Origin: Tetragonia tetragonoides
Taxonomy: Eukaryota; Streptophyta; Magnoliopsida; Caryophyllales; Aizoaceae
Assembly: GCA_038025085.1 (NCBI GenBank)
Contig: CM076152.1
Coordinates: 29,949,501-30,013,500 of the forward strand
DNA: 64,000 bases
Direction: 5' to 3'
Shown: positions 1-64,000 of the stretch, piece by piece
How the letters are laid out: the number at the start of each line of letters is the position of its first letter
How positions within the stretch are numbered: position 1 is the stretch's first letter
Program-made: the position numbers and the translations under genes
Notes under the pieces: generated by a model
Told to the model about the DNA's origin: nothing
The model's input: only the letters and a program-made list of their open reading frames with translations
Database searches by the model: none

Positions 1-92
1 AAAACATTCCACAGAAAGTTCACATAATAGACAAGTACATAATTTTAAGCAAAAAGAAAAAACAGAAAAGGGAGAGAAAGTAAGAAGGAAAC

Positions 93-144
93 CTGACAGT
101 CTTTCAAGTTGAATGGAGCGCCGTCCTGTGGCAATGGCTGAAGG

Positions 145-177
<33 letters not shown>

Positions 178-182
178 GGCAT
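93..182 (-). CDS. Possible first coding exon of a divergent gene
   Basis: On the minus strand an ATG at 182-180 opens a frame of 30 codons beginning MPPLSLSLS and ending PFNLKDCQ, directly followed by a consensus splice donor (CAG|GTTTCC at 95/92). The Leu-Ser run is encoded by the (GA)n tract at about 148-174. A pyrimidine-rich leader that reads into a splice donor is what a plant first exon looks like, and it would be divergent from the PCO-like gene starting near 290. The product is not recognised and the rest of the gene would lie left of the window. The exon may be 5' UTR rather than coding, because a microsatellite-encoded N terminus is poor evidence of translation. Confidence 0.3.
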
Positions 183-289
183 ATGTTTGGAAGTTCCGGA
201 GCTTGAAGAGTATAGAACGACGTCGTTATGAAAATATACAGCGCTATCGTTTAAGGTATTATTTTAGTCACGTTTCCCTTTTTCTTTTT

Positions 290-369
290 TTCTCAGGAAG
301 AGGGAGGAGAGAGAGTCCAAACGACGTTGTAAAGAGAGGTACTCTGACTCTATCCACAACCCAGTACAG
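290..369 (+). other. Probable non-coding first exon of the PCO-like gene
   Basis: A purine-rich stretch ends in the splice donor CAGTACAG|GTAAATG at 369/370, well upstream of the PCO start codon at 704. A matching acceptor could be the TTTAG near 617. This would give a 5'-UTR intron of about 250 bp, common in plant genes. It is inferred from splice-site consensus only. The transcription start is not visible. Confidence 0.35.
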
Positions 370-703
370 GTAAATGTTTGCAAAATCTTCTCAAGTTGTT
401 TAATTTCTCAATACCAAGTACCCAGTTCAACTTTTGAATTTGTCATCTCATATATCAACTGGGTATAGCTGAATTTACGTCAATTCAGCTTGATGTTGTT
501 TCACTATCCACTTCAATTACGAACTTGCAAAAAAAAATTATATCAGAATTAATCTATCTTCTATTCAAAGTGCATACTTATCCATGCCAATTTCTTGAAT
601 TAGTTGTTTGAATTTAGTGAAAAAATTATCAAAGTTGAGATTTTTATTCATTTGATGTTTTTTGGGTGGGAACAATTGGGATTTGGCTTGGCAAAAAGGA
701 GAA

Positions 704-3700
704 ATGCCAACGATACAGAGGCTACACAATCTTTGCATCAGGGCGACGTTATCGCCCAATGGACCTGTCTCTGCGCAAACTCTTGCAAGAATTCGAGCTT
801 TCTTAGGTAAAACTTTAAAAATTGATCCCTTTTTTCTTAATTTTCCATTTATTGGGTTATGGAACTTTGTTGTTGTTGTAACTCTCTTTTTCCCTCTTGT
901 TTACCCAATTGCCAATTTTCTGATTGTGAAAGAGAGAGAGAGAGGGGTGATGAAAAATGTTCTACTATAAATGGAGTGTCTTTTTTTTTAGTCATACAAA
1001 ATTGACCTTTTTTTATGGGCTCTTTACAATTTCCCTTTTCTTTTTTCTTTTTTAATTTTGAGGTGATTGAGGTATATTATGTGTTCATGAGATGTGATTG
1101 CCAATTCCCTTTGTTTTTTTCCCTTCCTGAAATTTTGTCGAAAATATATGTATTCTTATTAGAATAATGTTTTGTTGACTGTTGAGGGCGTGATAGTGAA
1201 ATTTGAAAGTGGGTCAGTTCCATTCCATGTTGTGCTTCTTGATCCTTCCTTATTGGTAGATAAGACTTGCAGTTCATTATTGTGTTCTCTCTATATCTGA
1301 GAAATATTAGAACTAGGATGTCATCTTTTGTTTGTCTTGCATTAAAACTGTAATTATTTTATCCCTGTTTTATTCTTTTCGCGAAGGGGGTTTGGGGAGA
1401 AGGAAGGGGATGATAAGGCAATTGAGCTGTTTCATTAGTTGGCATTTGGCAGGAACTACTATTAGTGTTAGTTTGCCCGGAAACTAGGTCCAATGAAGCT
1501 ACTTATTATAACTGCAGGATGAAATTGTTCGGTTTGCTTTTAGTGGATGTATAGAGCTTCTTTAGCGTTTTTACTTCTTAAAATTTAACTGCCTGATTTA
1601 GCATGTTTATTTTCCTCATGACAAGATTACAAGAAGTCCTCTCCAGTCTCCATCCTCATTCCAGGAAGTAAAATTGTTGTTTCTTTGGTGAATCCTTGTG
1701 AGTGCAAACATCGTGAGAATAGATTTTGGGGTCCATAATCACTCCAAAGTACCAGCATGTTATCTTTATCCCTCAAGCCATAATCGCTTCCTATGTCGTT
1801 GGGATTGACGCCCATATTCTCAGTTCATTCCGGGGTTCTGGGCTGTTGACATAGGCACCAATATTATGTTCTGTAAGTGGGATTATAGGTATTCTTGAAT
1901 GATTATTTGGAGTTCCCTTCTTTCTTTTTTTACTTTTGTTTGTCGGTACATATACCTAGTTTGAATTGTGATTACCAATTTATGTATTAATTCGAGCTTG
2001 TTGTTCACTCATTTACGTTTTATCTTTGCTCCTCTCTTTGATGATGTAGCTATAGCTTCATTTCAGGAAATCTGCAGCCTTCTGATGTTGGTCTTGAGCA
2101 GGAAGCTGAAGAAGCTAGTAGGTGGACAACCCCTATGCATGAGGATAATAGAAGACATCAGCCGCTGCCACCAATCATGTATCTATGTATACACGAGTGT
2201 GAGAGCTTCACTGTGAGTTTCTTTAATAGCTCCATATGTCCTCTCATATTCACTTTTTGGCATGTAACTGTTGTATTCTCATAATACCTACACAAATTCT
2301 TGTATCCAACTGCCTCATGCTCAAATGGGTGTATGTGACCCATAAAATGTTTTTGCCACCCTTAAGTTTTTAAAATTCAGAGGTGATTTTATTCAAAGAC
2401 TCTCAATTTCACCCCTAAACTGTCTTTTGTCACCCCTAAGTTGGATCGTCTTACCATTAGACAGTTGCACGGGGGTGTTGCTCAAATACGTCGATTCCTT
2501 TATGTCCTTTATTGGTACTCCTATTTGTTTTCACGATGATGGTGATACCTGATCAAATCAAATGAAGCCTTCTCCCAAAAAGAACTCACATATTTTGTAC
2601 CTTCCCTTGACATTGTTTACTTCCACATATGCTAATGACATTTGGGATGAAGTTCCATCGTTATAATGTTGTATTCTGTCTTTTGCACTTCGACACATCC
2701 AAATGTGCTGAATTTGTCAGTTCTGAATATATTTGCAGATAGGTTTTTTTTTGTATGCCACTTTCCTCCATCATACCTCTTCATGATCACCCCGAGATGA
2801 CTGTATTGAGCAAACTTCTATATGGGTCGTTATATGTAAAATCTTATGATTGGGTCGAGTCACCTGATCCTGTTGATCTCTCTGAAGGTATCATATTTAA
2901 TGGTTTGTCTTTTAAACGCCTTCCATCACCATGTCGCATTGTCTTGTTTTCATGATTCTTATATTGCTCCGTCCTCATCATAAAGCTTTATGGGATGGAA
3001 TTAGGTTGAGACTTGGGAGCCATTTGGCGCTGCACCTAACATTGATAGTCAAAATTGCAGTGAAAAAACGTGTCAAATATGTTGATGGGCTTAGTTGAGG
3101 AGATATGTGGCATATTGATTTGGTCAGGACACAACTGGTCATAACTGGAAGTATTAGATTAACAAAAACTGCTTACTTAGAAGTTTCCACTCAAGAAAAA
3201 GTGTGGAAAGTAGAAACTCCAACATTTTGTGATGACGTCTCTTTCTCAAACGCCTGGTCGTTTGTGTGTTATGTTTGGTTTTGGTGTATCATTGCTTATC
3301 CTTTATAGTGCACTATAGATCTGTTTACTGAAACCTTGAGAACTTGCTTTCATCCTTAGCATCGTTTTTTAAATGGAATTTGTATGACGTCTAACAATGT
3401 ACGACTTCTATTGATGTTTGATTTTTTTATATTTTTATATATTGTAAGGAACACCCACAATTTGGGGGATAAAGAGGGGATCCCAAATTGCGGGTAATGA
3501 GAATCGAGTCCTCATCTCGTGGGTGGAAGATAGAAGTGCTACCACCACTCCACCTCCTTGATTCTTTCTCTTGATGTTTGTTTATTTCAGTTTCTTGACC
3601 TATTATTTGGCTGGGATCTCCGGTTTATCCAAATTTCTAGCCCCTATCTTTCTGATGTTTGAGTTATGAACATCGAAGCATTCTTATATATAGATGTCAT

Positions 3701-4133
3701 AGTGGAAGTGTATATCAACTTCAATTTTTGAAATTTAGATGACCATGTGTAGCTGTATCCACAGTTAGGTAATTCAGGTTAATTCTGTGTGACTTGTCCA
3801 ATTTTATACCTTTTACTTGCTCTCTAGTTAGTTTCTGATACGTTCTCTCTCATGTAGTCTTTACTTTAGATAGTTTGCATCCGCGTACAACTGTTTCTGA
3901 TGTTATAATGGGTGCTTCGTGCAGCTAGACCTGCAACGCTGGTTAGAGATACAGTAATGACCGCACCATGTGAGACTATGACACTTTACCTAGCAAATGG
4001 AGGCAACATCCACAGTTTCCACGCCATCACGTCACGCCTTGTGCCATTTTTGACATCCTATCACCACCTTACTCTTCACAACATGGCCGATACTGTACTT
4101 ACTACAATTATGGGTACTGTTATTTTCGTTTGA
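704..4133 (+). pseudogene. PCO: Plant cysteine oxidase-like gene, frameshifted and lacking its C-terminal end
   Basis: PCOs are Fe(II) thiol dioxygenases that oxidise the N-terminal Cys of substrates such as group VII ERF factors and so feed oxygen status into the Cys N-degron pathway. Exons read from splice consensus and homology: 704-806, 2067-2212, 2743-2887 and 3925-4133. Together they give MPTIQRLHNLC, then [39 protein letters not shown] and ARPATLVRDTVMTAP. The cupin iron ligands are present: His97 and His99 in HDH, and His161 in GGNIH. After Ile-Thr (codon 167) a direct duplication of TCACG (4027-4031 and 4032-4036) shifts the frame. Reading stops at 4133 after about 200 codons. The homologous continuation ([13 protein letters not shown]) is in another frame, so the Asp corresponding to the catalytically important Asp176 of Arabidopsis PCO4 is lost. 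No exon for the conserved C terminus was found before 4207. Identity of the family is firm; loss of function is inferred. Confidence 0.85.
3427..3563 (-). mobile_element. tRNA-derived SINE in the last PCO intron
   Basis: Read on the minus strand, the segment has an A-box-like TGGAGTGGTGGTAGC followed about 35 bases later by a B-box-like GGACTCGATTC. This is the spacing of an internal Pol III promoter. It then runs through a short unique body to GTGTTCC and an A/T-rich tail near 3430. It sits inside the intron between PCO exons 3 and 4. Boundaries are approximate and no target-site duplication was identified. Confidence 0.55.
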
Positions 4134-4206
4134 AACATATGCATGATATTCTAATTTTTAATACATCAATACTTGGAACAACCAGGTAAACTGAGATCTC
4201 GGTTGA

Positions 4207-4494
4207 TTAACAGCTGCCGCAGCCACCTCCACCACCACAGCCACCCCCATCACCACCACCACACCCAGCAACAGTAGCAGTACCACCATAGCCGCCGCCA
4301 AACCCGTCATTTCGCCGCTTCCTCTTCTCACTATTGGTGCTCTGATCTCCACAGCCAAATACAACCATCATCCTGAGCAAGAGGGAGAAAAGAATGACAA
4401 GGAAGCAGAACAATCCCTTAGACTTGAAGCCTTCAAAATTATTGACAACTTCATGTGTGTTCCTAAGCCTAGAAACCAGAGACTCCCTGACCAT
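4207..4494 (-). CDS. Gly/Cys-rich membrane-anchored small protein, copy 1
   Basis: An intact 95-residue frame. Residues 1-29 are a basic N-terminal segment (SRLRNTHEVV). Residues about 30-48 form one hydrophobic helix (LFCFLVILFSLLLRMMVVF), followed directly by GCGD. A short basic stretch (KRKRR) comes next, and the last 30 residues are almost only Gly and Cys, ending ...CGGGGGCGSC. Related frames lie at 12213-12598 and 52883-53137, with the same order: N-terminal segment, hydrophobic helix, V/F-x-CGD, Gly/Cys tail ending in Cys. The 3' flanks of copies 1 and 2 are also alignable (ACTTGGAAC to AACAGCTGCCGC). The layout suggests a single-pass protein with an exposed Cys-rich tail. The family is not one I can name. 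A foldback MITE begins within about 10 bp of the ATG, so the original promoter may be displaced. Confidence 0.65.
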   Translation of the reverse strand: MVRESLVSRLRNTHEVVNNFEGFKSKGLFCFLVILFSLLLRMMVVFGCGDQSTNSEKRKRRNDGFGGGYGGTATVAGCGGGDGGGCGGGGGCGSC

Positions 4495-4497
4495 TAA

Positions 4498-4826
4498 TAC
4501 TTAGGTGGTGTTTGGCCTAGCTTGTGAGGAGCTTTTAGTTTTTCCCCTTTCCCCCCCCCCCCCCCCCACAAACCTTCCCCTCCACCTCCTCCTCACACTC
4601 ATTTTCAGCTTCTAAGAAGCTCAAAACACCCATTGGGAGGCCCAAAAGCAGAAGCTCCAATTTGATGCTTCTACTTTTGGGGCTTTTAGGGGTCCTAGAG
4701 GGTAGTTTAAGCTTTTTGGAAGTTGAAAATGGGTGTGAGGAGAAGGTGGAGGGAATGGTTTGTTAGGAAAAATAGGGGGAAAAGTAGAAGCTACTCACAA
4801 GTTAGATCAAATATGCTCTTAGTAGT
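4498..4826. mobile_element. Foldback MITE of about 330 bp
   Basis: The two halves are imperfect inverted repeats over most of their length. The left end has TAGCTTGTGAGGAGCTT and the right end, reversed, TAACTTGTGAGTAGCTT. The arms around CTCCTCACACTCATTTTC (left) and GAAAATGGGTGTGAGGAG (right) are also reverse complements, and the centre folds too. A C-run of about 15 bases interrupts the left arm near 4551-4567. There is no coding capacity. The TIR and palindromic build fit a hAT- or foldback-type MITE, but the family is not assigned. Confidence 0.75.
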
Positions 4827-6068
4827 CAACTTATTAGAGGAGCCTAAACCTTGGATATCATAAGAATATAAGGCGACAGTTCTTCAACAAAAAGCTCGGC
4901 ATTTACTACAATTTAATGTGTAGTAAGTTACTTTATTTATTTTGGTAAAAATTTAGCTACCAAACTACGAGTAATTAGATTGCACAATTGGTCTAACATA
5001 AATGTTACTATGTAATAATTTAACTTTGAGGTTATTAGAGGTTCAACTTTATGGTTGTCAATATTTTTTAATTAATAACACAATGGAACTGACGCATTGA
5101 ACGACAACACTTGGTAAGGGTGACTACGTCTATCAGATAGCAATGATGAATTACGTGGCGATGAAAAAGATAGCAAAAACCTCATAAAAATGTCACATGC
5201 AAATCAAGTTTTAAGGTCAGGACCGCATAGATGTGTAGAAGTTAGTCAGATGTAGACATATAGTCAATAAACTGTACCCAAGTCAAGCTGAAGCTAATGC
5301 TTGGCTGGCATAGTTCCCAATTTGGTATTAGATAAGGTAATTAGAGTATATCATACCATCGGATCATTTTCTCCACAGTGTGCTATTTAGGTCCACTGTG
5401 TTAACTTCAACTAAAGAAATTTTAGTCTCAGCTGTAGTTTTTTTTTTTAGGAATACTCCTTACCTAATATCTCATCATTCGAACTCTTTCCTTTTTATAG
5501 AAGTACCCAAGTATCGGTCCCTTATTTCTGCTTCAAAGCATTTTTGTGGTTCATGAACAAAGGTGAACACGTGGATCAATAATGAGGGTTTAAAGGACTT
5601 GGTAGAGTTACTGCTGCACAATATTTCTGGTAATATATAGAGGACATCCCTTGGATTTACTATTTGATACAGTAAAAATAAATAATAAATAAAATTGTTT
5701 TTATTATATTCTAACATATACGAGTTTTTATCCATGTGCAATGTACTAAAGATCATCTCTATATTATAATACTTCTATTTTACTTTTCTAGTATGTAACT
5801 TATTTAGAAAGAGTTACATGAAATAAATAAGAGCATTACTTTGGTATATTCATTGTATCATGCGACAATTTGAGATTAGTGATCTAAAAGTTTAAGGGTG
5901 ACTTCTAATTTTAGTGTAATTTTTAAAAATTTAGAAGTCAATTTAATTAGATAGGTTTTTAGAGCTTATTACTGGTCACTTCACCTCTCACATATGATAT
6001 AATAATTATACCACATGATTTTCTTATAAAATAGTTCTTATTAGATAGTTAAAACTAGTATATTTAAT
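4827..6068. other. AT-rich spacer with no supported gene
   Basis: No coding frame with recognisable similarity, RNA gene or clear element ends were seen. A 93-codon frame at 5475-5756 (-) has no recognised motif and no supporting splice or start context. Confidence 0.5.
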
Positions 6069-6093
6069 AACAATAATAATAATAATAATAATA

Positions 6094-6161
<68 letters not shown>
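6069..6161. repeat. (AAT/ATT)n microsatellite
   Basis: An uninterrupted trinucleotide run starting as AAT repeats that switch to ATT repeats at about 6093, so the tract is self-complementary around the switch. Confidence 0.95.
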
Positions 6162-6162
<1 letters not shown>

Positions 6163-6449
6163 TGAGATGATTATGCGTCATTTCTCTATTTTGGATATAT
6201 ACTTGACAAGGAAGAAAGAAATCTAATGTCTCTTTATGTAGATTTTTATAGATTTAATTTCTGAGCTAACTTCGAGTTAGATAAAGGCATAAATCATATT
6301 TATTATGCTGAGAAGATCTTGACTTTTTCGATAATTAGAGAAAACTGTATATAGTTATAAATCAAATCATGTTCTTAAGCATGTTAGTCGAGACACGACC
6401 CCATAAAATGACACACATGAGAAAATAACTGATATACCTATCTCCTATG

Positions 6450-6475
6450 ATGTGAACACAATCACAGCATCACAC
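6450..6475. repeat. Left target-site duplication of the LINE at 6476-10715
   Basis: A 26-base direct repeat beginning ATGTGAACACAATCAC and ending ATCACAC recurs at 10746-10771 with a single C/T difference. Its position at the 5' end of the truncated LINE and just past its A-run fits a target-site duplication. Confidence 0.75.
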
Positions 6476-6509
6476 CAATGAATAATCCCGAGTGAATAAC
6501 AAGTTCGGT

Positions 6510-7190
6510 GTCTCCAGGAGACTAAGTTGGAAAAGGTGGATAAGTTTTTTGTTAGGATTTAGGAAGGTGTGAGGCGATGCTAATTTTGACTGGATTTTTG
6601 TCCCTTCAGTGGGCTTGTCGGGAGGTCTTTTGATGGTTTGGGATCCGCAGGTTTTTGTCAAGATTAGCTTTGTGGTACATCGGCACTTTCTTTATGTGAC
6701 AGGAACTTGGATTGCTCAGAATTTACAACTGAACATTGTGAATGTTTAAGCACCTTGCTCTTTGGCTGGGAAGAGGGACCTTTGGGCAGATATGTCTGCT
6801 TTAATACAGCTACACAATAATGATAGATGAGTTCTTCTGGGTGATTTCAACAGTGTGCTTAATGAAGATGACAAGAAGGGGTGTGTTTCTCAGGACGGCT
6901 CAATGTTAAATTTTGCAAATTTTGTAGCCGAGTCAGGTTTGGTGGATTTGCCGCTTGTGGGATCCAGGTTTACTTGGTTATCGAATAATGGGGAAAAAAT
7001 GAATAGAATTGATAGGGCTTTGGTGTCTCATGATACTTTGATAGGATGGGAGCATTCAGTTTGGAAGAGCATGAATGTGTTTTTATCTGATCATTTGCCT
7101 CTTTGTTTGGGTAGTCTGGTGCAAAATTGGGGACCAATTCCTTTCAAGTTGTTTAACACTTGGCTCGATGATTACCATACTATGAAGTAG
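6510..7190 (+). pseudogene. LINE endonuclease domain (broken)
   Basis: The endonuclease/exonuclease/phosphatase fold is recognisable from QETK (catalytic Glu region), PSVGLSGGLLMVWD, LLGDFNSVLNEDD (the GDFN motif), SRFTWLSNNGEKMNRIDRAL and SDHLPL (the SDH motif of the active site). Stops interrupt it near 6580, 6748 and 6827. The longest open part is 6855-7190, ending in a TAG. It would nick target DNA for target-primed reverse transcription if intact. Confidence 0.85.
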
Positions 7191-8690
7191 GTGAAGCTTA
7201 AATGGGAGTCTAGCACAGTCCAAGGGTGGGCTGGTTTCAAGGTTCAACAAAAATTGAAAGATACTAAGTTACTTCTCAAATCTGTTCATAAAGGGGAGGG
7301 TGTTACGTTGGCTGTCCAGGTGAATGATCTTCAATCTAGAATTACTCAGTTGAGTACTCTAGCAGCTGATGGGGGTCTAACTAGTACAGATAGAAGAACA
7401 AGAAAATACCTTCTACATCAACTAAAACATGTGGAAAAATGTCAACTTCAACAACTGAGACAGAAGGCTAAAATCCAGTGGTTCAAAGAAGGCGATGTTA
7501 GCACTGGTAATTTTCATAGAATTATTAAAGGAAGGCTCAGGAGGAATAACATGACTGGCATTCAGGTGGATGGCGTTTGGATTGATGACCCTGTCAAGGT
7601 TAAAGAGGAGGCAGTCAGGTATTTCAGTAGGATTTTTCAGATAGCAACTCTCATTCCTTCTTGCTTGATAATCGGGCTTGTCACTCTGTTTCTGTTGCTG
7701 ATTGTGAAATTCTGGAGAAACCTTTTACTCTGGATGAAATTAAAGTTGCCATTTGGGACTGCGAGGGAAGTAAGAGTCCGGGGCTTGATGGTTTCAACCT
7801 TTTATTTTTTCAGAAAGCTTGGGATTTCTTAGCTCCTGATCTGTTATCTATGTGTGACGAATTTCACAAAAATGCAACACTTCCTCGTGGAGTTAATTCT
7901 TCTTTTATAACTCTCATCCCCAAAGTAACTTGCCCTCTTGAGTTCAAGGATTATAGACCTATTAGCTTAGTAGGTAGTCTGTATAAAATTATTGCTAAAC
8001 TGCTGACTGGGAGACTTAATCTTGTCATTGATGGACTGATTAGTGAGACTCAGACAACCTTTATTGGAGGAAGACATATTGTTGATGGAGTTCTTATTGC
8101 AAAAGAATTGTTCACATGTTGAAAAGATCTAAAAAGGCCGCTTTTATCCTTAAAGTGGACTTTGCTAAGGCTTACGACTGTGTAAACTGGGATTTTCTTG
8201 ACTATATGCTTTGGCGAATGCAGTTTGGTTCCAAGTGGAGGCAATGGGTGGGATGGTGTGTTAGGCAAGCTAGGGCCTCACTTTTGCTCAATGGAAGTCC
8301 TACTGGTGAATTTTGCATGAATAGAGGCTTGCGGCAAGGTTGTCCTATGTCACCTTTTCTATATCTGATTGTTGCTGAGGGTTTTCATATGTTAATACAA
8401 CAAGCTATATATTGACTCTGGGTATGTAAAGGGCATTAAGGTGGGTTCTATATATTAGTCATTTGCAGTTTGCAGATGATACTCTATTGTTTGTAGATCA
8501 TGAGTTGGATAGCATCAAGAACGTGAAGGCTGTTATAAGATTGTTTGAGCTTGCTTCTGGTTTAAAGGTGAACTTTACTAAGAGCTGCATCATTGGCATT
8601 AATTCTGATCCTCATGTTACAGAAGCTGCTGCTGGGGTGTTACAGTGCAAGGTAGGGACCATGCCTTTTGGATATCTGGGTTTGTAGATA
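7191..8690 (+). pseudogene. LINE reverse transcriptase domain (broken)
   Basis: Three reading frames contribute. 7191-7660 is the linker (IQWFKEGDVSTGNFHRIIKG). 7661-8122 carries CEGSKSPGLDGFN, FITLIPK and FKDYRPISLVGSLYKIIAK. 8116-8415 carries AAFILKVDFAKAYDCVNW and GLRQGCPMSPFLY. After a stop and gap, 8463-8687 carries the catalytic LQFADDTLLF. The FADD Asp pair and the upstream KVDFAKAYD Asp are intact, but frames change near 7660, 8120 and 8415-8460. Confidence 0.9.
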
Positions 8691-8729
8691 GGAGGGAATC
8701 CGAGACTTCATTCTTTCTGGCAACCTATT

Positions 8730-10564
8730 GTGAACAAGTTCAAACAAAAGCTTAGTAAATGGCAACAACAATATATCTCTTTTGGGGGAAGGATAACTCT
8801 AGTGAAAATTGTTTTGTCCAGCTTGCATGTATACTACTTTACAGTTTATCAGGTCCCTAAAGGGATCCTAGATCAACTTGAGCAAATAGAGAGGGCATTC
8901 TTATGGGGTCTGATGTTGATAAAAGAAAGATTAGCTAGGTCACTTGGGCCACAGTAGTGAAAGACAGAAATTCAGGGGGTTTGAATATTGCGGACCTTAA
9001 GAATAAAAATTTGGCACTCCTAGTTAAGTGGTGGTGGAGATTTGGGAATGATTCTACAGCTTTGTGGAGAAGGGTTGTGATTGAGAGTTATAATCTTAAT
9101 GATAGAGATTGGTTCCCTCCTGAAGTGGGTCATGGCTATTCGACCATCTGGAAGCAAATTGTTGCTGCAGGAGCTTCGAATGATATGGTGAAAAGGATTA
9201 TAGAACAAGGCTTTCGAGTACAGTTAGGGAATGGTACGAAAATTCATTTCTGGACTGACTTGTTGATAGGAGAAACTACATTGGCTTCTTCTTACCCTAG
9301 ATTATTTTTGTTAGCTATTGAAAAAGATGCTAGAGTTGTTGATTCGGGTTGTTGGAGTGAAGGTTGTTGGATTTGATTTTTGACATACAGGAGATCACTT
9401 AGGGGTTGGAAAGAAGATGAGCATACTAGACTACTGCAGGAACTTAATAAAATTCAACCATCTCTTCAACAACAGGATAAGCTTATATGGAAGCATGACA
9501 CCCATGGGATTTTTAGCACAAGAGCCTGTTGTGCGTTGCTCTGTGATGATGCTCAAGGGGTTGAGTGGGATATGGCGCACCTTATATGGGAAAATCAAGC
9601 TCCACATAAGGTCCAAGCTTTCTTATGGCTCATTCTACACCACCGAGCAGCTACAAAAGACAAACTGAAAAGTAGAGGGGTCTCCTTGACAGATGATGAT
9701 TCTATGTGTGTTTTCTGTAACTCACACGAGGAAACTGAGAAACATTTATTTCTTCTTTGTCCGGTAACATGTAAAATTTGGTATATGGTGCTGCATTGGT
9801 GGTCAATACACTCTTGTTTAGCTAGTTCCCTTGGGAATTTTCTCTTACAGTGGCAACTATTTCCGAAGAAGTCTATTAAAGGGCAGTGCTGGGCAATAAT
9901 TTACTTTGTTGTTGTGTGGTCCATTTGGTTAGCCAGAAAGACAGGTAAAAACATGAACTTAGAAGAAATTTTTGAGCTTGTTCAGTGCTTTTTTTGGTGG
10001 TTTAAAAGCAAACTTTATCCTGGTTTACAGAATATATCTCAATGGTGTCTTGATCCTGGTGCTATGCTCAATATTACTTCAGTTTTCAGCGGCAACAAGT
10101 TGAGTAGAGATGATACCACTTGGAAACCCCCTCCCACGAGATGGTGGAAGATCAATACAGATGGTTCGGCACTAGGCAAGCCGGGCGAGGTAGGGTGCGG
10201 TGGTATTCTACGTGACAGTGAAGGTGAGATTATGGGCTTCTTTTTTGTTAAGTTGGGAATCATGGATTCTAAGTTTGCTGAATTTATGGGGGTGTACCAT
10301 GCTCTTATTATGGTGAGACAACTTTCTGATTGGGTTCAAAAACGTATAATCTTGGAGAGCGATTCCAAAAATACTGTTGCCTGGATTTTACATAAAGACA
10401 AGAGACCTTGGAGCTGGTGGAAATTATTCAATGAAGTTGACAATGTTATTTCTACAATAGCGGGCTTTAAAATACAGCATACTATCCGAGAGCAAAACCA
10501 AGAAGCTGATCAATTGGCTCGTCAAGGAATTGGAAGAGAAGATCCTATGTATGCCTGGTGTTAG
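8730..10564 (+). pseudogene. LINE zinc-binding region and RNase H (3' part of ORF2)
   Basis: 8730-9376 is the region downstream of RT in two frames (WRRVVIESYN, VQLGNGTKIHFWTDLLIG). 9380-10564 is one long open frame of 394 codons with the zf-RVT motif (APHKVQAFLWLILHHRA, then CVFCNSHEETEKHLFLLCP) and a type I RNase H domain (WKINTDGSALGKPGEVGCGG, then LESDSKNTVAWI and REQNQEADQLARQG). The RNase H acidic residues are present. This is the best-preserved part of the element. Confidence 0.9.
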
Positions 10565-10745
10565 CTTTACTCTGTTTTTGTTTTCACTCAAATTGTATGT
10601 TGATATTTCTAGTTGGCTGGTATATGGGCTTCTTAGGGACTCTGAAGTATTGTAAGATTTGTTGTGGCAATTAATTGCCTATTAAATAGAATTTGTTTTG
10701 CTGTTCAAAAAAAAGAAATCTGCCAAAGTACCAGTTATGTGATTT

Positions 10746-10771
10746 ATGTGAACACAATCACAGTATCACAC
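10746..10771. repeat. Right target-site duplication of the LINE
   Basis: Direct repeat of 6450-6475 with one mismatch. It starts about 30 bases beyond the A-run at 10707-10715, leaving an unexplained stretch between the tail and the duplication. Confidence 0.7.
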
Positions 10772-11447
10772 ATTATCCTACTTATATTAGAAATGTATAG
10801 AGCTCTTTTGAGGTTTAATTTGTTTATACATCATTGCGTGAATTAATGATATATACGGGAAATGTATAGGATCCTACTAGTAGTCAGTAGATACTCATTT
10901 AAGCTTGTTGGAACAGCTCTTCAATTTTCTCATATACTACATCTGAGATATGAGTACACTGGGTGTTTATCGTTAGTAGCGGATCGGACGTAGAATTCTC
11001 ATATTGGAGAGACGAAGTTAAGACTAAAGAATCAGAAGGGGGTGAGAAACTATAAATTTTGAAAGACTATAACTAAATTAGAGCATCTCTATTGACCGGT
11101 CTCCCTCTGTGTCCGCCCTTATTTGTAGGTTATTTCAGAATCATGTCTTTGACAAATAATAACTTTCAAGGGGTTTGCACAAAAAAAAAAAACTTCAAGA
11201 GCTTGATTAGCTAAGCCAACACCTGTGACCAATTTTTTTTAAAAATAATAATAAAATAAATAAATAAACTAAGCTAGCAACTGCACCTGTGCTGTGATGA
11301 TAAAAACTTTGGAAAAAAAAAAGAAGCTAAGCAAGCACCTTCGTTTTGTTATGAAGGGAGCTAAGCTAGCACTTAAAACAAGGAGTACCACAAATAACGT
11401 TCTTTTTTCCTCCATATACATATAGCTAAATTCATAATTTCACTTGT
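10772..11447. other. Spacer with no supported gene
   Basis: AT-rich unique sequence. Between 11205 and 11370 a short motif close to AGCTAAGCTAGCAC recurs about four times in one orientation. Nothing else is supported. Confidence 0.45.
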
Positions 11448-11516
11448 CCTCAAAGGGTAGTTGAGTAGGTTGTGAAGTTGAATTTTATGGCAAAGATCAT
11501 GGGTTCAATTTCTACT
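11448..11516 (+). mobile_element. Degenerate tRNA-like SINE head
   Basis: TAGTTGAGTAGG resembles an A box, and GGGTTCAATTTCT about 40 bases later resembles a B box. The segment runs directly into the repeat-built element starting at 11517. It is short and without visible ends, so it may be only a remnant. Confidence 0.35.
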
Positions 11517-11905
11517 AAGGCTTTGTTCTCGTCAACGGAATGATGCGGGACGGTGAGGAACGAAACGGAATGGAACGGAAATTGCAGTGCGGTGTGAAAC
11601 GGAACGGAAATTGCAGCCAGGACGGAATGGAATAATAAATATAACTTGTGTGGTACGGAGCGGAGCGGAAATTACGGTGCGGTGCAGAACGGAACGGAAA
11701 TTGCAACGCGGTGCAGAACGGAACGGAATGCAGCATAGAATATAGAAACGATGAAAAGAATAGCCTTGTTCTCTTCAACGGAATGGTGCGGGACGGAACG
11801 AAACGGATTGGAACGGAGCAGAACGACGCGACACCGATAATTCAAAAAAATGTGAAACAAAATGAAGTACAGAATAAGGAACGTAACGGCGTGGAATGCA
11901 ACATG
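11517..11905. repeat. CGGAA-rich element with two partial tandem copies
   Basis: The region is built from overlapping GGAACGGAA units. A 50-60 bp start block (TTGTTCTC, then TCAACGGAATG, GCGGGACGG) occurs at about 11522 and again at about 11765 in the same orientation. It opens with AAGGCTTTGTTCTC, resembling the AAGGCTC start of the MITE at 13431. Long open frames here on both strands come only from the repeat. It is probably a MITE derivative, but the right terminus is not visible. Confidence 0.5.
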
Positions 11906-12212
11906 GGAAACGACGAAAAAAAATGTGTATGTAGTTTGCAGGCTACTGTATAAACTCAAAGTTTATCCAATGCACACTCAAATAACAGTGATTGCGGGTT
12001 TCTCGTATCAAAAAAAAAATCCATAATTTCACTTGAAACAGTGGCCAATTCACTAGATAGCTAATTACATGAGTAATTGATGCTATACCTACCTTAGATG
12101 CCCTTAACATTAGCAACTACTACTATTATTCCTAATTTACAAATATATGTATGGATCACGGACGATACCCTAATACTTGCACTTGGAACCACAAGGTAAG
12201 GTTGATCAACCT

Positions 12213-12598
12213 TTAACAGCTGCCGCCACCACCACCACCACAGCCACCTCCCCCGCCACAACCACCACCACCACAGCCACCTCCTCCACCGCCACATCCG
12301 CCACCACCTCCACCATTGCCACAGTTGGCCCCACCATAGATAACAACACCTGTAGCACCTAAACCTCCACCACCGCACCCAGCAGTCCCACCTGGCGCCC
12401 ATCGTCCATCAGTACTTCTTCGCTTCTTTGCACTACTGTTGTTGTCTCCACAGCCAAACACAACCATGATCATGATCAAGAGAGAGAAAACAATGACAAA
12501 AATGTACAACACTCCCCATAAGACTTAAAGATTGCTAGATTATCCACAACTTCATGTGCATTCCTAAGCCTAGAACCCAAAAAATAATCTCTGGCCAT
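12213..12598 (-). pseudogene. Gly/Cys-rich membrane-anchored small protein, copy 2 (frameshifted)
   Basis: The minus strand starts ATG GCC AGA (12598) and reads SRLRNAHEVVDN, matching copy 1 at residues 8-19. Between about 12510 and 12530 the copy has two bases more than copy 1, so the frame from the conserved ATG stops in the hydrophobic segment. The other frame continues as FVIVFSLLIMIMVVFGCGD and a Gly/Cys tail ending ...GGGGSC (stop at 12213). Translation could only proceed from a GTG at 12512 or the internal ATG in IMIMVV, which would lose the N-terminal segment. A truncated LINE is inserted exactly at the start codon. The 3' flank is shared with copy 1. It is probably a pseudogene, though the tail frame has stayed open. 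Confidence 0.65.
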
Positions 12599-12607
12599 TG
12601 TTACTTT
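12592..12607. repeat. Target-site duplication, left copy (TGGCCATTGTTACTTT)
   Basis: The 16-base sequence is repeated exactly at 13166-13181, flanking the LINE fragment. It contains the reversed start codon of Gly/Cys-rich copy 2. Confidence 0.85.
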
Positions 12608-13165
12608 TTTTCTTCCAAATATTGCTTTTTATTATTGAAGTAGGAAGACATTATATTTATAAACAGTACAACAACTCTCCAAGCCCTATTCTAATAATAC
12701 TAATTTCCTAATTAAATAAGATCTCTATAATATCTTAACTATCTAATATCTTAATCATATAATTTAATATTTCTTTCGTTCCTAAATAGATGGAAAAAAT
12801 ATATTTTCATAAATATCTTTATCTCTAACATTTTTTGAACCAAACGAAAATATATTATATATATATTTTTTGAAACTATTATACAACAAAATTACACGGG
12901 AATTATATAGCTACAAGGCGACTATAATAGGTCCTAATTATATCTGCAAAAAGATAACAACCTAAAAAGAGAAGCGGGGTATAAACAAAGAGGTAGTCTT
13001 TTCAAGTTCCCGTGTGTGGTGTGCTAGTCTATCTACCGCTTGATTAACTTCACGGTACATATGTACAAAGATTAGAAACCACTGGCGATTCAAAAAGTGC
13101 TTGCAATCAATGATTAAACCATAGTTATGAACTGGATAATGACATTTGCCAAGTATCATATTAAT
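12608..13165 (-). mobile_element. Severely 5'-truncated LINE insertion (RNase H end only)
   Basis: The insert starts on its left with a T-run (the A tail of a minus-strand element) and is bounded by the exact 16-bp repeat. On the minus strand 13159-12962 encodes the end of a LINE RNase H (LIIDCKHFLNRQWFLIFVH, then REVNQAVDRLAHHTRE). The remaining 350 bp is 3' UTR. It landed immediately upstream of the ATG of the Gly/Cys-rich copy 2 gene, so it now separates that frame from its old promoter. Confidence 0.85.
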
Positions 13166-13181
13166 TGGCCATTGTTACTTT
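13166..13181. repeat. Target-site duplication, right copy
   Basis: Exact direct repeat of 12592-12607. The sequence beyond it (13182 onward, with TATATATAC near 13222) would be the original upstream region of Gly/Cys-rich copy 2. Confidence 0.85.
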
Positions 13182-13430
13182 ACTTTAGTACAGTATCATC
13201 TATCTTAGTAGTACCTTGCATATATATACAAAGAATATATATATGCTGGTCCTTCTACCAACGCTACATTTAATTATTTCCATGTATACAAAGTATACAA
13301 TGATGTAATCAATAAATTACCAAGTAAAGCTCAAGCTAATATGCAATTGCCAAAGTTCACACTTCACAAATTTTTGCCTACTCTCATGATTATGAAGAAC
13401 CTTAATCTTATTCTAGGGTGACATTATTAA

Positions 13431-13741
13431 GGCTCCGTTTGATTCACCTGAATAAAATTGATCTGAACTGAACTGATCTGAACTGAAACTGAACTGAACT
13501 TAATTGATTTTTTGAACTTGACCGTTAACCATTTAAAATTCGTCCAAACATAGTCAATATTGGACTCATTTAAAAGTATGTTTTGAGATCTTTCCGATGA
13601 CATAATTTTTATCATGAAATTATTTTGCAATGAAAAGTTATATGAGTAATAAAGTTACACATGAGCTGAACTGAACTGAACTGGACTGGACTGAACTGAC
13701 CTGAATTTAAGTAAAATTAAGGTGAATCAAACAGAGCCTTA
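13431..13741. mobile_element. MITE with terminal inverted repeats and GAACTGAACTG arms
   Basis: The left end AAGGCTCCGTTTGATTCACC is the reverse complement, with one mismatch, of the right end GGTGAATCAAACAGAGCCTT. Just inside each end lies a run of CTGAACTGAACTG-type units. The middle is unique and AT-rich. There is no coding capacity. The flanks both contain TTA, which could be a 3-bp target duplication. Superfamily is not settled. Confidence 0.8.
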
Positions 13742-13744
13742 CGT

Positions 13745-14010
13745 GTGCAAGTGGGGGAGGGGGAAGGAGAGAGAGTGGTGAGGAAGGAGAGGGAAAGAAA
13801 GAGGAAGGAGAGGGAAAGAAAGAGGAAGGAGAGAAAGAGTAGGGAGGTTCCAACTCTTTCATCGCTTAAGCAAGGTCGAGGGTTCGAATCCTTGTGAATG
13901 GAAAAACTATTGAGTGGGAGCACTTTACCCCTTTGTGGGCCAACCCGGTGCAAACATGATTAGCTTGGCCCAAAGGGCTTAGGTGAACATGTGGTTAAAC
14001 CAAAAAACTC
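13745..14010 (+). mobile_element. SINE preceded by a purine-rich minisatellite
   Basis: 13745-13845 is almost pure A/G with a unit near GGAAGGAGAGGGAAAGAAAG repeated. It is followed by a B box (GGTTCGAATCC at about 13879) about 35 bases after an A-box-like segment. A SINE body follows (GAGCACTTTACCCC, GGGCCAACCCGG, TTGGCCCAAAGGGC) and ends near 14010. The internal Pol III promoter layout is the main evidence. Confidence 0.6.
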
Positions 14011-15166
14011 TTAAGATCATGATTTAACCATTGCTCACACTTGGCCAATTTGATCAGATTAGGAAAGTCTAAAACATATCAAGGATTCTTTCTAACATAT
14101 CAGCAAATGTGATGTAAAAATTGTCCACTATTTTTTTTTTCATTTTGAAATACTCTTAAAAGAGGAAAAATCAGTAGACTAAAACGAATAATTTGTTTGA
14201 TGGCCACCATTAGTTATCCAATCCACTATCAGATTAGCTCAGAAAAAATATCTCATGACGAAAGTAAATGCATTTTATTTTTTTTATTATCATAAAAAAT
14301 CGAATCGAGTATTTCTCAAGTAAATATCTTTCTTTTTTGGTAGTACTATCTCTAAGACGTTGCTTATGACAAGCACTTGCACTAAAAAACTCAGCTATAG
14401 AATTAAAAACCCAATCTTAAAATTAGATCTCCATTTTACAAAAGAAAAGACTTCTTGACAATATCAGACATATCCCCATTTATTTTCCCATTGTGGAGCC
14501 AATCAATGACATGGCTTAGTTGGGAGCTCAACATTAAGCCAGTTTCTATTGCCTTGGCAATTTTCCAGGCATGGGCGTCGGCGAGGTTACTCCCTAGTAT
14601 CAAACATTTGCTCCCAATCCCAAGAGTATGAGCTCTAAAGCAATGGGTCTTATATGAGGTCACCTCTATAGCAAGTTTGACATCAACATAACATCAGACT
14701 AGACTTTTTGACGTTGAGGCGGCCTCATACAAGAACTTGCGTCTAGCAATTCGTCAATAATTCAGAAACTTTCCTCTAGTTCAGTCTAAAGGGAACCAAA
14801 GTGATGCCCAACACTCTAATAGTAAAAGAATAAAGCCAACCCGACATTATCAATTAACATTGTCTAATTATTAACTGAACGCACAAAACTTCGTTTAAAT
14901 AAGATAGATGACCAAATTAACAAACCATATGCCCAGGCGTCATCAGGAAAAAAAGGCAATTGACAATCAAACGCACTCCTGTAAATCCTCAACACATGAT
15001 AGCAGGGATTTAAATCTTAGTCATTACAACGTATAACGAAAATAACGTCTGGGAAGGATAGATAACAAAGATAAATCATAGCGATGTCTTCAACTGCTTA
15101 TTTATCTACAGAAACATAAGAGGGTGAAAACTGCAAAGCCTGAACCAAAACTCAATCACTGATAGC
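14011..15166. other. Spacer and 3' flank of the downstream gene
   Basis: No gene is supported. A 75-codon minus-strand frame at 14436-14663 has faint RNase H-like texture (AHAWKIAKAIETGLML) but no motif that can be trusted. 15000-15166 is presumably 3' UTR of the gene ending at 15167. Confidence 0.4.
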
Positions 15167-16063
15167 TTAAGAAGCTTCGGCATATGCAAAGTGGATGGTA
15201 CTCTTGGCCTTTCCCTGAAAGCTACTCCCACAGTTGGATTCACGGCTGCCAATTTCATGATCATCGTCAAAATCCAAAAGATCCAGAGAGGATTTATAAT
15301 TGTTTGATGAGATTACCCTGTCGGTGTCTGCAAAAGAATTTAAACAACGATCAGACTTCCCACCAACCTTTCGATAATGCTTCTTGTCCTTCGGGCCACT
15401 TCCTCCACCACGCATGGTCTTGCCCTTCTGCTTTCCTTTGCCATATTTCTTGTTGCTCTTGGTATACTGTTGCTGAGTCTTCTTCTTCGGGTAGTGAGAC
15501 AAAGATGTTGGAGGTGGATCATACACATCGGGGGCCCAAGACACGCTCAGCTTCTTTGGAGGCAGCCCCTCCTTCTCACGGCTACCCTTCATCGCAGAGA
15601 CCAGGTTAGCAGCAGTTGGCAAGGAGAATGACCGTGTAAACGGATTGTTTTCCGACTGGATATCAGAAGTCTTTTCTACACCCGGACTAACAGGAAAAGT
15701 AGAACACTTCTGCAAACACTTGCTAGACGTTTCCTTAGAGCTGTCCAAATTTAAGTTTTCATCCTCCAGACCACTGCTACCATCGTCATCAGAAGAACGA
15801 TTGTTACCAGTTCCACAGTCCTCAAAATGACCTATGCTTTCGTCCTCCAGACTACTGGTAGCATCCTCGTCAGAAGAAAGATTGCCAACAGTTTTCTCAT
15901 CTTTCATTTGCAGTGTATCATGAAGTCTATTTCCAAGTTCATATACTGATTCCACTCCAGAGGCACTACAGGTACGCTGCTCTTTTGTGGGAGATGGCTG
16001 TTCTAGATTGTTGCTACCATTACCATTTTCCAAAACTGACATACTCGCGTGCAAGTTGTCCAT
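15167..16063 (-). CDS. Conserved plant nuclear-type protein with a SVSWAPDVYDPPPTS motif
   Basis: A 298-residue frame from the ATG at 16063 (MDNLHASMSV). The first half is acidic and Ser-rich with two near-repeats of SSDEDATSSLEDES type (about residues 65-105). A conserved-looking core follows at about 145-195 (FTRSFSLPTAANLVSAMKGS, then LSVSWAPDVYDPPPTSLSHY), then a strongly basic Lys/Gly stretch (KSNKKYGKGKQKGKTMRGGG) that looks like a nuclear or nucleolar signal. The C-terminal segment is SIHFAYAEAS. I recall the SVSWAPDVYDPPPTS motif from uncharacterised plant proteins but cannot give a function. No intron interrupts the CDS. A donor consensus near 16335 suggests a spliced 5' UTR. The alternative upstream in-frame start would not be an ATG. 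Confidence 0.75.
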   Translation of the reverse strand: MDNLHASMSVLENGNGSNNLEQPSPTKEQRTCSASGVESVYELGNRLHDTLQMKDEKTVGNLSSDEDATSSLEDESIGHFEDCGTGNNRSSDDDGSSGLEDENLNLDSSKETSSKCLQKCSTFPVSPGVEKTSDIQSENNPFTRSFSLPTAANLVSAMKGSREKEGLPPKKLSVSWAPDVYDPPPTSLSHYPKKKTQQQYTKSNKKYGKGKQKGKTMRGGGSGPKDKKHYRKVGGKSDRCLNSFADTDRVISSNNYKSSLDLLDFDDDHEIGSRESNCGSSFQGKAKSTIHFAYAEAS

Positions 16064-16899
16064 TAAAATAAGGGGCAAATCAGCACAGATTTCAATTTCT
16101 TGAGGTAAACAAGATCACAGAGTTGCCGAAATAGAAGTCGACAAATTGCTTGAAGCCTATTGATGATGAGATTAACTACCAACAATGTCAAATCAGTCAA
16201 TCCCCAATATCTCTCTCCAAGACGTGATCAAAAATGAAGGAAAATCCAGAATCCGACAGAAAGGAGTTAAATATATAGAGTGAGGTAAAAAACAGAGAAA
16301 CCTAATGTTAACTAAGATTACCACGCCGCTCACTTTTTTCAAGTTGTTTACGACGATGAGGACATAAGGAACTATGCAAAGAGGTGGAAAATTGAAGTGA
16401 AGGACCAAGAGGAAGTTTTGTGGGCACCGAACACATTGTGCTCCGATGCTCTCCCACACCCCCAGAAAGGATCCCTTGAACGCAACAAACCCCAAAATGA
16501 ACAACAAACGATTTCTTTCAGTGAGTAAATTGAGCGATTGAAGAGAGAGTAACGCAACCCAATTGTATCACACTAAACAGAGAGGTCCAGTCATTCGCTC
16601 ATTGTTGGGCCTAGATTCTATGAGATACCAATTGATGGTAAAACTTTGTGAAATTCCCAAGGTACTCAACCACTCATGCTCTGTTCAAAGGTAGCATATT
16701 CTTGCTCTGCTTGAGATTTGGTGGCAAATTACACTTTAAATCTGCCAAGAATAACAAGTTGATATGAGAATTTCAGGATAAGTAGTGCCCAAGTCTCTGA
16801 GTATGATGAGCTGCAAAGGTTTATAAGAAAACGCAACTTCAAGCACTGAGCATATCATACATCTAACAAAAAGCTTGCAAGAAACCAGTAAACTCAAAA
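16064..16899 (-). other. 5' UTR, intron and probable promoter of the nuclear protein gene
   Basis: On the minus strand a leader that could begin near 16560 reads down to AAAAA|GTGAGC at about 16337, a good donor. CTCAAG near 16107 is a possible acceptor, giving an intron of about 230 bp before the ATG at 16063. All of this is inferred from splice consensus. 16600-16899 shows nothing else. Confidence 0.4.
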
Positions 16900-17219
16900 C
16901 TAGAAAAATGAGAATAATACAGGGAGCCTAGAAATCAAGCTCCCCCAGTGTGAAGAAACTCATCTTGCCTATTCTCTACAAATCCACTCATTCAAGAAGT
17001 CCCTTAAGCTGACTCACATCGAATACATTGAACTAGAGATCTCCTACACTAAATTTATTTGGTGAATATAATAGGTATCCAGGCTCTAGAAAAATGAGAA
17101 TAATACAGGGAGCCTAGAAATCAAGCTCCCCCAGTGTGAAGAAACTCATCTTGCCTATTCTCTAGAAATCCCCTCATTCAAGAAGCCCCTTAAGCTGACT
17201 CACACCGAATACATTGAAC
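16900..17219. repeat. Direct duplication of about 134 bp
   Basis: 16900-17033 and 17086-17219 are nearly identical. Both start CTAGAAAAATGAGAATAATA, and both contain AAGCTCCCCCAGTGTGAAG and end CGAATACATTGAACT. About 52 unique bases lie between them. Only a few substitutions separate the copies, so the duplication is recent. There is no coding content. Confidence 0.9.
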
Positions 17220-18197
17220 TCAGTGGCGGACCCAGAAAAATAAGATTATGGGTGCAAAGAAAAAGGGGAATTTTTATTTACAAAATTAGGGGGGTCAATT
17301 TCACCCACAACTACAAATACCTTGATTTTTTTAAAACTCCAAAATCATACATAAAACAAAATCAACATAACATGCCAAAAACTAACAAATTCATCAAACT
17401 CAATCAAATAATGCCCAAATCAAATCAAATTAACTAACAAACTAAATTCATTTCAATTCTCAACCCAATTCATAGCCAAATAATGCCCAAATCAAATTCA
17501 ATTCTCAAGCCAATTATCATAAACATATATAGCTACTTAAATGCTTAAATCAAAAATTAGAAAATCGGTCAACTATACTAAACATTAGCAAATTTCAGCA
17601 ACAATCATGTAGCATTTAACATAAACCATTAACCATTTTAAATTAACAAACAAAATCAGATTTCAATATTCAATAGTTAACTTACAAATCAAGAATCTCT
17701 ACAATGAATTATCAATTAAATCAACAACTTAAATTAACTAACAAATTCAGATTAACAACATTAAAAATCAATCAGTTTAAATCTAAACCCTAGTTTATAA
17801 AATCAACCATTAACATTTGAAATTTGGGGATTTACTTATTTAGGGTTTAAGAAATAGAAATAATACTTAAGCAACAGGCGAAATCGCCTGAAACTACCTG
17901 GCCACCGCCTGAATCGGCAAAATCTGATGCCGGAGGAGATGGGTGACCGCCGACCGTGACCTGGGCTGGCCGACCGCCTGTCGCCTGACCTGATCTGGGC
18001 GACCTGGGCTGAGAGGATAAGCTGGGGTGGAGTTTTTGGGTGGGTCAAGTCTGAAGGGGAGAGAGAGAGAGAGAGAGATGAAGGAGATTTGAGGTTTCTC
18101 TTTGGTTATTGGTTTGTGTCGTTTGTCGAGTGAGAGAGAGCAGTTTAGTTTAGTTTTTTTTTTTCTAATAAAACTAGTAGGGAAAATATAAGGGGGT
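17220..18197. other. Probable TE-derived segment opening with CAGTGGCGGACCC
   Basis: The segment begins with a hAT-like terminal sequence. It is A-rich with many short AACCAATTAACAAA-type runs to about 17830, then turns abruptly GC-rich (17870-18050, GACCTGGGCTGG-like units) and ends in a (GA)n tract at 18058-18076. No matching right terminus (TCCGCCACTG) was found and no gene is supported. Confidence 0.35.
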
Positions 18198-19238
18198 TGC
18201 TATACGTAAATCGCAAATTAGTAAACGTAAATCGCAAATTCCCACAATACCCCTAAATAATTTTCAGCCCTTTCTCTCTCTTCCTTCCTTTTCTCTCAAC
18301 CAATTTTCACTCCCTCAAAAACCCAGAATCATAAACTAATCCAGAGAGAGAGACCTTGGAGAGAGAAGATGCAGAGGAAGCAGGAGCCTTGCAAGGAGAG
18401 TGCACAGACATGTCATCTTGTTCTTCTTCTTTGCCGCCACCACCACCCCCCATTTTTCCCGTTTCAGAAAACCAAAACCAAATGCCTTGAATTTTATTTT
18501 TTGTTTGTGAGTTTGAAAGTTTCTTGTTTTATTTTGTTCCAGAATCTGTGGAGTTTTGTTTAGGAATTTGGTTTCTTTTATTAGGGTTTATGGTTTTGAT
18601 CCAAAAGTTACCTGCAACAGAAACTGTTTATGGTATTGGGCTTGAGTTGCGTTGATCCAATTGTTCAAATTTCTGTTTTATCTGTCCTCAAAGTGGCACG
18701 AAGGAGAGAGAAAGCGTTGCCGGGGTGGAGGTCCAACGGCAGGGGGTGGTTGTTTCGAGGCGTGGGGGTGATGACGGCGGGTGAGGGTGGCTGAGAAGGG
18801 TGGTTGCGAATGATCGGGGTTTGGATCTGAGTGTGCTCACATGCCCGATCTGGATGACCGGGGAGGGGAGGTCTGTAGGGGCGCCGCCTTGGGCTGGGGG
18901 AGATTGGTGGGGGTGGGCTGACTGTGGGGTTGGACAACGCCGGGAAGAGGCGGGGTCGCAGGGAGGTGGTCGACTAGGTTTTTTTTGTTTGATATTTAGT
19001 TTTAGTTTTCAATTTTGTTTATTTCTTTGAATCGATTATCATTTGGACTTGATCAACAGAATCACCAAAATTGATTAGAATTTAGATTCCTTATCAATGT
19101 ATAAAGAAAACATAACAATGGAGATTTCAGAGAGAAAAAAGAATAAGGAGGAATGTGGTTTGCAAATAAAAAGGGTACTTTAGTAAGTATTGTGACAAAA
19201 AGATTTGCGTTGAGTAATTTAAGATTTACGTTGTGTCA
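18198..19238. mobile_element. Non-autonomous TIR element with a GC-rich interior
   Basis: The left arm (ATACGTAAATCGCAAATTAG, then ACGTAAATCGCAAATT, CACAATACCC) matches the reversed right arm (CAACGTAAATCTTAAATTAC, then CAACGCAAATCT, CACAATAC). This gives imperfect inverted repeats of about 50 bp. The interior has a leader-like pyrimidine tract and a GC-rich block at 18690-18975, unlike the AT-rich flanks. That is what an element with captured host sequence looks like. No product is recognised. Confidence 0.6.
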
Positions 19239-19332
19239 ATTTTATTTGGTTAATTGTTTCATAAACTTAATTATCATTATTTGTGCCAGTGTAAAAGCCA
19301 TTTTCAATTAATCGTTAAAATTTTGATTAATA

Positions 19333-19601
19333 CTCCTTCCGTCTCATAATAAGTCTTTCTAAAAATTTAATTTTTTTCCTATTATAAGTCATTTTGGAGT
19401 TCCAACAAAGCATTTATTTTTGTTTGCCTATTTGACTATTGTTTCACATTACCTCATTAGTTACTCACTTTTTGGCTAAATACAAAGTCAAGGGATAAAC
19501 TAGTCAAGTTTAAATATTTTTGATAGAATTAAGACTATTTAATAACTTTCTTAATTCGTGTGCAGAAACCTTAAACGACTTATATTGTGGGTTGGAGGAA
19601 G
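19333..19601. mobile_element. Stowaway-like MITE, 269 bp
   Basis: The ends CTCCTTCCGTCTCATAATA (left) and, reversed, CTTCCTCCAACCCACAATA (right) match the Stowaway consensus. The element lies between TA dinucleotides at 19331-19332 and 19602-19603, the expected Tc1/mariner-type target duplication. Confidence 0.8.
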
Positions 19602-19980
19602 TAGCCATCTTTTGTTTTTGTTTTTCTTTTTCTTTTATCACATGCTAACTATTTTGTACGCACGCTACCATTTTCTTTATGTGCTAGTTCTATGGAAAAA
19701 GTAAAGTGCTAGCTAAATCTTAAATGGAGTAAGGATATTGTTGGATTAATAAATTTTTGTTATTTTTATGCTCATTTTTGGATCAGTATATGGATTTAAG
19801 ACATCACTGGTGTTATCAAGCACAAAATAAAAACGAAGGAGAGAGTGCTGATACATGTTTAAGCATAATAAAATCTAGATAGAGCCAGTCAATAGTTTAA
19901 GAGAGCAAAAACATTATTTTTGGAGCACAAATTCATAAGAGATACAAAATGTCAATTTTGTAAATTCTCCTGAATATTGA

Positions 19981-20164
19981 TCTTGTTTGGCAATTAGGGG
20001 ATAGCTGATAGCGGATTGCATTAGCAGATTTGACCAGAGGATTGTATTAACTGATTTGACCAGAGGATTGTATTAGCTGATTTGTAAAAATGTGTTTGGT
20101 AAATTAGCTGATGAGATTTAGCGGTTAGTTAGTTGAATATGTAAAATGACTAAAAAGGACATTA

Positions 20165-20257
<93 letters not shown>

Positions 20258-20769
20258 TTCTTCTTCTTCTTCTACTACTACTACTATTACTACTACCATT
20301 ACTATATCATTATTATTGTTATTGTTGTCCAAGTGATGAACCTTTTTTCTTCTTGATACCTCCTAAGTGCTCTGTATACATGGAGAAATTAAAGAAAAAA
20401 AGAGAAAATGGAAGGACGGGTGAAGAAAGAAGAAAAAGTTGAATAAAATAGAAGAAAGAAACCTACTGTAAAAAAAAATGGCAGATGAACAAAAAGAATT
20501 TGCAATGGGAAAGACTTTTATTTAAATAGTGGCAACCCTTGTAATTTATGCCAACCTGTGGATAATCATGTCATTTAGTTAATAAATTGCAAACCTCTAA
20601 CTTGAATCCCCTACTTTTTTAGCGGATTCGAAATTAGCGGATTCGGCTCAATCCGCTAATCGAATCCACTATTTACCAAACACCTTAAATTAGCGGATTC
20701 GCTAGTCAAATCCTCTAATTGACCCCAATCCGCTACTTTTGCCCCAATCTGCTAATTACCAAACAAGAC
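19981..20769. mobile_element. hAT-like MITE with a compound microsatellite core
   Basis: The left end TCTTGTTTGGCAATTAG and the reversed right end TCTTGTTTGGTAATTAG are inverted repeats, and the next 30-40 bases of each arm share AGCGGATT-type units in opposite orientation. A compound tract (ATT)n(ATC)n(TTC)n(TAC)n fills 20160-20300. No convincing 8-bp target duplication was found. Confidence 0.7.
20160..20330. repeat. Compound trinucleotide microsatellite
   Basis: About 21 ATT units, then about 10 ATC units, then TTC and TAC/TAT units. The long Tyr/His/Leu frame over it is an artefact of the repeat. Confidence 0.9.
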
Positions 20770-22499
20770 CATTGTCACGAATTTACGACTTGACAGTTGT
20801 TTTGAGATTACCATAAAATCTAACTTGCCAATTATACATACATAGCTTCATATTCCTAAGGAAATTTATTACATCATGCCAATTTGCTCAACAGGTACAT
20901 CCTTCCCAGATTATTATTCAACAACACTACTTTCATAAGAGGATTCATAAAACAACATCGCGCGCGGGATCATGTAAATATCTCCCTTCTCCCCCACCTT
21001 GTTAGCTAGTGCTGGAAGGATGGTCCAAAAAATTAATGAATGTCCAATGTTTGTGCTTTGAGCGTGTTGGCCAACCAACATATCACCTTATGTTGATGAA
21101 TCTTACTTCAATAGATAACTACAATTTCCAAAACGACACTTTAGTCATAATAAAATTCTATAACTAAAGAAATTATAAAAATATTATATTTTGAAAACAC
21201 TACTTTAAATGAATCTAATAAGAGTAATATTACTTTGTAAATCTTACTACTTTTTCATAAATTTGTCCTTAAAAAGTCAAATGAAAAGAAGAATTTGGAA
21301 TGAAGGAGTACTTGTTACTTTTAAAGACAAAAAGTATTAATTTTTAGACAAAAAGTTGTAAATTTAAATAAAAAAAATGATAATTTCGATCATCTTATCT
21401 CATTTGTTTGCCCTTAAATATCTTGAAATGATTGAGGAGTTTTTGATGTTGATCCGTTAAAACTTGACCAAGGTCAAAGGAGTAGGAGAGTCTATGTCAC
21501 ATGGACCAACAAGAAACAAAGTTGAGGAGATTGGAGAAAGGTGCAAGCTGGATACAAAGAAGCCCAATGGTCATTATTTTGGCCTTTTGTTGAGAAACCA
21601 GAAACCTAATCGTGATATTTTGTTCTTTTGTTATTTTTGCTAATGATTTTGTTCTTTTGTTGGAGTTATTTTGTTTTTTTAGAAAGGGAGAAAAAAGTTA
21701 GGAAGATATTTCTTGGAGAGTTGATCGAGATTGGAGATATTAAAAATCGGGTTTTGGATCAAACACAAAGCAAATTCGACATGATTTTTTTCGACAATTG
21801 TATTTTGATTAGGGATAATAGATCTTTATAAATTTAAATTCGAGTTCACCCCTTTTTCAGGGTTATATATACTAGTTTTGAATTGCACGCAAATGCGTGC
21901 CGCTTGTAATAAATTAAAAAAAATAAAAAAAAAGAGAGGTTAAAATCAATAAATCAATTAACACAAACAACTTTTTACCCTTGTACCACCTATTTACAAA
22001 TCTTTTGTTTCTTTCGCAACAAAACTGCGTGTGGTTGATAAAGTGTCATCAAACTATTAACACTACATTGTTACCAAAAAATATATATTAACACTACATT
22101 TAGAAAATAGAGCCAGTCTTGTATGATACAAAAAATCTTCCACAAACAATCAAAAGGTTAACTTCGAGTCAAAAAAATCCCCGAACAGAAATTGGAAGCT
22201 CAATGATAGAACTCTCACACCTCCAACACGTTGAGATTTCAAGAATTATCCCCCTCAATATCATGGTTATCCCCTCTTCCCCCGATCCCCGGATGTATTG
22301 GGCCTAAGAACCTAGATACAATCATAAAGTCATTTTAGACCCAAATAAATAAATAAATGATCAAGCCTAACAACCAATAAATCATTTAAACCCAGTTTAA
22401 CAATGAGTCTGACCAACCCAAGTCTTGCCAAGGACATTTAAAGAATATGATAAGATATAACAGTTTGGTTATATATTTGAGTATATTATAAACATTTAA
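20770..22499. other. AT-rich spacer with small TE traces
   Basis: A stretch at about 21125-21260 (AAACGACACTTTAGTCATAA onward) resembles the MITE-like segment at 47946-48070. Around 21878 the sequence turns to TACTAGTTTTGAATTGCACG, a possible element terminus. No gene is supported. Confidence 0.4.
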
Positions 22500-22690
22500 C
22501 TTATTATTTATGAGCATTTAGCCTAAATTGAATCAATGAGAATTGGTGAAGTGGATCGACAATTGAAGTAGTTTCTTGTGAAAGATAGAAGGGTAGAAAG
22601 AAAAGAAAAAGGTGAAACTTAAGTTCCTCTCTCCTTTCTTGGGACAAACTCGTGACTGACGGATCAACTTGCGACCACTGTGCCATCTTC
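22500..22690 (-). mobile_element. Degenerate tRNA-derived SINE
   Basis: On the minus strand GATGGCACAGTGGTCGC is a good A box, and a worn B-box-like segment (GAGTTTGTCCC) follows at the normal distance. The rest decays into unique sequence. A short open frame over it is not a gene. Confidence 0.45.
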
Positions 22691-23960
22691 TAAAATAGAT
22701 AGTTCAGCAATACATCAATTCTACAATTTTATTTTATCAAAATAAAATAAAATCAACAAAAAAAGGTAAAACTATAACCAAGTAAGAACCCTATAGACAC
22801 TTCCTGTTTGTAGATCAAAATCAAAGCTGTAGATCAGCAAAAGAGAAGTATTGTACATCACAATCTCCTTTCCTTTCTTTTAGCGATCACAACCCATATC
22901 CTTATCCCACCACCATCCACATATCAGTGTTCACAAAGAATACATCACCCAGGCTAGACGAACAGAAAATACTACTGTATTTCCATGAAAAAAAATTATT
23001 AAAATTTATGAAGCAACAAAATCTGTACACAAATTCATTCATGTAAATCACAAAAATTGAACCCCATAAAAAACTCATGAACTAAGAAATGGGCAAATCA
23101 ATACTTAAACAAACTAATCAATAGAAGAAAGCCAATTAGATATGTCAATGCTTTAATTGCGACTTCCTACATGAATGACCAACTATTTTCAATACCACAC
23201 GCGGTTGACCTAAAAAACTTATTTTGTTACTCGATTACACCAAATTGACACCAGGACAACTACAACTAAGAGTGTGAGAGACAGCAGATTCCTATTTCGT
23301 TTGATAAACACATAAAACTACTCAAGATATATTTCAATAAGATCCACATTGTATCATTCTTTTTTATAGATAGCAATCTCAATGTTATACTTTACAGGAT
23401 TGTCACTGACAACTTACAGCATTAAAATCATCTTTTAGAGAATGAGTCTATGCTTCTGAGGTTATCCATGCATTTGTACCCACACAAAACAACAAAGAAG
23501 TATTGTTATAATCTATAAACCTTGAAAAAAAGGAAGTATTGTGATAAAAGAGATATCAAACAGTCTGACTGATCAAAATAACCCAATTCATTAACGGTTA
23601 AGTTCACTAAAGATTTACCAAATTAACAAAAGTAATGTCAACAGTACCATTCAATACAACTCAACAAACAATCAATTTAAGAATGCCCTGCCATATCTCA
23701 ATTCACAAAGAATATGAAGCCATCTACTGTCTGGAGGGCTGGCACAAAGAATTCTCAATTCTCAATTCACCAAAAAAAAATATATATAATAATACTTGAA
23801 ATTGGCTTCAAACCGTAATATTGGGCAGCGGCTCTCCTCTGGCACGGGTGGAAAGAAGCGATTCACGGTGGTCTACAGTATTGGCGGCACAGACGAAGCG
23901 TCTAGTACTGATTGTTTAGTAGTTTTTTTTTAAATTGCGTGGTACGGAGATTACCATTTT
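22691..23960. other. Spacer with no supported gene
   Basis: Moderately AT-rich unique sequence. No coding frame, RNA gene or element ends could be supported. Confidence 0.4.
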
Positions 23961-24135
23961 ATCCCTACTAATTTTAACGATATGAGGGGTTTTTGGTCCA
24001 AGTGAAATTTGGAGTCCCAAAACACCCTTCTGCCTTTATAGAATAGAGATCCCTACTAATTTTAACGATATGAGGGTTTTTGGTCCAAGTGAAATTTGGA
24101 GTCCCAAAACCCCCTTCTGCCTTTATAGAATAGAG
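23961..24135. repeat. Tandem duplication, 88-bp unit, two copies
   Basis: Units 23961-24048 and 24049-24135 both start ATCCCTACTAATTTTAACGA, contain TTGGAGTCCCAAAAC and end CTTTATAGAATAGAG. They differ by a one-base indel and one substitution. The array lies just left of element A. Confidence 0.9.
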
Positions 24136-24150
24136 ATTGGTCATTGGTCA

Positions 24151-24164
24151 TATATATATATATA
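24151..24164. repeat. TA tract at the left boundary of element A
   Basis: Seven TA units separate unrelated sequence from the left terminal repeat of element A. Similar TA tracts lie at the A/B, B/C and right C boundaries. Confidence 0.8.
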
Positions 24165-25144
24165 GAATAGAGTTCAGGTGAGAAGGGTCCCTAGAGTGAG
24201 ATGGTGAGAAGTCGATCTCAGCCGTTGATCAGTCAGATCATACGACTCAAAATTCGCACTTGTTTTTTTAGTGACAGTGCTGCTTACTTTCTTTTTCTTT
24301 TTCTTTTTTTTTTTCTCTCTCTTTCTTTATTCTTCACCCAAATAAATCCATGGTTCTCTCTCTCATCCTCCCCTTCTCTCAACTCACCCGACCTCCTTTC
24401 TCTCTCCTCATCCTTTCTATCACCGCCATTGACATTGTTGATGAAGCAAGAGATCAATCGTGAGAGAGAGAGATATTGAGCTCCCAATTGTATTGGTTTC
24501 GATTTCTAGGTAAGTTTTGTTTGAATTTTGTACGTTCTTCAATTTCTAGGGTTTAATTTTTGCACATCTTTGATTTCTAGTGTTGTGTTCGTTGTCTATG
24601 TTGATTTCTAGGGTTTTTTTTTTTCTTTGCCTATGTTCGATTACGAGGTTTTCATCGATTGACTACTAATCTAGTTCATATCTCCTTTTTTGCGATTAAA
24701 AATTCGAGCTACCTTCTTCTTCCTTGAAGCTATTGTATATTTTTTAGGGTTTATCAAATCGTCAAACTAAATGATCCAAATGAAGCCTGTACTCAAATCT
24801 ATATTCCAACGATATATATGTTCATCAATTTTTGATCATTGCGTTTCCTCTTGTTGCATATTAGTTGTTGTTTGTACTTTCATTTTCTCCTCAATTTGAA
24901 GTAGTAACTTGATATTTTAATCTATAATTGAAATTGATATGTTATTACCATTAGTGTTTGATTCATAATAAGATAATTTGAGTTGCCTTCGAATTTGATG
25001 TGTTTAGTATGTTATGGTGTATGTACGAAGCAGAATGCATATAGCAAATACTGAGACTTTCTTCTAAATTATTGTCTGATTCGTCTAGAAAGTGACTCGT
25101 ATTTAGCTAAAAATATACCCTCTGCTCTGCATTACAGGTCTATG

Positions 25145-25485
25145 TGATGAAGTGATCAGCGTTTAACTACAAAGTGACCCTCATTTAGCTAAAAAGTGAC
25201 CCCCTGGCTCTAGATCACACAATCGATGTGATGGTCCAGTGATTCTCATTCATGTACAAATGCACATTCCAATACTATAGGTGTTTACGTCTCTATTCTA
25301 GTTCTGTCTTGTATCTATTGTTTTGTGATCTATTCATTATTGTTGGACAAACAAGTGACCCCCATGTAACCAAAAAGTGACCCTTGTTTAATTATGAAGT
25401 GACCCCTGTTTAACTATAAAGTGACCCCTTTAGAATAAAATGTGATCCTCGTTCAACTATAAAGTGACTATTGTTTATCAAAAAA
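25145..25485 (+). repeat. GTGACCC motif array 1 of element A
   Basis: About ten copies of AAGTGACCC(C/T) spaced 15-35 bases apart. Several are followed by TTTAACTATA-like spacers (for example TGTTTAACTATAAAGTGACC). All are in plus orientation. The spacing is irregular, so this is a dispersed motif rather than a strict tandem array. Confidence 0.75.
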
Positions 25486-25716
25486 TATGACTTTATAATG
25501 GTTGGTTATAGGGAGAAATGTTTTTGGTTTGATCAACCAAATTACCATGTTGATTATTCTGAGAAATTGTTCATTATAAATAATAGGGGACATGTTCTTG
25601 ATGATTAGAAGTTCTTGAAAACTTTGTGCATGTATATGACTATGGTATGTATCATGTTATATTGCAGATCACAGTTCTTATTCAATGTTCTTGAATTCAT
25701 TTTCTATGCCTTATAG

Positions 25717-25830
25717 GATAGATGGTCTAGATGATGTCACATTTCAAATCCAGTACTGTGGAATTTGTCATAGTGATTTGCATTCTTTAAAGAATGACTG
25801 AGGAGTCACTTATTATCCTATTTTTTCTGG
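25717..25830 (+). pseudogene. Captured exon of a cinnamyl alcohol dehydrogenase (CAD)-like gene
   Basis: After TTATAG (acceptor, 25716) a 114-bp segment reads DGLDDVTFQIQ, then YCGICHSDLHSLKND, a stop, and GVTYYPIFSG, and meets a GTACAT donor at 25831. CGICHSDLH is the catalytic-zinc Cys/His region of medium-chain CAD-type dehydrogenases. The segment ends just where the family continues with PGHE. The TGA replaces the conserved Trp after Asn-Asp/Glu. Only this exon of the gene was found, flanked by element DNA, so it is a transduplicated fragment and cannot make an enzyme. Confidence 0.8.
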
Positions 25831-26394
25831 GTACATTGCTCTTCCATATTCTGATTTTAGTCTATTGTTGTTATTATTTTTTTAGTTTACTTTCCATGCC
25901 CATCAAGAGAAAGTGATTCCTACCGCTGGTTATGGAGTTTTAATTGAGCTTGTATTAAATGCGAAGAATGATAATGACTACGTAAAATAACTGTTTGTAT
26001 CATACTTCTTCTTTCTTTTAATTGTTGCCTGCAACCAGATATATGTAGCTCTCTTGACCTATATGCCATGCTTTCTCTCCTTTGAATGTGCTTAGTTCAT
26101 TGGCTCAGTGTCTCTTATGAGAAAATCTAGTCATTATTGCTTCATCCAACTGTCCTGATGATGTATGACTTTGGTAACTGACTTGTAATGATTGTCCCTT
26201 TCCTTACATCTTAATACCCCTAACACTGGCATTCTCTGCTAATAATGGATTAAGATATGTCGCCAACCCCTAGCTGAAAGCATAACCGTTAACATTTACA
26301 TGACCTTGAGGAACCCTCAAACTGACAGTGCCTATAACCAACATATATCCATACTAATGAGTGAGTAATGACATCTAAGCATTGCACTGAAATA

Positions 26395-26885
26395 GGGAGT
26401 GATCCACTTAGTGATGCTTTAAGTGACCCTGCGAAGTGTTAAAAGTGACCCCTACGTTTTAGTCTATTATCTCAATGGTAGAGCGTTTGTGCTATGCACA
26501 AAAGATGTGGGTTCAAATCTCACATAGACTTCTTGTTATCCCGAAATCAATAAATTAGAAGTGGCCCCTCTCCCTTTTTAGTGCTCAACAACTAGTAATT
26601 CAGTAAGTCTATGCTATAAGTGACATTGCACAATCTTATGAGTGACCCCTCTCTCTTTTTCAAGTGACCCCTTAATCTTATTGAAGTAAACTTCAAATTT
26701 TTAGTTTTGTATTGACATGTTCTTACACCATTGTATAAGTGACCCTGCACTTGAGTCTTTGCACTGTTGCCTGTTGGCCATTCATGACCTGGTTTCTTGC
26801 TATTTCAGAAAACAAATACAATAAGTGACCCTAGATAGTATTAAAAGTGACCCCTCTCTATTTATAAAGTGACCCCCCAATCTTA
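26395..26885 (+). repeat. GTGACCC motif array 2 of element A
   Basis: More than ten further AAGTGACCC copies in plus orientation, on both sides of the plus-strand tRNA-like gene. Several are followed by TCTCTCTTTTT or TCTTATTGAAG spacers. Oppositely oriented copies (GGTCACTTATAG) occur at 27650-27725. Confidence 0.75.
26461..26530 (+). tRNA. tRNA-like gene A1 (cloverleaf, non-standard anticodon loop)
   Basis: Acceptor arms AGTCTAT and ATAGACT pair over 7 bp. The D-arm is CTC...GAG with A box ATCTCAATGGTAGAGCG. The T-arm is GTGGG TTCAAAT CTCAC with a B-box-like GGGTTCAAATC. The anticodon arm is TTTGT GCTATGC ACAAA. The loop centre TAT would be the anticodon, but position 33 is C rather than the near-universal U, and the arm is almost a perfect palindrome. 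It is likely a Pol III-type tRNA-like sequence rather than a decoding tRNA. Confidence 0.65.
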
Positions 26886-26975
26886 TTGAGGTTTACTATT
26901 AATTCTTAGTTCGTAAATTGATACTTACTAATTGATCCCTCGCATAACGAAAAGTGAACCAAATTATCAAGTAGT

Positions 26976-27045
26976 AACCTAAGTAGGATTCGAACCTACA
27001 TTCATTGTGCGAAGCACATTGCTCTACCAATTGAGCTAATAGGCT
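26976..27045 (-). tRNA. tRNA-like gene A2
   Basis: Minus strand. The 5' AGCCTAT pairs with 3' TTAGGTT over six of seven positions with one G-U. D-arm GCTC AATTGGTA GAGC is perfect, and T-arm GTAGG TTCGAAT CCTAC is perfect. The anticodon arm centre is TGTGC TTC GCACA. It points toward A1, 445 bp away. As in the other five copies the anticodon loop is framed by GC...GC. Confidence 0.65.
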
Positions 27046-27200
27046 TCCTTGTTTCTTACAGTACGGAATTATGTATTTCACAATGGTACTAATATAGTGC
27101 TCTTTATTTGCATCATTTACATATCCCGATGAAGTACTGTATAATTATGTACTAGTACTGACTACTGAGTGTGTTTATTTATGTGAAAAAGGGTTCCGAA

Positions 27201-27329
27201 AGGGCTAAAATAAGAGAAAAGAAGCGATATTTCTACAGCTTAAGAGACATGAAGTACCCAATAGGGTTGAGGACTAAATGAGCTACAAAAAGTGGCTATT
27301 GGAAGGCAACGGGTAAGGATATGCAAATT
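27201..27329 (+). pseudogene. Captured NAC-domain exon fragment
   Basis: The plus strand reads RAKIREKKRYFYSLRDMKYP, IGLRTK, a stop, and ATKSGYWKATGKDMQI, then a stop. This is subdomain C-D of the plant NAC transcription-factor DNA-binding domain (family form close to EWYFFSxRDRKYPxGxRTNRA, then GYWKATGKD). A TGA sits where the family has Arg. Upstream NAC subdomains A/B and the C-terminal activation region are absent. It is a second host fragment in element A, unrelated to the CAD piece. Confidence 0.85.
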
Positions 27330-28757
27330 TAGTAATTTACACCAACAGCATAACGCCGGTGTTCCTCTTCCTCCTTTTGCTGACCAGAGTACTAACATAT
27401 AGTACTATCAGTTGATTCGATTTATGACACTTTCAACTTACACTAAGTACTAACTAAAAAACAAAAAAAATTGTCCAATGAACATTGTTCCGTTCATAGA
27501 AGAAACTACAGTGTTGAATAAATCTATAAGATTCATTTTTTATTCCTCTTGATTCCTGAATGACAAAAATGCTACATGTACTAGAATAATATCAATTTCA
27601 ATAAACAAGAAACAAGTTTTTTTATGTAAAACATAAAATGCGTGCAGTCACTTTAATAAGAGCAAGGGGTCACTTATAGGGCTATATAGAGTCACTTATA
27701 GAGTACACTAGGTCACTAGTTGAATTAATATTTGTTCAACGACAACAGGGGTGTATCACTATCTCGCATTAGTATTTGTTGTGAATATCAATTGTCATAC
27801 ACAACAAAGATTATTTATCCATTGAATAAGCAATTCAATTACAGAGTATATGAAAAACGTAGAGTGCTTTAAATTGTCATCATAATTTCTCTTAAAATGA
27901 CCCTGTTTTCTCACACAAGTGACCCTCAGTTACAATGATCTCATAAGAGCATTTAGAATAATAATTAGAAGGAAGATAGTAAACAGACAATTTATTTGCC
28001 TGCTTGCAAGTTCGAAAGCTTCATATTGCAATTTGCCTTTATAACTCATTCCTTTAGTGAGCAACCAATTTACAAGAAAAAAAACATACTACAACCCTAG
28101 TCTCACTATCAACCATCACTAAACTTCAATTCTACTACCGAAGAGTGAACATAACAAGCATAGAATCAAAGCAAGGGGAGCTAGAGTCTCGTACAAAAGC
28201 CCCAATAAAAATCCCAACTTCTGGATACATTGAATAGATATGAAATAAAACCAAAATTGGCATTAATGGATCAAAGTTACCACAAATTGATGAAAAGCTT
28301 ATAGATTCTGCCCCCAAACACAAACACCAAACCCTAGTTCAACAAATTACACGCAAAATAACAAATCTGACCTGAAATATTGATTGAATATTTGTTTAGG
28401 TTCTCCTAGTTTGACTCATCGATATTCTTCGATCTGGAGCTGCCCAGCATAGGCGAATGACGCAGAAAAAGCAATAGAAATAGTCGAGAAGAGAGAAAGA
28501 GAGAGGAGAGAGAAACATATGGGTTGAAAGAGGAGAAGGGGGGAAGAAGATTTCTCAGTACAGTATGCGTTTAAGCGTTTATTTTTTTGACAAGGCCTTT
28601 GAGCCTTTTTCATGCCACATGTTGGTTATTTACGAATCTGCCATTAATGAGTAATGACACGGAGCGAATATGGAGCGTTAGATGAGCAACAATGGATGGC
28701 TGAGATCCCTTCTCACCATCTCACTGTAGCATCCCTTTTCACCAGATCCCTACTCTC
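27330..28757. other. Right arm of element A
   Basis: Contains inverted GTGACC motifs (27650-27725), intron-like A/T-rich DNA, then on the minus strand a leader-like pyrimidine arm (28570-28440) and the right terminal repeat (28757 inward). No recognisable coding sequence. Confidence 0.5.
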
Positions 28758-28769
28758 TATATATATATA
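28758..28769. repeat. TA tract shared by elements A and B
   Basis: Six TA units form the whole boundary. The right end of A stops at 28757 and the left end of B starts at 28770. Confidence 0.8.
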
Positions 28770-29011
28770 GGATTAGGTTCAGGTGTGAACCCCCATGTAT
28801 ATGTGAACAGTACGAACTTAAGACCTCAACCGTCCGATCACTAAATCAAGGGTTGAGATCTTGTAAGCAGCAACGCGGTGGCCTTCTCGTATTAAAATTG
28901 AAGTTTCCTCCGCCCAAAAAAAAAGAAAAATACAATGCTACAGGGCTCTGCTTTACTCGTTCGTTCTCAAACCGTGTACTCATCTTCACTCTCCTCTTAT
29001 CTCTCCTCTCT

Positions 29012-29016
29012 TTCTC
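29012..29016. repeat. Copia target-site duplication, left (TTCTC)
   Basis: The five bases before the LTR at 29017 equal the five bases after the LTR ending at 33987. Confidence 0.8.
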
Positions 29017-29166
29017 TAATACGTTTTGTGAAGAATGAACTGTTGCCTTTCTCATTGATCACAAAGGCCTACTTATAGGCAAAATACAAGAATGGTTTTA
29101 CACGTTACAAACTGTTCAGCTACAAAATACAATAATTACAATATTCACTTAATTTACTTTCCTTCA
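29017..29166 (-). repeat. 3' LTR of the copia element
   Basis: 150 bp. On the minus strand it begins TGAAGGAAAG and ends CAAAACGTATTA. It differs from the other LTR at only a couple of positions seen by eye. Confidence 0.9.
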
Positions 29167-29173
29167 CTCTCCC

Positions 29174-29930
29174 TCAAGTTGGAGCATGGAGATCTGAAAT
29201 GCCCAACTTGCCCATCAACCACTGAAATTGTTGACGCCCAAGTGCTTTGGTAAATATATCCGCAAGTTGATGTTGAGAACGAACATAAGCAGTACTAATG
29301 GTGCCATTGAGAAGTTGCTCTCGGATGAAGTGACAATCAATCTTGATATGCTTTGTACGCTCATGGAATACAGGATTGGAAGCGATATAGAGTGCGGCTT
29401 GATTGTCACAATATAATCGAATCGGTTGAGAATGAAAGACACCAAGGGAGGTGAGAAAGGATTTTAACCATAACAATTCACATGTAGCGACGGCCATCGA
29501 ACGGTATTCAGCCTCAGCCGACGATCTAGAAACCGTTGGCTGTTTCTTGGTTTTCCAAGAAATAGGAGAGGTACCCAACATGATGAAATATCCCGTTAAG
29601 GACCGACAGGTAAGGGGACAAGCAGCCCAATCTGCATCACAGTAACCAAATAACTGCAAAACTCCATCGGAACGAAGAACTATGCCTTGACCTGGAGCCC
29701 CTTTAATATACCGCAGAACACGATAAGCTGCATCCAAATGATCTTGTTTGGGCTCTTGAAGAAATTGTGCCAAGACATGAACAGAATAACAAAGCTCAGG
29801 GCGAGTGAGTGTGAGGTAGACTAAACGACCTACCAATCGGCGATAGCGCCCGGGGTCATTGAGCACTGAGCTTGTGGAAGATGCAAGAGTATGGTTGGGC
29901 TCCATAGGGCACGAAGCGGGTTTTAGCAGC
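29174..29930 (-). pseudogene. Copia pol, RT end and RNase H (frame-shifted part)
   Basis: Continues pol in another frame: MEPNHTLASS, YRRLVGRLVYLTLTRPELC, HLDAAYRVLRYIKGAPGQG, YCDADWAACPLTCRSLTGY, SRSSAEAEYRSMAVATCELL, LYCDNQAALYIASNP, FTKALGR. The copia RNase H acidic residues (YCDADWA, SAEAEY, CDNQAA) are present. The shift relative to the upstream frame lies between about 29900 and 29935, where the frame ...AKTRFVP leaves the family sequence. Confidence 0.9.
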
Positions 29931-29934
29931 GGTA

Positions 29935-32024
29935 AGTCCCACCTCAGAGAGAATGTCAAGTGCATACTTGCGCTGGGACAAAAACAAGCCTTGGGGACTG
30001 CGAGCAATCTCAATTCCCAAAAAATATTTCAAAGCACCCAAATCTTTAATCTGAAAACAAGTCTGAAGATATTTCTTAAACGAGGTACAAGATGAGGAAT
30101 CATTACCAGCCAAGATGAGATCATCAACATATACAAGAACAGCAAGGAAAATATCACCCCGACGATAAGTGAAAAGTGTATGATCAGCATGACTTTGAAG
30201 AAAACCAAATTGTCGAAGGGCTGAAGACAACTTAGCAAACCAATTGCGAGGAGCTTGCTTCAAGCCATACAATGACCGACGCAAACGACAGACTTGGTTT
30301 GGTCGAGGTGAAGAGAATCCCTGAGGCAAGCGCATATAGACCTCTTCATCAAGGTCACCGTACAAAAAGGCATTGTTAACATCTAGTTGATGAAGTTCCC
30401 AACCTTTGATAGCGGCAACGGCTAGGAGAGTACGAACACTAGCAAGTTTAGCTACCGCAGCAAATGTGTCTATATAATCTATACCTTCAACTTGGTTGTC
30501 ACCCCGTACAACCACACGTGCTTTATAGCGCTCAATAGAACCATCAGAGTTGTATTTGATTTTATACACCCACTGAGAGCCAATGACCTTCTTTCCAGGA
30601 GGAAGGTCCTCGATGGTCCATGTACCATTAGTCTCCAAAGCATCAATCTCCTTTTGAATTGCCTCACGCCAACGAGAATCTTTGACAACCTCGGAATAAG
30701 AGCGAGGTTCTACCCCTTCACTAACTGCTGCAAGAAATCGAGTATGGGCAGCAGAAAAATTGTCACATGTAACATAATTAGCTAGTGGGAACGGCATACC
30801 TGATGAGCCCGGAAGAGTTGGTGGAGTGAAAATGGGGTCGACTTCACGAAGAGTGTGACAGTGGTAATCTTGAAGATATGATGGAGGACGACGATTTCGC
30901 TGGGGACGTGCATTATTGACATCCATAGAGGTAGGAACACTGATTGTCGGAGATAACTGTGCTGGAGACAAAGGAACATCTAAAGAAACTGTTTCTTCTG
31001 TTGGTGAAGAAGATACAGATGAAGAAACAGTTTCTTTGGGAGTCTGCGGAGAGGAAACAGTAGAAGGAACGGTTTCCTCTGGAATATCCTGCGAGTATGG
31101 TGATTGCTCGCCTTGAGAAGAAACTCCCCCTGTCGACAAAGGAGCTATAAAGGACCAATCACTTGTAGCAGAACTAGAAGTAGTCGGACTTGACTCATTT
31201 ACTAGTGGAGTAGCAAAAGGAAATTTTGATTCATAAAATACCACATCCCTTGAGACAAACAATTCTTTAGACTCCAAATCATACACCTTCCACCCCTTCT
31301 TCTCATGTGGATAGCCCAAGAAAATACACTTCGTACCATGAGGAGCAAATTTGTCCCTACTCTTAGGTCGCCTATGGACATAACATAAACACCCGAAAAC
31401 ACGAAGTTGGTTATATGAGGGGACAACATTAAATAATTTTTCGTGTGGTGTTTTACCATGAAGTAGGGGAGTAGGGGTGCGATTGGCTGCAAGAACACAT
31501 TCACCCCACAACTCAATAGGCAAGCTAGCTTGGAAACGGAGTGCACGAGCAACCTCTAAAATATGACGATGTTTACGTTCAACCTGACCATTTTGTTGAG
31601 GGGTATCAACACAACTGGTTTGAAATAGCATACCATTTTGAGCATAAAACTTTTTCATAGGTCCCGACCCAAACTCACTACCATTGTCACTACGAACAAT
31701 TTTCACACATTTTCCAAATTGGGTTTTGACCATAGTACAGAAATTACACAACAAGGGACCAACCTCACCCTTGTCAGACATTAATGACACCCAAACAACA
31801 CGACTAAAGTCATCGACAATAGTTAGAAAATAATGAGCACCAGTAAAAGATGCAGTACGATAAGGTCCCCAAATGTCACAATGAATCAATTGAAAACAAT
31901 CATCCACAGTACTAGTACTCAAAGGGAAAGAACTACGAGTTTGTTTAGCCCTATGACAAATATCACATGCCTTATTGATACTTTGAGAACTAACTGTATT
32001 CCCTGGAAGCAATGAAAGAACTTG
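29935..32024 (-). pseudogene. Copia pol: integrase and reverse transcriptase
   Basis: Directly continues the gag-protease frame after one stop codon (32025-32027). In order: integrase zinc region (CDICHRAKQTR), integrase core (HCDIWGPYRTASFTGAHYF, then VDDFSRVVWV, SDNGSEF, TPQQNGQVERKHRHILE), a Ser/Thr-rich linker, then RT (LETNGTWTIEDLPPGKKVIG, VDNAFLYGDL-like HQLDVNNAFLYG, VCRLRRSLYGLKQAPR, and the catalytic VYVDDLILAG). Active-site residues look intact. The open frame runs on to 29856 out of frame with the family. Confidence 0.92.
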
Positions 32025-33596
32025 TTATGATGGGTGACCCAACCTCTTGTGCCAAATATCATCAGAATCCACTTTACATGCGGAGGATGTTGCGACCACT
32101 GTCACTGGCTTGTAGTAGTAGACCCCATTTCGGTACTCACCCACCCCAATCGAGCGCATCGAGTTGCGGTCCTGAAAGACACATAGCTGATTAGAAAATG
32201 TTACAAAACAATTTGCATCAAACATCAAATGACCAACAGAGATTAAATTACAAGATAATGTGGGAATATAAAGAACCCCGTGAATAGCCAAGTCTGAATT
32301 CAAGATTGCTGTACCAACTTTTACAGCGGAGCGTTGAACCCCATCTGGCATACTCGTAGGGGATGGAGCGATGTCATGAGTATCAACCAGTAGAGATAAG
32401 TCCCCTGTCATATGATGTGATGCACCGCTATCGATAAGCCAAGGACCGAGCACAGTATAACAAGGCTTACCCGTCAGTTTGTTGTTACTTGGTGATGGCT
32501 CGATCAAGGATAATAGGCGTTCAAGCTGAGTGTGAGAGAGCCCAGGAATGACTGGTTGGTTTGAAGACCCGCTTTGATCGACACCAGGAGCTGAAACAGC
32601 CGCAGCTACAGCACCAGAACCACCATCACGACCATACCCCGAAGGAGAGGAGTCGCGCCCGCGCCCATGACCTCGTCCTCGACCACGCCCCCATCCATGT
32701 GGGTGACCAATGCGGTCATAACATGTGTCATATACATGGCCATGCCGCTTACAGTGAGTACAAAAGGGGCGCTCACCTGGTGGTCTAGCAGAACGATCGA
32801 TTGATGGAGTGTCACGGTTAGGAGTGAGAGTTCCACGTCCTAAGTCACGCCCACCGTGAGCAGAAAAACCTACTGCCATAGACTCGTCTCGACCACGGGC
32901 TACATCACGGTGTTGTTCCTCTTGATCAATCATTACATACACCCTATCCATACTAGGCAAAGGTTCTGTATTGATAATCTGAGAGCGAAGTGGTTCAAAC
33001 ACAGGATCATCCAAACCCATAAGAAATTGATAGACTTTTAAAGAATTAAACCAAGCTTCAAATTTTGTACCCTGAGCACAAGAACATGTCTCTAGTGGAG
33101 CAAGATTATGCAGATCATCCCATACACTCAGAAGTTTAGTATAATAGGACATGATAGACATACCTTCCTGTTTGATAGACGACAAGCTAGACCATAATTG
33201 ATAAGTGCGAGGACCATTCTGAACAGCATAACGAACTCGCAAATTATCCCATAAAACTTTAGCACTTTGTACCCTAGACACACTACTTTGAATTGACCCA
33301 TCCAAAGTATTTTTCACCCAAGAAACAACCATAGAATTAACAATTTCCCAAGCATAATATTCAGGATCAGTAGGAACAGGTTGAGCAATACTACCATCAA
33401 CAAAACCTAATTTATTCTTAGCCCTAAGTGCAGTAGTAATGGATTGTTCCCAATCACTATAATTTGCACCCTTTAATATTATCAAAGTAATACGATCCCC
33501 TGGATTATGAGAGGGATGCAAAAAATAAGGGAAAGTTGGGTCAAGAAGAGTTTTGTTACCACCATTAGAATCCTTGGAGTCACTGTCTTTTGTCAT
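32025..33596 (-). pseudogene. Copia gag and protease
   Basis: A 523-codon frame: gag capsid-like region (LKGANYSDWEQSITTAL, YYAWEIVNSMVVSWV, LWDNLRVRYA), a CCHC-type zinc knuckle (CTHCKRHGHVYDTC), Gly/Arg-rich RNA-binding stretch, aspartic protease active site (LIDSGASHHMTG) and the gag-pre-integrase motif (WHKRLGHPS). It ends in a TAA immediately after HPS, where copia polyproteins continue. The pol frame is in phase with it, so a single nonsense change separates the two. Confidence 0.92.
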
Positions 33597-33825
33597 CGTT
33601 GCTAACGTGAGGCGGTGGATCTATGTAAGGGCTTGACGAACACCAAACCAAGACCACAAAAAAATATGAACTCACGTCCGGACCGGAAGGACTGATCAGA
33701 CGAACAAGAGAATTACACCCGGACTGATTGGGTACTTGACTAAAGTTGCTCGGACACGAGCATATGTGACTGAGAGAAAACGAAAAAGATGAGTGCAGAA
33801 GCGTGATATCAGACTAGGGCAGATG

Positions 33826-33837
33826 ACTCTGATACCA
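33826..33837 (-). promoter_or_regulatory. Copia primer-binding site
   Basis: Minus-strand TGGTATCAGAG immediately follows the 5' LTR end (CGTATTA). This is the common copia sequence complementary to the 3' half of initiator tRNA-Met. Confidence 0.9.
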
Positions 33838-33987
33838 TAATACGTTTTGTGGAGAATGAACTGTTGCCTTTCTCATTGATCACAAAGGCCTACTTATAGG
33901 CAAAATACAAGAATGGTTTTACACGTTACAAACTGTTCAGCTACAAAATACAATAATTACAATATTCACTTAATTTACTTTCCTTTA
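33838..33987 (-). repeat. 5' LTR of the copia element
   Basis: 150 bp, near-identical to 29017-29166. Its first dinucleotide on the minus strand is TA rather than TG because of one substitution. Confidence 0.9.
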
Positions 33988-36094
33988 TTCTCTCCCCAAA
34001 CTATATTCCAAGAACCCTAAATCGAGGCAAATCGCGAATCCAATTAAAATTATGATTGAATTCAAAGGCTGTTTCAAATTACAAGGCAAGCTTTGCAAGG
34101 TATGAATATTTATGAGACTCATTATGAATTGTTAGGGTTTGAACTTTGAAATTTAGTTTTTTAAGTTTTCTGTGGGTGTAATTTTGGGTTGAATATTGAT
34201 TTATCTACCATTCTTGTAGATTTTGTTCCTTTTAAACCATAGATTTTTCATTTGGAATTTCAATGTTCGATTTCTTGTTGAAAATGAAGAAGAAATTAAA
34301 TGATTGTGTCCAATGACTACAGGATGAGAACAAGAAGGTATTTTTGAAGCTTTTGTTAGTGATTTCAAAAATTTTGGGGAATTAAAATGTTGCTACTGCT
34401 CGTAGCCTCGTTGCTAGCGTGGATTGGTTTTTAATGATTATATGTGTGTGTACTTGTGATTCCTGGAGAATGTGGCTACAAGGGAATGATGTTCTATCAA
34501 TTTAGATGCCCATATTTGGTGATTAGATTATAGAATGTACTGGTACAATTCTCTAATTTTCAATTGTGAGCTGGTGATGTGCTTACTTCACTTTTCTCAT
34601 GACATTTCTGGATCAAGTAATCTCATAATAGAGTTTGTTTCCTCACGTGCATTGAGACTTTGGCTTGCTTCTTGGTTGCTATATGTTATTGTTGTTTTGC
34701 TTGGGATATTTTGCTGACATGAGATTCAAATTTAGATTTGAACTTTCTAATTTAGGCTGGGAAAGTGGCTCTCCAGTGGTAAGAGACTAAGGGAATCTAA
34801 GTAGGTGAATTTGGGAAGTGGTGAGTTGATCTAAACTTGGATTGATTTGGTTGAATATTGGGTACACTTCTTTATAAATACATGTTAAGTGGCCTCTAAC
34901 TAAAGTCATTTCAAACAATAATAAAAAAAAGAGAAAGAATTCAACTGAGTAGCGTGCAAATGTGGTACTGTAGGAAATGGAGTACAAGATGAAGTGAACA
35001 CTACCACTAAAGATGGAAACAACATTACTGAATAGACACCGGTTGATGAAAAAGGGATATTGATTGTGATGCGGTGGCATTATCGTAAATTAGGTGGAAG
35101 TTTTAACATTCCGTTTTTTTGGAATAAGATTTCTTTTTGTTATGTAGTAAGAAACTTGCTCTCCAGGGAAGAGCAGCACCTTGAAGGAGCTTTTGATGTA
35201 TTCTATAATCAGCCTCAAACTAAATCACATACTTCACTGATTCTAGGCAGTTGGAATTGGAGGAGCTGTGCAACAGATATAAAGGCGTGTCTTGTTTCTT
35301 TATTTCTTGTTGTATGTCTCTGTCCACTTGCGTTGTTTTTTATTTCTTTTTTAATTTTTTGGATCTGTCATCTATTTCTTTTTATGGCTTGAAGAAAAAA
35401 AACTTAGGACACTGAATGTTATCCATTTATCAGACTGTGTAGTTCTTGGACATGTCTTAAGATCCTTATGGTGGCATGATAATGGCCGATGGTATCACTC
35501 TCCTCTACAATGTCCTTCAGGTCGGTCTTTACTTTGAAATTCTGTTTGGCTGTGGTAATCTGGGTATCCTTGTGGTAATATCGTATATTGGTTTTCTGAA
35601 TCTTTTCCAGCAACTTGTGAAGCACATTATTGCTTAATCTGTGTGTGTGAATGCTCAATGTGACCCACGGTTGGGGAGTTCTCTTCTAAAGTTGTTTTGG
35701 TTTAGGATGTTTAGAATATGATTTCATATTGTTGCTCCATACAGGTTTTCTGGGTGGGGTGAATGGGTTTAGCGGTCGCATAGATCTGGTGAGTTCCCAA
35801 TATATGTAGGCTAAGTTCTGAACAAATTCTTGCCTTTTGCGTGTCTGATATTATCTGGCTTTATTGTTAATGGGTTTTGTGGTGATGGGTTGTTCTCATT
35901 TTGTGTTAATGTGTTGGGTTAATTTCAATAATGATAACATTATATTTTTGGGGTAGGCTTTTCTGAGATGACTTCAGTTCAAATATTGGGGTTGAAATGT
36001 TGAAGTAATTAGGTTTAAGCTTGAGTTTAGTTTTCTGTTCTTGGATTACTAGGTTTATACTACTAGTAGTTGGAATTCCGATAAACATGCAGCA
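33988..36094. other. Left arm of element B after the copia insertion
   Basis: Continues the leader-like arm (AACCCTAAATCGAGGCAAAT near 34013), then a donor-like AAG|GTATGA at about 34100 and intron-like T-rich DNA. An exon-like open stretch near 34955-35055 (KCGTVGNGVQDEVNTTTKDG) with an internal stop is not identified. Another near 35150-35290 (EEQHLEGAFDVFYNQPQ) is also unassigned. Confidence 0.4.
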
Positions 36095-36810
36095 CCATCC
36101 CGTAAGTAATAAAGGAGCCACCCTAAAGTAACAGCATGAGTCACCCCAAAATACAGCTAAAGCCACCCTAAAATAACAGCATGAGCCACCCCAAAATATG
36201 AACCAGCGTCACCCCAAGATTAAATTTGCTCTTGAGTTTACATTTTCTGTTCTTGGATCACTAGGTTTGACTATTGAGTTTAGTTTTCTGTTCTTGGATC
36301 ACTTCTATTGTTTGTCACCTCATTCTTTTCTCCAGATTGCAGAATGGAAAGTTGCAGAAGTTATAGACCAAGTAGTTCTACTGCCACTGTTTGATTTTCA
36401 ACATTGTTTTGCTTCTCTTTTCTTTTTCTATCTCCTAAATGGGGTTTTGGGGGACCCTTCTACTGGCTATAGTGATAACAAATAAATGGTTTCTAGATCC
36501 CCAACAATAAGTGTTATATGTAATACAGCCACCCCAAAATATGAACGAGAGCCGCCCCAGAATATGAACCAGAGCCACCCCAAAATATGAACCACAGCCA
36601 CCCTTTTACTGCTACAGAAGTTATTCAAAGACGAAAAACAATATTTCAAGTACTAGTTTCAATTGCCGTAAAACAATGTTTCAAGTAGTTGCAATTGCCA
36701 TGAACATGGAGCGTCATACAGGAGCCACCCCAAAGTGATACAGGAGCCACCCCAAAGTAACAACCGGAGCCACCTCAAGGCTCAAAGTAACAACAGAAGT
36801 CCCCCAAAAT
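36095..36810 (+). repeat. GAGCCACCCC motif array 1 of element B
   Basis: Clusters at 36110-36225, 36525-36605 and 36720-36800 contain about fifteen copies of (A)GCCACCCCAAA with AATATGAACCA or GTAACA spacers, in plus orientation. Confidence 0.8.
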
Positions 36811-36917
36811 ATGACATAGCATTTTAGGTATTCTTGTGTTATTTCTGTCTATGTTTGTACATGGTTGCTATCTTGTTTGTATTCTGTTTCAAGTCTGAAG
36901 GTGTTTTCTGAATTCTA

Positions 36918-37121
36918 GGTGATTTTTGCAGTTCAAAATTCAATAAAGCGATGGTCAGAGTAACAGAAAAGGCACAAGAGGCCTCCAATTGCTCCAAAAG
37001 AGCAAAATTCTGTAGTGAACTAGCAGAAAAGAGAAATCTAAGAAGTTGTGCAGGGAAGTGGACTAGGGAGACGGTGATTGAGATAGTGGAAGAACCCACG
37101 TGTGATTTGTCAGTTGTCTAG
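36918..37121 (+). other. Unidentified exon-like open segment in element B
   Basis: After GAATTCTAG (acceptor-like) an open frame of 67 codons runs to a TAG: GDFCSSKFNKAMVRVTEKAQ..., KRAKFCSELAEKRNLRSC, ...VIEIVEEPTCDLSVV. The composition is protein-like (Lys/Glu/Ala-rich, probably helical). The preceding DNA is intron-like. It may be a captured host exon, but I do not recognise the family. A second short exon-like piece with a good donor (CG|GTAAGG) ends at about 37281. Confidence 0.35.
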
Positions 37122-37577
37122 ACCTTAGGATTTTTATATTGATCCTGGGTTGTCTTTGAAATGTTGGTTAGAGACCAAGTTGACTGAGCCTTATTTTCTG
37201 TTAATGTTACTGCCTACTGCTGAAATTCAGAAGGACTGTCAACTCAGCCAGTACCAATGGACAAAAAGCCAAACAAGTTGCGGTAAGGCTATAACCCCTT
37301 GTACTTCACAAACGTGTCTGTTATTTGCAAATGTTTTATATAACATGTCTTGCCGGATTGTAGGGTGTGCGATGTGATCTTCGCATACCACAGGGATTGG
37401 ATTGGGTTGGTTGAATCAAATGTGAAAGTGCCTAGGAGGTTCAGGCCATGTGTTTATTGAATATCATGTTTATGTCTTTTCTATGGGGGAGGGTGTTTAC
37501 TTGATGGATGATTTGTGTAGGCTGGTTGTTTTTCTTTTCCACCTCGCATTGATAAATTAATTGCTTAATTTGTGTCG

Positions 37578-37682
37578 AGGTGGCTCCATATACTGAGTGT
37601 GGGTTACTCCATATAGTGCATATGGGTGGCTCCATATAGTGCATATGGATGGCTCCATACAGTGCATAGGGGTGGCCTCACA
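37578..37682 (-). repeat. Inverted GGTGGCTCC motif array beside tRNA-like gene B1
   Basis: Four units of roughly 25 bp (GGTGGCTCCATATAGTGCATAT) plus a fifth partial one lie immediately upstream of the tRNA-like gene. They are the reverse complement of the GAGCCACC motif used elsewhere in element B. Confidence 0.75.
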
Positions 37683-37685
37683 ATT

Positions 37686-37757
37686 AGTCTATTAGCTCAA
37701 TTGGTAGAGCGTTTGTGCAATTGCACAAATGGTGTAGGTTCAAATCCTACATAGACT
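37686..37757 (+). tRNA. tRNA-like gene B1
   Basis: Perfect 7-bp acceptor (AGTCTAT/ATAGACT), D-arm GCTC AATTGGTA GAGC, T-arm GTAGG TTCAAAT CCTAC. Both Pol III boxes are intact (TAGCTCAATTGGTAGAGCG; GGTTCAAATCC). The anticodon arm TTTGTGCAATTGCACAAA is an 18-base perfect palindrome, giving an 8-base loop. That argues against normal decoding. It is identical in sequence to C2 (49487-49558, minus), and both share their downstream flank. Confidence 0.7.
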
Positions 37758-38063
37758 AATGCTTCTAATGATGTTGTTCTATGTTCTGTTCTTCTGTACT
37801 GCTTCCGTTCTGTTTTGTGTTGCTGCTGCTATCTTATGTTGCTGCTGTCTACTGCTGCTATCTTATGTCATGAGAGCAAGTGTTAGTTGTTCAATGCAGT
37901 TTGGTTTATGTGTGTGGGTTCATCATAGTTGTGTGTATACTCATTTTTTTACCCCATTATGAAAAAAAAGTTAACCCTGTTTCCAAACAAAGTTAACCCA
38001 ATTCTCAATAAAAAGTTATCTTTATTCTCTATAAAAGTATACAAATCATAATCTCTATTAATT

Positions 38064-38134
38064 AGCCTATGTGGGATTTGAACCCACGTCTTTGTGCAAA
38101 AGCACAATTGCTCTACCATTTGAGCTAATAGGCT
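38064..38134 (-). tRNA. tRNA-like gene B2
   Basis: Minus strand. Acceptor AGCCTAT/ATAGGCT is perfect. D-arm GCTC AAATGGTA GAGC. T-arm GTGGG TTCAAAT CCCAC. Anticodon arm TTGTGC TTTT GCACAA. It faces B1, with 306 bases between their 3' ends. Confidence 0.7.
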
Positions 38135-38404
38135 TGCAACAATGATGTCATATATACCAAATCTAAACCCGCAATCTGAGAATTATTCGAAAGATTGAAC
38201 AAAATCTATGTAAAACTGAACACAAAAACACTGAGAATTCTGAAATAGAGAATTCTGAGAGAGTAGTCATGCCTAGACATAGGCACATAACTCTATGCAT
38301 CTCTGAGCAAGCTGGCCACTGTAGGTAACCTACTTGGCAAGGGACGGAATCTTGTCAATCGCTGTTGTCCTTGTGAGAAACGTGACAAACTTGTGCTTCA
38401 ATAA

Positions 38405-38525
38405 AACGGAGTGGGGGTGGCTGCCATAAATTAATATGGGGTGGCTCTAACAGTTCTTGTGGGTTGGCTCCCAGTTAATTGTCTGGGTGGCTCTCTCATA
38501 CTGAGGGTGGCTCAACAATTGGAAA
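38405..38525 (-). repeat. Inverted GGTGGCTC motif array of element B
   Basis: Five GGTGGCT(C/G) or GGTTGGCTC copies within 120 bases, reverse complement to the arrays at 36.1-36.8 kb. Confidence 0.7.
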
Positions 38526-38879
38526 GGGAACTCAATGAACTACAAACACTATCAAAAACTGTAAAGCGCACCAATTCCCATGATACATCCTTCAGCAACA
38601 ACAGCTGATTTGTGAAATAAGCTACAAAGATATGTCATATGTCTCTGACTTATGTTTTGTCCCAGCAGCAAAAATATTCCAATTCATTAGATATTCTGCA
38701 AACTATGAAGTAGAGAAGTACAGGCTTCCAATTAACAATAGTTGACCCCATTATTAATTGAAGTTACGCCTATCATTAACCAAAGTTCACCCTCTTCTGG
38801 GAAAAAAAATCTCATTTTGCAAGAGTGATCCACACTTAACACTACAGCTAAAGCTTAAAAACAAAATGCAAACTTAGTA

Positions 38880-39015
38880 GCCGCCCTTCTATTAAGTGAG
38901 AGCCACCCCTATATTAAGTGAGAGTCACCCCTATATTCTTTGAGAGTCAACCTATATTCTATGAGTAACCATTTTATTGAAAAGAGAACCACCACTATAT
39001 TTTATGAGTCACCCA
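38880..39015 (+). repeat. GAGCCACCCCTATATT array
   Basis: Five to six units of about 25 bp with consensus close to GTGAGAGCCACCCCTATATT. This is the second spacer type of the element B motif. Confidence 0.75.
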
Positions 39016-39131
39016 TATTATTACATGAGATAATATAAATTTGGCTCATTTTAATTAATAATGGTATATCTCAAGCGGTAACGAGTAAAAAATAAATTGT
39101 CGTCATACTAGACATAAACTCAAGAATGAAC

Positions 39132-39249
39132 CTGTCTTATAACAGCATCAACGGGAAATGGAGCTCGCCTTCTATGAAGAGTCTCCCCCTCTACCAGCCT
39201 CATACTCCACGAGAATTTCTCTTTGCAACCAACACCGAGAGACTCTCCT
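39132..39249 (-). other. Unidentified exon-like open segment in element B (minus)
   Basis: The minus strand is open for about 39 codons (GESLGVGCKEKFSWSMRLVE, GETLHRRRAPFPVDAVIRQ) and ends exactly at a CAG|GTTCAT donor. The residues look like real coding sequence, but no family was recognised. It may be another captured exon. Confidence 0.35.
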
Positions 39250-40129
39250 CGAGTTCAAACAAGATCAGCTGCACATATAAACAAGCTAAGTAATCCGAGA
39301 TCAAGTACATGAAGAGATGTGTTGCGTAGGGCTAAGTCATCATAAGTGATCATCATTGCATCACACACACACACACACACACAAATGAAAAAAGAACAAG
39401 CAAAAGAAAATGATGGGTGCTGTGTATTACTAGTATCTTTGAGTTGCCTACTCCGATACAACACAACGAATGCTTCAGTATATTACACACGCTCTGTGTT
39501 TCTACTATCTTTGAGTTGCCTACCCCAAAACAGCCACCGTGCAACTTCTTTATGTTTATGTCTCATCTCCCCGTTAAGTTTCCTATATTGTTTCCGGAGT
39601 CTGTATCAGGAAGACTCAGGACTTTGGGGACTTCCTATTCACCCCTTAGTAGCTATATAGGTAGCCCCTGTATAATCTAAATGCAGAAACTATTAACTTT
39701 TGGAGCTAAATTGTTCTCAATGTAAATTGACTCATGCTAAACTGAACCAAAGCAATGAGAGAGACACCCCTTGTATGAAAGACAATAATCCCCTTTTCCA
39801 GTTCCCCACCCCCTATTTCCAATGTCCTCATCATTTTATCTAAACGAGTTACGTACCCATAAACGAGTTACGTACCCATCTTTTAGGATTAGAGTTATAT
39901 GATTAGAATAACAGAAGGAAGCCCACCAAAATGAAGAACACAAAAACAAACCCCACGTCATCAGGGTGCATCTGAATTTATGTAAGCAATAAGATAAATT
40001 AAGGCACTTTATTCTTTACACTATACTGATAAATTAAGGCAATATGATGTGTTTCAAAATGAACAGTGTGGAACAAAACAAGGATTTTAGCTTAATATAC
40101 CTTATATTGACCAGAGCAGTAGAGCCTCC

Positions 40130-40460
40130 CTAAAAAACAAAAATGGAGCCACCTAAACAAAATAACCAGAGCCACGAAAAAGTAATAATAAGAGTCTCAA
40201 CAAGGTTTAACCATAGACACCCAATGCTACAGAAGGTATTCAAAAACAAAAATAATATTTTCAAGTACTAATTGTAATTGTCAGAAACATGCAACACCAT
40301 CCCCTAACTATTATACGAGCAACACCATCCCCTAACTATTATACGAGCCACCCTAAAGTTACAACATGAGCCACCCTAAAGTAACAACGGGAGCCACTCT
40401 AAAGTACTAGCAGGAGCCACCCAAAGTATGAACCAGAGCCACCCCAAAATATGAACCAGA
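40130..40460 (+). repeat. GAGCCACC motif array with a 29-bp tandem duplication
   Basis: About eight copies of GAGCCACC(C) are scattered here. ACACCATCCCCTAACTATTA plus its flank is duplicated in tandem at about 40293-40350. Confidence 0.7.
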
Positions 40461-41229
40461 GCCACCCTTTACTGCTATAGAAGTTGTTCCAAAACAAAAA
40501 CATTATTTAGAATACTAGTTGCAATTGCCATAAAATAAAATTTCAAGTACTGGTTGTACTTGACATGAACATGCATCGCCATCCCCTAAGTAATATTGAA
40601 CCGTCTGAACGAGCTGCTAGCAAATTGAATACCCTTGAATTACTTTTCATGTCAAATGAGCTGCTAGCAATGTTATATAGATAGGTTATATAGATTGGTC
40701 AAGCAAGAAAAATAGAAAAGGATATACACACATGATGTACTATGAGCAAAACAGACTTCTGAGAGACTGAGGCATCACAAGTATGGAAATCAAGGCCTCG
40801 ATAACATGTGCCCTGTAACCAGCAGCACAGGAACCAGCATAATTCAAAAAACAGAATGTAACAACTAACAACTACTAAATCAGCATTACAATGTAGCAAA
40901 TGCTGCAACTAGAGTGCAGTAGCAGCATAAATAATGGAAACAACCCACCCACACAGCAGCAACTTCACAACTTTGGCAACGACACACCAACACCTCACAG
41001 TAGCTCCACACAGAAGCTGCAACAGGAGCAGTAGTACCTAACAGCAACACAACAGCTATACCATCAGCCTAAAAAGTAGAATTCACATGCACAAAAGACC
41101 TTCAAATGTAGGTCACTCTAACTTTTGAGAACTTATTTGTTAGACAAAACAGCTTTTCATCTGTACTACTATATGTTTCTGTTTTAATGGTTTCACTGCT
41201 AGATGTTTTCAAGATAAAAACCGTCACTA

Positions 41230-41680
41230 TCGATCTTATGTCAGAGCCACACCAATCTTATAACAGAGCCACCCCAAAGTATACTGAGCTAAAAAAAGTG
41301 AACTGAGTCAAAAATGTAAATTTAGTAACCACCCTTATATTAAGTGAGAGCCACCCCTATATTCTACGAGAGCCACCCTATATTCTATGAGTAACCATTT
41401 CATTGATAGAGAACCACCACTGTATCATGTGAGAGCTACCCCCATATTCTTTCGAAGCCACCCCTATATTCTATGAGAGTCACCCATATTATTACTTGAG
41501 AGACTACTGTTTTATTTAACAAGAGTGAACCTTATATTATGTTGAGAGCCACCCCTATTTGTCAGAGCCACCCCTATATTCCATAAGAGACACCGTTGTA
41601 TTATATGAGAAACTATTTTATTCTAAGAGAGCCACCTCTTTATTATATGGAAATTAATATGAGAGCCACCCTTGTGAATA
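41230..41680 (+). repeat. GAGCCACCCCTATATT array 2
   Basis: More than twelve units with TATATTCTATGAGAG-type spacers in plus orientation. A few inverted copies (GGTGGCT) follow at 41785-41905. Confidence 0.75.
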
Positions 41681-42009
41681 AATTCCTAGTGAAGCACCTC
41701 TGAGGTACACTATCATAAGGAAGAAAGAAACAGATTATAAAGCTAACTCTAAAGCATCAGACATTCATTTAATAGAATACATTGGGTAGCTCCCTTAGAA
41801 TATAGGGGGTGGCTATTACAAACTAGATTAAATAGGTGGCTCAGTTTGTATTTAAAATCATACTAAAGCATAAACATTCACCCATGTAAGATATTGGGTG
41901 GCTCCCTTAAGTTGTATAGGAGTTACCCCAAAAACAGAAACTCAAGAACAAAATTGCGACTCCTATAATCAATATTCTACATTATTTGATTTCAAACATG
42001 AATTAGTTA

Positions 42010-42170
42010 AAGCAAAGCCACCCCCAAAGGGATAAAGGAGAGTCACCCCTATATTCTGTTGGAGCCACCCCTCTATTAAGTGAGAGTCACCCCTATATTC
42101 TGTTGGAGCCTCCTCTATTAAGTGAGAGTCACCCCTATATTCTGTTGGAGCCACCCCTATTTTACAATCA
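42010..42170 (+). repeat. Minisatellite of the element B motif
   Basis: Three regular units of about 45 bp, each containing GAGTCACCCCTATATTCTGT and GGAGCC, with CTATTAAGT links. Confidence 0.8.
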
Positions 42171-42459
42171 ATATATCTCAAAGCAACAACCTATATTCAG
42201 TTCAGTTTCTGATGACACAACTTCGGTTTCTATTTCAGAGACTGAATTTCAGATTAGTTGCTACACTTTGTAATCCATTGAATTTGCAACCGAGCTTCTG
42301 TTCATTGCACATCCAGCTACCTATTCCAGTACTGTCATCAAAAATTGCTAAGGGTAGCAACCAAGTTATACAGTTGAAATTATGAGAACCTTAATGTCTT
42401 GCCTCTGTTATGTTTTATGTCAGAACAAGTTGCCTACTGAGTTTGTTGTAATTTGCAAC

Positions 42460-42715
42460 TGAAATGACCACTATTGTCTAATAACTAGTGGCTTCTCATC
42501 ATCTGTAGATAACCAATACTGTCCAAATCAGGCTTCACCACAAAATGATAATGTAAATGCATTTTCAGAGCCATAAAAGCATTGCCACCCCCCTGCACTA
42601 CTGTATTTTCATGATCTGTCATTTGCAGCTGATCACTATTATTTAATAACTAATGGGTTCTCATCTTCTGCATATGACCAATATTGTCGAAAAACTAGGC
42701 TCACTCTCCTCACAA
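42460..42715. repeat. Imperfect direct repeat of about 75 bp
   Basis: 42464-42540 and 42629-42710 align by eye along their length (CACTATT, TTTAATAACTA, TTCTCATC, ACCAATA.TGTC, GGCT.CAC). Function unknown. Confidence 0.6.
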
Positions 42716-43829
42716 CCTCTTTCTCTTCATTTCAGAAGGAGCAAGCTTGGGACATACGTCTGATCCCCATAGCTAGACAGCTAGTTACAATCTCTCTCCT
42801 TCATCACACCGTAGAACAGATCTATTATGAATTTGGGAGAAATCTAAGAATAAAGTTGTTTATCTCCTCAAGGCTCAAACACAAAGAAGCCTTAAATAAA
42901 CACCCAATTTGCCTTCCGAAGTTCAAATTACACAAACTAACCCACCATATACCCACAGCAATGAGCTCTCTTTTGTTAGCACCATCAATTTTGCAGTAGC
43001 AATGTTCCTGTACTAGATCAGCCACCTTCAAACGTCCTTCCTTGCCTTCGCTGTCAAGATTTCATCCTCAACGCAACCCCCATGGCTTCCATTCTCTCAC
43101 CTCCATGAAGCCACCCCTATTGTCTATGAGAGCCACCCTACATTCTCTCAACAAAATTTTAACTCATGCAATTTCAATCATATTCTATTCAATACAAAGT
43201 TATTTTTCCTATTCAATTGTTCTCCAACAATTTCGTGATCAGAACAAAATTGACAAATTATATTAAAAAAACAGAACCCTAGTTCGATTATTTCATATTG
43301 AAATTCAAATAATCCTTCAATCAAGGAAATGCAATAAACAAAATTATAAAGAAACTAATTTCATCCACATCAATCCTACTTCAAACAATAGGGCGCTAGG
43401 GATCAAATTATGAAAGAAATCCTCTTATTTTGACCTGCAACTAAATGAAATTGGAGAATTTGGCCTGGAACTAAATGAAATTGGAGCAAACCCTAATTCA
43501 TAAAAATTACAACTTGAGGGAAGAGAGAGAAAGATGAACCTCGCATAGAAATTTACCGATTCAGTGGACTTGAAGCACGAAATCGTTGGACTCAGAGAAG
43601 ATTAACTGGAAGAATATGAAAGCTTGTTGATGCCCAGTGTTAATGGAGTCGCGTTGTTGGGGGCGGTGACCAGATGGTTTTTGTTGTTTACTGTATACCC
43701 AAGATGAAGGGACGTGATTTTATTGTTGGCTGAATAAAACGAGATGAACGGCTGTGATTGTTTGTTTGTTCGCAGAGTTCGCACTAGACGATTGGTTCAC
43801 ACCAGAACTGGACTCTCTCTCTCTCTCTC

Positions 43830-43845
43830 TATATATAGATATATA
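43830..43845. repeat. TA tract shared by elements B and C
   Basis: A TA run with one GA interruption separates the (CT)n end of B from the GGATCGGGCTC start of C. Confidence 0.8.
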
Positions 43846-44039
43846 GGATCGGGCTCAAATGAGAGCAGAGATAGGATGAGAGCGTGAGAGCAAATGGTGA
43901 CCATTAGATTAAAAAACGGACAGCCCAGATCTGTTTTTAAGTGCCTAGGACGCGCGTGTCATTAATAGATTAGTTCAGGACATTCTCGTCATTTCGCGTG
44001 CGGATTTAAATATCTCAAACCCTCTTTCATTTCCCGTCA

Positions 44040-44570
44040 CCCAGCCCCCCACCCTCTCCCTGTTCTCAGTCTCTCTCTCCTCCCAGCTCTCAACTCTCTC
44101 TCTCTCCTCCATAAACGACCACCATTGAAGCTCTCACCACACACTCACACACACACGCTCTCTCTTCAGCTCTTTCGCTCTGTTTCTTCTCTCTCTCTCC
44201 TCACTGCCTCTCTCCCTCCATCTCCGGCGAAGCTCCGGCTAGTCTCACACTCATACGCCCTCTCTCTCTCATCAGCTCCCTCACTACTCTCTCTCATTTT
44301 CTTCTCTCTCCTCTGATTACCGCCATTACAGGCGACAAAATCTCAGCCCAAGCTGCCATCTTGAAGCCTTACCGCCATTAACGATCATGCAAGAGCTTAG
44401 AAGCTCCGATCTACCAAGATTACACTCGTATTTTAAAGACAAAAACCATAAAAGCACTGAATTCAGTTATCTCTCTCGCTCTTTTCGATCGGTCCGTCAT
44501 TTCCCCCTTTCTCTCTCCTCCATTGAAGCCCAAGTTCGAGCTTAGTTTTTGTGTTCCATCTCACTCCCAG
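44040..44570 (+). other. Leader-like arm of element C
   Basis: Strongly CT-rich with CTCTCTCTCTCC runs and CACACACTCACACAC, then GAAGCTC/ACCGCCATT units, ending in a CCCAG|GTAATC donor at about 44570. This is the texture of a plant 5' UTR with a leader intron. The right end (51480-51600) has the same texture on the minus strand. Confidence 0.45.
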
Positions 44571-45194
44571 GTAATCTTTTATCTGTATTCTTCGGTTCTC
44601 TTACTCTCCCTCATTTTTATTTCTCACATCTCCATTTTCTAGGTTTTCAACTGATTTGGTTGATACGGTGCTTTATTTGGTGAGAATGCGATTTGATTCT
44701 TCTACAAATAGCTGAAGCTTTTCTTAGCCCAAGTGTTCTCTATCAATCTGAGGTTCGTTTTCTATCTCTGGACTCTCTATTTTTTTTTATTTTTTTTTTG
44801 AATGAATTGAATTTCTTGTTTGATTGTTGAGGAAGTGAGCTCCGATTGAATTTTGAGTAATTATTAGACGTTTCTAGTCTCAATTTTCTTGTGTGATTTG
44901 GTGAATTTGATGATGATGATGATGTTGTTGATTAGTTCAGTTTTGGATGTGATATGTGAAGTTGAGCTGTTAACTGTCAGGTATTTGCAAAATATGTTGA
45001 GTATTAGGGGTTTTGCTGTTGGTTTTGTCTGTAGTGGATGATAATGTTGATTAGTTCATGTTAATTTTGAGATTGAGCTGTTAATTTGAGAGGCATTTGA
45101 AAATGCGGTGTAATTAGGGCTTCATGCTGTCAATTTAAGCTATATCATGATCGTATCTCTAGCTATGTCTCTGATTTATCATGTGTCAGAATTT

Positions 45195-45620
45195 GGCTGA
45201 GTGTACCGTTAGGTATATTTATAGTGTACCCTTCGTATACTTGTAGTGTACCATTGGTATACTTGTTGTGTACCATTGGTATAACTTTAGTGTACCATTG
45301 TTATTTGTGAAGTCAGGTAAGGCTAGGCTAGACTAGACTGGTGGTGTGGGCATGTGGACATGGCATTTTCAATGTTTCAGTGGGGTTCCCATGCTCTCTA
45401 TCATTAGTAGTATAGCTTTTATGACCAGCATTTGTTTATCATTGCTGCACGACCCCTTGCGAACTGCCATACCCCATTGAGAAGTTCAGGCTTGGCTTTA
45501 AGTATTGTAGTAGCTAAACTTTGGTGTATCTTTGAAATTCAATCAAAGGTAATGTACCTTTGGTGTAATCTTAGTGTACCTTTGGTATAATTTTAGTGTA
45601 CCTTTGATATTGAGGGTTAC
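45195..45620 (+). repeat. GTACCTTTGGTAT motif array 1 of element C
   Basis: About ten copies of AGTGTACC(A/T)TTGGTAT with short AT-rich spacers, in two clusters, all in plus orientation. Confidence 0.8.
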
Positions 45621-46287
45621 TTTCATGCTGTTTTCCGACTGTACATGCTTAGTTTTACTTGCCTGGAAGCTGAAAACTGAATATAAGGGGTAGTGTCTCA
45701 TGTGTGCAGCATAGATTACCGAGTATGGTGTGGTACTTCTTAGCTGGATTGAACTCTTACCTTGTTTATGTACTAATCTCTGAATCTGAATTTCAGACCT
45801 CGGTATGAGGTATTAAACTCTGATTTTAACTTGTTATAGTGCAAGCTTAGTTATAACTCATTGCACAAGTGGGAAAATAAATGCATATCAATTAGGACAT
45901 TTTCTGTGTACCTGAAATGACGATTTTCGCATGTTTGTGATTTGTGAATGTATGCGGGTCTGGAGCTTCAGTTCTGAATTAGGCACTTGCAGCAGGTTTT
46001 TGTTTATGTGATCTAAGGTTGAAAATACATTGATAAATGACTATACCGACTGGCGAGTTAAATAGGAAACTAGGATACACTTCTTTGTGCTCAAAGTGCC
46101 GATTTCATCTTGCTAACGAGTTGATTAAAGTCGTTTCACACCTAAAACAATTGTGTACAAATTTACCCTTAACAATTCTAGAAACCACATTTTATAGTTA
46201 TTTTTAATGAAACCAGCTTCTAAATGCTTTCTCTTTCCGTTTTGCAACCCACCTGGTTTCCTCTCGTTTTTCCCACTGGTTAGCTGC

Positions 46288-46385
46288 ACACTTGGGGTTG
46301 GGAGACGGATTAGATTTTGGGAAGATCTTTGGTGGGAAGAGCAGCCTTTGTGTTTTTCTAGAATTTTCGAATTGAGTCAGTCAAA
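46288..46385 (+). pseudogene. LINE ORF2 scrap inside element C
   Basis: VGRRIRFWEDLWWEEQPLCF is the region just upstream of the LINE zf-RVT domain (compare LGNGTKIHFWTDLLIG in the LINE at 9.2 kb). It is only about 100 bp with no element ends. Confidence 0.6.
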
Positions 46386-46609
46386 TTGCTTTAAGTTGTG
46401 TGTCAGTAAACTTCAATTTTTTTTTGTTGCTTTTTCCGTTTCAGGGTTCCAACCTGTGCTAGCATACGACTAGATTTTGTTTTAAATTACACGAAACTTG
46501 AATGTGTCCCTAATGTGTTTCATATTTTTCTTGGATTCACTATTTTGGAGTTTGAAGAATGCGAGTTTTTTAGTTTTTTTACTGAGTTTACTTCGCAATG
46601 GTACATTAT

Positions 46610-46855
46610 ATCTACATGCACTAAAATTTGTGTAACTTTGGTATAAACTTATTGTACCTTTGATAATGTCTAAGTGTACCTTTGATATTGTCTGAGTTTA
46701 CCTTTGATATATCTCAGTGCACCTTTAGTATAGTCCCATAGTATAGTTTGTATGTACCTTTGGTATGATTTAGTGTACTTTTTGTATGATTGTAGTGTAC
46801 TTTTGATGCAGTTTTAGTGTACCTTTGATATACCTTTGGTATGATCCGGTGCTAA
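46610..46855 (+). repeat. GTACCTTTGGTAT motif array 2 of element C
   Basis: Ten or more copies of GTACCTTTGATAT/GTACCTTTGGTAT with TCTAAGT or TTTTAGT spacers, in plus orientation. Confidence 0.8.
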
Positions 46856-46897
46856 GTGTAAATCAAGTGGTCTCACCATGATTAATCACCTTTGCAG

Positions 46898-47356
46898 CTC
46901 CGGAGACGCAATCACGATCACAGACACAAATGCCTCTTCAACAAATTGCACCTACTCATGACAATATCTTCAGATTGAAACAAGGTACCCTATATCCCCT
47001 TCTTCTGTATATGTTCTGCGTTTTATTCAATATACAACAAATCGCTTTTTTGCTTTTTATGGTTCTTTTGTAGCAAAAAAATTAGGAAAAAACAAATACA
47101 ATCACCTTGCTATTGTGCTTTTTTGCCTTTTCTAGTTGTTGGACAGCTTGCTATTAGGATGGATTTTGTTTTAATTAACACTTGGACCTGTGTATTCTCC
47201 ACCATAAGAAAACCAAAATACAGAACTAAAAGAGCTTTTGGCCTCGCTTTTCTCTTGGATTCACCTGTCATAATTGGAGTGTATGGATTCCGGAGTGGAA
47301 AGTTGCTTGTTGGGCATGTGTATGCAAACAAGATAGAGATGCATTCCCGCAATTAA
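46898..47356 (+). other. Unidentified exon-like segments in element C
   Basis: 46898-46985 follows a TTTGCAG acceptor-like site, stays open (APETQSRSQTQMPLQQIAPT, HDNIFRLKQ) and ends at an AAG|GTACCC donor-like site. After a TTTCTAG at about 47135 the next segment is open to 47356 (VGQLAIRMDFVLINTWTCVF, LLDSPVIIGVYGFRSGKLLV). It is possibly captured host coding sequence. Product unknown. Confidence 0.35.
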
Positions 47357-47564
47357 ATACTCAGTGAATATTTGGTTATGGTGCTGTCATTTTAGGCACC
47401 TGAACTGTTGGATACATTCTTCTTGATCTGTCTTTGATGAAGTTGGATTTTTAGTTTAGTAATCACAAGTATCCGTTGGGTTGAAGTCTAATAATAATTG
47501 AGGAGTCTGTTTTAGTTTAACCTCAAATTGGGAGGAACTTGTTCGTGGCCTTTTCGCATATACT

Positions 47565-47635
47565 AGCTTATTAGCTCAATGGGAGAGCATTTGTGCAATA
47601 GCACAAAGGGTGTAGGTTCGACTCCTACATAGGCT
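47565..47635 (+). tRNA. tRNA-like gene C1
   Basis: Acceptor AGCTTAT/ATAGGCT pairs over 7 bp with one G-U. D-arm GCTC AATGGGA GAGC. T-arm GTAGG TTCGACT CCTAC. Anticodon arm TTTGT GCAATAGC ACAAA has an 8-base loop. It faces C2 across about 1.85 kb. Confidence 0.65.
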
Positions 47636-47945
47636 TACAACCATTAACCATATATGTTTGTGCTTCTTTTCTGTTTTTCCTTCTATCGACACAAAATTCT
47701 TATGACATTATAATTATTGATGCTCAATTAGTTGCATTCTGTTTTCATGCTTAAATCACTTGGGCACTTGTCGAGTTATTGGTTTTGGTCTCTTTCAATT
47801 GGATGGCATGCCATGTCTAGTCAATACAGTTGCAGAAAGGGAGGGATGTTTGGACTCTTGAATACTTGGCTGTGCATGGGACACAATTCCAACGTCAATA
47901 CTCTTCGTTCCTTATTCTTCTTTTCATTTGACTTTTGACAGTCTC

Positions 47946-48145
47946 CAATACGACACTTTGACCATAAATAACTCGTAGAACCCCCTTCTATAGTTACAAA
48001 AATTATAAAAACATTGAAGGGAGTAATATTAAAATGTGAAGGGTATTGTGGAAAATGTGAAGGGAGTAATCTTTTTGGATGCATCAATCTACCTCTATAA
48101 ACTGGAGCCAGGACATCAATCTACCTCTATAAACTGGAGCCAGGA
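47946..48145. repeat. MITE-like trace and a 32-bp tandem duplication
   Basis: 47946-48070 (CGACACTTTGACCATAAATA, then GAAGGGAGTAATATTAAAAT) resembles sequence near 21.1 kb. 48082-48113 and 48114-48145 are identical 32-bp units starting CATCAATCTACCTCTATAAA. Confidence 0.6.
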
Positions 48146-48540
48146 TAAGATAATACTCTGCAAAAATGGGCGAAAGTGTTTGATTTTTGTCTGGTTGAAC
48201 AAATACCAACAAGGTAAAGATGTTATCAGATTGGCTTTTCCTAGAGCAGCATTGAGGTAGAAATGACTGAGATCTGACAGAATTAGATTAAGATTAGTCC
48301 GTCACAGTTTCTGATTTCCTGTGCGGATGTTCCAATCCTACCCAATATATAACAAGAGATCTGAGACCCCTATGCCAAAAAACTTATGATAAGAGCTTAT
48401 TAAGTTCAGGAAGAAAAAAGGAAGATAATAATTTAAAGACGAGAAACACAAGCTAATGACTAGCTCCTCAAACCACCTCAACAGATTATATAAAAAAGTT
48501 GATCTTAACACGTTGAATCGTCTTCTCTAGTTCAAACCTC

Positions 48541-48830
48541 TCTGCATTAAAAGAGCAAGCAGTGCTCTAACTGCAGAGTTAGTAGCCTTTAGAGAAGCGC
48601 GAAAGTCTAACAACTGTTGGAATCATACCTTTCTATGCACTGACTATTCTCTCAAAGCTTTCGAGATTTTGACAAAGAAAGGCTCTAACAAGGGGTACCT
48701 ATCCAACACTGTCTCTGAATGGCGGGACTGGTGAAGCACATGGATTATCTATTTAAAGAAGAGAATGTTTTAGCAGACGCAGTGGCTTATAATTTGCAAT
48801 GAGCTCCATGTTTTAAACTCAAGTCCTAGG
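48541..48830 (+). pseudogene. LINE RNase H fragment inside element C
   Basis: Reads ALTAELVAFREARKSNNCWN, HTFLCTDYSLKAFEIL and, after a frame change, VKHMDYLFKEENVLADAVAY. These are the AxxAE..., D.S.KA and REEN..AD.VA signatures of the LINE RNase H domain. It lies between the two tRNA-like genes, which may explain why their spacing in C is larger than in A and B. Confidence 0.65.
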
Positions 48831-49244
48831 AGTTGTAGGACCTCGATGACTTAACTGGACTCCACGTCCTAAACTTGTTACAATGTAATTTTAGTATACA
48901 GCTCATTCAGTCATTTGCATTACAAAATTAAACTTACTAGTACTTTTGATTATAGAATTTAGACATGTTTTAAGCTCATCTTAGTGTGCACTAACTTTTG
49001 ATCTGGCAAGGCTATTACATTACATGTATCATGTGTGTATTATACTGTCAACTCTATGATTACAGAGTTTTGAAAATCTAGTGAGCTCCCAAACATATAC
49101 TACAGAGCTGGCTAGCTGATGCCATGTATACTATAAATAGTCATATGATCATTGATATATACAGTCCACCAATTACCATTTCCATGTAGCATCTTCACCA
49201 CCTTATAAATAGTCATATGATCATATCATCCAAGTCAATTACTA

Positions 49245-49486
49245 AAATTCACCAGCGACCAACAAAAACAGCCAGCAACCAACAACCCTTAACACAACAA
49301 TAGCAGCCAACAACCGCCTAACAACAACAAGTAACAGACAATTTACAGCAATCAGCAAACAACAGACAGTTTGCAGCAACCAGCAAAGTGGTAGACAGCA
49401 GCAACTTAAGACAACCAACTACACAGAAAAGAAGCAGTACATAACAACACCAAACAACAGCACAGAACAACACCATTAGAAGCATA
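49245..49486. repeat. CAA/CAG-rich segment beside tRNA-like gene C2
   Basis: Dense AACAACAA, CAGCAACC and AACAGCA units. Read on the minus strand it forms the downstream flank of C2 (TTCTAATG, TGTTGTTCTGTGCTG, TACTGCTTC). It aligns with the flank downstream of B1 at 37758-37880. Confidence 0.65.
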
Positions 49487-49558
49487 AGTCTATGTAGGAT
49501 TTGAACCTACACCATTTGTGCAATTGCACAAACGCTCTACCAATTGAGCTAATAGACT
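49487..49558 (-). tRNA. tRNA-like gene C2 (identical to B1)
   Basis: Minus strand. All arms are perfect: acceptor AGTCTAT/ATAGACT, D-arm GCTC/GAGC, T-arm GTAGG/CCTAC. The anticodon arm is the same 18-base palindrome as B1. Identity of the full 72 bases with B1 in a different element points to recent exchange or strong conservation. Confidence 0.7.
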
Positions 49559-50115
49559 AGCATATGCATTTTCAAACCAAATCCATCCAGTAAAACCAGT
49601 TCTCTATAGAAGTTTTATCAAGGGATCAAACAGGAGAGAAGTAGACAAAATTCAATTTTTTTGCAATTAAACACCTAAGATTGAGCCCAAGACCCCACAT
49701 TTAGGGTTCCACAACGACTGGGATTTATTACTTCATTGATGGTCACACACACATACACACACAAAAATCCAAAGAAAGAACATGCTGACCTAAATCGATG
49801 AGAGCAAGAAATTCCCCAAACAGATGGAACTCAAAAGAAGTGCAGTTAGATTTGTGATAGGCAAGAGTTGGAACCACTACACTTCAAAAACAGCATCAGC
49901 CAGATTAGGAAAGCCATTCAAAGAAACTACGACCTTATCCAGTAAAAAAGTCGAAGAACCTAAGCATGTATGTAGAGTAGAGCTGCAATCACTAGGATGT
50001 TTTCACCCCAGTAACCGTGGCATGATTATTCCTACTATTATCGATCCAAATAATGCATAGTATCCAATAATCTAAATGCAAAATTTACTGCTGCAAGTGG
50101 ATCAATTGCACCTAC

Positions 50116-50211
50116 CTCTACTCGATCCAACATTGCAGGATTTGCTCGGTTAGTCCTCACAGAACCGAAGTTTGATCGAATCATTTCAATAGTCTTCTCC
50201 ATCCTTTGTTT
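50116..50211 (-). pseudogene. Captured exon of ribosome recycling factor (second of two)
   Basis: On the minus strand, after TTGTCAG (acceptor), 32 codons read KQRMEKTIEMIRSNFGSV, RTNRANPAMLDRVE and end at GAG|GTAGGT (donor). This is the N-terminal helix region of bacterial-type RRF, which in plants is nuclear-encoded for chloroplasts and mitochondria. The conserved Arg of R-T-G-R is kept, while Gly is replaced by Asn. The following family segment (VEYYG...) was not found, so only an internal fragment was captured. Confidence 0.85.
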
Positions 50212-50364
50212 CTGACAACAGCATGCAAATTGGATGATATAAAACCAGCTTCAACAAAGCAATTCCTTTTTCTTCTTCAAAGTAAAGCATGAACAATTAT
50301 GCAACCAACTCAAAGACTTGTTCTGATAATCTGATTACCAATTAAGTTGAGGTAAATGACATAC

Positions 50365-50420
50365 AACACATTTCTGAATCATGGATTTCTCAGCTTCAAT
50401 TTCCTCAAAAGTTGCACATC
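50365..50420 (-). pseudogene. Captured exon of ribosome recycling factor (first of two)
   Basis: On the minus strand, after CTTTTAG (acceptor), 56 bases read CATFEEIEAEKSMIQKCV and meet a GTATGT donor. Joined to the next exon the phase is kept (CV then KQRMEKT), as in plant organelle RRF. The 153-base intron is retained, so the fragment was copied from genomic DNA and not from mRNA. The upstream transit-peptide exon is absent. Confidence 0.85.
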
Positions 50421-50724
50421 CTAAAAGTCCTGCTCTGAAGTAAAACCACCAGTGTGCATAAAGTTTTTTGTAACGCGACATAAAATACTTCACTAGTATC
50501 TATGTCCATTTGACTGGAGCCTATTTCTAAGGAAACTGGATGTAAACAATACAGACAATGAACATTTGGAGAAACCTTTTGTGCAACTGTTTCACAACCA
50601 CAGACTTTAAAGTAACCCTTTAACACCCCAGTCAAGCTTCTGAAGGGAAGCCATTTATTTAGAAATAATTGATTTTTTTTATCATTAATTTAGGGCAACC
50701 AACTACGACTAGGACAATTAAAAC

Positions 50725-51005
50725 CTACAAAGGTACACTAAACTATATCAAAGGAACACTAAAGAACTACCAAAGGTACACTCAAATTATACCAAAGGTA
50801 CACTTAAATTATACCAAAGGCACATAAAAATTATATCAAAGGTACACTTAAAAGGAGAATTATTAGGCACAAAGGTACACAAAACAGGGAGTAATTAAAG
50901 AGACAAAATCACTAACACCAATTGAATTACTATAAAAACATCAAAGGTACATTACAAACATGCCAAAGATACACTATAAATATACCAAAGTACATTATGG
51001 CAAAC
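50725..51005 (-). repeat. Inverted GTACCTTTGGTAT array of element C
   Basis: About twelve copies of ATACCAAAGGTACACT-type units, the exact reverse complement of the motif in the left half. Spacers are TAAATT or AAAATTAT. Confidence 0.85.
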
Positions 51006-51777
51006 TGAATTGCAAATCCCCAAAATTTCAATCGAAAGAAATCAAATCCTTAACAATCAAACATAGCAACAAATTAAATTTCGCTCCAATTCGGGAAATG
51101 AAAAATTGAACAACATGCCCTCAAAACTAGGGTTCAAAATACGCAATATCAATCAGACACCGTGATTGAACATCATTTCGAAGCTAGGGGTTCAAAACTT
51201 CTCACATACACAAGTTTCCACAAATTTACTCGACTATCTTTGTACTCCACATTTCAGTTCAACCCAAGCACAGCTCACATCTCCAAAGTTGAAAACAAAA
51301 ATAACGATCCACAAATCCAATAAACGCAAAACAAAAAATGAATTGAATAACCACCACAAAGAAAAGCTTAGTTTGAAAAAAAAAAAACAAGACAAACAAT
51401 TAGGTCATGTAGCTGAAATTCACAATCGACTAAAGAGTTTTGCAGTGGCAGAATCTCTGCAAAGGACAAAACATACCTCATGACACGAAGAATATGGCAA
51501 AGGTACTAATCAGCTCGTCAATGGCAGAGGAGAGAGAAGAAGAATTGGAAGAGAGAGAAGCGTGGAGGAATGAGAGAGAGAAAAGCATGTAGACTGAATT
51601 TGGATTTGGACGACTGCAGGCAAGCAAAAGTTAGATTAGCTTTATTTTAATATTTGGCACGCGAAATGACAGGTTTGCCATTAATAAAACGCGCGATCTA
51701 AGCCATTCATTCTTTAAATCGTGTGGCTCTCATTTGATCTCATGCTCCCATATAACTACTGATCTCACCAGAACCCG

Positions 51778-52095
<318 letters not shown>

Positions 52096-52258
52096 AAGTT
52101 CTGTGTCGTGTGAGACCAACTCACAGAAAAATAAGGTCACTATTTAGAAAATATAGGAGTCACTTATTATGCGGCGTGACCCTTATTTCACTAAAAAGTG
52201 ACTCTCGTCTCACAATAATTAAATAATGATAAGACCGTCTTATACAAGTTTTTGTGAT
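52096..52258. mobile_element. Small MITE with GTGACC motifs, copy 1
   Basis: Shares order and sequence with 53740-53875: GAGACCAACTCACA, AAGGTCACT or GAGGTGACT, TTTAGAAA, GTCACTTAT, GTGACCC, then AAGACCGTCT and AAGTTTTTGTG. The two halves carry the motif in opposite orientations. No coding capacity. Confidence 0.65.
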
Positions 52259-52882
52259 AATTCAATTCCTAATGCTTAGAGCCTTAGACCCCACATTCAT
52301 CACAAATTTTTGCCTAATCTCAATATCATAGAGGAACCTAATCCTAGGAGTAGAGAAGTGGAGGAGAGAGAGTGGGTGGGTGGAAGGAGAGAGAAAGGTA
52401 AATGAGAAAGAGGGAGAATCATCTACAGTGTACATGAAAGTAACATTTAACTATTCCACATTCATGCATCTGTGTGGACCCTATAAAAATATAACTAAGA
52501 AAAATCTAAAAAGAGGTATAATTTCATTGGATTTACACAGCTACAAAATCCCAGGGGTCCAGGCAATAATTTGTGTAATTTTGCTTCATGATAAACTAAT
52601 TTACAAAGAAAAGCGCAATTTCAAATATAACATTATACATTTACATCAAATTTATACATTACGGCAAAGTAGATTTGCACGCACTATCAAATATTGAAAA
52701 AAATGACCCAAAAAAAAAAAAGGTAAAAGCACCAAACCGTTAAAGAAAAAAAAAATTAAGACAGTCGTATAGGTATCCGTATCAAGAAATGCTTCCATAC
52801 TTAGAAATATTGTGCCCCAACCATGAAGTTGCTATTTGTACCTCCTCCGAAAACACAAAAGAAGATAGTTTGTGTCTCTATT
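52259..52882. other. Spacer with no supported gene
   Basis: AT-rich with several A-runs (52709-52720, 52745-52756). It forms the downstream flank of Gly/Cys-rich copy 3. No homology to the 3' flank of copies 1 and 2 was obvious. Confidence 0.4.
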
Positions 52883-53137
52883 TCAACATCCTCCACCACC
52901 ACCACCACCACATCCTCCTCCACCACCACCACCACCACCACATCCACCACCACCACCACCATAACCACCACCACCACTTCTCATGGGGTGATCACCACAA
53001 GCAAATACAATCATGGATATGATTGAAATTGACATCACAAATAGACACAATAATAACAAGAAGCTACCAGATCCCCCAACTACCTCAAAGCCACCACTTC
53101 CATGAGAAAAATGATCACCACTCAAGTACCTCACCAT
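52883..53137 (-). CDS. Gly/Cys-rich membrane-anchored small protein, copy 3
   Basis: An intact 84-residue frame starting MVRYLSGDHF. The N-terminal part has GGFEVV, aligning with HEVV of copy 1. Residues about 25-46 are hydrophobic (SFLLLLCLFVMSISIISMIVFA), directly followed by CGDHP. Residues 53-84 are Gly with Tyr and three Cys, ending ...GGGGGGGC. It is more divergent than copies 1 and 2 are from each other, but the domain order, the CGD motif after the helix and the terminal Cys are kept. The same strand and the 8-40 kb spacing fit dispersed duplicates. The trinucleotide (CCA)n-like DNA of the tail makes it prone to length changes. Function unknown. Confidence 0.65.
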   Translation of the reverse strand: MVRYLSGDHFSHGSGGFEVVGGSGSFLLLLCLFVMSISIISMIVFACGDHPMRSGGGGYGGGGGGCGGGGGGGGGCGGGGGGGC

Positions 53138-53739
53138 CTTTCACCACCTTCAGCGTCCGTCTAATATTTGCGTCGGTCGGTAATGCGTAGTTTCTTGTAG
53201 TGTAATTAGATAATAATGGTCATTGGAAGTTTATTAAGTTAAGGATATATCATATATATACACAAATATGACTTTGTTTTGGAATGGATCGGATCTTGGG
53301 GAGTACTTTTCCATACGTTGTCCTGTTCAATGATGTTGACATGTTGGTCGAAGGCTTCCATGTTCATTAATAAAGAATTTATTAACAATGACATTCAAAG
53401 TTTCAAACTTGAAATTTTTGTTGATAAGATTCTAACTTAACTAAAAAAATTAGATTGATGGTTTAGTGTCCAACTAAGATTAGATTGATGATTACATGTT
53501 GGGCATGAAACGTGGATGATGCATAGGCCATTTTATAATTATTGTGCTTAGAAGATTCAACTACAAATATAATTAAAATATTAAACTTCTTAATTACTCC
53601 AATTGAAATTTCAAATCTATTCATAATAATGATTCAACTCATTTAAGCTCTTTTGTCAAACACAGTGCTGGATCTTAGCTTAAAGGGAAGTTATAGGAGA
53701 AGGGAATGATATAAAATCTACATTTCTAATGTTTTATAC
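53138..53739. other. Upstream region of Gly/Cys-rich copy 3
   Basis: Presumed promoter and 5' UTR on the minus strand. TATATATAC near 53255 is a possible TATA element. No other feature is supported. Confidence 0.35.
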
Positions 53740-53875
53740 TATACACTAGTCTTGTGGGAGACCAACTCACAAGAAAATGAGGTGACTTTTTAGAAATATT
53801 AGGGGTCACTTATGGTGAGCAGTGACCCCCGTCCACCAAAAGTTACAAAAAGACCGTCTAATCAAAGTTTTTGTG
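53740..53875. mobile_element. Small MITE with GTGACC motifs, copy 2
   Basis: Second copy of the element at 52096-52258 (GGGAGACCAACTCACA, AGGGGTCACTTAT, AGTGACCCCCG, AAGACCGTCTAAT). Its right end runs directly into the GTT microsatellite. Confidence 0.65.
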
Positions 53876-53876
53876 T

Positions 53877-55041
<1,165 letters not shown>

Positions 55042-55876
55042 TAGGGGTAGCAATGGGGCGGGTTTATGTGGATACCGCCCCGCATCCGCTCCAATTGGGG
55101 CGGGAATGGGAAGCGTTTGGTGGGGATGGGGCGGGGATGGTTTTGGAAATGTCGACCCGTCATGAGTAGTGGGGCGGGTGTGGTTTCCGTCTTATACCCG
55201 CTGGATACCCGCCCCATCTTATACTCACCTACCGACCACGCCTAATTCCCACATAGAAAATAAAATAGTCTAAAACCTACCTGTAAAACTCAAAAACAAC
55301 AAAATAAAAAGTGACTGTTCTAATAAAAGCGTAGTCAGTCAGTATTTCTCCTAATTTTTCGAGAATTAACCTAGCTGTCGTTGCTATACAGTCACAGCCT
55401 CACAAGTCTCAACTCAAGTCTATCACCTCTGACCGTGGTGGAGTTGCAAATCTTGTGTTTATTCATCTTCCCCAATAGACCCCCACTCCCCTTTGCTCCC
55501 CCAATTTCTCTCTCCTCCCTTCTTTACCTTGCTTTTGTACATGTCATAAGTTCCCCAAAATCTCACATTGAAGACCAACAAAAGTAAATAATTGAACTTG
55601 AAGATGAAGAACCCACGGGCCCAATTCAATTTGGGACATGAGATAAAGCCATAAAGATTACTTCTTTTCTTTTTCACTTTAAATCTCTCATTGTTAGAAT
55701 TAATTTTATTGTATTGTATTGTATGTGGATACCCGTCACGGATAAGTGGGGCGGGAGTGGATTGGGGGTTTCAACCCGTGGTGGGGATGGGGCGGGTGGC
55801 GGATAGAGAATCGTCAGGTGGATATGAGTATGGATATACCTATAGCCACCACCGCCCCGCCCCATTGCTATCCCTA
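55042..55876. mobile_element. hAT-like non-autonomous element with GGGGCGGG ends
   Basis: The left end TAGGGGTAGCAATGGGGCGG and the reversed right end TAGGGATAGCAATGGGGCGG are inverted repeats of the usual hAT type. Both subterminal regions are packed with GGGGCGGG and ATACCCGC motifs in opposite orientations. Flanks share TGAGAC on both sides, suggesting a target duplication close to the hAT length. The interior (55260-55680) is not coding. Confidence 0.75.
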
Positions 55877-56049
55877 GTGAGACCCATCGCATTTGAGAAA
55901 AGAATATATCTAAAATCCGAACTAGAAAAGTTGATCCAATCACCACCCTCAGCATGTTGTGAGCCATATTTTGTCATCCAGTGCTGCTCGGTTGGCTTCC
56001 CGAAATTGAGAGCGAATTTGATAGTTTGAGATTTTTCGAAGTAGTTGCT
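55877..56049. other. Short spacer before the second LINE
   Basis: Nothing recognisable. Confidence 0.35.
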
Positions 56050-56066
56050 TGATATCTGTCACGAGA

Positions 56067-56911
56067 CTACGTATACTCTAGGGAATCTTGCATACTCCTT
56101 GAATTGCCTGCAAAAACAAGTTGGTTATCTCCTTCAATAAAAATGTTTGAAAATCCTAATTGGATGACCTTATGAAGTCCATTTCTTAATGTGATAGCTT
56201 CTGCTACAAGGACAGAAGCTTTACCCAAATGTTGACAACCTACCTGACAAGTCTGCCCAAAATGATTACGTAAAATATAACGCGAACCAGATTCATAATT
56301 ATTTTTTGCCTCGTCAAAGTTCATTTTGACATAATGCTCAGGTGGAGCTTCCCAACGAATATTAACATAGTTACGTTGCTTGGTTTATGCTGACCCAAAT
56401 GTCTATTAGAATTTGCCGAGTTATGGCTGCTATATGTATTGAATTGTTGATCTAACCTCATTTTATGTTCCCATTCTTGCCATGAGGCTTGAGCCCTCAC
56501 AATTGTAGCTGTCAAATTAAAGGGTGTATTATTATAAATCAATGTGTTCCTAGATTTCCATAAACTCCAAGTTAAGTGAATACTTTTATGTAAGTGCTCG
56601 AATTGACAATTTTGCTTCAATTGTGACCACCATTCGATGATATGGTTCGTATCAGGTTTAAGACTTATCCATTGTAATTGATGAGCCTTATGCCAGACTT
56701 GTTTAGCAATTTGGCAATCAGAGAATAAATGAAACACATCTTCACTATGAGCATTACAAAAAGGGCAATATTCTTCGATATTTAATCCTCTGGCTGCTAA
56801 GGTTGAACGAACTGGAAGACCATTATGTAATATTTGCCAAACGAAAATTTGAAGTTTCGGAAGGATATCTAATTGCCATATCCATTTACAGTTCCAGTTT
56901 GTACAGTCCAT
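56067..56911 (-). pseudogene. LINE zf-RVT and partial RNase H
   Basis: 56911-56321 reads CKWIWQLDILPKLQIFVWQI, LHNGLPVRSTLAARGL and the zinc motif CPFCNAHSEDVFHLFSDC. 56324-56067 continues with RNase H pieces (VLVAEAITLRNGLHKVIQLG, then IFIEGDNQLV) and stops early. The last RNase H motif (REEN..AD) is absent. Confidence 0.85.
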
Positions 56912-57338
56912 GATTCATCCAAGTTGCTGTCTTGGTATTAAATGACCCATCTATAGATGGACCCCAACAAAAGGAATCAAGGGTGTTTTCTCGTGGGATT
57001 GGTATACTCAAGATAAGTTGTACTATAGAGTTAGGAACAATTTCAGTCAGTCTATCGATATCCCACGTCTTTTGGTCTGTAATAAAATGATTCACTATTA
57101 GATGAATGTTTGGAATATCCTGGATATTTTTATATAAATGTGAAGCTAAGGAATTTTGTAGAACCCAGTTATCTAACCATAGTGAGATATAACAGTTGTT
57201 ACCGATAATCTAGCGAATACCTTGTTGTAGAGTGGATCGCTCTTTTAAAATTTGTTTCCAAATAAAGGAATCTTGAGTCATAGCCTTTTTTTGGAATAAA
57301 TTTGTTCATTTGAGATATTTATCTCACACTAACTGGAC

Positions 57339-59086
57339 CTATATATTATTATGATCCATAAGTATTTTCCATCCCAATTTAGCTATAAAAGCCCTATTTA
57401 CAGCTTCCGTTTTTCGTAAACCAAGTCCCCCAGCTGATTTAGGCCGGCAAATATTGTTCCAGAAGATGAGTGGGAGACTTGTTCCATGGTCACGGTTATT
57501 CCAAAAGAAATTTCTATGGAGCGAATCTAGTTTGTGGGCAGTAGATGTCGGTATTTTAAAATTTTGTATGATATGGGAGGGCAACACTTCGAGATTTGAT
57601 TGGGTAAGTTTCAATTTTCCTGCTTTAGATAGATTAGTAGCTTTCCAAGGCTCTAGGCGGCGTTGGATAGTTTCTATGAGATTATGATAAACAGGAGTTG
57701 TGACGCGCTGTTCAGGGAATATGCAGCCCAAAATTTTTCCAAGACTTGTCTTATGCGGGATATTGAAATACGCAGAGACAATTTATTTTGCTGAGACGAC
57801 GTGTTCTTTGAAAAGACCGGGGAAGATTTATGAAAATTTACTAATTGTCCAAAGTGAGTACAAAATTGGTCCAACAAAGTTTTTAAGTAGGACGAGACTT
57901 TATGGTTGGCTTTAAAAAATAGTAAGTTGTCATCAGCAAAGAATAGACAAGGAATCTGTGGCCCACCAGGACAAACCTTAACACCGATCCCAGTTTTGGA
58001 TAGGGCTTCTTTAGATAGGCGCTGACTCAAAACATCCATACAAATTATAAAAAAATATGGGGATAGAGGATCGCCCTGTCTTAGCCCACGACTGGGATGA
58101 ATGAGACTCGAAGGAGTATCATTGATCAGGAGAGAGTATGAAACTGTTGTGACACAGTGTCGAATCCACTCAAATCCATTTTGGGTCGAAGCCCAGCTAT
58201 TTTAATGTAGTCTATAAGAAATCCCATTCGATTCGGTCATATGCTTTTTCCATATCTAACTTCATGGCTACCCATCCATCTCGAGATTTAGATTTTCTAA
58301 AAAAAGGAATAATTTCTTATGCAATGAGAAGGTTATCGTGAATTCATCGCTGAGGGACAAACACGCCTTGATAAGGATTAATAATTTTCTGTAAAGTCGA
58401 TCGTAACCTATTAGAAAGAATTTTAGCAATGATTTTATAAACAGTATTGCATAGACTTATTGGTCTATGTTGTGAAGGCGTACTGGGTGAATCAACTTTA
58501 GGTAAAAACGTGATAAATGTATGCTTAATTTCCTTTAAAAGTTTACCATGATGGAAAAAGGCTTTATGGCCTTGGTGACTTCTTTTCCAATAATTGGCCA
58601 AAAATCCTGATAGAATGCAGCAATAAATCCATCTGGACCTGGAGTTTTATGGGGATTTATTTGAAAAACAGCGAGTTTGACTTCATCCTCTGAAATTGGT
58701 GCAGTGAGTTTTAGATTATCTTCCATTGTGACTTTAGAGTGCAGATCAGTAATATCAATATGTATCGGCGTAGTTCTGGAGCTTGTAAACGGTAGAATAT
58801 ATTCTGTATTAAACAGATTTTTAATAGCATTGTCATCCTCTATCCACACCCCACTGCGGTCTTGCAATCTATAAATCAAACTTCTTTTCTTCCTGAATTT
58901 ATACTTTAAATGAAAATAGCTGGAATTCCTATCACCTTGGGTAAGCCATTGTTTACGAGCAAGATTACCCCATAGTTTTTGGCCAAATAGGAGTAATTTT
59001 TCCCGTTGACGTAAAAGTCGGGAACGTATCTCATTAATTCTAGGGGAAGAAATATCTTTGAGAAGTTGGGTTTGGATAGCGTTCAA
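57339..59086 (-). pseudogene. LINE reverse transcriptase domain (broken)
   Basis: 59086-58535: QWLTQGDRNSSYFHLKYKF, then HKTPGPDGFIAAFYQ. 58601-58344: FITFLPKVDSP, HRPISLCNTVYKIIAKIL. 58330-58040 is in several short frames (DMEKAYDRIEWDFL-like region with stops). 58039-57674: the catalytic CLFFADDNLLFF. 57731-57339: the post-RT region LHRNFFWNNRD and WNNICRPKSAGGLGLRKTE. FADD is intact but the domain is shattered. Confidence 0.85.
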
Positions 59087-59193
59087 TTTATCAGTTTTAT
59101 TTCAAAATTTGAGTTCGTATTTAATGCATTTGAGTTTCCTAGTGATTCTAAATAATCTAGAACCTTGGAAAGGTTTTGTCCAATGATTTCTGA

Positions 59194-59969
59194 CTATTTG
59201 TGAAGCTTCAGGAGGGGAACTCCAACCTGATTGATATCGGAATGATCTACTATGTGTAGTTCTTTTGGAGTGGGCATCGAGGAGATGTGGTGCGTAATCC
59301 GAACACGTGAATTGTCCCGTAAAAGAGAAGCTTCAGGATTATTATTATTGAACCATTCTGGGAAACTTAAAGCCATATCTAGTCTTTCGTATATCCATTG
59401 ATTAAGATATTTACCTCGCCATGTATAGTTTGATCCTGTAGGGGGTACGGGAATAAGGTTACACAGAGAACCAAAATTAGTAAGTCGATTAGTGCATTGA
59501 AGAAATGGCGGTATCCCTCCTAATTTGTCACTGAGTGCATATAGTTCATTGAGGTCACCTGTTAGACATATTGGAAGCTGAGTACTAGTCACGACAGTTG
59601 ATAATTCATGCCAAAAAATATCCTTGGCTTGTTCTTGAGCTGGGGCATAAGTACCAATAATGCATTCTTGTTTGTTAGTTTCTTTATTAAGGATATCCAT
59701 TTTGATAATATGCGGGGTTTGCTCGATATGTAAAACTTGTATTCTAGTATCATTCCATCCAATCCAAATGTCACCTGAATGATTAATAGGGTCAATAATA
59801 ATAGAGTGATCATAATAAAGAGTACGAGACAATTGCGTACAATTTTCGTTAGATACTAAGGTTTCGAGAAGAAAAATAATATCTGGTAGTGTTTGCGTAT
59901 TAAAAAACGTAGTTCAGAAATGGCATTGGATTTTTTAATGCCACGTATATTCCAAAAGAGAATTTTCAT
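59194..59969 (-). pseudogene. LINE endonuclease domain (broken)
   Basis: Starts MKILFWNIRGI, shifts frame near 59835, then reads GDIWIGWNDTRIQVLH, ECIIGTYAPAQEQAKDIFW, ICLTGDLNELYALSDKLGG and PPTGSNYTWRGKYLNQWIYE. The motifs GDLNE and the YTW region mark the APE-type endonuclease. The final SDH motif is degraded. Confidence 0.85.
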
Positions 59970-61129
59970 GGTAACATATAGTAAATAAAAAACGGCCTCC
60001 ACGGCTTCCCTATATTATACGTATGTGAAAATGATCTAATTCGAAAAGATCTTTTCGATGGAGGTCTGACAACTATATAGAATAGTTGACGTACACAGAA
60101 AAATGTGCATTTTCTTTGAAATTTCCTTTGAAAATTAAGATACAAACAATAAAACGATAACAAAGTTCGTCCACGAATATGTCTGATAATCAATCTTAAA
60201 TGAGCAAGGAGTATGAACTCCGTTCCATAATTATGACAATGAGATCCAATTCAGATGAAAAATATACATGTCTGGTTAGTTCGTGTGAAACAAGCTCAAA
60301 GATAATATTGGCGAAGCTTCCTAGCATAACTCTGATACGAGTGTACTGTAGCATAGTAAGTCTTCTAGGTACATTGAACAGGACATAAGAGATTAAGAAA
60401 TCTCTTCTGTGAGAACTCTTATCAAATAAAAACCTATACTTTATACTGTAGTTTATATAGTCGGCCATCAACTTGGAACCAGAAAAGGAATGAAAGGTGG
60501 GCATTGCACATCAAATAAGATACAGTACATACCCACAAGCCACAAAATTATTGTGCTAATTATCTAGATAGGTAGTCATTTTCACCTACTCCACAAATTG
60601 ACCCAATCTAGAGTATTTCTTTGCATTTCCATCACCCAAAAAAAATCACACCATCTTCCATATTAATTATTATCCACCCCTTCCCTTCACTTACTCTCAA
60701 GTTCAGCCCCTACTACACTACCATTCTCCTCAAACTTCCCAATGGCGGATGAGCATCTCCGCGACGAGGCAGTCTAATTGCAATCACATTTATTAATTAC
60801 AGCCACCTCACATTTTACTAACAAGAATTTCGGTCCTCTATCATATCCAAAGGAGACTATAAGATAGCAATGCGATGCAACCACATAACGCAGTAAATGT
60901 GAGGTGAAACATGAAGGAGGAGAAGGAAAGAGATGGAACATGTGAGATTGATTACACCATCTAAAATAATCATGTAAAGTAGAGCAATTATGATCATAAT
61001 GGATAATGCTAACAATCTCACTTTCCCATCCCTTTCCTCCCAGTCTTTCAGTTTCCACCATGTATTTGCTTTATAAAATAATTGCATTGCATTGCATATT
61101 TGCATTGCATTACTACTTTTTTGCTCGTT
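59970..61129. other. Spacer between the LINE and a SINE
   Basis: No gene is supported. 60740-60775 holds a very short frame (MADEHLRDEAV, stop) behind a pyrimidine-rich leader, perhaps the first-exon remnant of a lost gene. A 102-codon frame at 60196-60504 (-) has no recognised feature. Confidence 0.4.
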
Positions 61130-61380
61130 AAAAAAAAGGGTGCAAGTGAATGGCGACCGAGGCACCCCCTTGCTACATCATGTTCGGACTCTCGTGTTCA
61201 ATAGCAAACATATCAGACTAGCTGAACAACCAGCGCAAGCATTGACCCTGTCAACGTAGCACCAACAAGGGACTAGGATAGTTCCTAGAAGCTAGCAAAC
61301 ACAAGACATGGGGGGAATGGAGATTCGAACCCATAACCTTGCCTTACCAAACCATTTGGGAGTAAGCCCGCAAACATTGC
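61130..61380 (-). mobile_element. tRNA-derived SINE
   Basis: On the minus strand an A-box-like CAAATGGTTTGGTAAGGC is followed by the B box GGGTTCGAATCTCC. A body follows (CCCCCCATGTCTTGTGTTTG, GGAACTATCCTAGTCCC), ending in a T-run (CCCTTTTTTTT) at 61131-61139. The order and T-rich end fit a plant SINE. Confidence 0.7.
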
Positions 61381-61417
61381 ATTACTACTTACTAGAAAGT
61401 AAACGAGCCCTAAAAGC

Positions 61418-61525
61418 GTGTCACATATGGAAAAGCTATTACACTAAACATACAAGATAGTTCAACTACAAGAGATTGAGTAGACCACCATGTTGAATAA
61501 ATTCAAAGGCAAATAAATTCATTGC
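61418..61525. repeat. Diverged direct repeat (partner at 62514-62613)
   Basis: Both segments share GTC..AT.TGGAAA, ATAGTTC.ACTA.AA, AGATTG.GTAGACCACCATG and AAATT.CAAGGCAA in the same order. The right copy lies in the 3' flank of EBP2, so the left copy may be an old duplicate of that flank. Confidence 0.6.
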
Positions 61526-62148
61526 CTCCATGGCTCTTCATCAACCCCTCTGTTTCGCAAACCGCCTAACACTCATTGATATTTTCCATCCATAATGATG
61601 ATATGTAAGAGCTGGACAGTGGACACATCACCGAGAGAATCCACTAAAACAATATAAATGGAAGATGGAAAGAGAGAGAGAATAAAGAAGATTCTTTGGC
61701 TAACCGGATTATATAAAATACACTCTTTAGGAATAGTGAAAGAAACAGATATCAGAAGACTTTTAAGCAAGAAGCTGGAACTGAAGCATGAAGAGTAACT
61801 ATGCAACACCACAGTTGTAACTTAAGTAATATAGTGTCTTCACAACAGGAACTATAATTTTGTTCAAAATCACAAACAATGGCGGAAATATAAGATATTC
61901 ATCAAGAAGTTTGACGAAAAGACATGCAAAATGGGAGATAAGATCCTCTCCAATCACTCTCTCCAATCTCGCAAAATGGGGAAGAACCCATTTACACTCA
62001 AAGGCACCAAGGGTGAGGGGGCAAGAAAAGAGCATGCAGAATACGATGCACATAATGAAGGAAATCTCACCCACCAATGTACTATTCACAGCTTCGCGCC
62101 AAGCTTACTCAGGCATGATTCATAAACCATTTTCACCAAAACATAAAT

Positions 62149-62292
62149 CTATGAGTCTATGACTTGGTTTTCAACATCGAAACCTCTAAACTGGGTAGAA
62201 GAGCAAATGGATGAAAAACTTCTGGCAGAGGCTGCTGAATGATTGCTGTTTTGACCTGTTTTCCTTCCCTCTTCAACAGAAACTAAAACCAT
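62149..62292 (-). other. Small unassigned open frame downstream of EBP2
   Basis: 47 codons from an ATG at 62292 (MVLVSVEEGRKTGQNSNHSA, then SSTQFRGFDVENQVIDS, stop). The residue mix looks like the C-terminal exon of a soluble protein. There is no homology I can name and no upstream exon was identified. It may be chance. Confidence 0.25.
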
Positions 62293-62513
62293 GTTAAATG
62301 GACATGCACAACAGAATTCAGATTACGGTATTTACTTGATAACAGTAGCACCAATTTCAGTACATACAAGCTAAATTCTACCCAAACGCCATGCGGCAAG
62401 AGGACACACACACCTCACACCCGTCTATAGTACAGCCTACAGGCATCATTAACGAAAAGTAGCCGCAAGTAATGGTGCTCCATCATACTAGTATTCAAAA
62501 GGACACTACAAGG

Positions 62514-62613
62514 GCATGTCAAATTTGGAAAGGTTAAACTGCAAAAATAGTTCCACTATAACAGATTGGGTAGACCACCATGCTTGAGAAATTTCAAGGC
62601 AATTAAAATTCGC
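62514..62613. repeat. Diverged direct repeat (partner at 61418-61525)
   Basis: Lies about 170 bases beyond the EBP2 stop codon and is presumably in its 3' UTR or just past it. Confidence 0.55.
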
Positions 62614-62785
62614 TTCAACATCATATGAAATCACCTCAAGTGTGTGATAAACAGCTACAAAATTTACGACATAAGACTGTAGAAAGAAGACAGCCTTGCC
62701 ACTTAGACAACATGAAAGCAAGCAAACTATTGTGACATCTATCATCCCCTCTTCGATTAACAAACCAAGAAGATTAATAGGTAAA

Positions 62786-63706
62786 CTAAGACATCTTTCT
62801 TTTCTTGTTACCATTCTGAGAATTATTATTAAATCCTCTCAGGTCACTTGTTGTCTCCGCCGAGTTCTGCTTCTTCATGCCTTTCCTGCCCCCAAATCCA
62901 AACTTTGAATCTCTGAACTCCCTGTTCTTCCTCTTCGGAGGTCCACCCTTCTTGCCCTTGCCACCAAAGGGCTTCGCCTTCCCACCTGACCTATCTCCTG
63001 GAGACACAACAGGCTGCCTCTTTCCTCCTTTCCTGTCAAATGGTTTTCCATCCTCAAATGGCAATCCCATCTCATCCTTGTTGTCTGAAAATCCGCTCTT
63101 CACCCTCTGCTTCCTCCACTTCTTAACAGATTCTATCGATTCCTTCTTCTCCTTTGCTCTCTCTTTCTGCTTCTCAAACTGAACTTGTTTGGCAATTTTC
63201 TTGGACTCTCTAGCTTTTCTTCTCTCCTCAGCTTCTTCAATTTGCTTCTTCTGCACCAACAACCGGCTCTTCACCTTCCCCATATGAGTATCAGTCTTCA
63301 CCATCTCAGCATAATAATCAAACGGCCTAAGAAAAGGAATCTCCATGGACTGGAGCTTTGCAAAGGCTTGCCTCGTCCCCTCTATTGCCTGAGCATAAAA
63401 TGCAGCCTCACGTGCAAGGTCATCATTCACATCCGCTTCTTGCTCTTGGTGAATATCAACAGCAAGAGTATGTATCCAATCAACATTCTCGGGCCAACGT
63501 ATTTCATTGAGCTTATCAAGAAGACCTTCCTTGTTGTATATAGCAGTTTTCGAAGGCTCAGCTAACTTTACGTCATCATCTTCTCCTTCATCCGATTCAG
63601 ACTCCTCTTCAGATTCAGAACCATCACTAATAGTGTCTAGCTCCTCCTCATCATCTTCCATTTCATCCCTACTAAGGGAAGGGACTTTTTTACTAAGCAC
63701 AACCAT
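62786..63706 (-). CDS. EBP2: rRNA-processing protein EBP2 homologue
   Basis: EBP2 is a conserved eukaryotic nucleolar protein needed for pre-rRNA processing and 60S ribosomal subunit assembly. The 306-residue single-exon frame has an acidic N terminus (DEMEDDEEELDTISDGSESE). The conserved Ebp2 core follows at about 55-200 (YNKEGLLDKLNEIRWPENVD, WIHTLAVDI, DDLAREAAFYAQAIEGTRQA, PFLRPFDYYAEMVKTDTHM, KVKSRLLVQKKQIEEAEERR). Next is a predicted coiled-coil/basic helix (KKIAKQVQFEKQKERAKEKK). The Gly/Lys/Arg-rich tail includes a K-x-x-G-F region (DSKFGFGGRKGMKKQ) and ends KKRKMS, a likely nuclear/nucleolar signal. Length and domain order fit the family and no break is visible. A CTCAG acceptor-like site at about 63729 suggests a spliced 5' UTR whose first exon lies near or beyond the window edge. 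Confidence 0.95.
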   Translation of the reverse strand: MVVLSKKVPSLSRDEMEDDEEELDTISDGSESEEESESDEGEDDDVKLAEPSKTAIYNKEGLLDKLNEIRWPENVDWIHTLAVDIHQEQEADVNDDLAREAAFYAQAIEGTRQAFAKLQSMEIPFLRPFDYYAEMVKTDTHMGKVKSRLLVQKKQIEEAEERRKARESKKIAKQVQFEKQKERAKEKKESIESVKKWRKQRVKSGFSDNKDEMGLPFEDGKPFDRKGGKRQPVVSPGDRSGGKAKPFGGKGKKGGPPKRKNREFRDSKFGFGGRKGMKKQNSAETTSDLRGFNNNSQNGNKKRKMS

Positions 63707-64000
63707 CTATGCTTCACTATTAGTTTACCTGAGGGGAAGAAAACCAAGAATAAGAAACAGATATCAACATCCACTAACCATTTCTTTTACTGAATGCAAC
63801 CCACATTGGAAAAAAAAGGCCTTTGAGGCTTTAAATACTAATTATATGGGCAAAACAAGAAAAAAGGAGAGCACCCATCAGAACACAGTACACAATTATT
63901 GCTATTGCTTGGTTAACAACAGGATATATAGAGGCTAAATCAGTTGCATTTTTTATTTTATTTTTTGTTCTGCTCACTAGGTAAAATACAAGTATTTGGA
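63707..64000 (-). other. 5' UTR and intron or promoter of EBP2
   Basis: On the minus strand TTCTTCCCCTCAG at 63729 is a good acceptor 22 bases before the ATG. The remaining 270 bases are AT-rich. The first exon and promoter cannot be placed. Confidence 0.4.

Follow-up and report, generated by a model that had tools for sequence, protein, structure and literature searches.

The window, a 64,000-nucleotide stretch of the Tetragonia tetragonoides genome, contains three elements (E1, E2 and E3) that lie end to end in a non-nested array with (TA)n-type tracts between them (Table 1). The repeat at the ends of E1 (24148-24223 and 28698-28772) matches at 83% over 76 bp, the left end of E2 is common to three other loci (L009, L010 and L011), and a weak motif is shared by the six ends of E1-E3 and an end of L030, a related element encoding a transposase. 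The ends of E1-E3 are Mutator-like. Mutator-like elements (MULEs) are flanked by target site duplications of 8-11 bp; any duplication here would be obscured by the (TA)n-type tracts of the flanks. E2 is enlarged by a nested Ty1/copia-like retrotransposon with 155-bp direct repeats (29017-29171 and 33838-33992, 98%) and gag-pol-like ORFs recognised by eye. Outside this insertion no open frame of at least 180 aa was found in the arms of E1-E3, the longest being 140 aa.

Table 1. Coordinates of elements, tRNA-like sequences and leader-like tracts in the window
Feature	Position	Strand	Basis or remark
Element E1, MULE-like TIR element, non-coding, bordered by (TA)n tracts	24166..28757	.	bounds approximate
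CT-rich leader-like tract, E1 left arm	24246..24440	+	composition
E1 left tRNA-like, type A	26461-26531	+	ARAGORN, Rfam 50.6 bits, type by script
E1 right tRNA-like, type B	26975-27045	-	ARAGORN, Rfam 50.9 bits, type by script
CT-rich leader-like tract, E1 right arm	28449..28567	-	composition
Element E2, bordered by (TA)n-type tracts, with nested copia	28768..43832	.	bounds approximate
Nested Ty1/copia-like retrotransposon in E2	29017..33992	-	outside tRNA-like system
E2 left tRNA-like, type A	37686-37758	+	ARAGORN, Rfam 61.4 bits, type by script
E2 right tRNA-like, type B	38063-38134	-	ARAGORN, Rfam 56.8 bits, type by script
Element E3, between (TA)n-type tracts	43846..51781	.	bounds approximate
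Two CT-rich leader-like tracts, E3 left arm	44005..44330	+	composition
E3 left tRNA-like, type B	47565-47636	+	ARAGORN, Rfam 52.5 bits, type by script
E3 right tRNA-like, type A	49486-49558	-	ARAGORN, Rfam 59.5 bits, type by script
CT-rich leader-like tract, E3 right arm	51508..51606	-	composition

The initial annotation described six tRNA-like sequences, and no others in the window, arranged as convergent pairs near the centres of three elements. ARAGORN, applied to the whole window, called six and no further ones, and Rfam model RF00005 returned the same six at 50.6-61.4 bits, all above its gathering score of 29. Their coordinates form three pairs, all convergent, with one type A and one type B sequence in each element. 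The central placement holds only loosely, as the pair spans 50-63% of E1, 39-44% of E2 (reckoned without the nested copia) and 47-72% of E3. The large palindrome that had been suggested is ruled out, since the arms of the elements do not match each other beyond short end repeats, the tRNA-like sequences and, in E1 and E3, short arm repeats.

Conservation and orientation of the tRNA-like sequences

The anticodon loop is reduced to a hairpin with a loop of 3-4 nt in all six window sequences, and the whole anticodon arm is absent from some genomic copies (59-nt forms). Decoding tRNA genes are ruled out because the anticodon loop is missing. The acceptor, D and T arms persist, as first described, and carry compensatory changes: both sides have changed at 9 of 23 base pairs compared with 4.3 in shuffled alignments, and the covariation score is 0.208 versus 0.131 after shuffling (reached in 0 of 500 shuffles) and at most 0.086 when the structure is slid. 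The tRNA-like is thus conserved at the RNA level, as a cloverleaf kept without a decoding function in the manner of mascRNA. Folding z scores range from -2.4 to -5.5 for the six window sequences, of which the left copy of E1 favours another fold; the one copy of a type C sequence that was folded (L020) gave no cloverleaf (z -1.2). By the motifs defined here, the A box is kept in 27 of 30 sequences and the B box in 25 of 30, so the boxes are mostly intact.

In 25 type A copies, whose loci were retrieved by a type A query, conservation is 98% over the first 50 columns versus 51-77% in the flanks. Five divergent type B copies, drawn from four loci, are only slightly better kept than their surroundings (90-93% versus 81-87%), and three of the five are broken (L018, L022 and L024); three close copies show no such advantage (97-99% versus 96-100%).

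Throughout the 753-Mb genome, the tRNA-like pattern has 793 exact and 1,325 loose matches, while the reversed pattern has none. Among 100 listed exact matches of the 793, 23 neighbour pairs lie within 2.5 kb, of which 21 are convergent and none divergent (P 3.3e-11, assuming a probability of 1/4 per orientation); 58 of these 100 matches have no convergent exact-pattern partner. When partners were sought with Rfam at 21 fetched loci, the type A anchor had one within 2.5 kb at 16, always in convergent orientation; two loci had only a decayed partner and three (L013, L021 and L028) had none. The convergent placement is not due to chance. The other copies mostly bear out the claim that TIR elements with little else in common keep a pair in fixed orientation: their orientation is far from random, although pairing is not strict everywhere. 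A recent tRNA-derived SINE is rejected because the orientation is fixed and the six sequences have no common body, the only flank shared among them being ~95 bp around the type A copies of E2 and E3. In a viral collection, one tRNA-like pattern gave no exact match and a transposase peptide pattern gave a single matching stretch, which is not a transposase relative.

Transposase linkage and predicted inward units

Of the 13 transposase loci that were fetched, 12 have a tRNA-like facing the 3' end of the transposase; L039 has no tRNA-like. Coordinates place a facing tRNA-like beside four further transposase matches. A MULE transposase is encoded by related elements: the L030 ORF contains PF10551 (MULE) and PF03101 (FAR1) domains, and L031 has an open frame of 779 aa that is 79% identical to it over the compared part. 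The tRNA-like sequences beside these open transposase frames are intact. Alignment of L030 with the window elements is confined to the tRNA-like sequences, which are 80-96% identical. L030 carries two tRNA-likes in tandem on one arm, and L031 and L032, both with transposase, have a single one on the non-coding arm and none on the transposase arm. Taken together, the tRNA-likes, the end motif and the architecture appear to tie E1-E3 to FAR1-type MULEs. Most MULEs seem to be without this feature: of 150 listed PF10551 matches (from 2726 candidates), 18 fall in the region covered by the 100 listed pattern places (C1, and C2 up to 32.7 Mb), and one of these 18 has an exact tRNA-like match within 10 kb.

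Strand composition changes along the elements. CT-rich tracts begin 135-214 bp inside five of the six ends, on the inward strand, and a splice-donor-like GTAAGT lies near 24510 in the left arm of E1. The T-minus-A skew peaks within the pair in E2 and E3 and 140 bp off the pair in E1. In L031 the peak, at 7796, lies next to the tRNA-like at 7958-8028. This flip in composition near the pairs fits two inward transcription units.

Several known systems offer parallels, and the paper listings searched contained no description of such facing tRNA-likes in transposons. In maize MuDR, mudrA and mudrB are convergent with promoters in the TIRs, and antisense RNA arises from failed termination between them (excerpts of PMC3440606). 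The elements described here resemble MuDR in two predicted inward units with promoters in the TIRs, a transposase on one arm and a shared termination problem; they differ in that transcription is predicted, the transposase is FAR1-type, and the second unit has a tRNA-like and is apparently non-coding. SaTar and MuTAnT MULEs are likewise (TA)n-flanked TIR elements in modular, non-interrupting arrays, with a mudrA/Jittery-type autonomous relative, but are ~0.2-1.9 kb when non-autonomous or ~5 kb when autonomous (sections of PMC5907723 and PMC4486113); the word tRNA does not occur in the main text of either paper. The mascRNA and menRNA of MALAT1 and NEAT1 are tRNA-likes, not decoding tRNAs, at the 3' ends of non-coding Pol II RNAs (part of PMC12941219). 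Those are animal genes with a triple helix, whereas here hundreds of plant transposon copies would be processed. Plant mitochondrial t-elements are tRNA-like and not aminoacylated, and transcript ends are defined by their cutting (portions of PMC11658184). A similar end-defining role is proposed from sequence here, although t-elements are mitochondrial and lie beside mitochondrial genes, while the present tRNA-likes reside in the nuclear genome within a transposon.

Proposed RNA punctuation and competing explanations

The preferred reading, to which a probability of about one half is assigned, is that E1-E3 are non-autonomous MULEs of the FAR1-transposase clade in which inward units converge and the tRNA-like is cut from a Pol II transcript. 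Such elements would target (TA)n, and each end would act as a promoter transcribing inward, as in maize MuDR, giving two converging units; each non-coding unit would have a sense-oriented tRNA-like toward its 3' portion. Without its anticodon loop, the tRNA-like would retain the acceptor stem, the T arm and the D-/T-loop contacts, the features presumably recognised by nuclear protein-only RNase P and tRNase Z. Its excision would most likely set the 3' end of the transcript, and cutting would prevent read-through between the converging units, so that no silencing double-stranded RNA would form. Among the roles suggested by the initial annotation, RNA end processing is probably the best fit. More tentatively, with a chance somewhat below even, an anticodon-less tRNA may have become a dedicated end-forming RNA part in a plant DNA transposon clade, where cutting by PRORP and tRNase Z would separate the units, lessen antisense overlap and permit escape from silencing.

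Several observations sit uneasily with RNA punctuation. Copies without a partner, the locus with no tRNA-like, the tandem pair of L030 and the bare transposase arms of L031 and L032 depart from the expected layout, and type B is unexceptional in close copies and often broken in divergent ones. Moreover, joint deletion of the D and anticodon stems abolished cutting by organellar PRORP1 (a part of PMC4919922). The retained A and B boxes also speak for Pol III genes, another of the roles first suggested, in which transcription or TFIIIC binding would form a road-block or insulator and the RNA would be a by-product. Placement between convergent units suits this possibility, as does the distance to the first downstream TTTT (median 36 nt versus 90 nt at random places), particularly in type B, where 9 of 20 copies have one within 25 nt. 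As terminators, however, these tracts are weak: TTTT occurs within 25 nt in only 6 of 26 type A copies and in 18 of 55 overall versus 20% by chance, and the arms are in any case rich in T on their sense strand. Compensatory changes in the acceptor stem fall outside both boxes, and a road-block acting on DNA would have no need of an RNA fold. The Pol III explanation is considered rather unlikely.

The constraint on the RNA could also be explained if the tRNA-like, in the 3' part of the element RNA, marked that RNA without being cut, serving stability, CCA addition, export or long-distance movement, roles that such structures can play in plants. tRNA sequences attached to a reporter mRNA conferred graft-mobile transport (passages of PMC10226581), but punctuation accounts more simply for convergent placement at the junction, and a role as an uncut mark is judged highly improbable. 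Doubtful as well is that an ancestor acquired the sequences a single time as passive tRNA-derived debris, their orientation since preserved by descent. MULEs are prone to acquire host gene fragments (part of PMC6446971), the single A and B of each window element fit one inherited ancestral pair, and both the broken copies and the lack of extra constraint in close copies would agree. Debris would nevertheless not be expected to covary, to be the only alignable segment between L030 and the window elements, to stay intact beside open transposase frames, or to lose the anticodon arm and little else; the contrast between type A and its flanks, in loci picked with a type A query, points the same way.

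For genome annotation, these elements are a warning that in such a genome hundreds of transposon parts can be listed as tRNA genes by tRNA-finding programs. If the proposed role is true, the tRNA-like would add a novel type of component to DNA transposons, and the elements would yield long non-coding RNAs in a plant whose maturation relies on the tRNA machinery, with a non-coding arm in the place of mudrB. The conservation of a tRNA-like at the convergent junction, in elements with hardly anything else in common, suggests a testable way in which the convergent units of a transposon may be held separate.

Convergent tRNA-like pairs in the window and the genome

Three convergent pairs of tRNA-like sequences, one in each of three neighbouring non-coding MULE-like TIR elements (E1, E2, and E3), had been described in the initial annotation and are borne out by both ARAGORN and Rfam. 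The ARAGORN count agrees on six tRNA-likes with none further in the 64 kb, and the same six are recovered by the Rfam tRNA model at 50.6–61.4 bits (threshold 29). The elements lie end to end with (TA)n-type microsatellites between them. Each carries arrays of its own short motif, with a commonest spacing of 22 bp in all three (22–23 in E2) despite the unlike motifs; such a spacing may reflect two turns of the helix or a unit of small-RNA size.

Positions of features in the window and in the transposase-bearing loci L030 and L031
Location	Feature	Coordinates	Remarks
Window	E1	~24166-28757	Bounds by reading of the sequence; type A left, type B right
Window	E2	~28768-43832	Bounds by reading of the sequence; type A left, type B right
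Window	Copia-like retrotransposon	29017-33992	Nested in E2
Window	E3	~43846-51781	Bounds by reading of the sequence; type B left, type A right
E1	GTGACCC arrays	25174-26869
E2	GCCACCC arrays	36117-43132
E3	GTACCTTTG arrays	45248-51498
E1, E2, E3	Cumulative T-minus-A maximum	27185, 37951, 47937
Window	Frames resembling degenerate non-LTR retrotransposon pieces	7191-10564, 56321-59913	By eye
Window	Open frame	62786-63706	Resembling nucleolar protein EBP2
L030	(TA)n-flanked end; two tandem tRNA-likes (+); FAR1+MULE transposase frame (-)
L030	Third tRNA-like (+)	7140-7213	On the other side of the transposase
L031	T-minus-A maximum	7796
L031	tRNA-like	7958-8028
L031	Inverted repeat, 340 bp	3643-3982 / 8676-9015	99.7% identical; starts ~430 bp in from the left end, which is (TA)n-flanked
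L031	Strong long hairpin	3997-4143	Upstream of the transposase frame; microRNA-precursor model matches below thresholds
L031	Apparent cut-off tRNA-like fragment	~9033-9049

A scripted rule of our own assigned the tRNA-likes to types, type A being AGTCTAT...ATAGACT and type B AGCCTAT or AGCTTAT...ATAGGCT. Because every element holds one A and one B though the arms are otherwise unalike, the pair is suggested, from sequence comparison, to predate the split of E1–E3. Other combinations occur elsewhere in the genome, where the second pair of L017 joins B with B and the L016 pair joins A with type C. E2 and E3 have about 95 bp of sequence in common on the downstream side of type A; the E2 left and E3 right tRNA-likes with flank (37685-37852, 49391-49559) are 83% identical over 176 columns while their upstream flanks differ, which suggests that parts have been exchanged at the tRNA-like.

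Across the genome of 752.8 Mb in 27 contigs, taken as a plant's from the genes and elements it contains, the exact pattern TATTAGCTCAAN{1,3}GGTAGAGC has 793 matches (406 forward, 387 reverse) and its reversed control none; a looser pattern has 1,325 and its reversed control again none. Orientation statistics were taken from the first 100 of the 793 exact places, which cover C1 and a portion of C2. These include 23 neighbours no more than 2.5 kb apart, of which 21 are convergent with gaps of 293–989 bp, one is ++, one is --, and none is divergent (P 3.3e-11 for 21/23, against a probability of 1/4). Convergent exact-pattern pairs take up only 42 of the 100 places; the 58 without an exact-pattern partner may have one that has decayed, one that deviates from the pattern, or none at all. 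The 21 best-scoring loci were fetched, covering 22 of the 38 non-window rows (40 rows listed, two in the window). In 16 of the 21, Rfam places a partner for the type A anchor no more than 2.5 kb away, always in convergent orientation. In L022 and L024 a decayed partner is recognised by flank similarity, and in L013, L021, and L028 none was found. Extra copies, some facing away from their neighbour, lie outside the inner pair in eight loci (L010, L014, L017, L019, L020, L023, L025, L026).

Proposed inward units and the FAR1-MULE transposase

In E1–E3, T exceeds A in the left arms and A exceeds T in the right arms, and the cumulative T-minus-A maximum falls inside the E2 and E3 pairs and 140 bp past the right-hand end of the E1 pair, in keeping with two putative transcription units directed inward. 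Not every arm is extreme, the E1 right arm (-115 in 1712) being inside the 5–95% range found for segments beyond the elements; what counts is that the sign of the skew is consistent, not how large it is in a single arm. Of the 16 paired loci, 14 have agreeing skew signs, two of these with values close to zero, and L017 and L019 disagree. CT-rich windows resembling plant 5' leaders start 135–214 bp inside five of the six element ends on the inward strand, that of the E2 left arm being taken with the nested copia element skipped and its two sides joined, and splice-donor-like sites lie further inward; in the E2 right arm the CT-rich value reaches only 0.68. CT-rich tracts are not confined to the elements, as the window holds 12, of which five lie inside E1 and E3, all on the inward strand. 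Published work on MuDR describes promoters in the TIRs (about +165) and two convergent genes, between which termination failure gives rise to antisense RNA (PMC3440606). The likeness to MuDR is one of working only, and no close kinship is claimed.

One of 150 listed MULE-domain hits, locus L030, has a listed tRNA-like at a distance of 2.2 kb. Its protein has seven genomic matches with open frames of 779 or 732 aa, 79% identical. Thirteen transposase loci were compared, comprising L030, L031 and L032 with surroundings, and ten others for which the stretch where a tRNA-like was expected was taken. The tRNA-like is downstream of and facing the transposase in 12 of the 13. Most of these belong to a single family whose copies are almost identical; L030, the L031 family, and L041 (67% identical) count as independent lineages. 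The facing tRNA-likes score 49.1–55.7 bits for the L031 family together with L041, and 45.8 and 59.8 for L030; in L039 none was present in the 3.5 kb taken. The third L030 tRNA-like points at a different transposase match, 2.0 kb farther along (C1:23382038), and by coordinates C2:44797985, C8:42607941, and C10:18682378 are also faced by a tRNA-like, all four at 0.1–2.0 kb; having been picked because they match, these four have no denominator. L030 aligns to the window only at the tRNA-likes (80–96% identity) and in sequence outside the elements. Relatives of the transposase at 51–53% identity, named FAR1-RELATED SEQUENCE 5-like, are found in Vicia, Lotus, and others. In the part of the genome covered by the listed tRNA-like places, one of 18 MULE hits has an exact tRNA-like match within 10 kb, suggesting a feature of one clade rather than of MULEs in general. 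Stretches rich in TTGCTG come after the transposase stop of L031 (6917-7290) and after the type A tRNA-like of E2 (window 37820-37870), in both cases on the unit's sense strand.

A retained tRNA fold and its possible processing

All six window tRNA-likes have acceptor, D, and T arms and lack the anticodon loop, in place of which stands a hairpin with a 3–4 nt loop (e.g., TTTGTGC-AATT-GCACAAA). Other copies include a 59-nt form without the anticodon arm, whose remainder scores 42.7–51.7 bits with Rfam (45.8 in L030). Covariation was assessed on 30 distinct sequences picked for diversity. Standard pairs fill 93.5% of cloverleaf cells compared with 89.0% in shuffles, a percentage biased upward because most rows were found by the tRNA model or by similarity. 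Changes on both sides occur in 9 of 23 pairs (4.3 in shuffles; reached by 1/500), and the covariation score is 0.208 (0.131 shuffled, reached by 0/500; slid versions at most 0.086), such scores being inflated by related rows. The hairpin in the anticodon place covaries too (4/7 pairs). The six window copies have better folds than their shuffled versions (z -2.4 to -5.5), although E1 left prefers another fold over the cloverleaf, and the one type C copy folded did not form it. In a loose motif count over 47 distinct sequences, GG is kept in the D loop of 44 and TTC in the T loop of 45 (42 and 41 with stricter motifs). Over 25 type A copies, conservation is 98% in the first 50 columns, 88% in the next block (23 columns of tRNA-like and 27 of flank), and 51–77% in the flanks, in loci that had been picked with a type A query and sorted by a rule based on its letters. 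In five divergent copies, drawn from four loci, type B is conserved only slightly above its flanks (90–93% versus 81–87%), and three of these five are broken; three close copies show no such difference. Type B can therefore be lost from a single copy.

What the fold retains is what RNase P and tRNase Z would be expected to read, and we therefore think that converging inward sense transcripts may each be cut, and so ended, at their tRNA-like by RNase P (PRORP) and tRNase Z. The orientation suits such a role, as the sense RNA carries the tRNA fold. According to PMC4919922, plant organellar PRORP1 protects the D- and T-loop bases G18, G19, C56, and C57, Arabidopsis PRORP2 and PRORP3 are nuclear, and the human nuclear RNase P can cleave substrates that lack an anticodon stem-loop. 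PRORP1 cutting is abolished when D and anticodon stems are deleted together (PMC4919922); the 59-nt form, which keeps its D arm, is therefore a fair test case, not proof. Transcription of the tRNA-likes by Pol III is also possible, as the promoter boxes are mostly intact and the first TTTT comes nearer than by chance (median 36 versus 90 nt), but a TTTT within 25 nt follows only 18 of 55 copies, compared with 20% by chance.

The array architecture of E1–E3 is that of the SaTar and MuTAnT elements (PMC5907723; PMC4486113). The word tRNA has no occurrence in these main texts or in the accessible part of PMC9168764, and titles and abstract openings, mostly outside the subscription literature, gave no description of tRNA-likes in MULE, TIR, or MITE elements. 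We regard this group as a clade of MULEs that carries an RNA part of a new kind.
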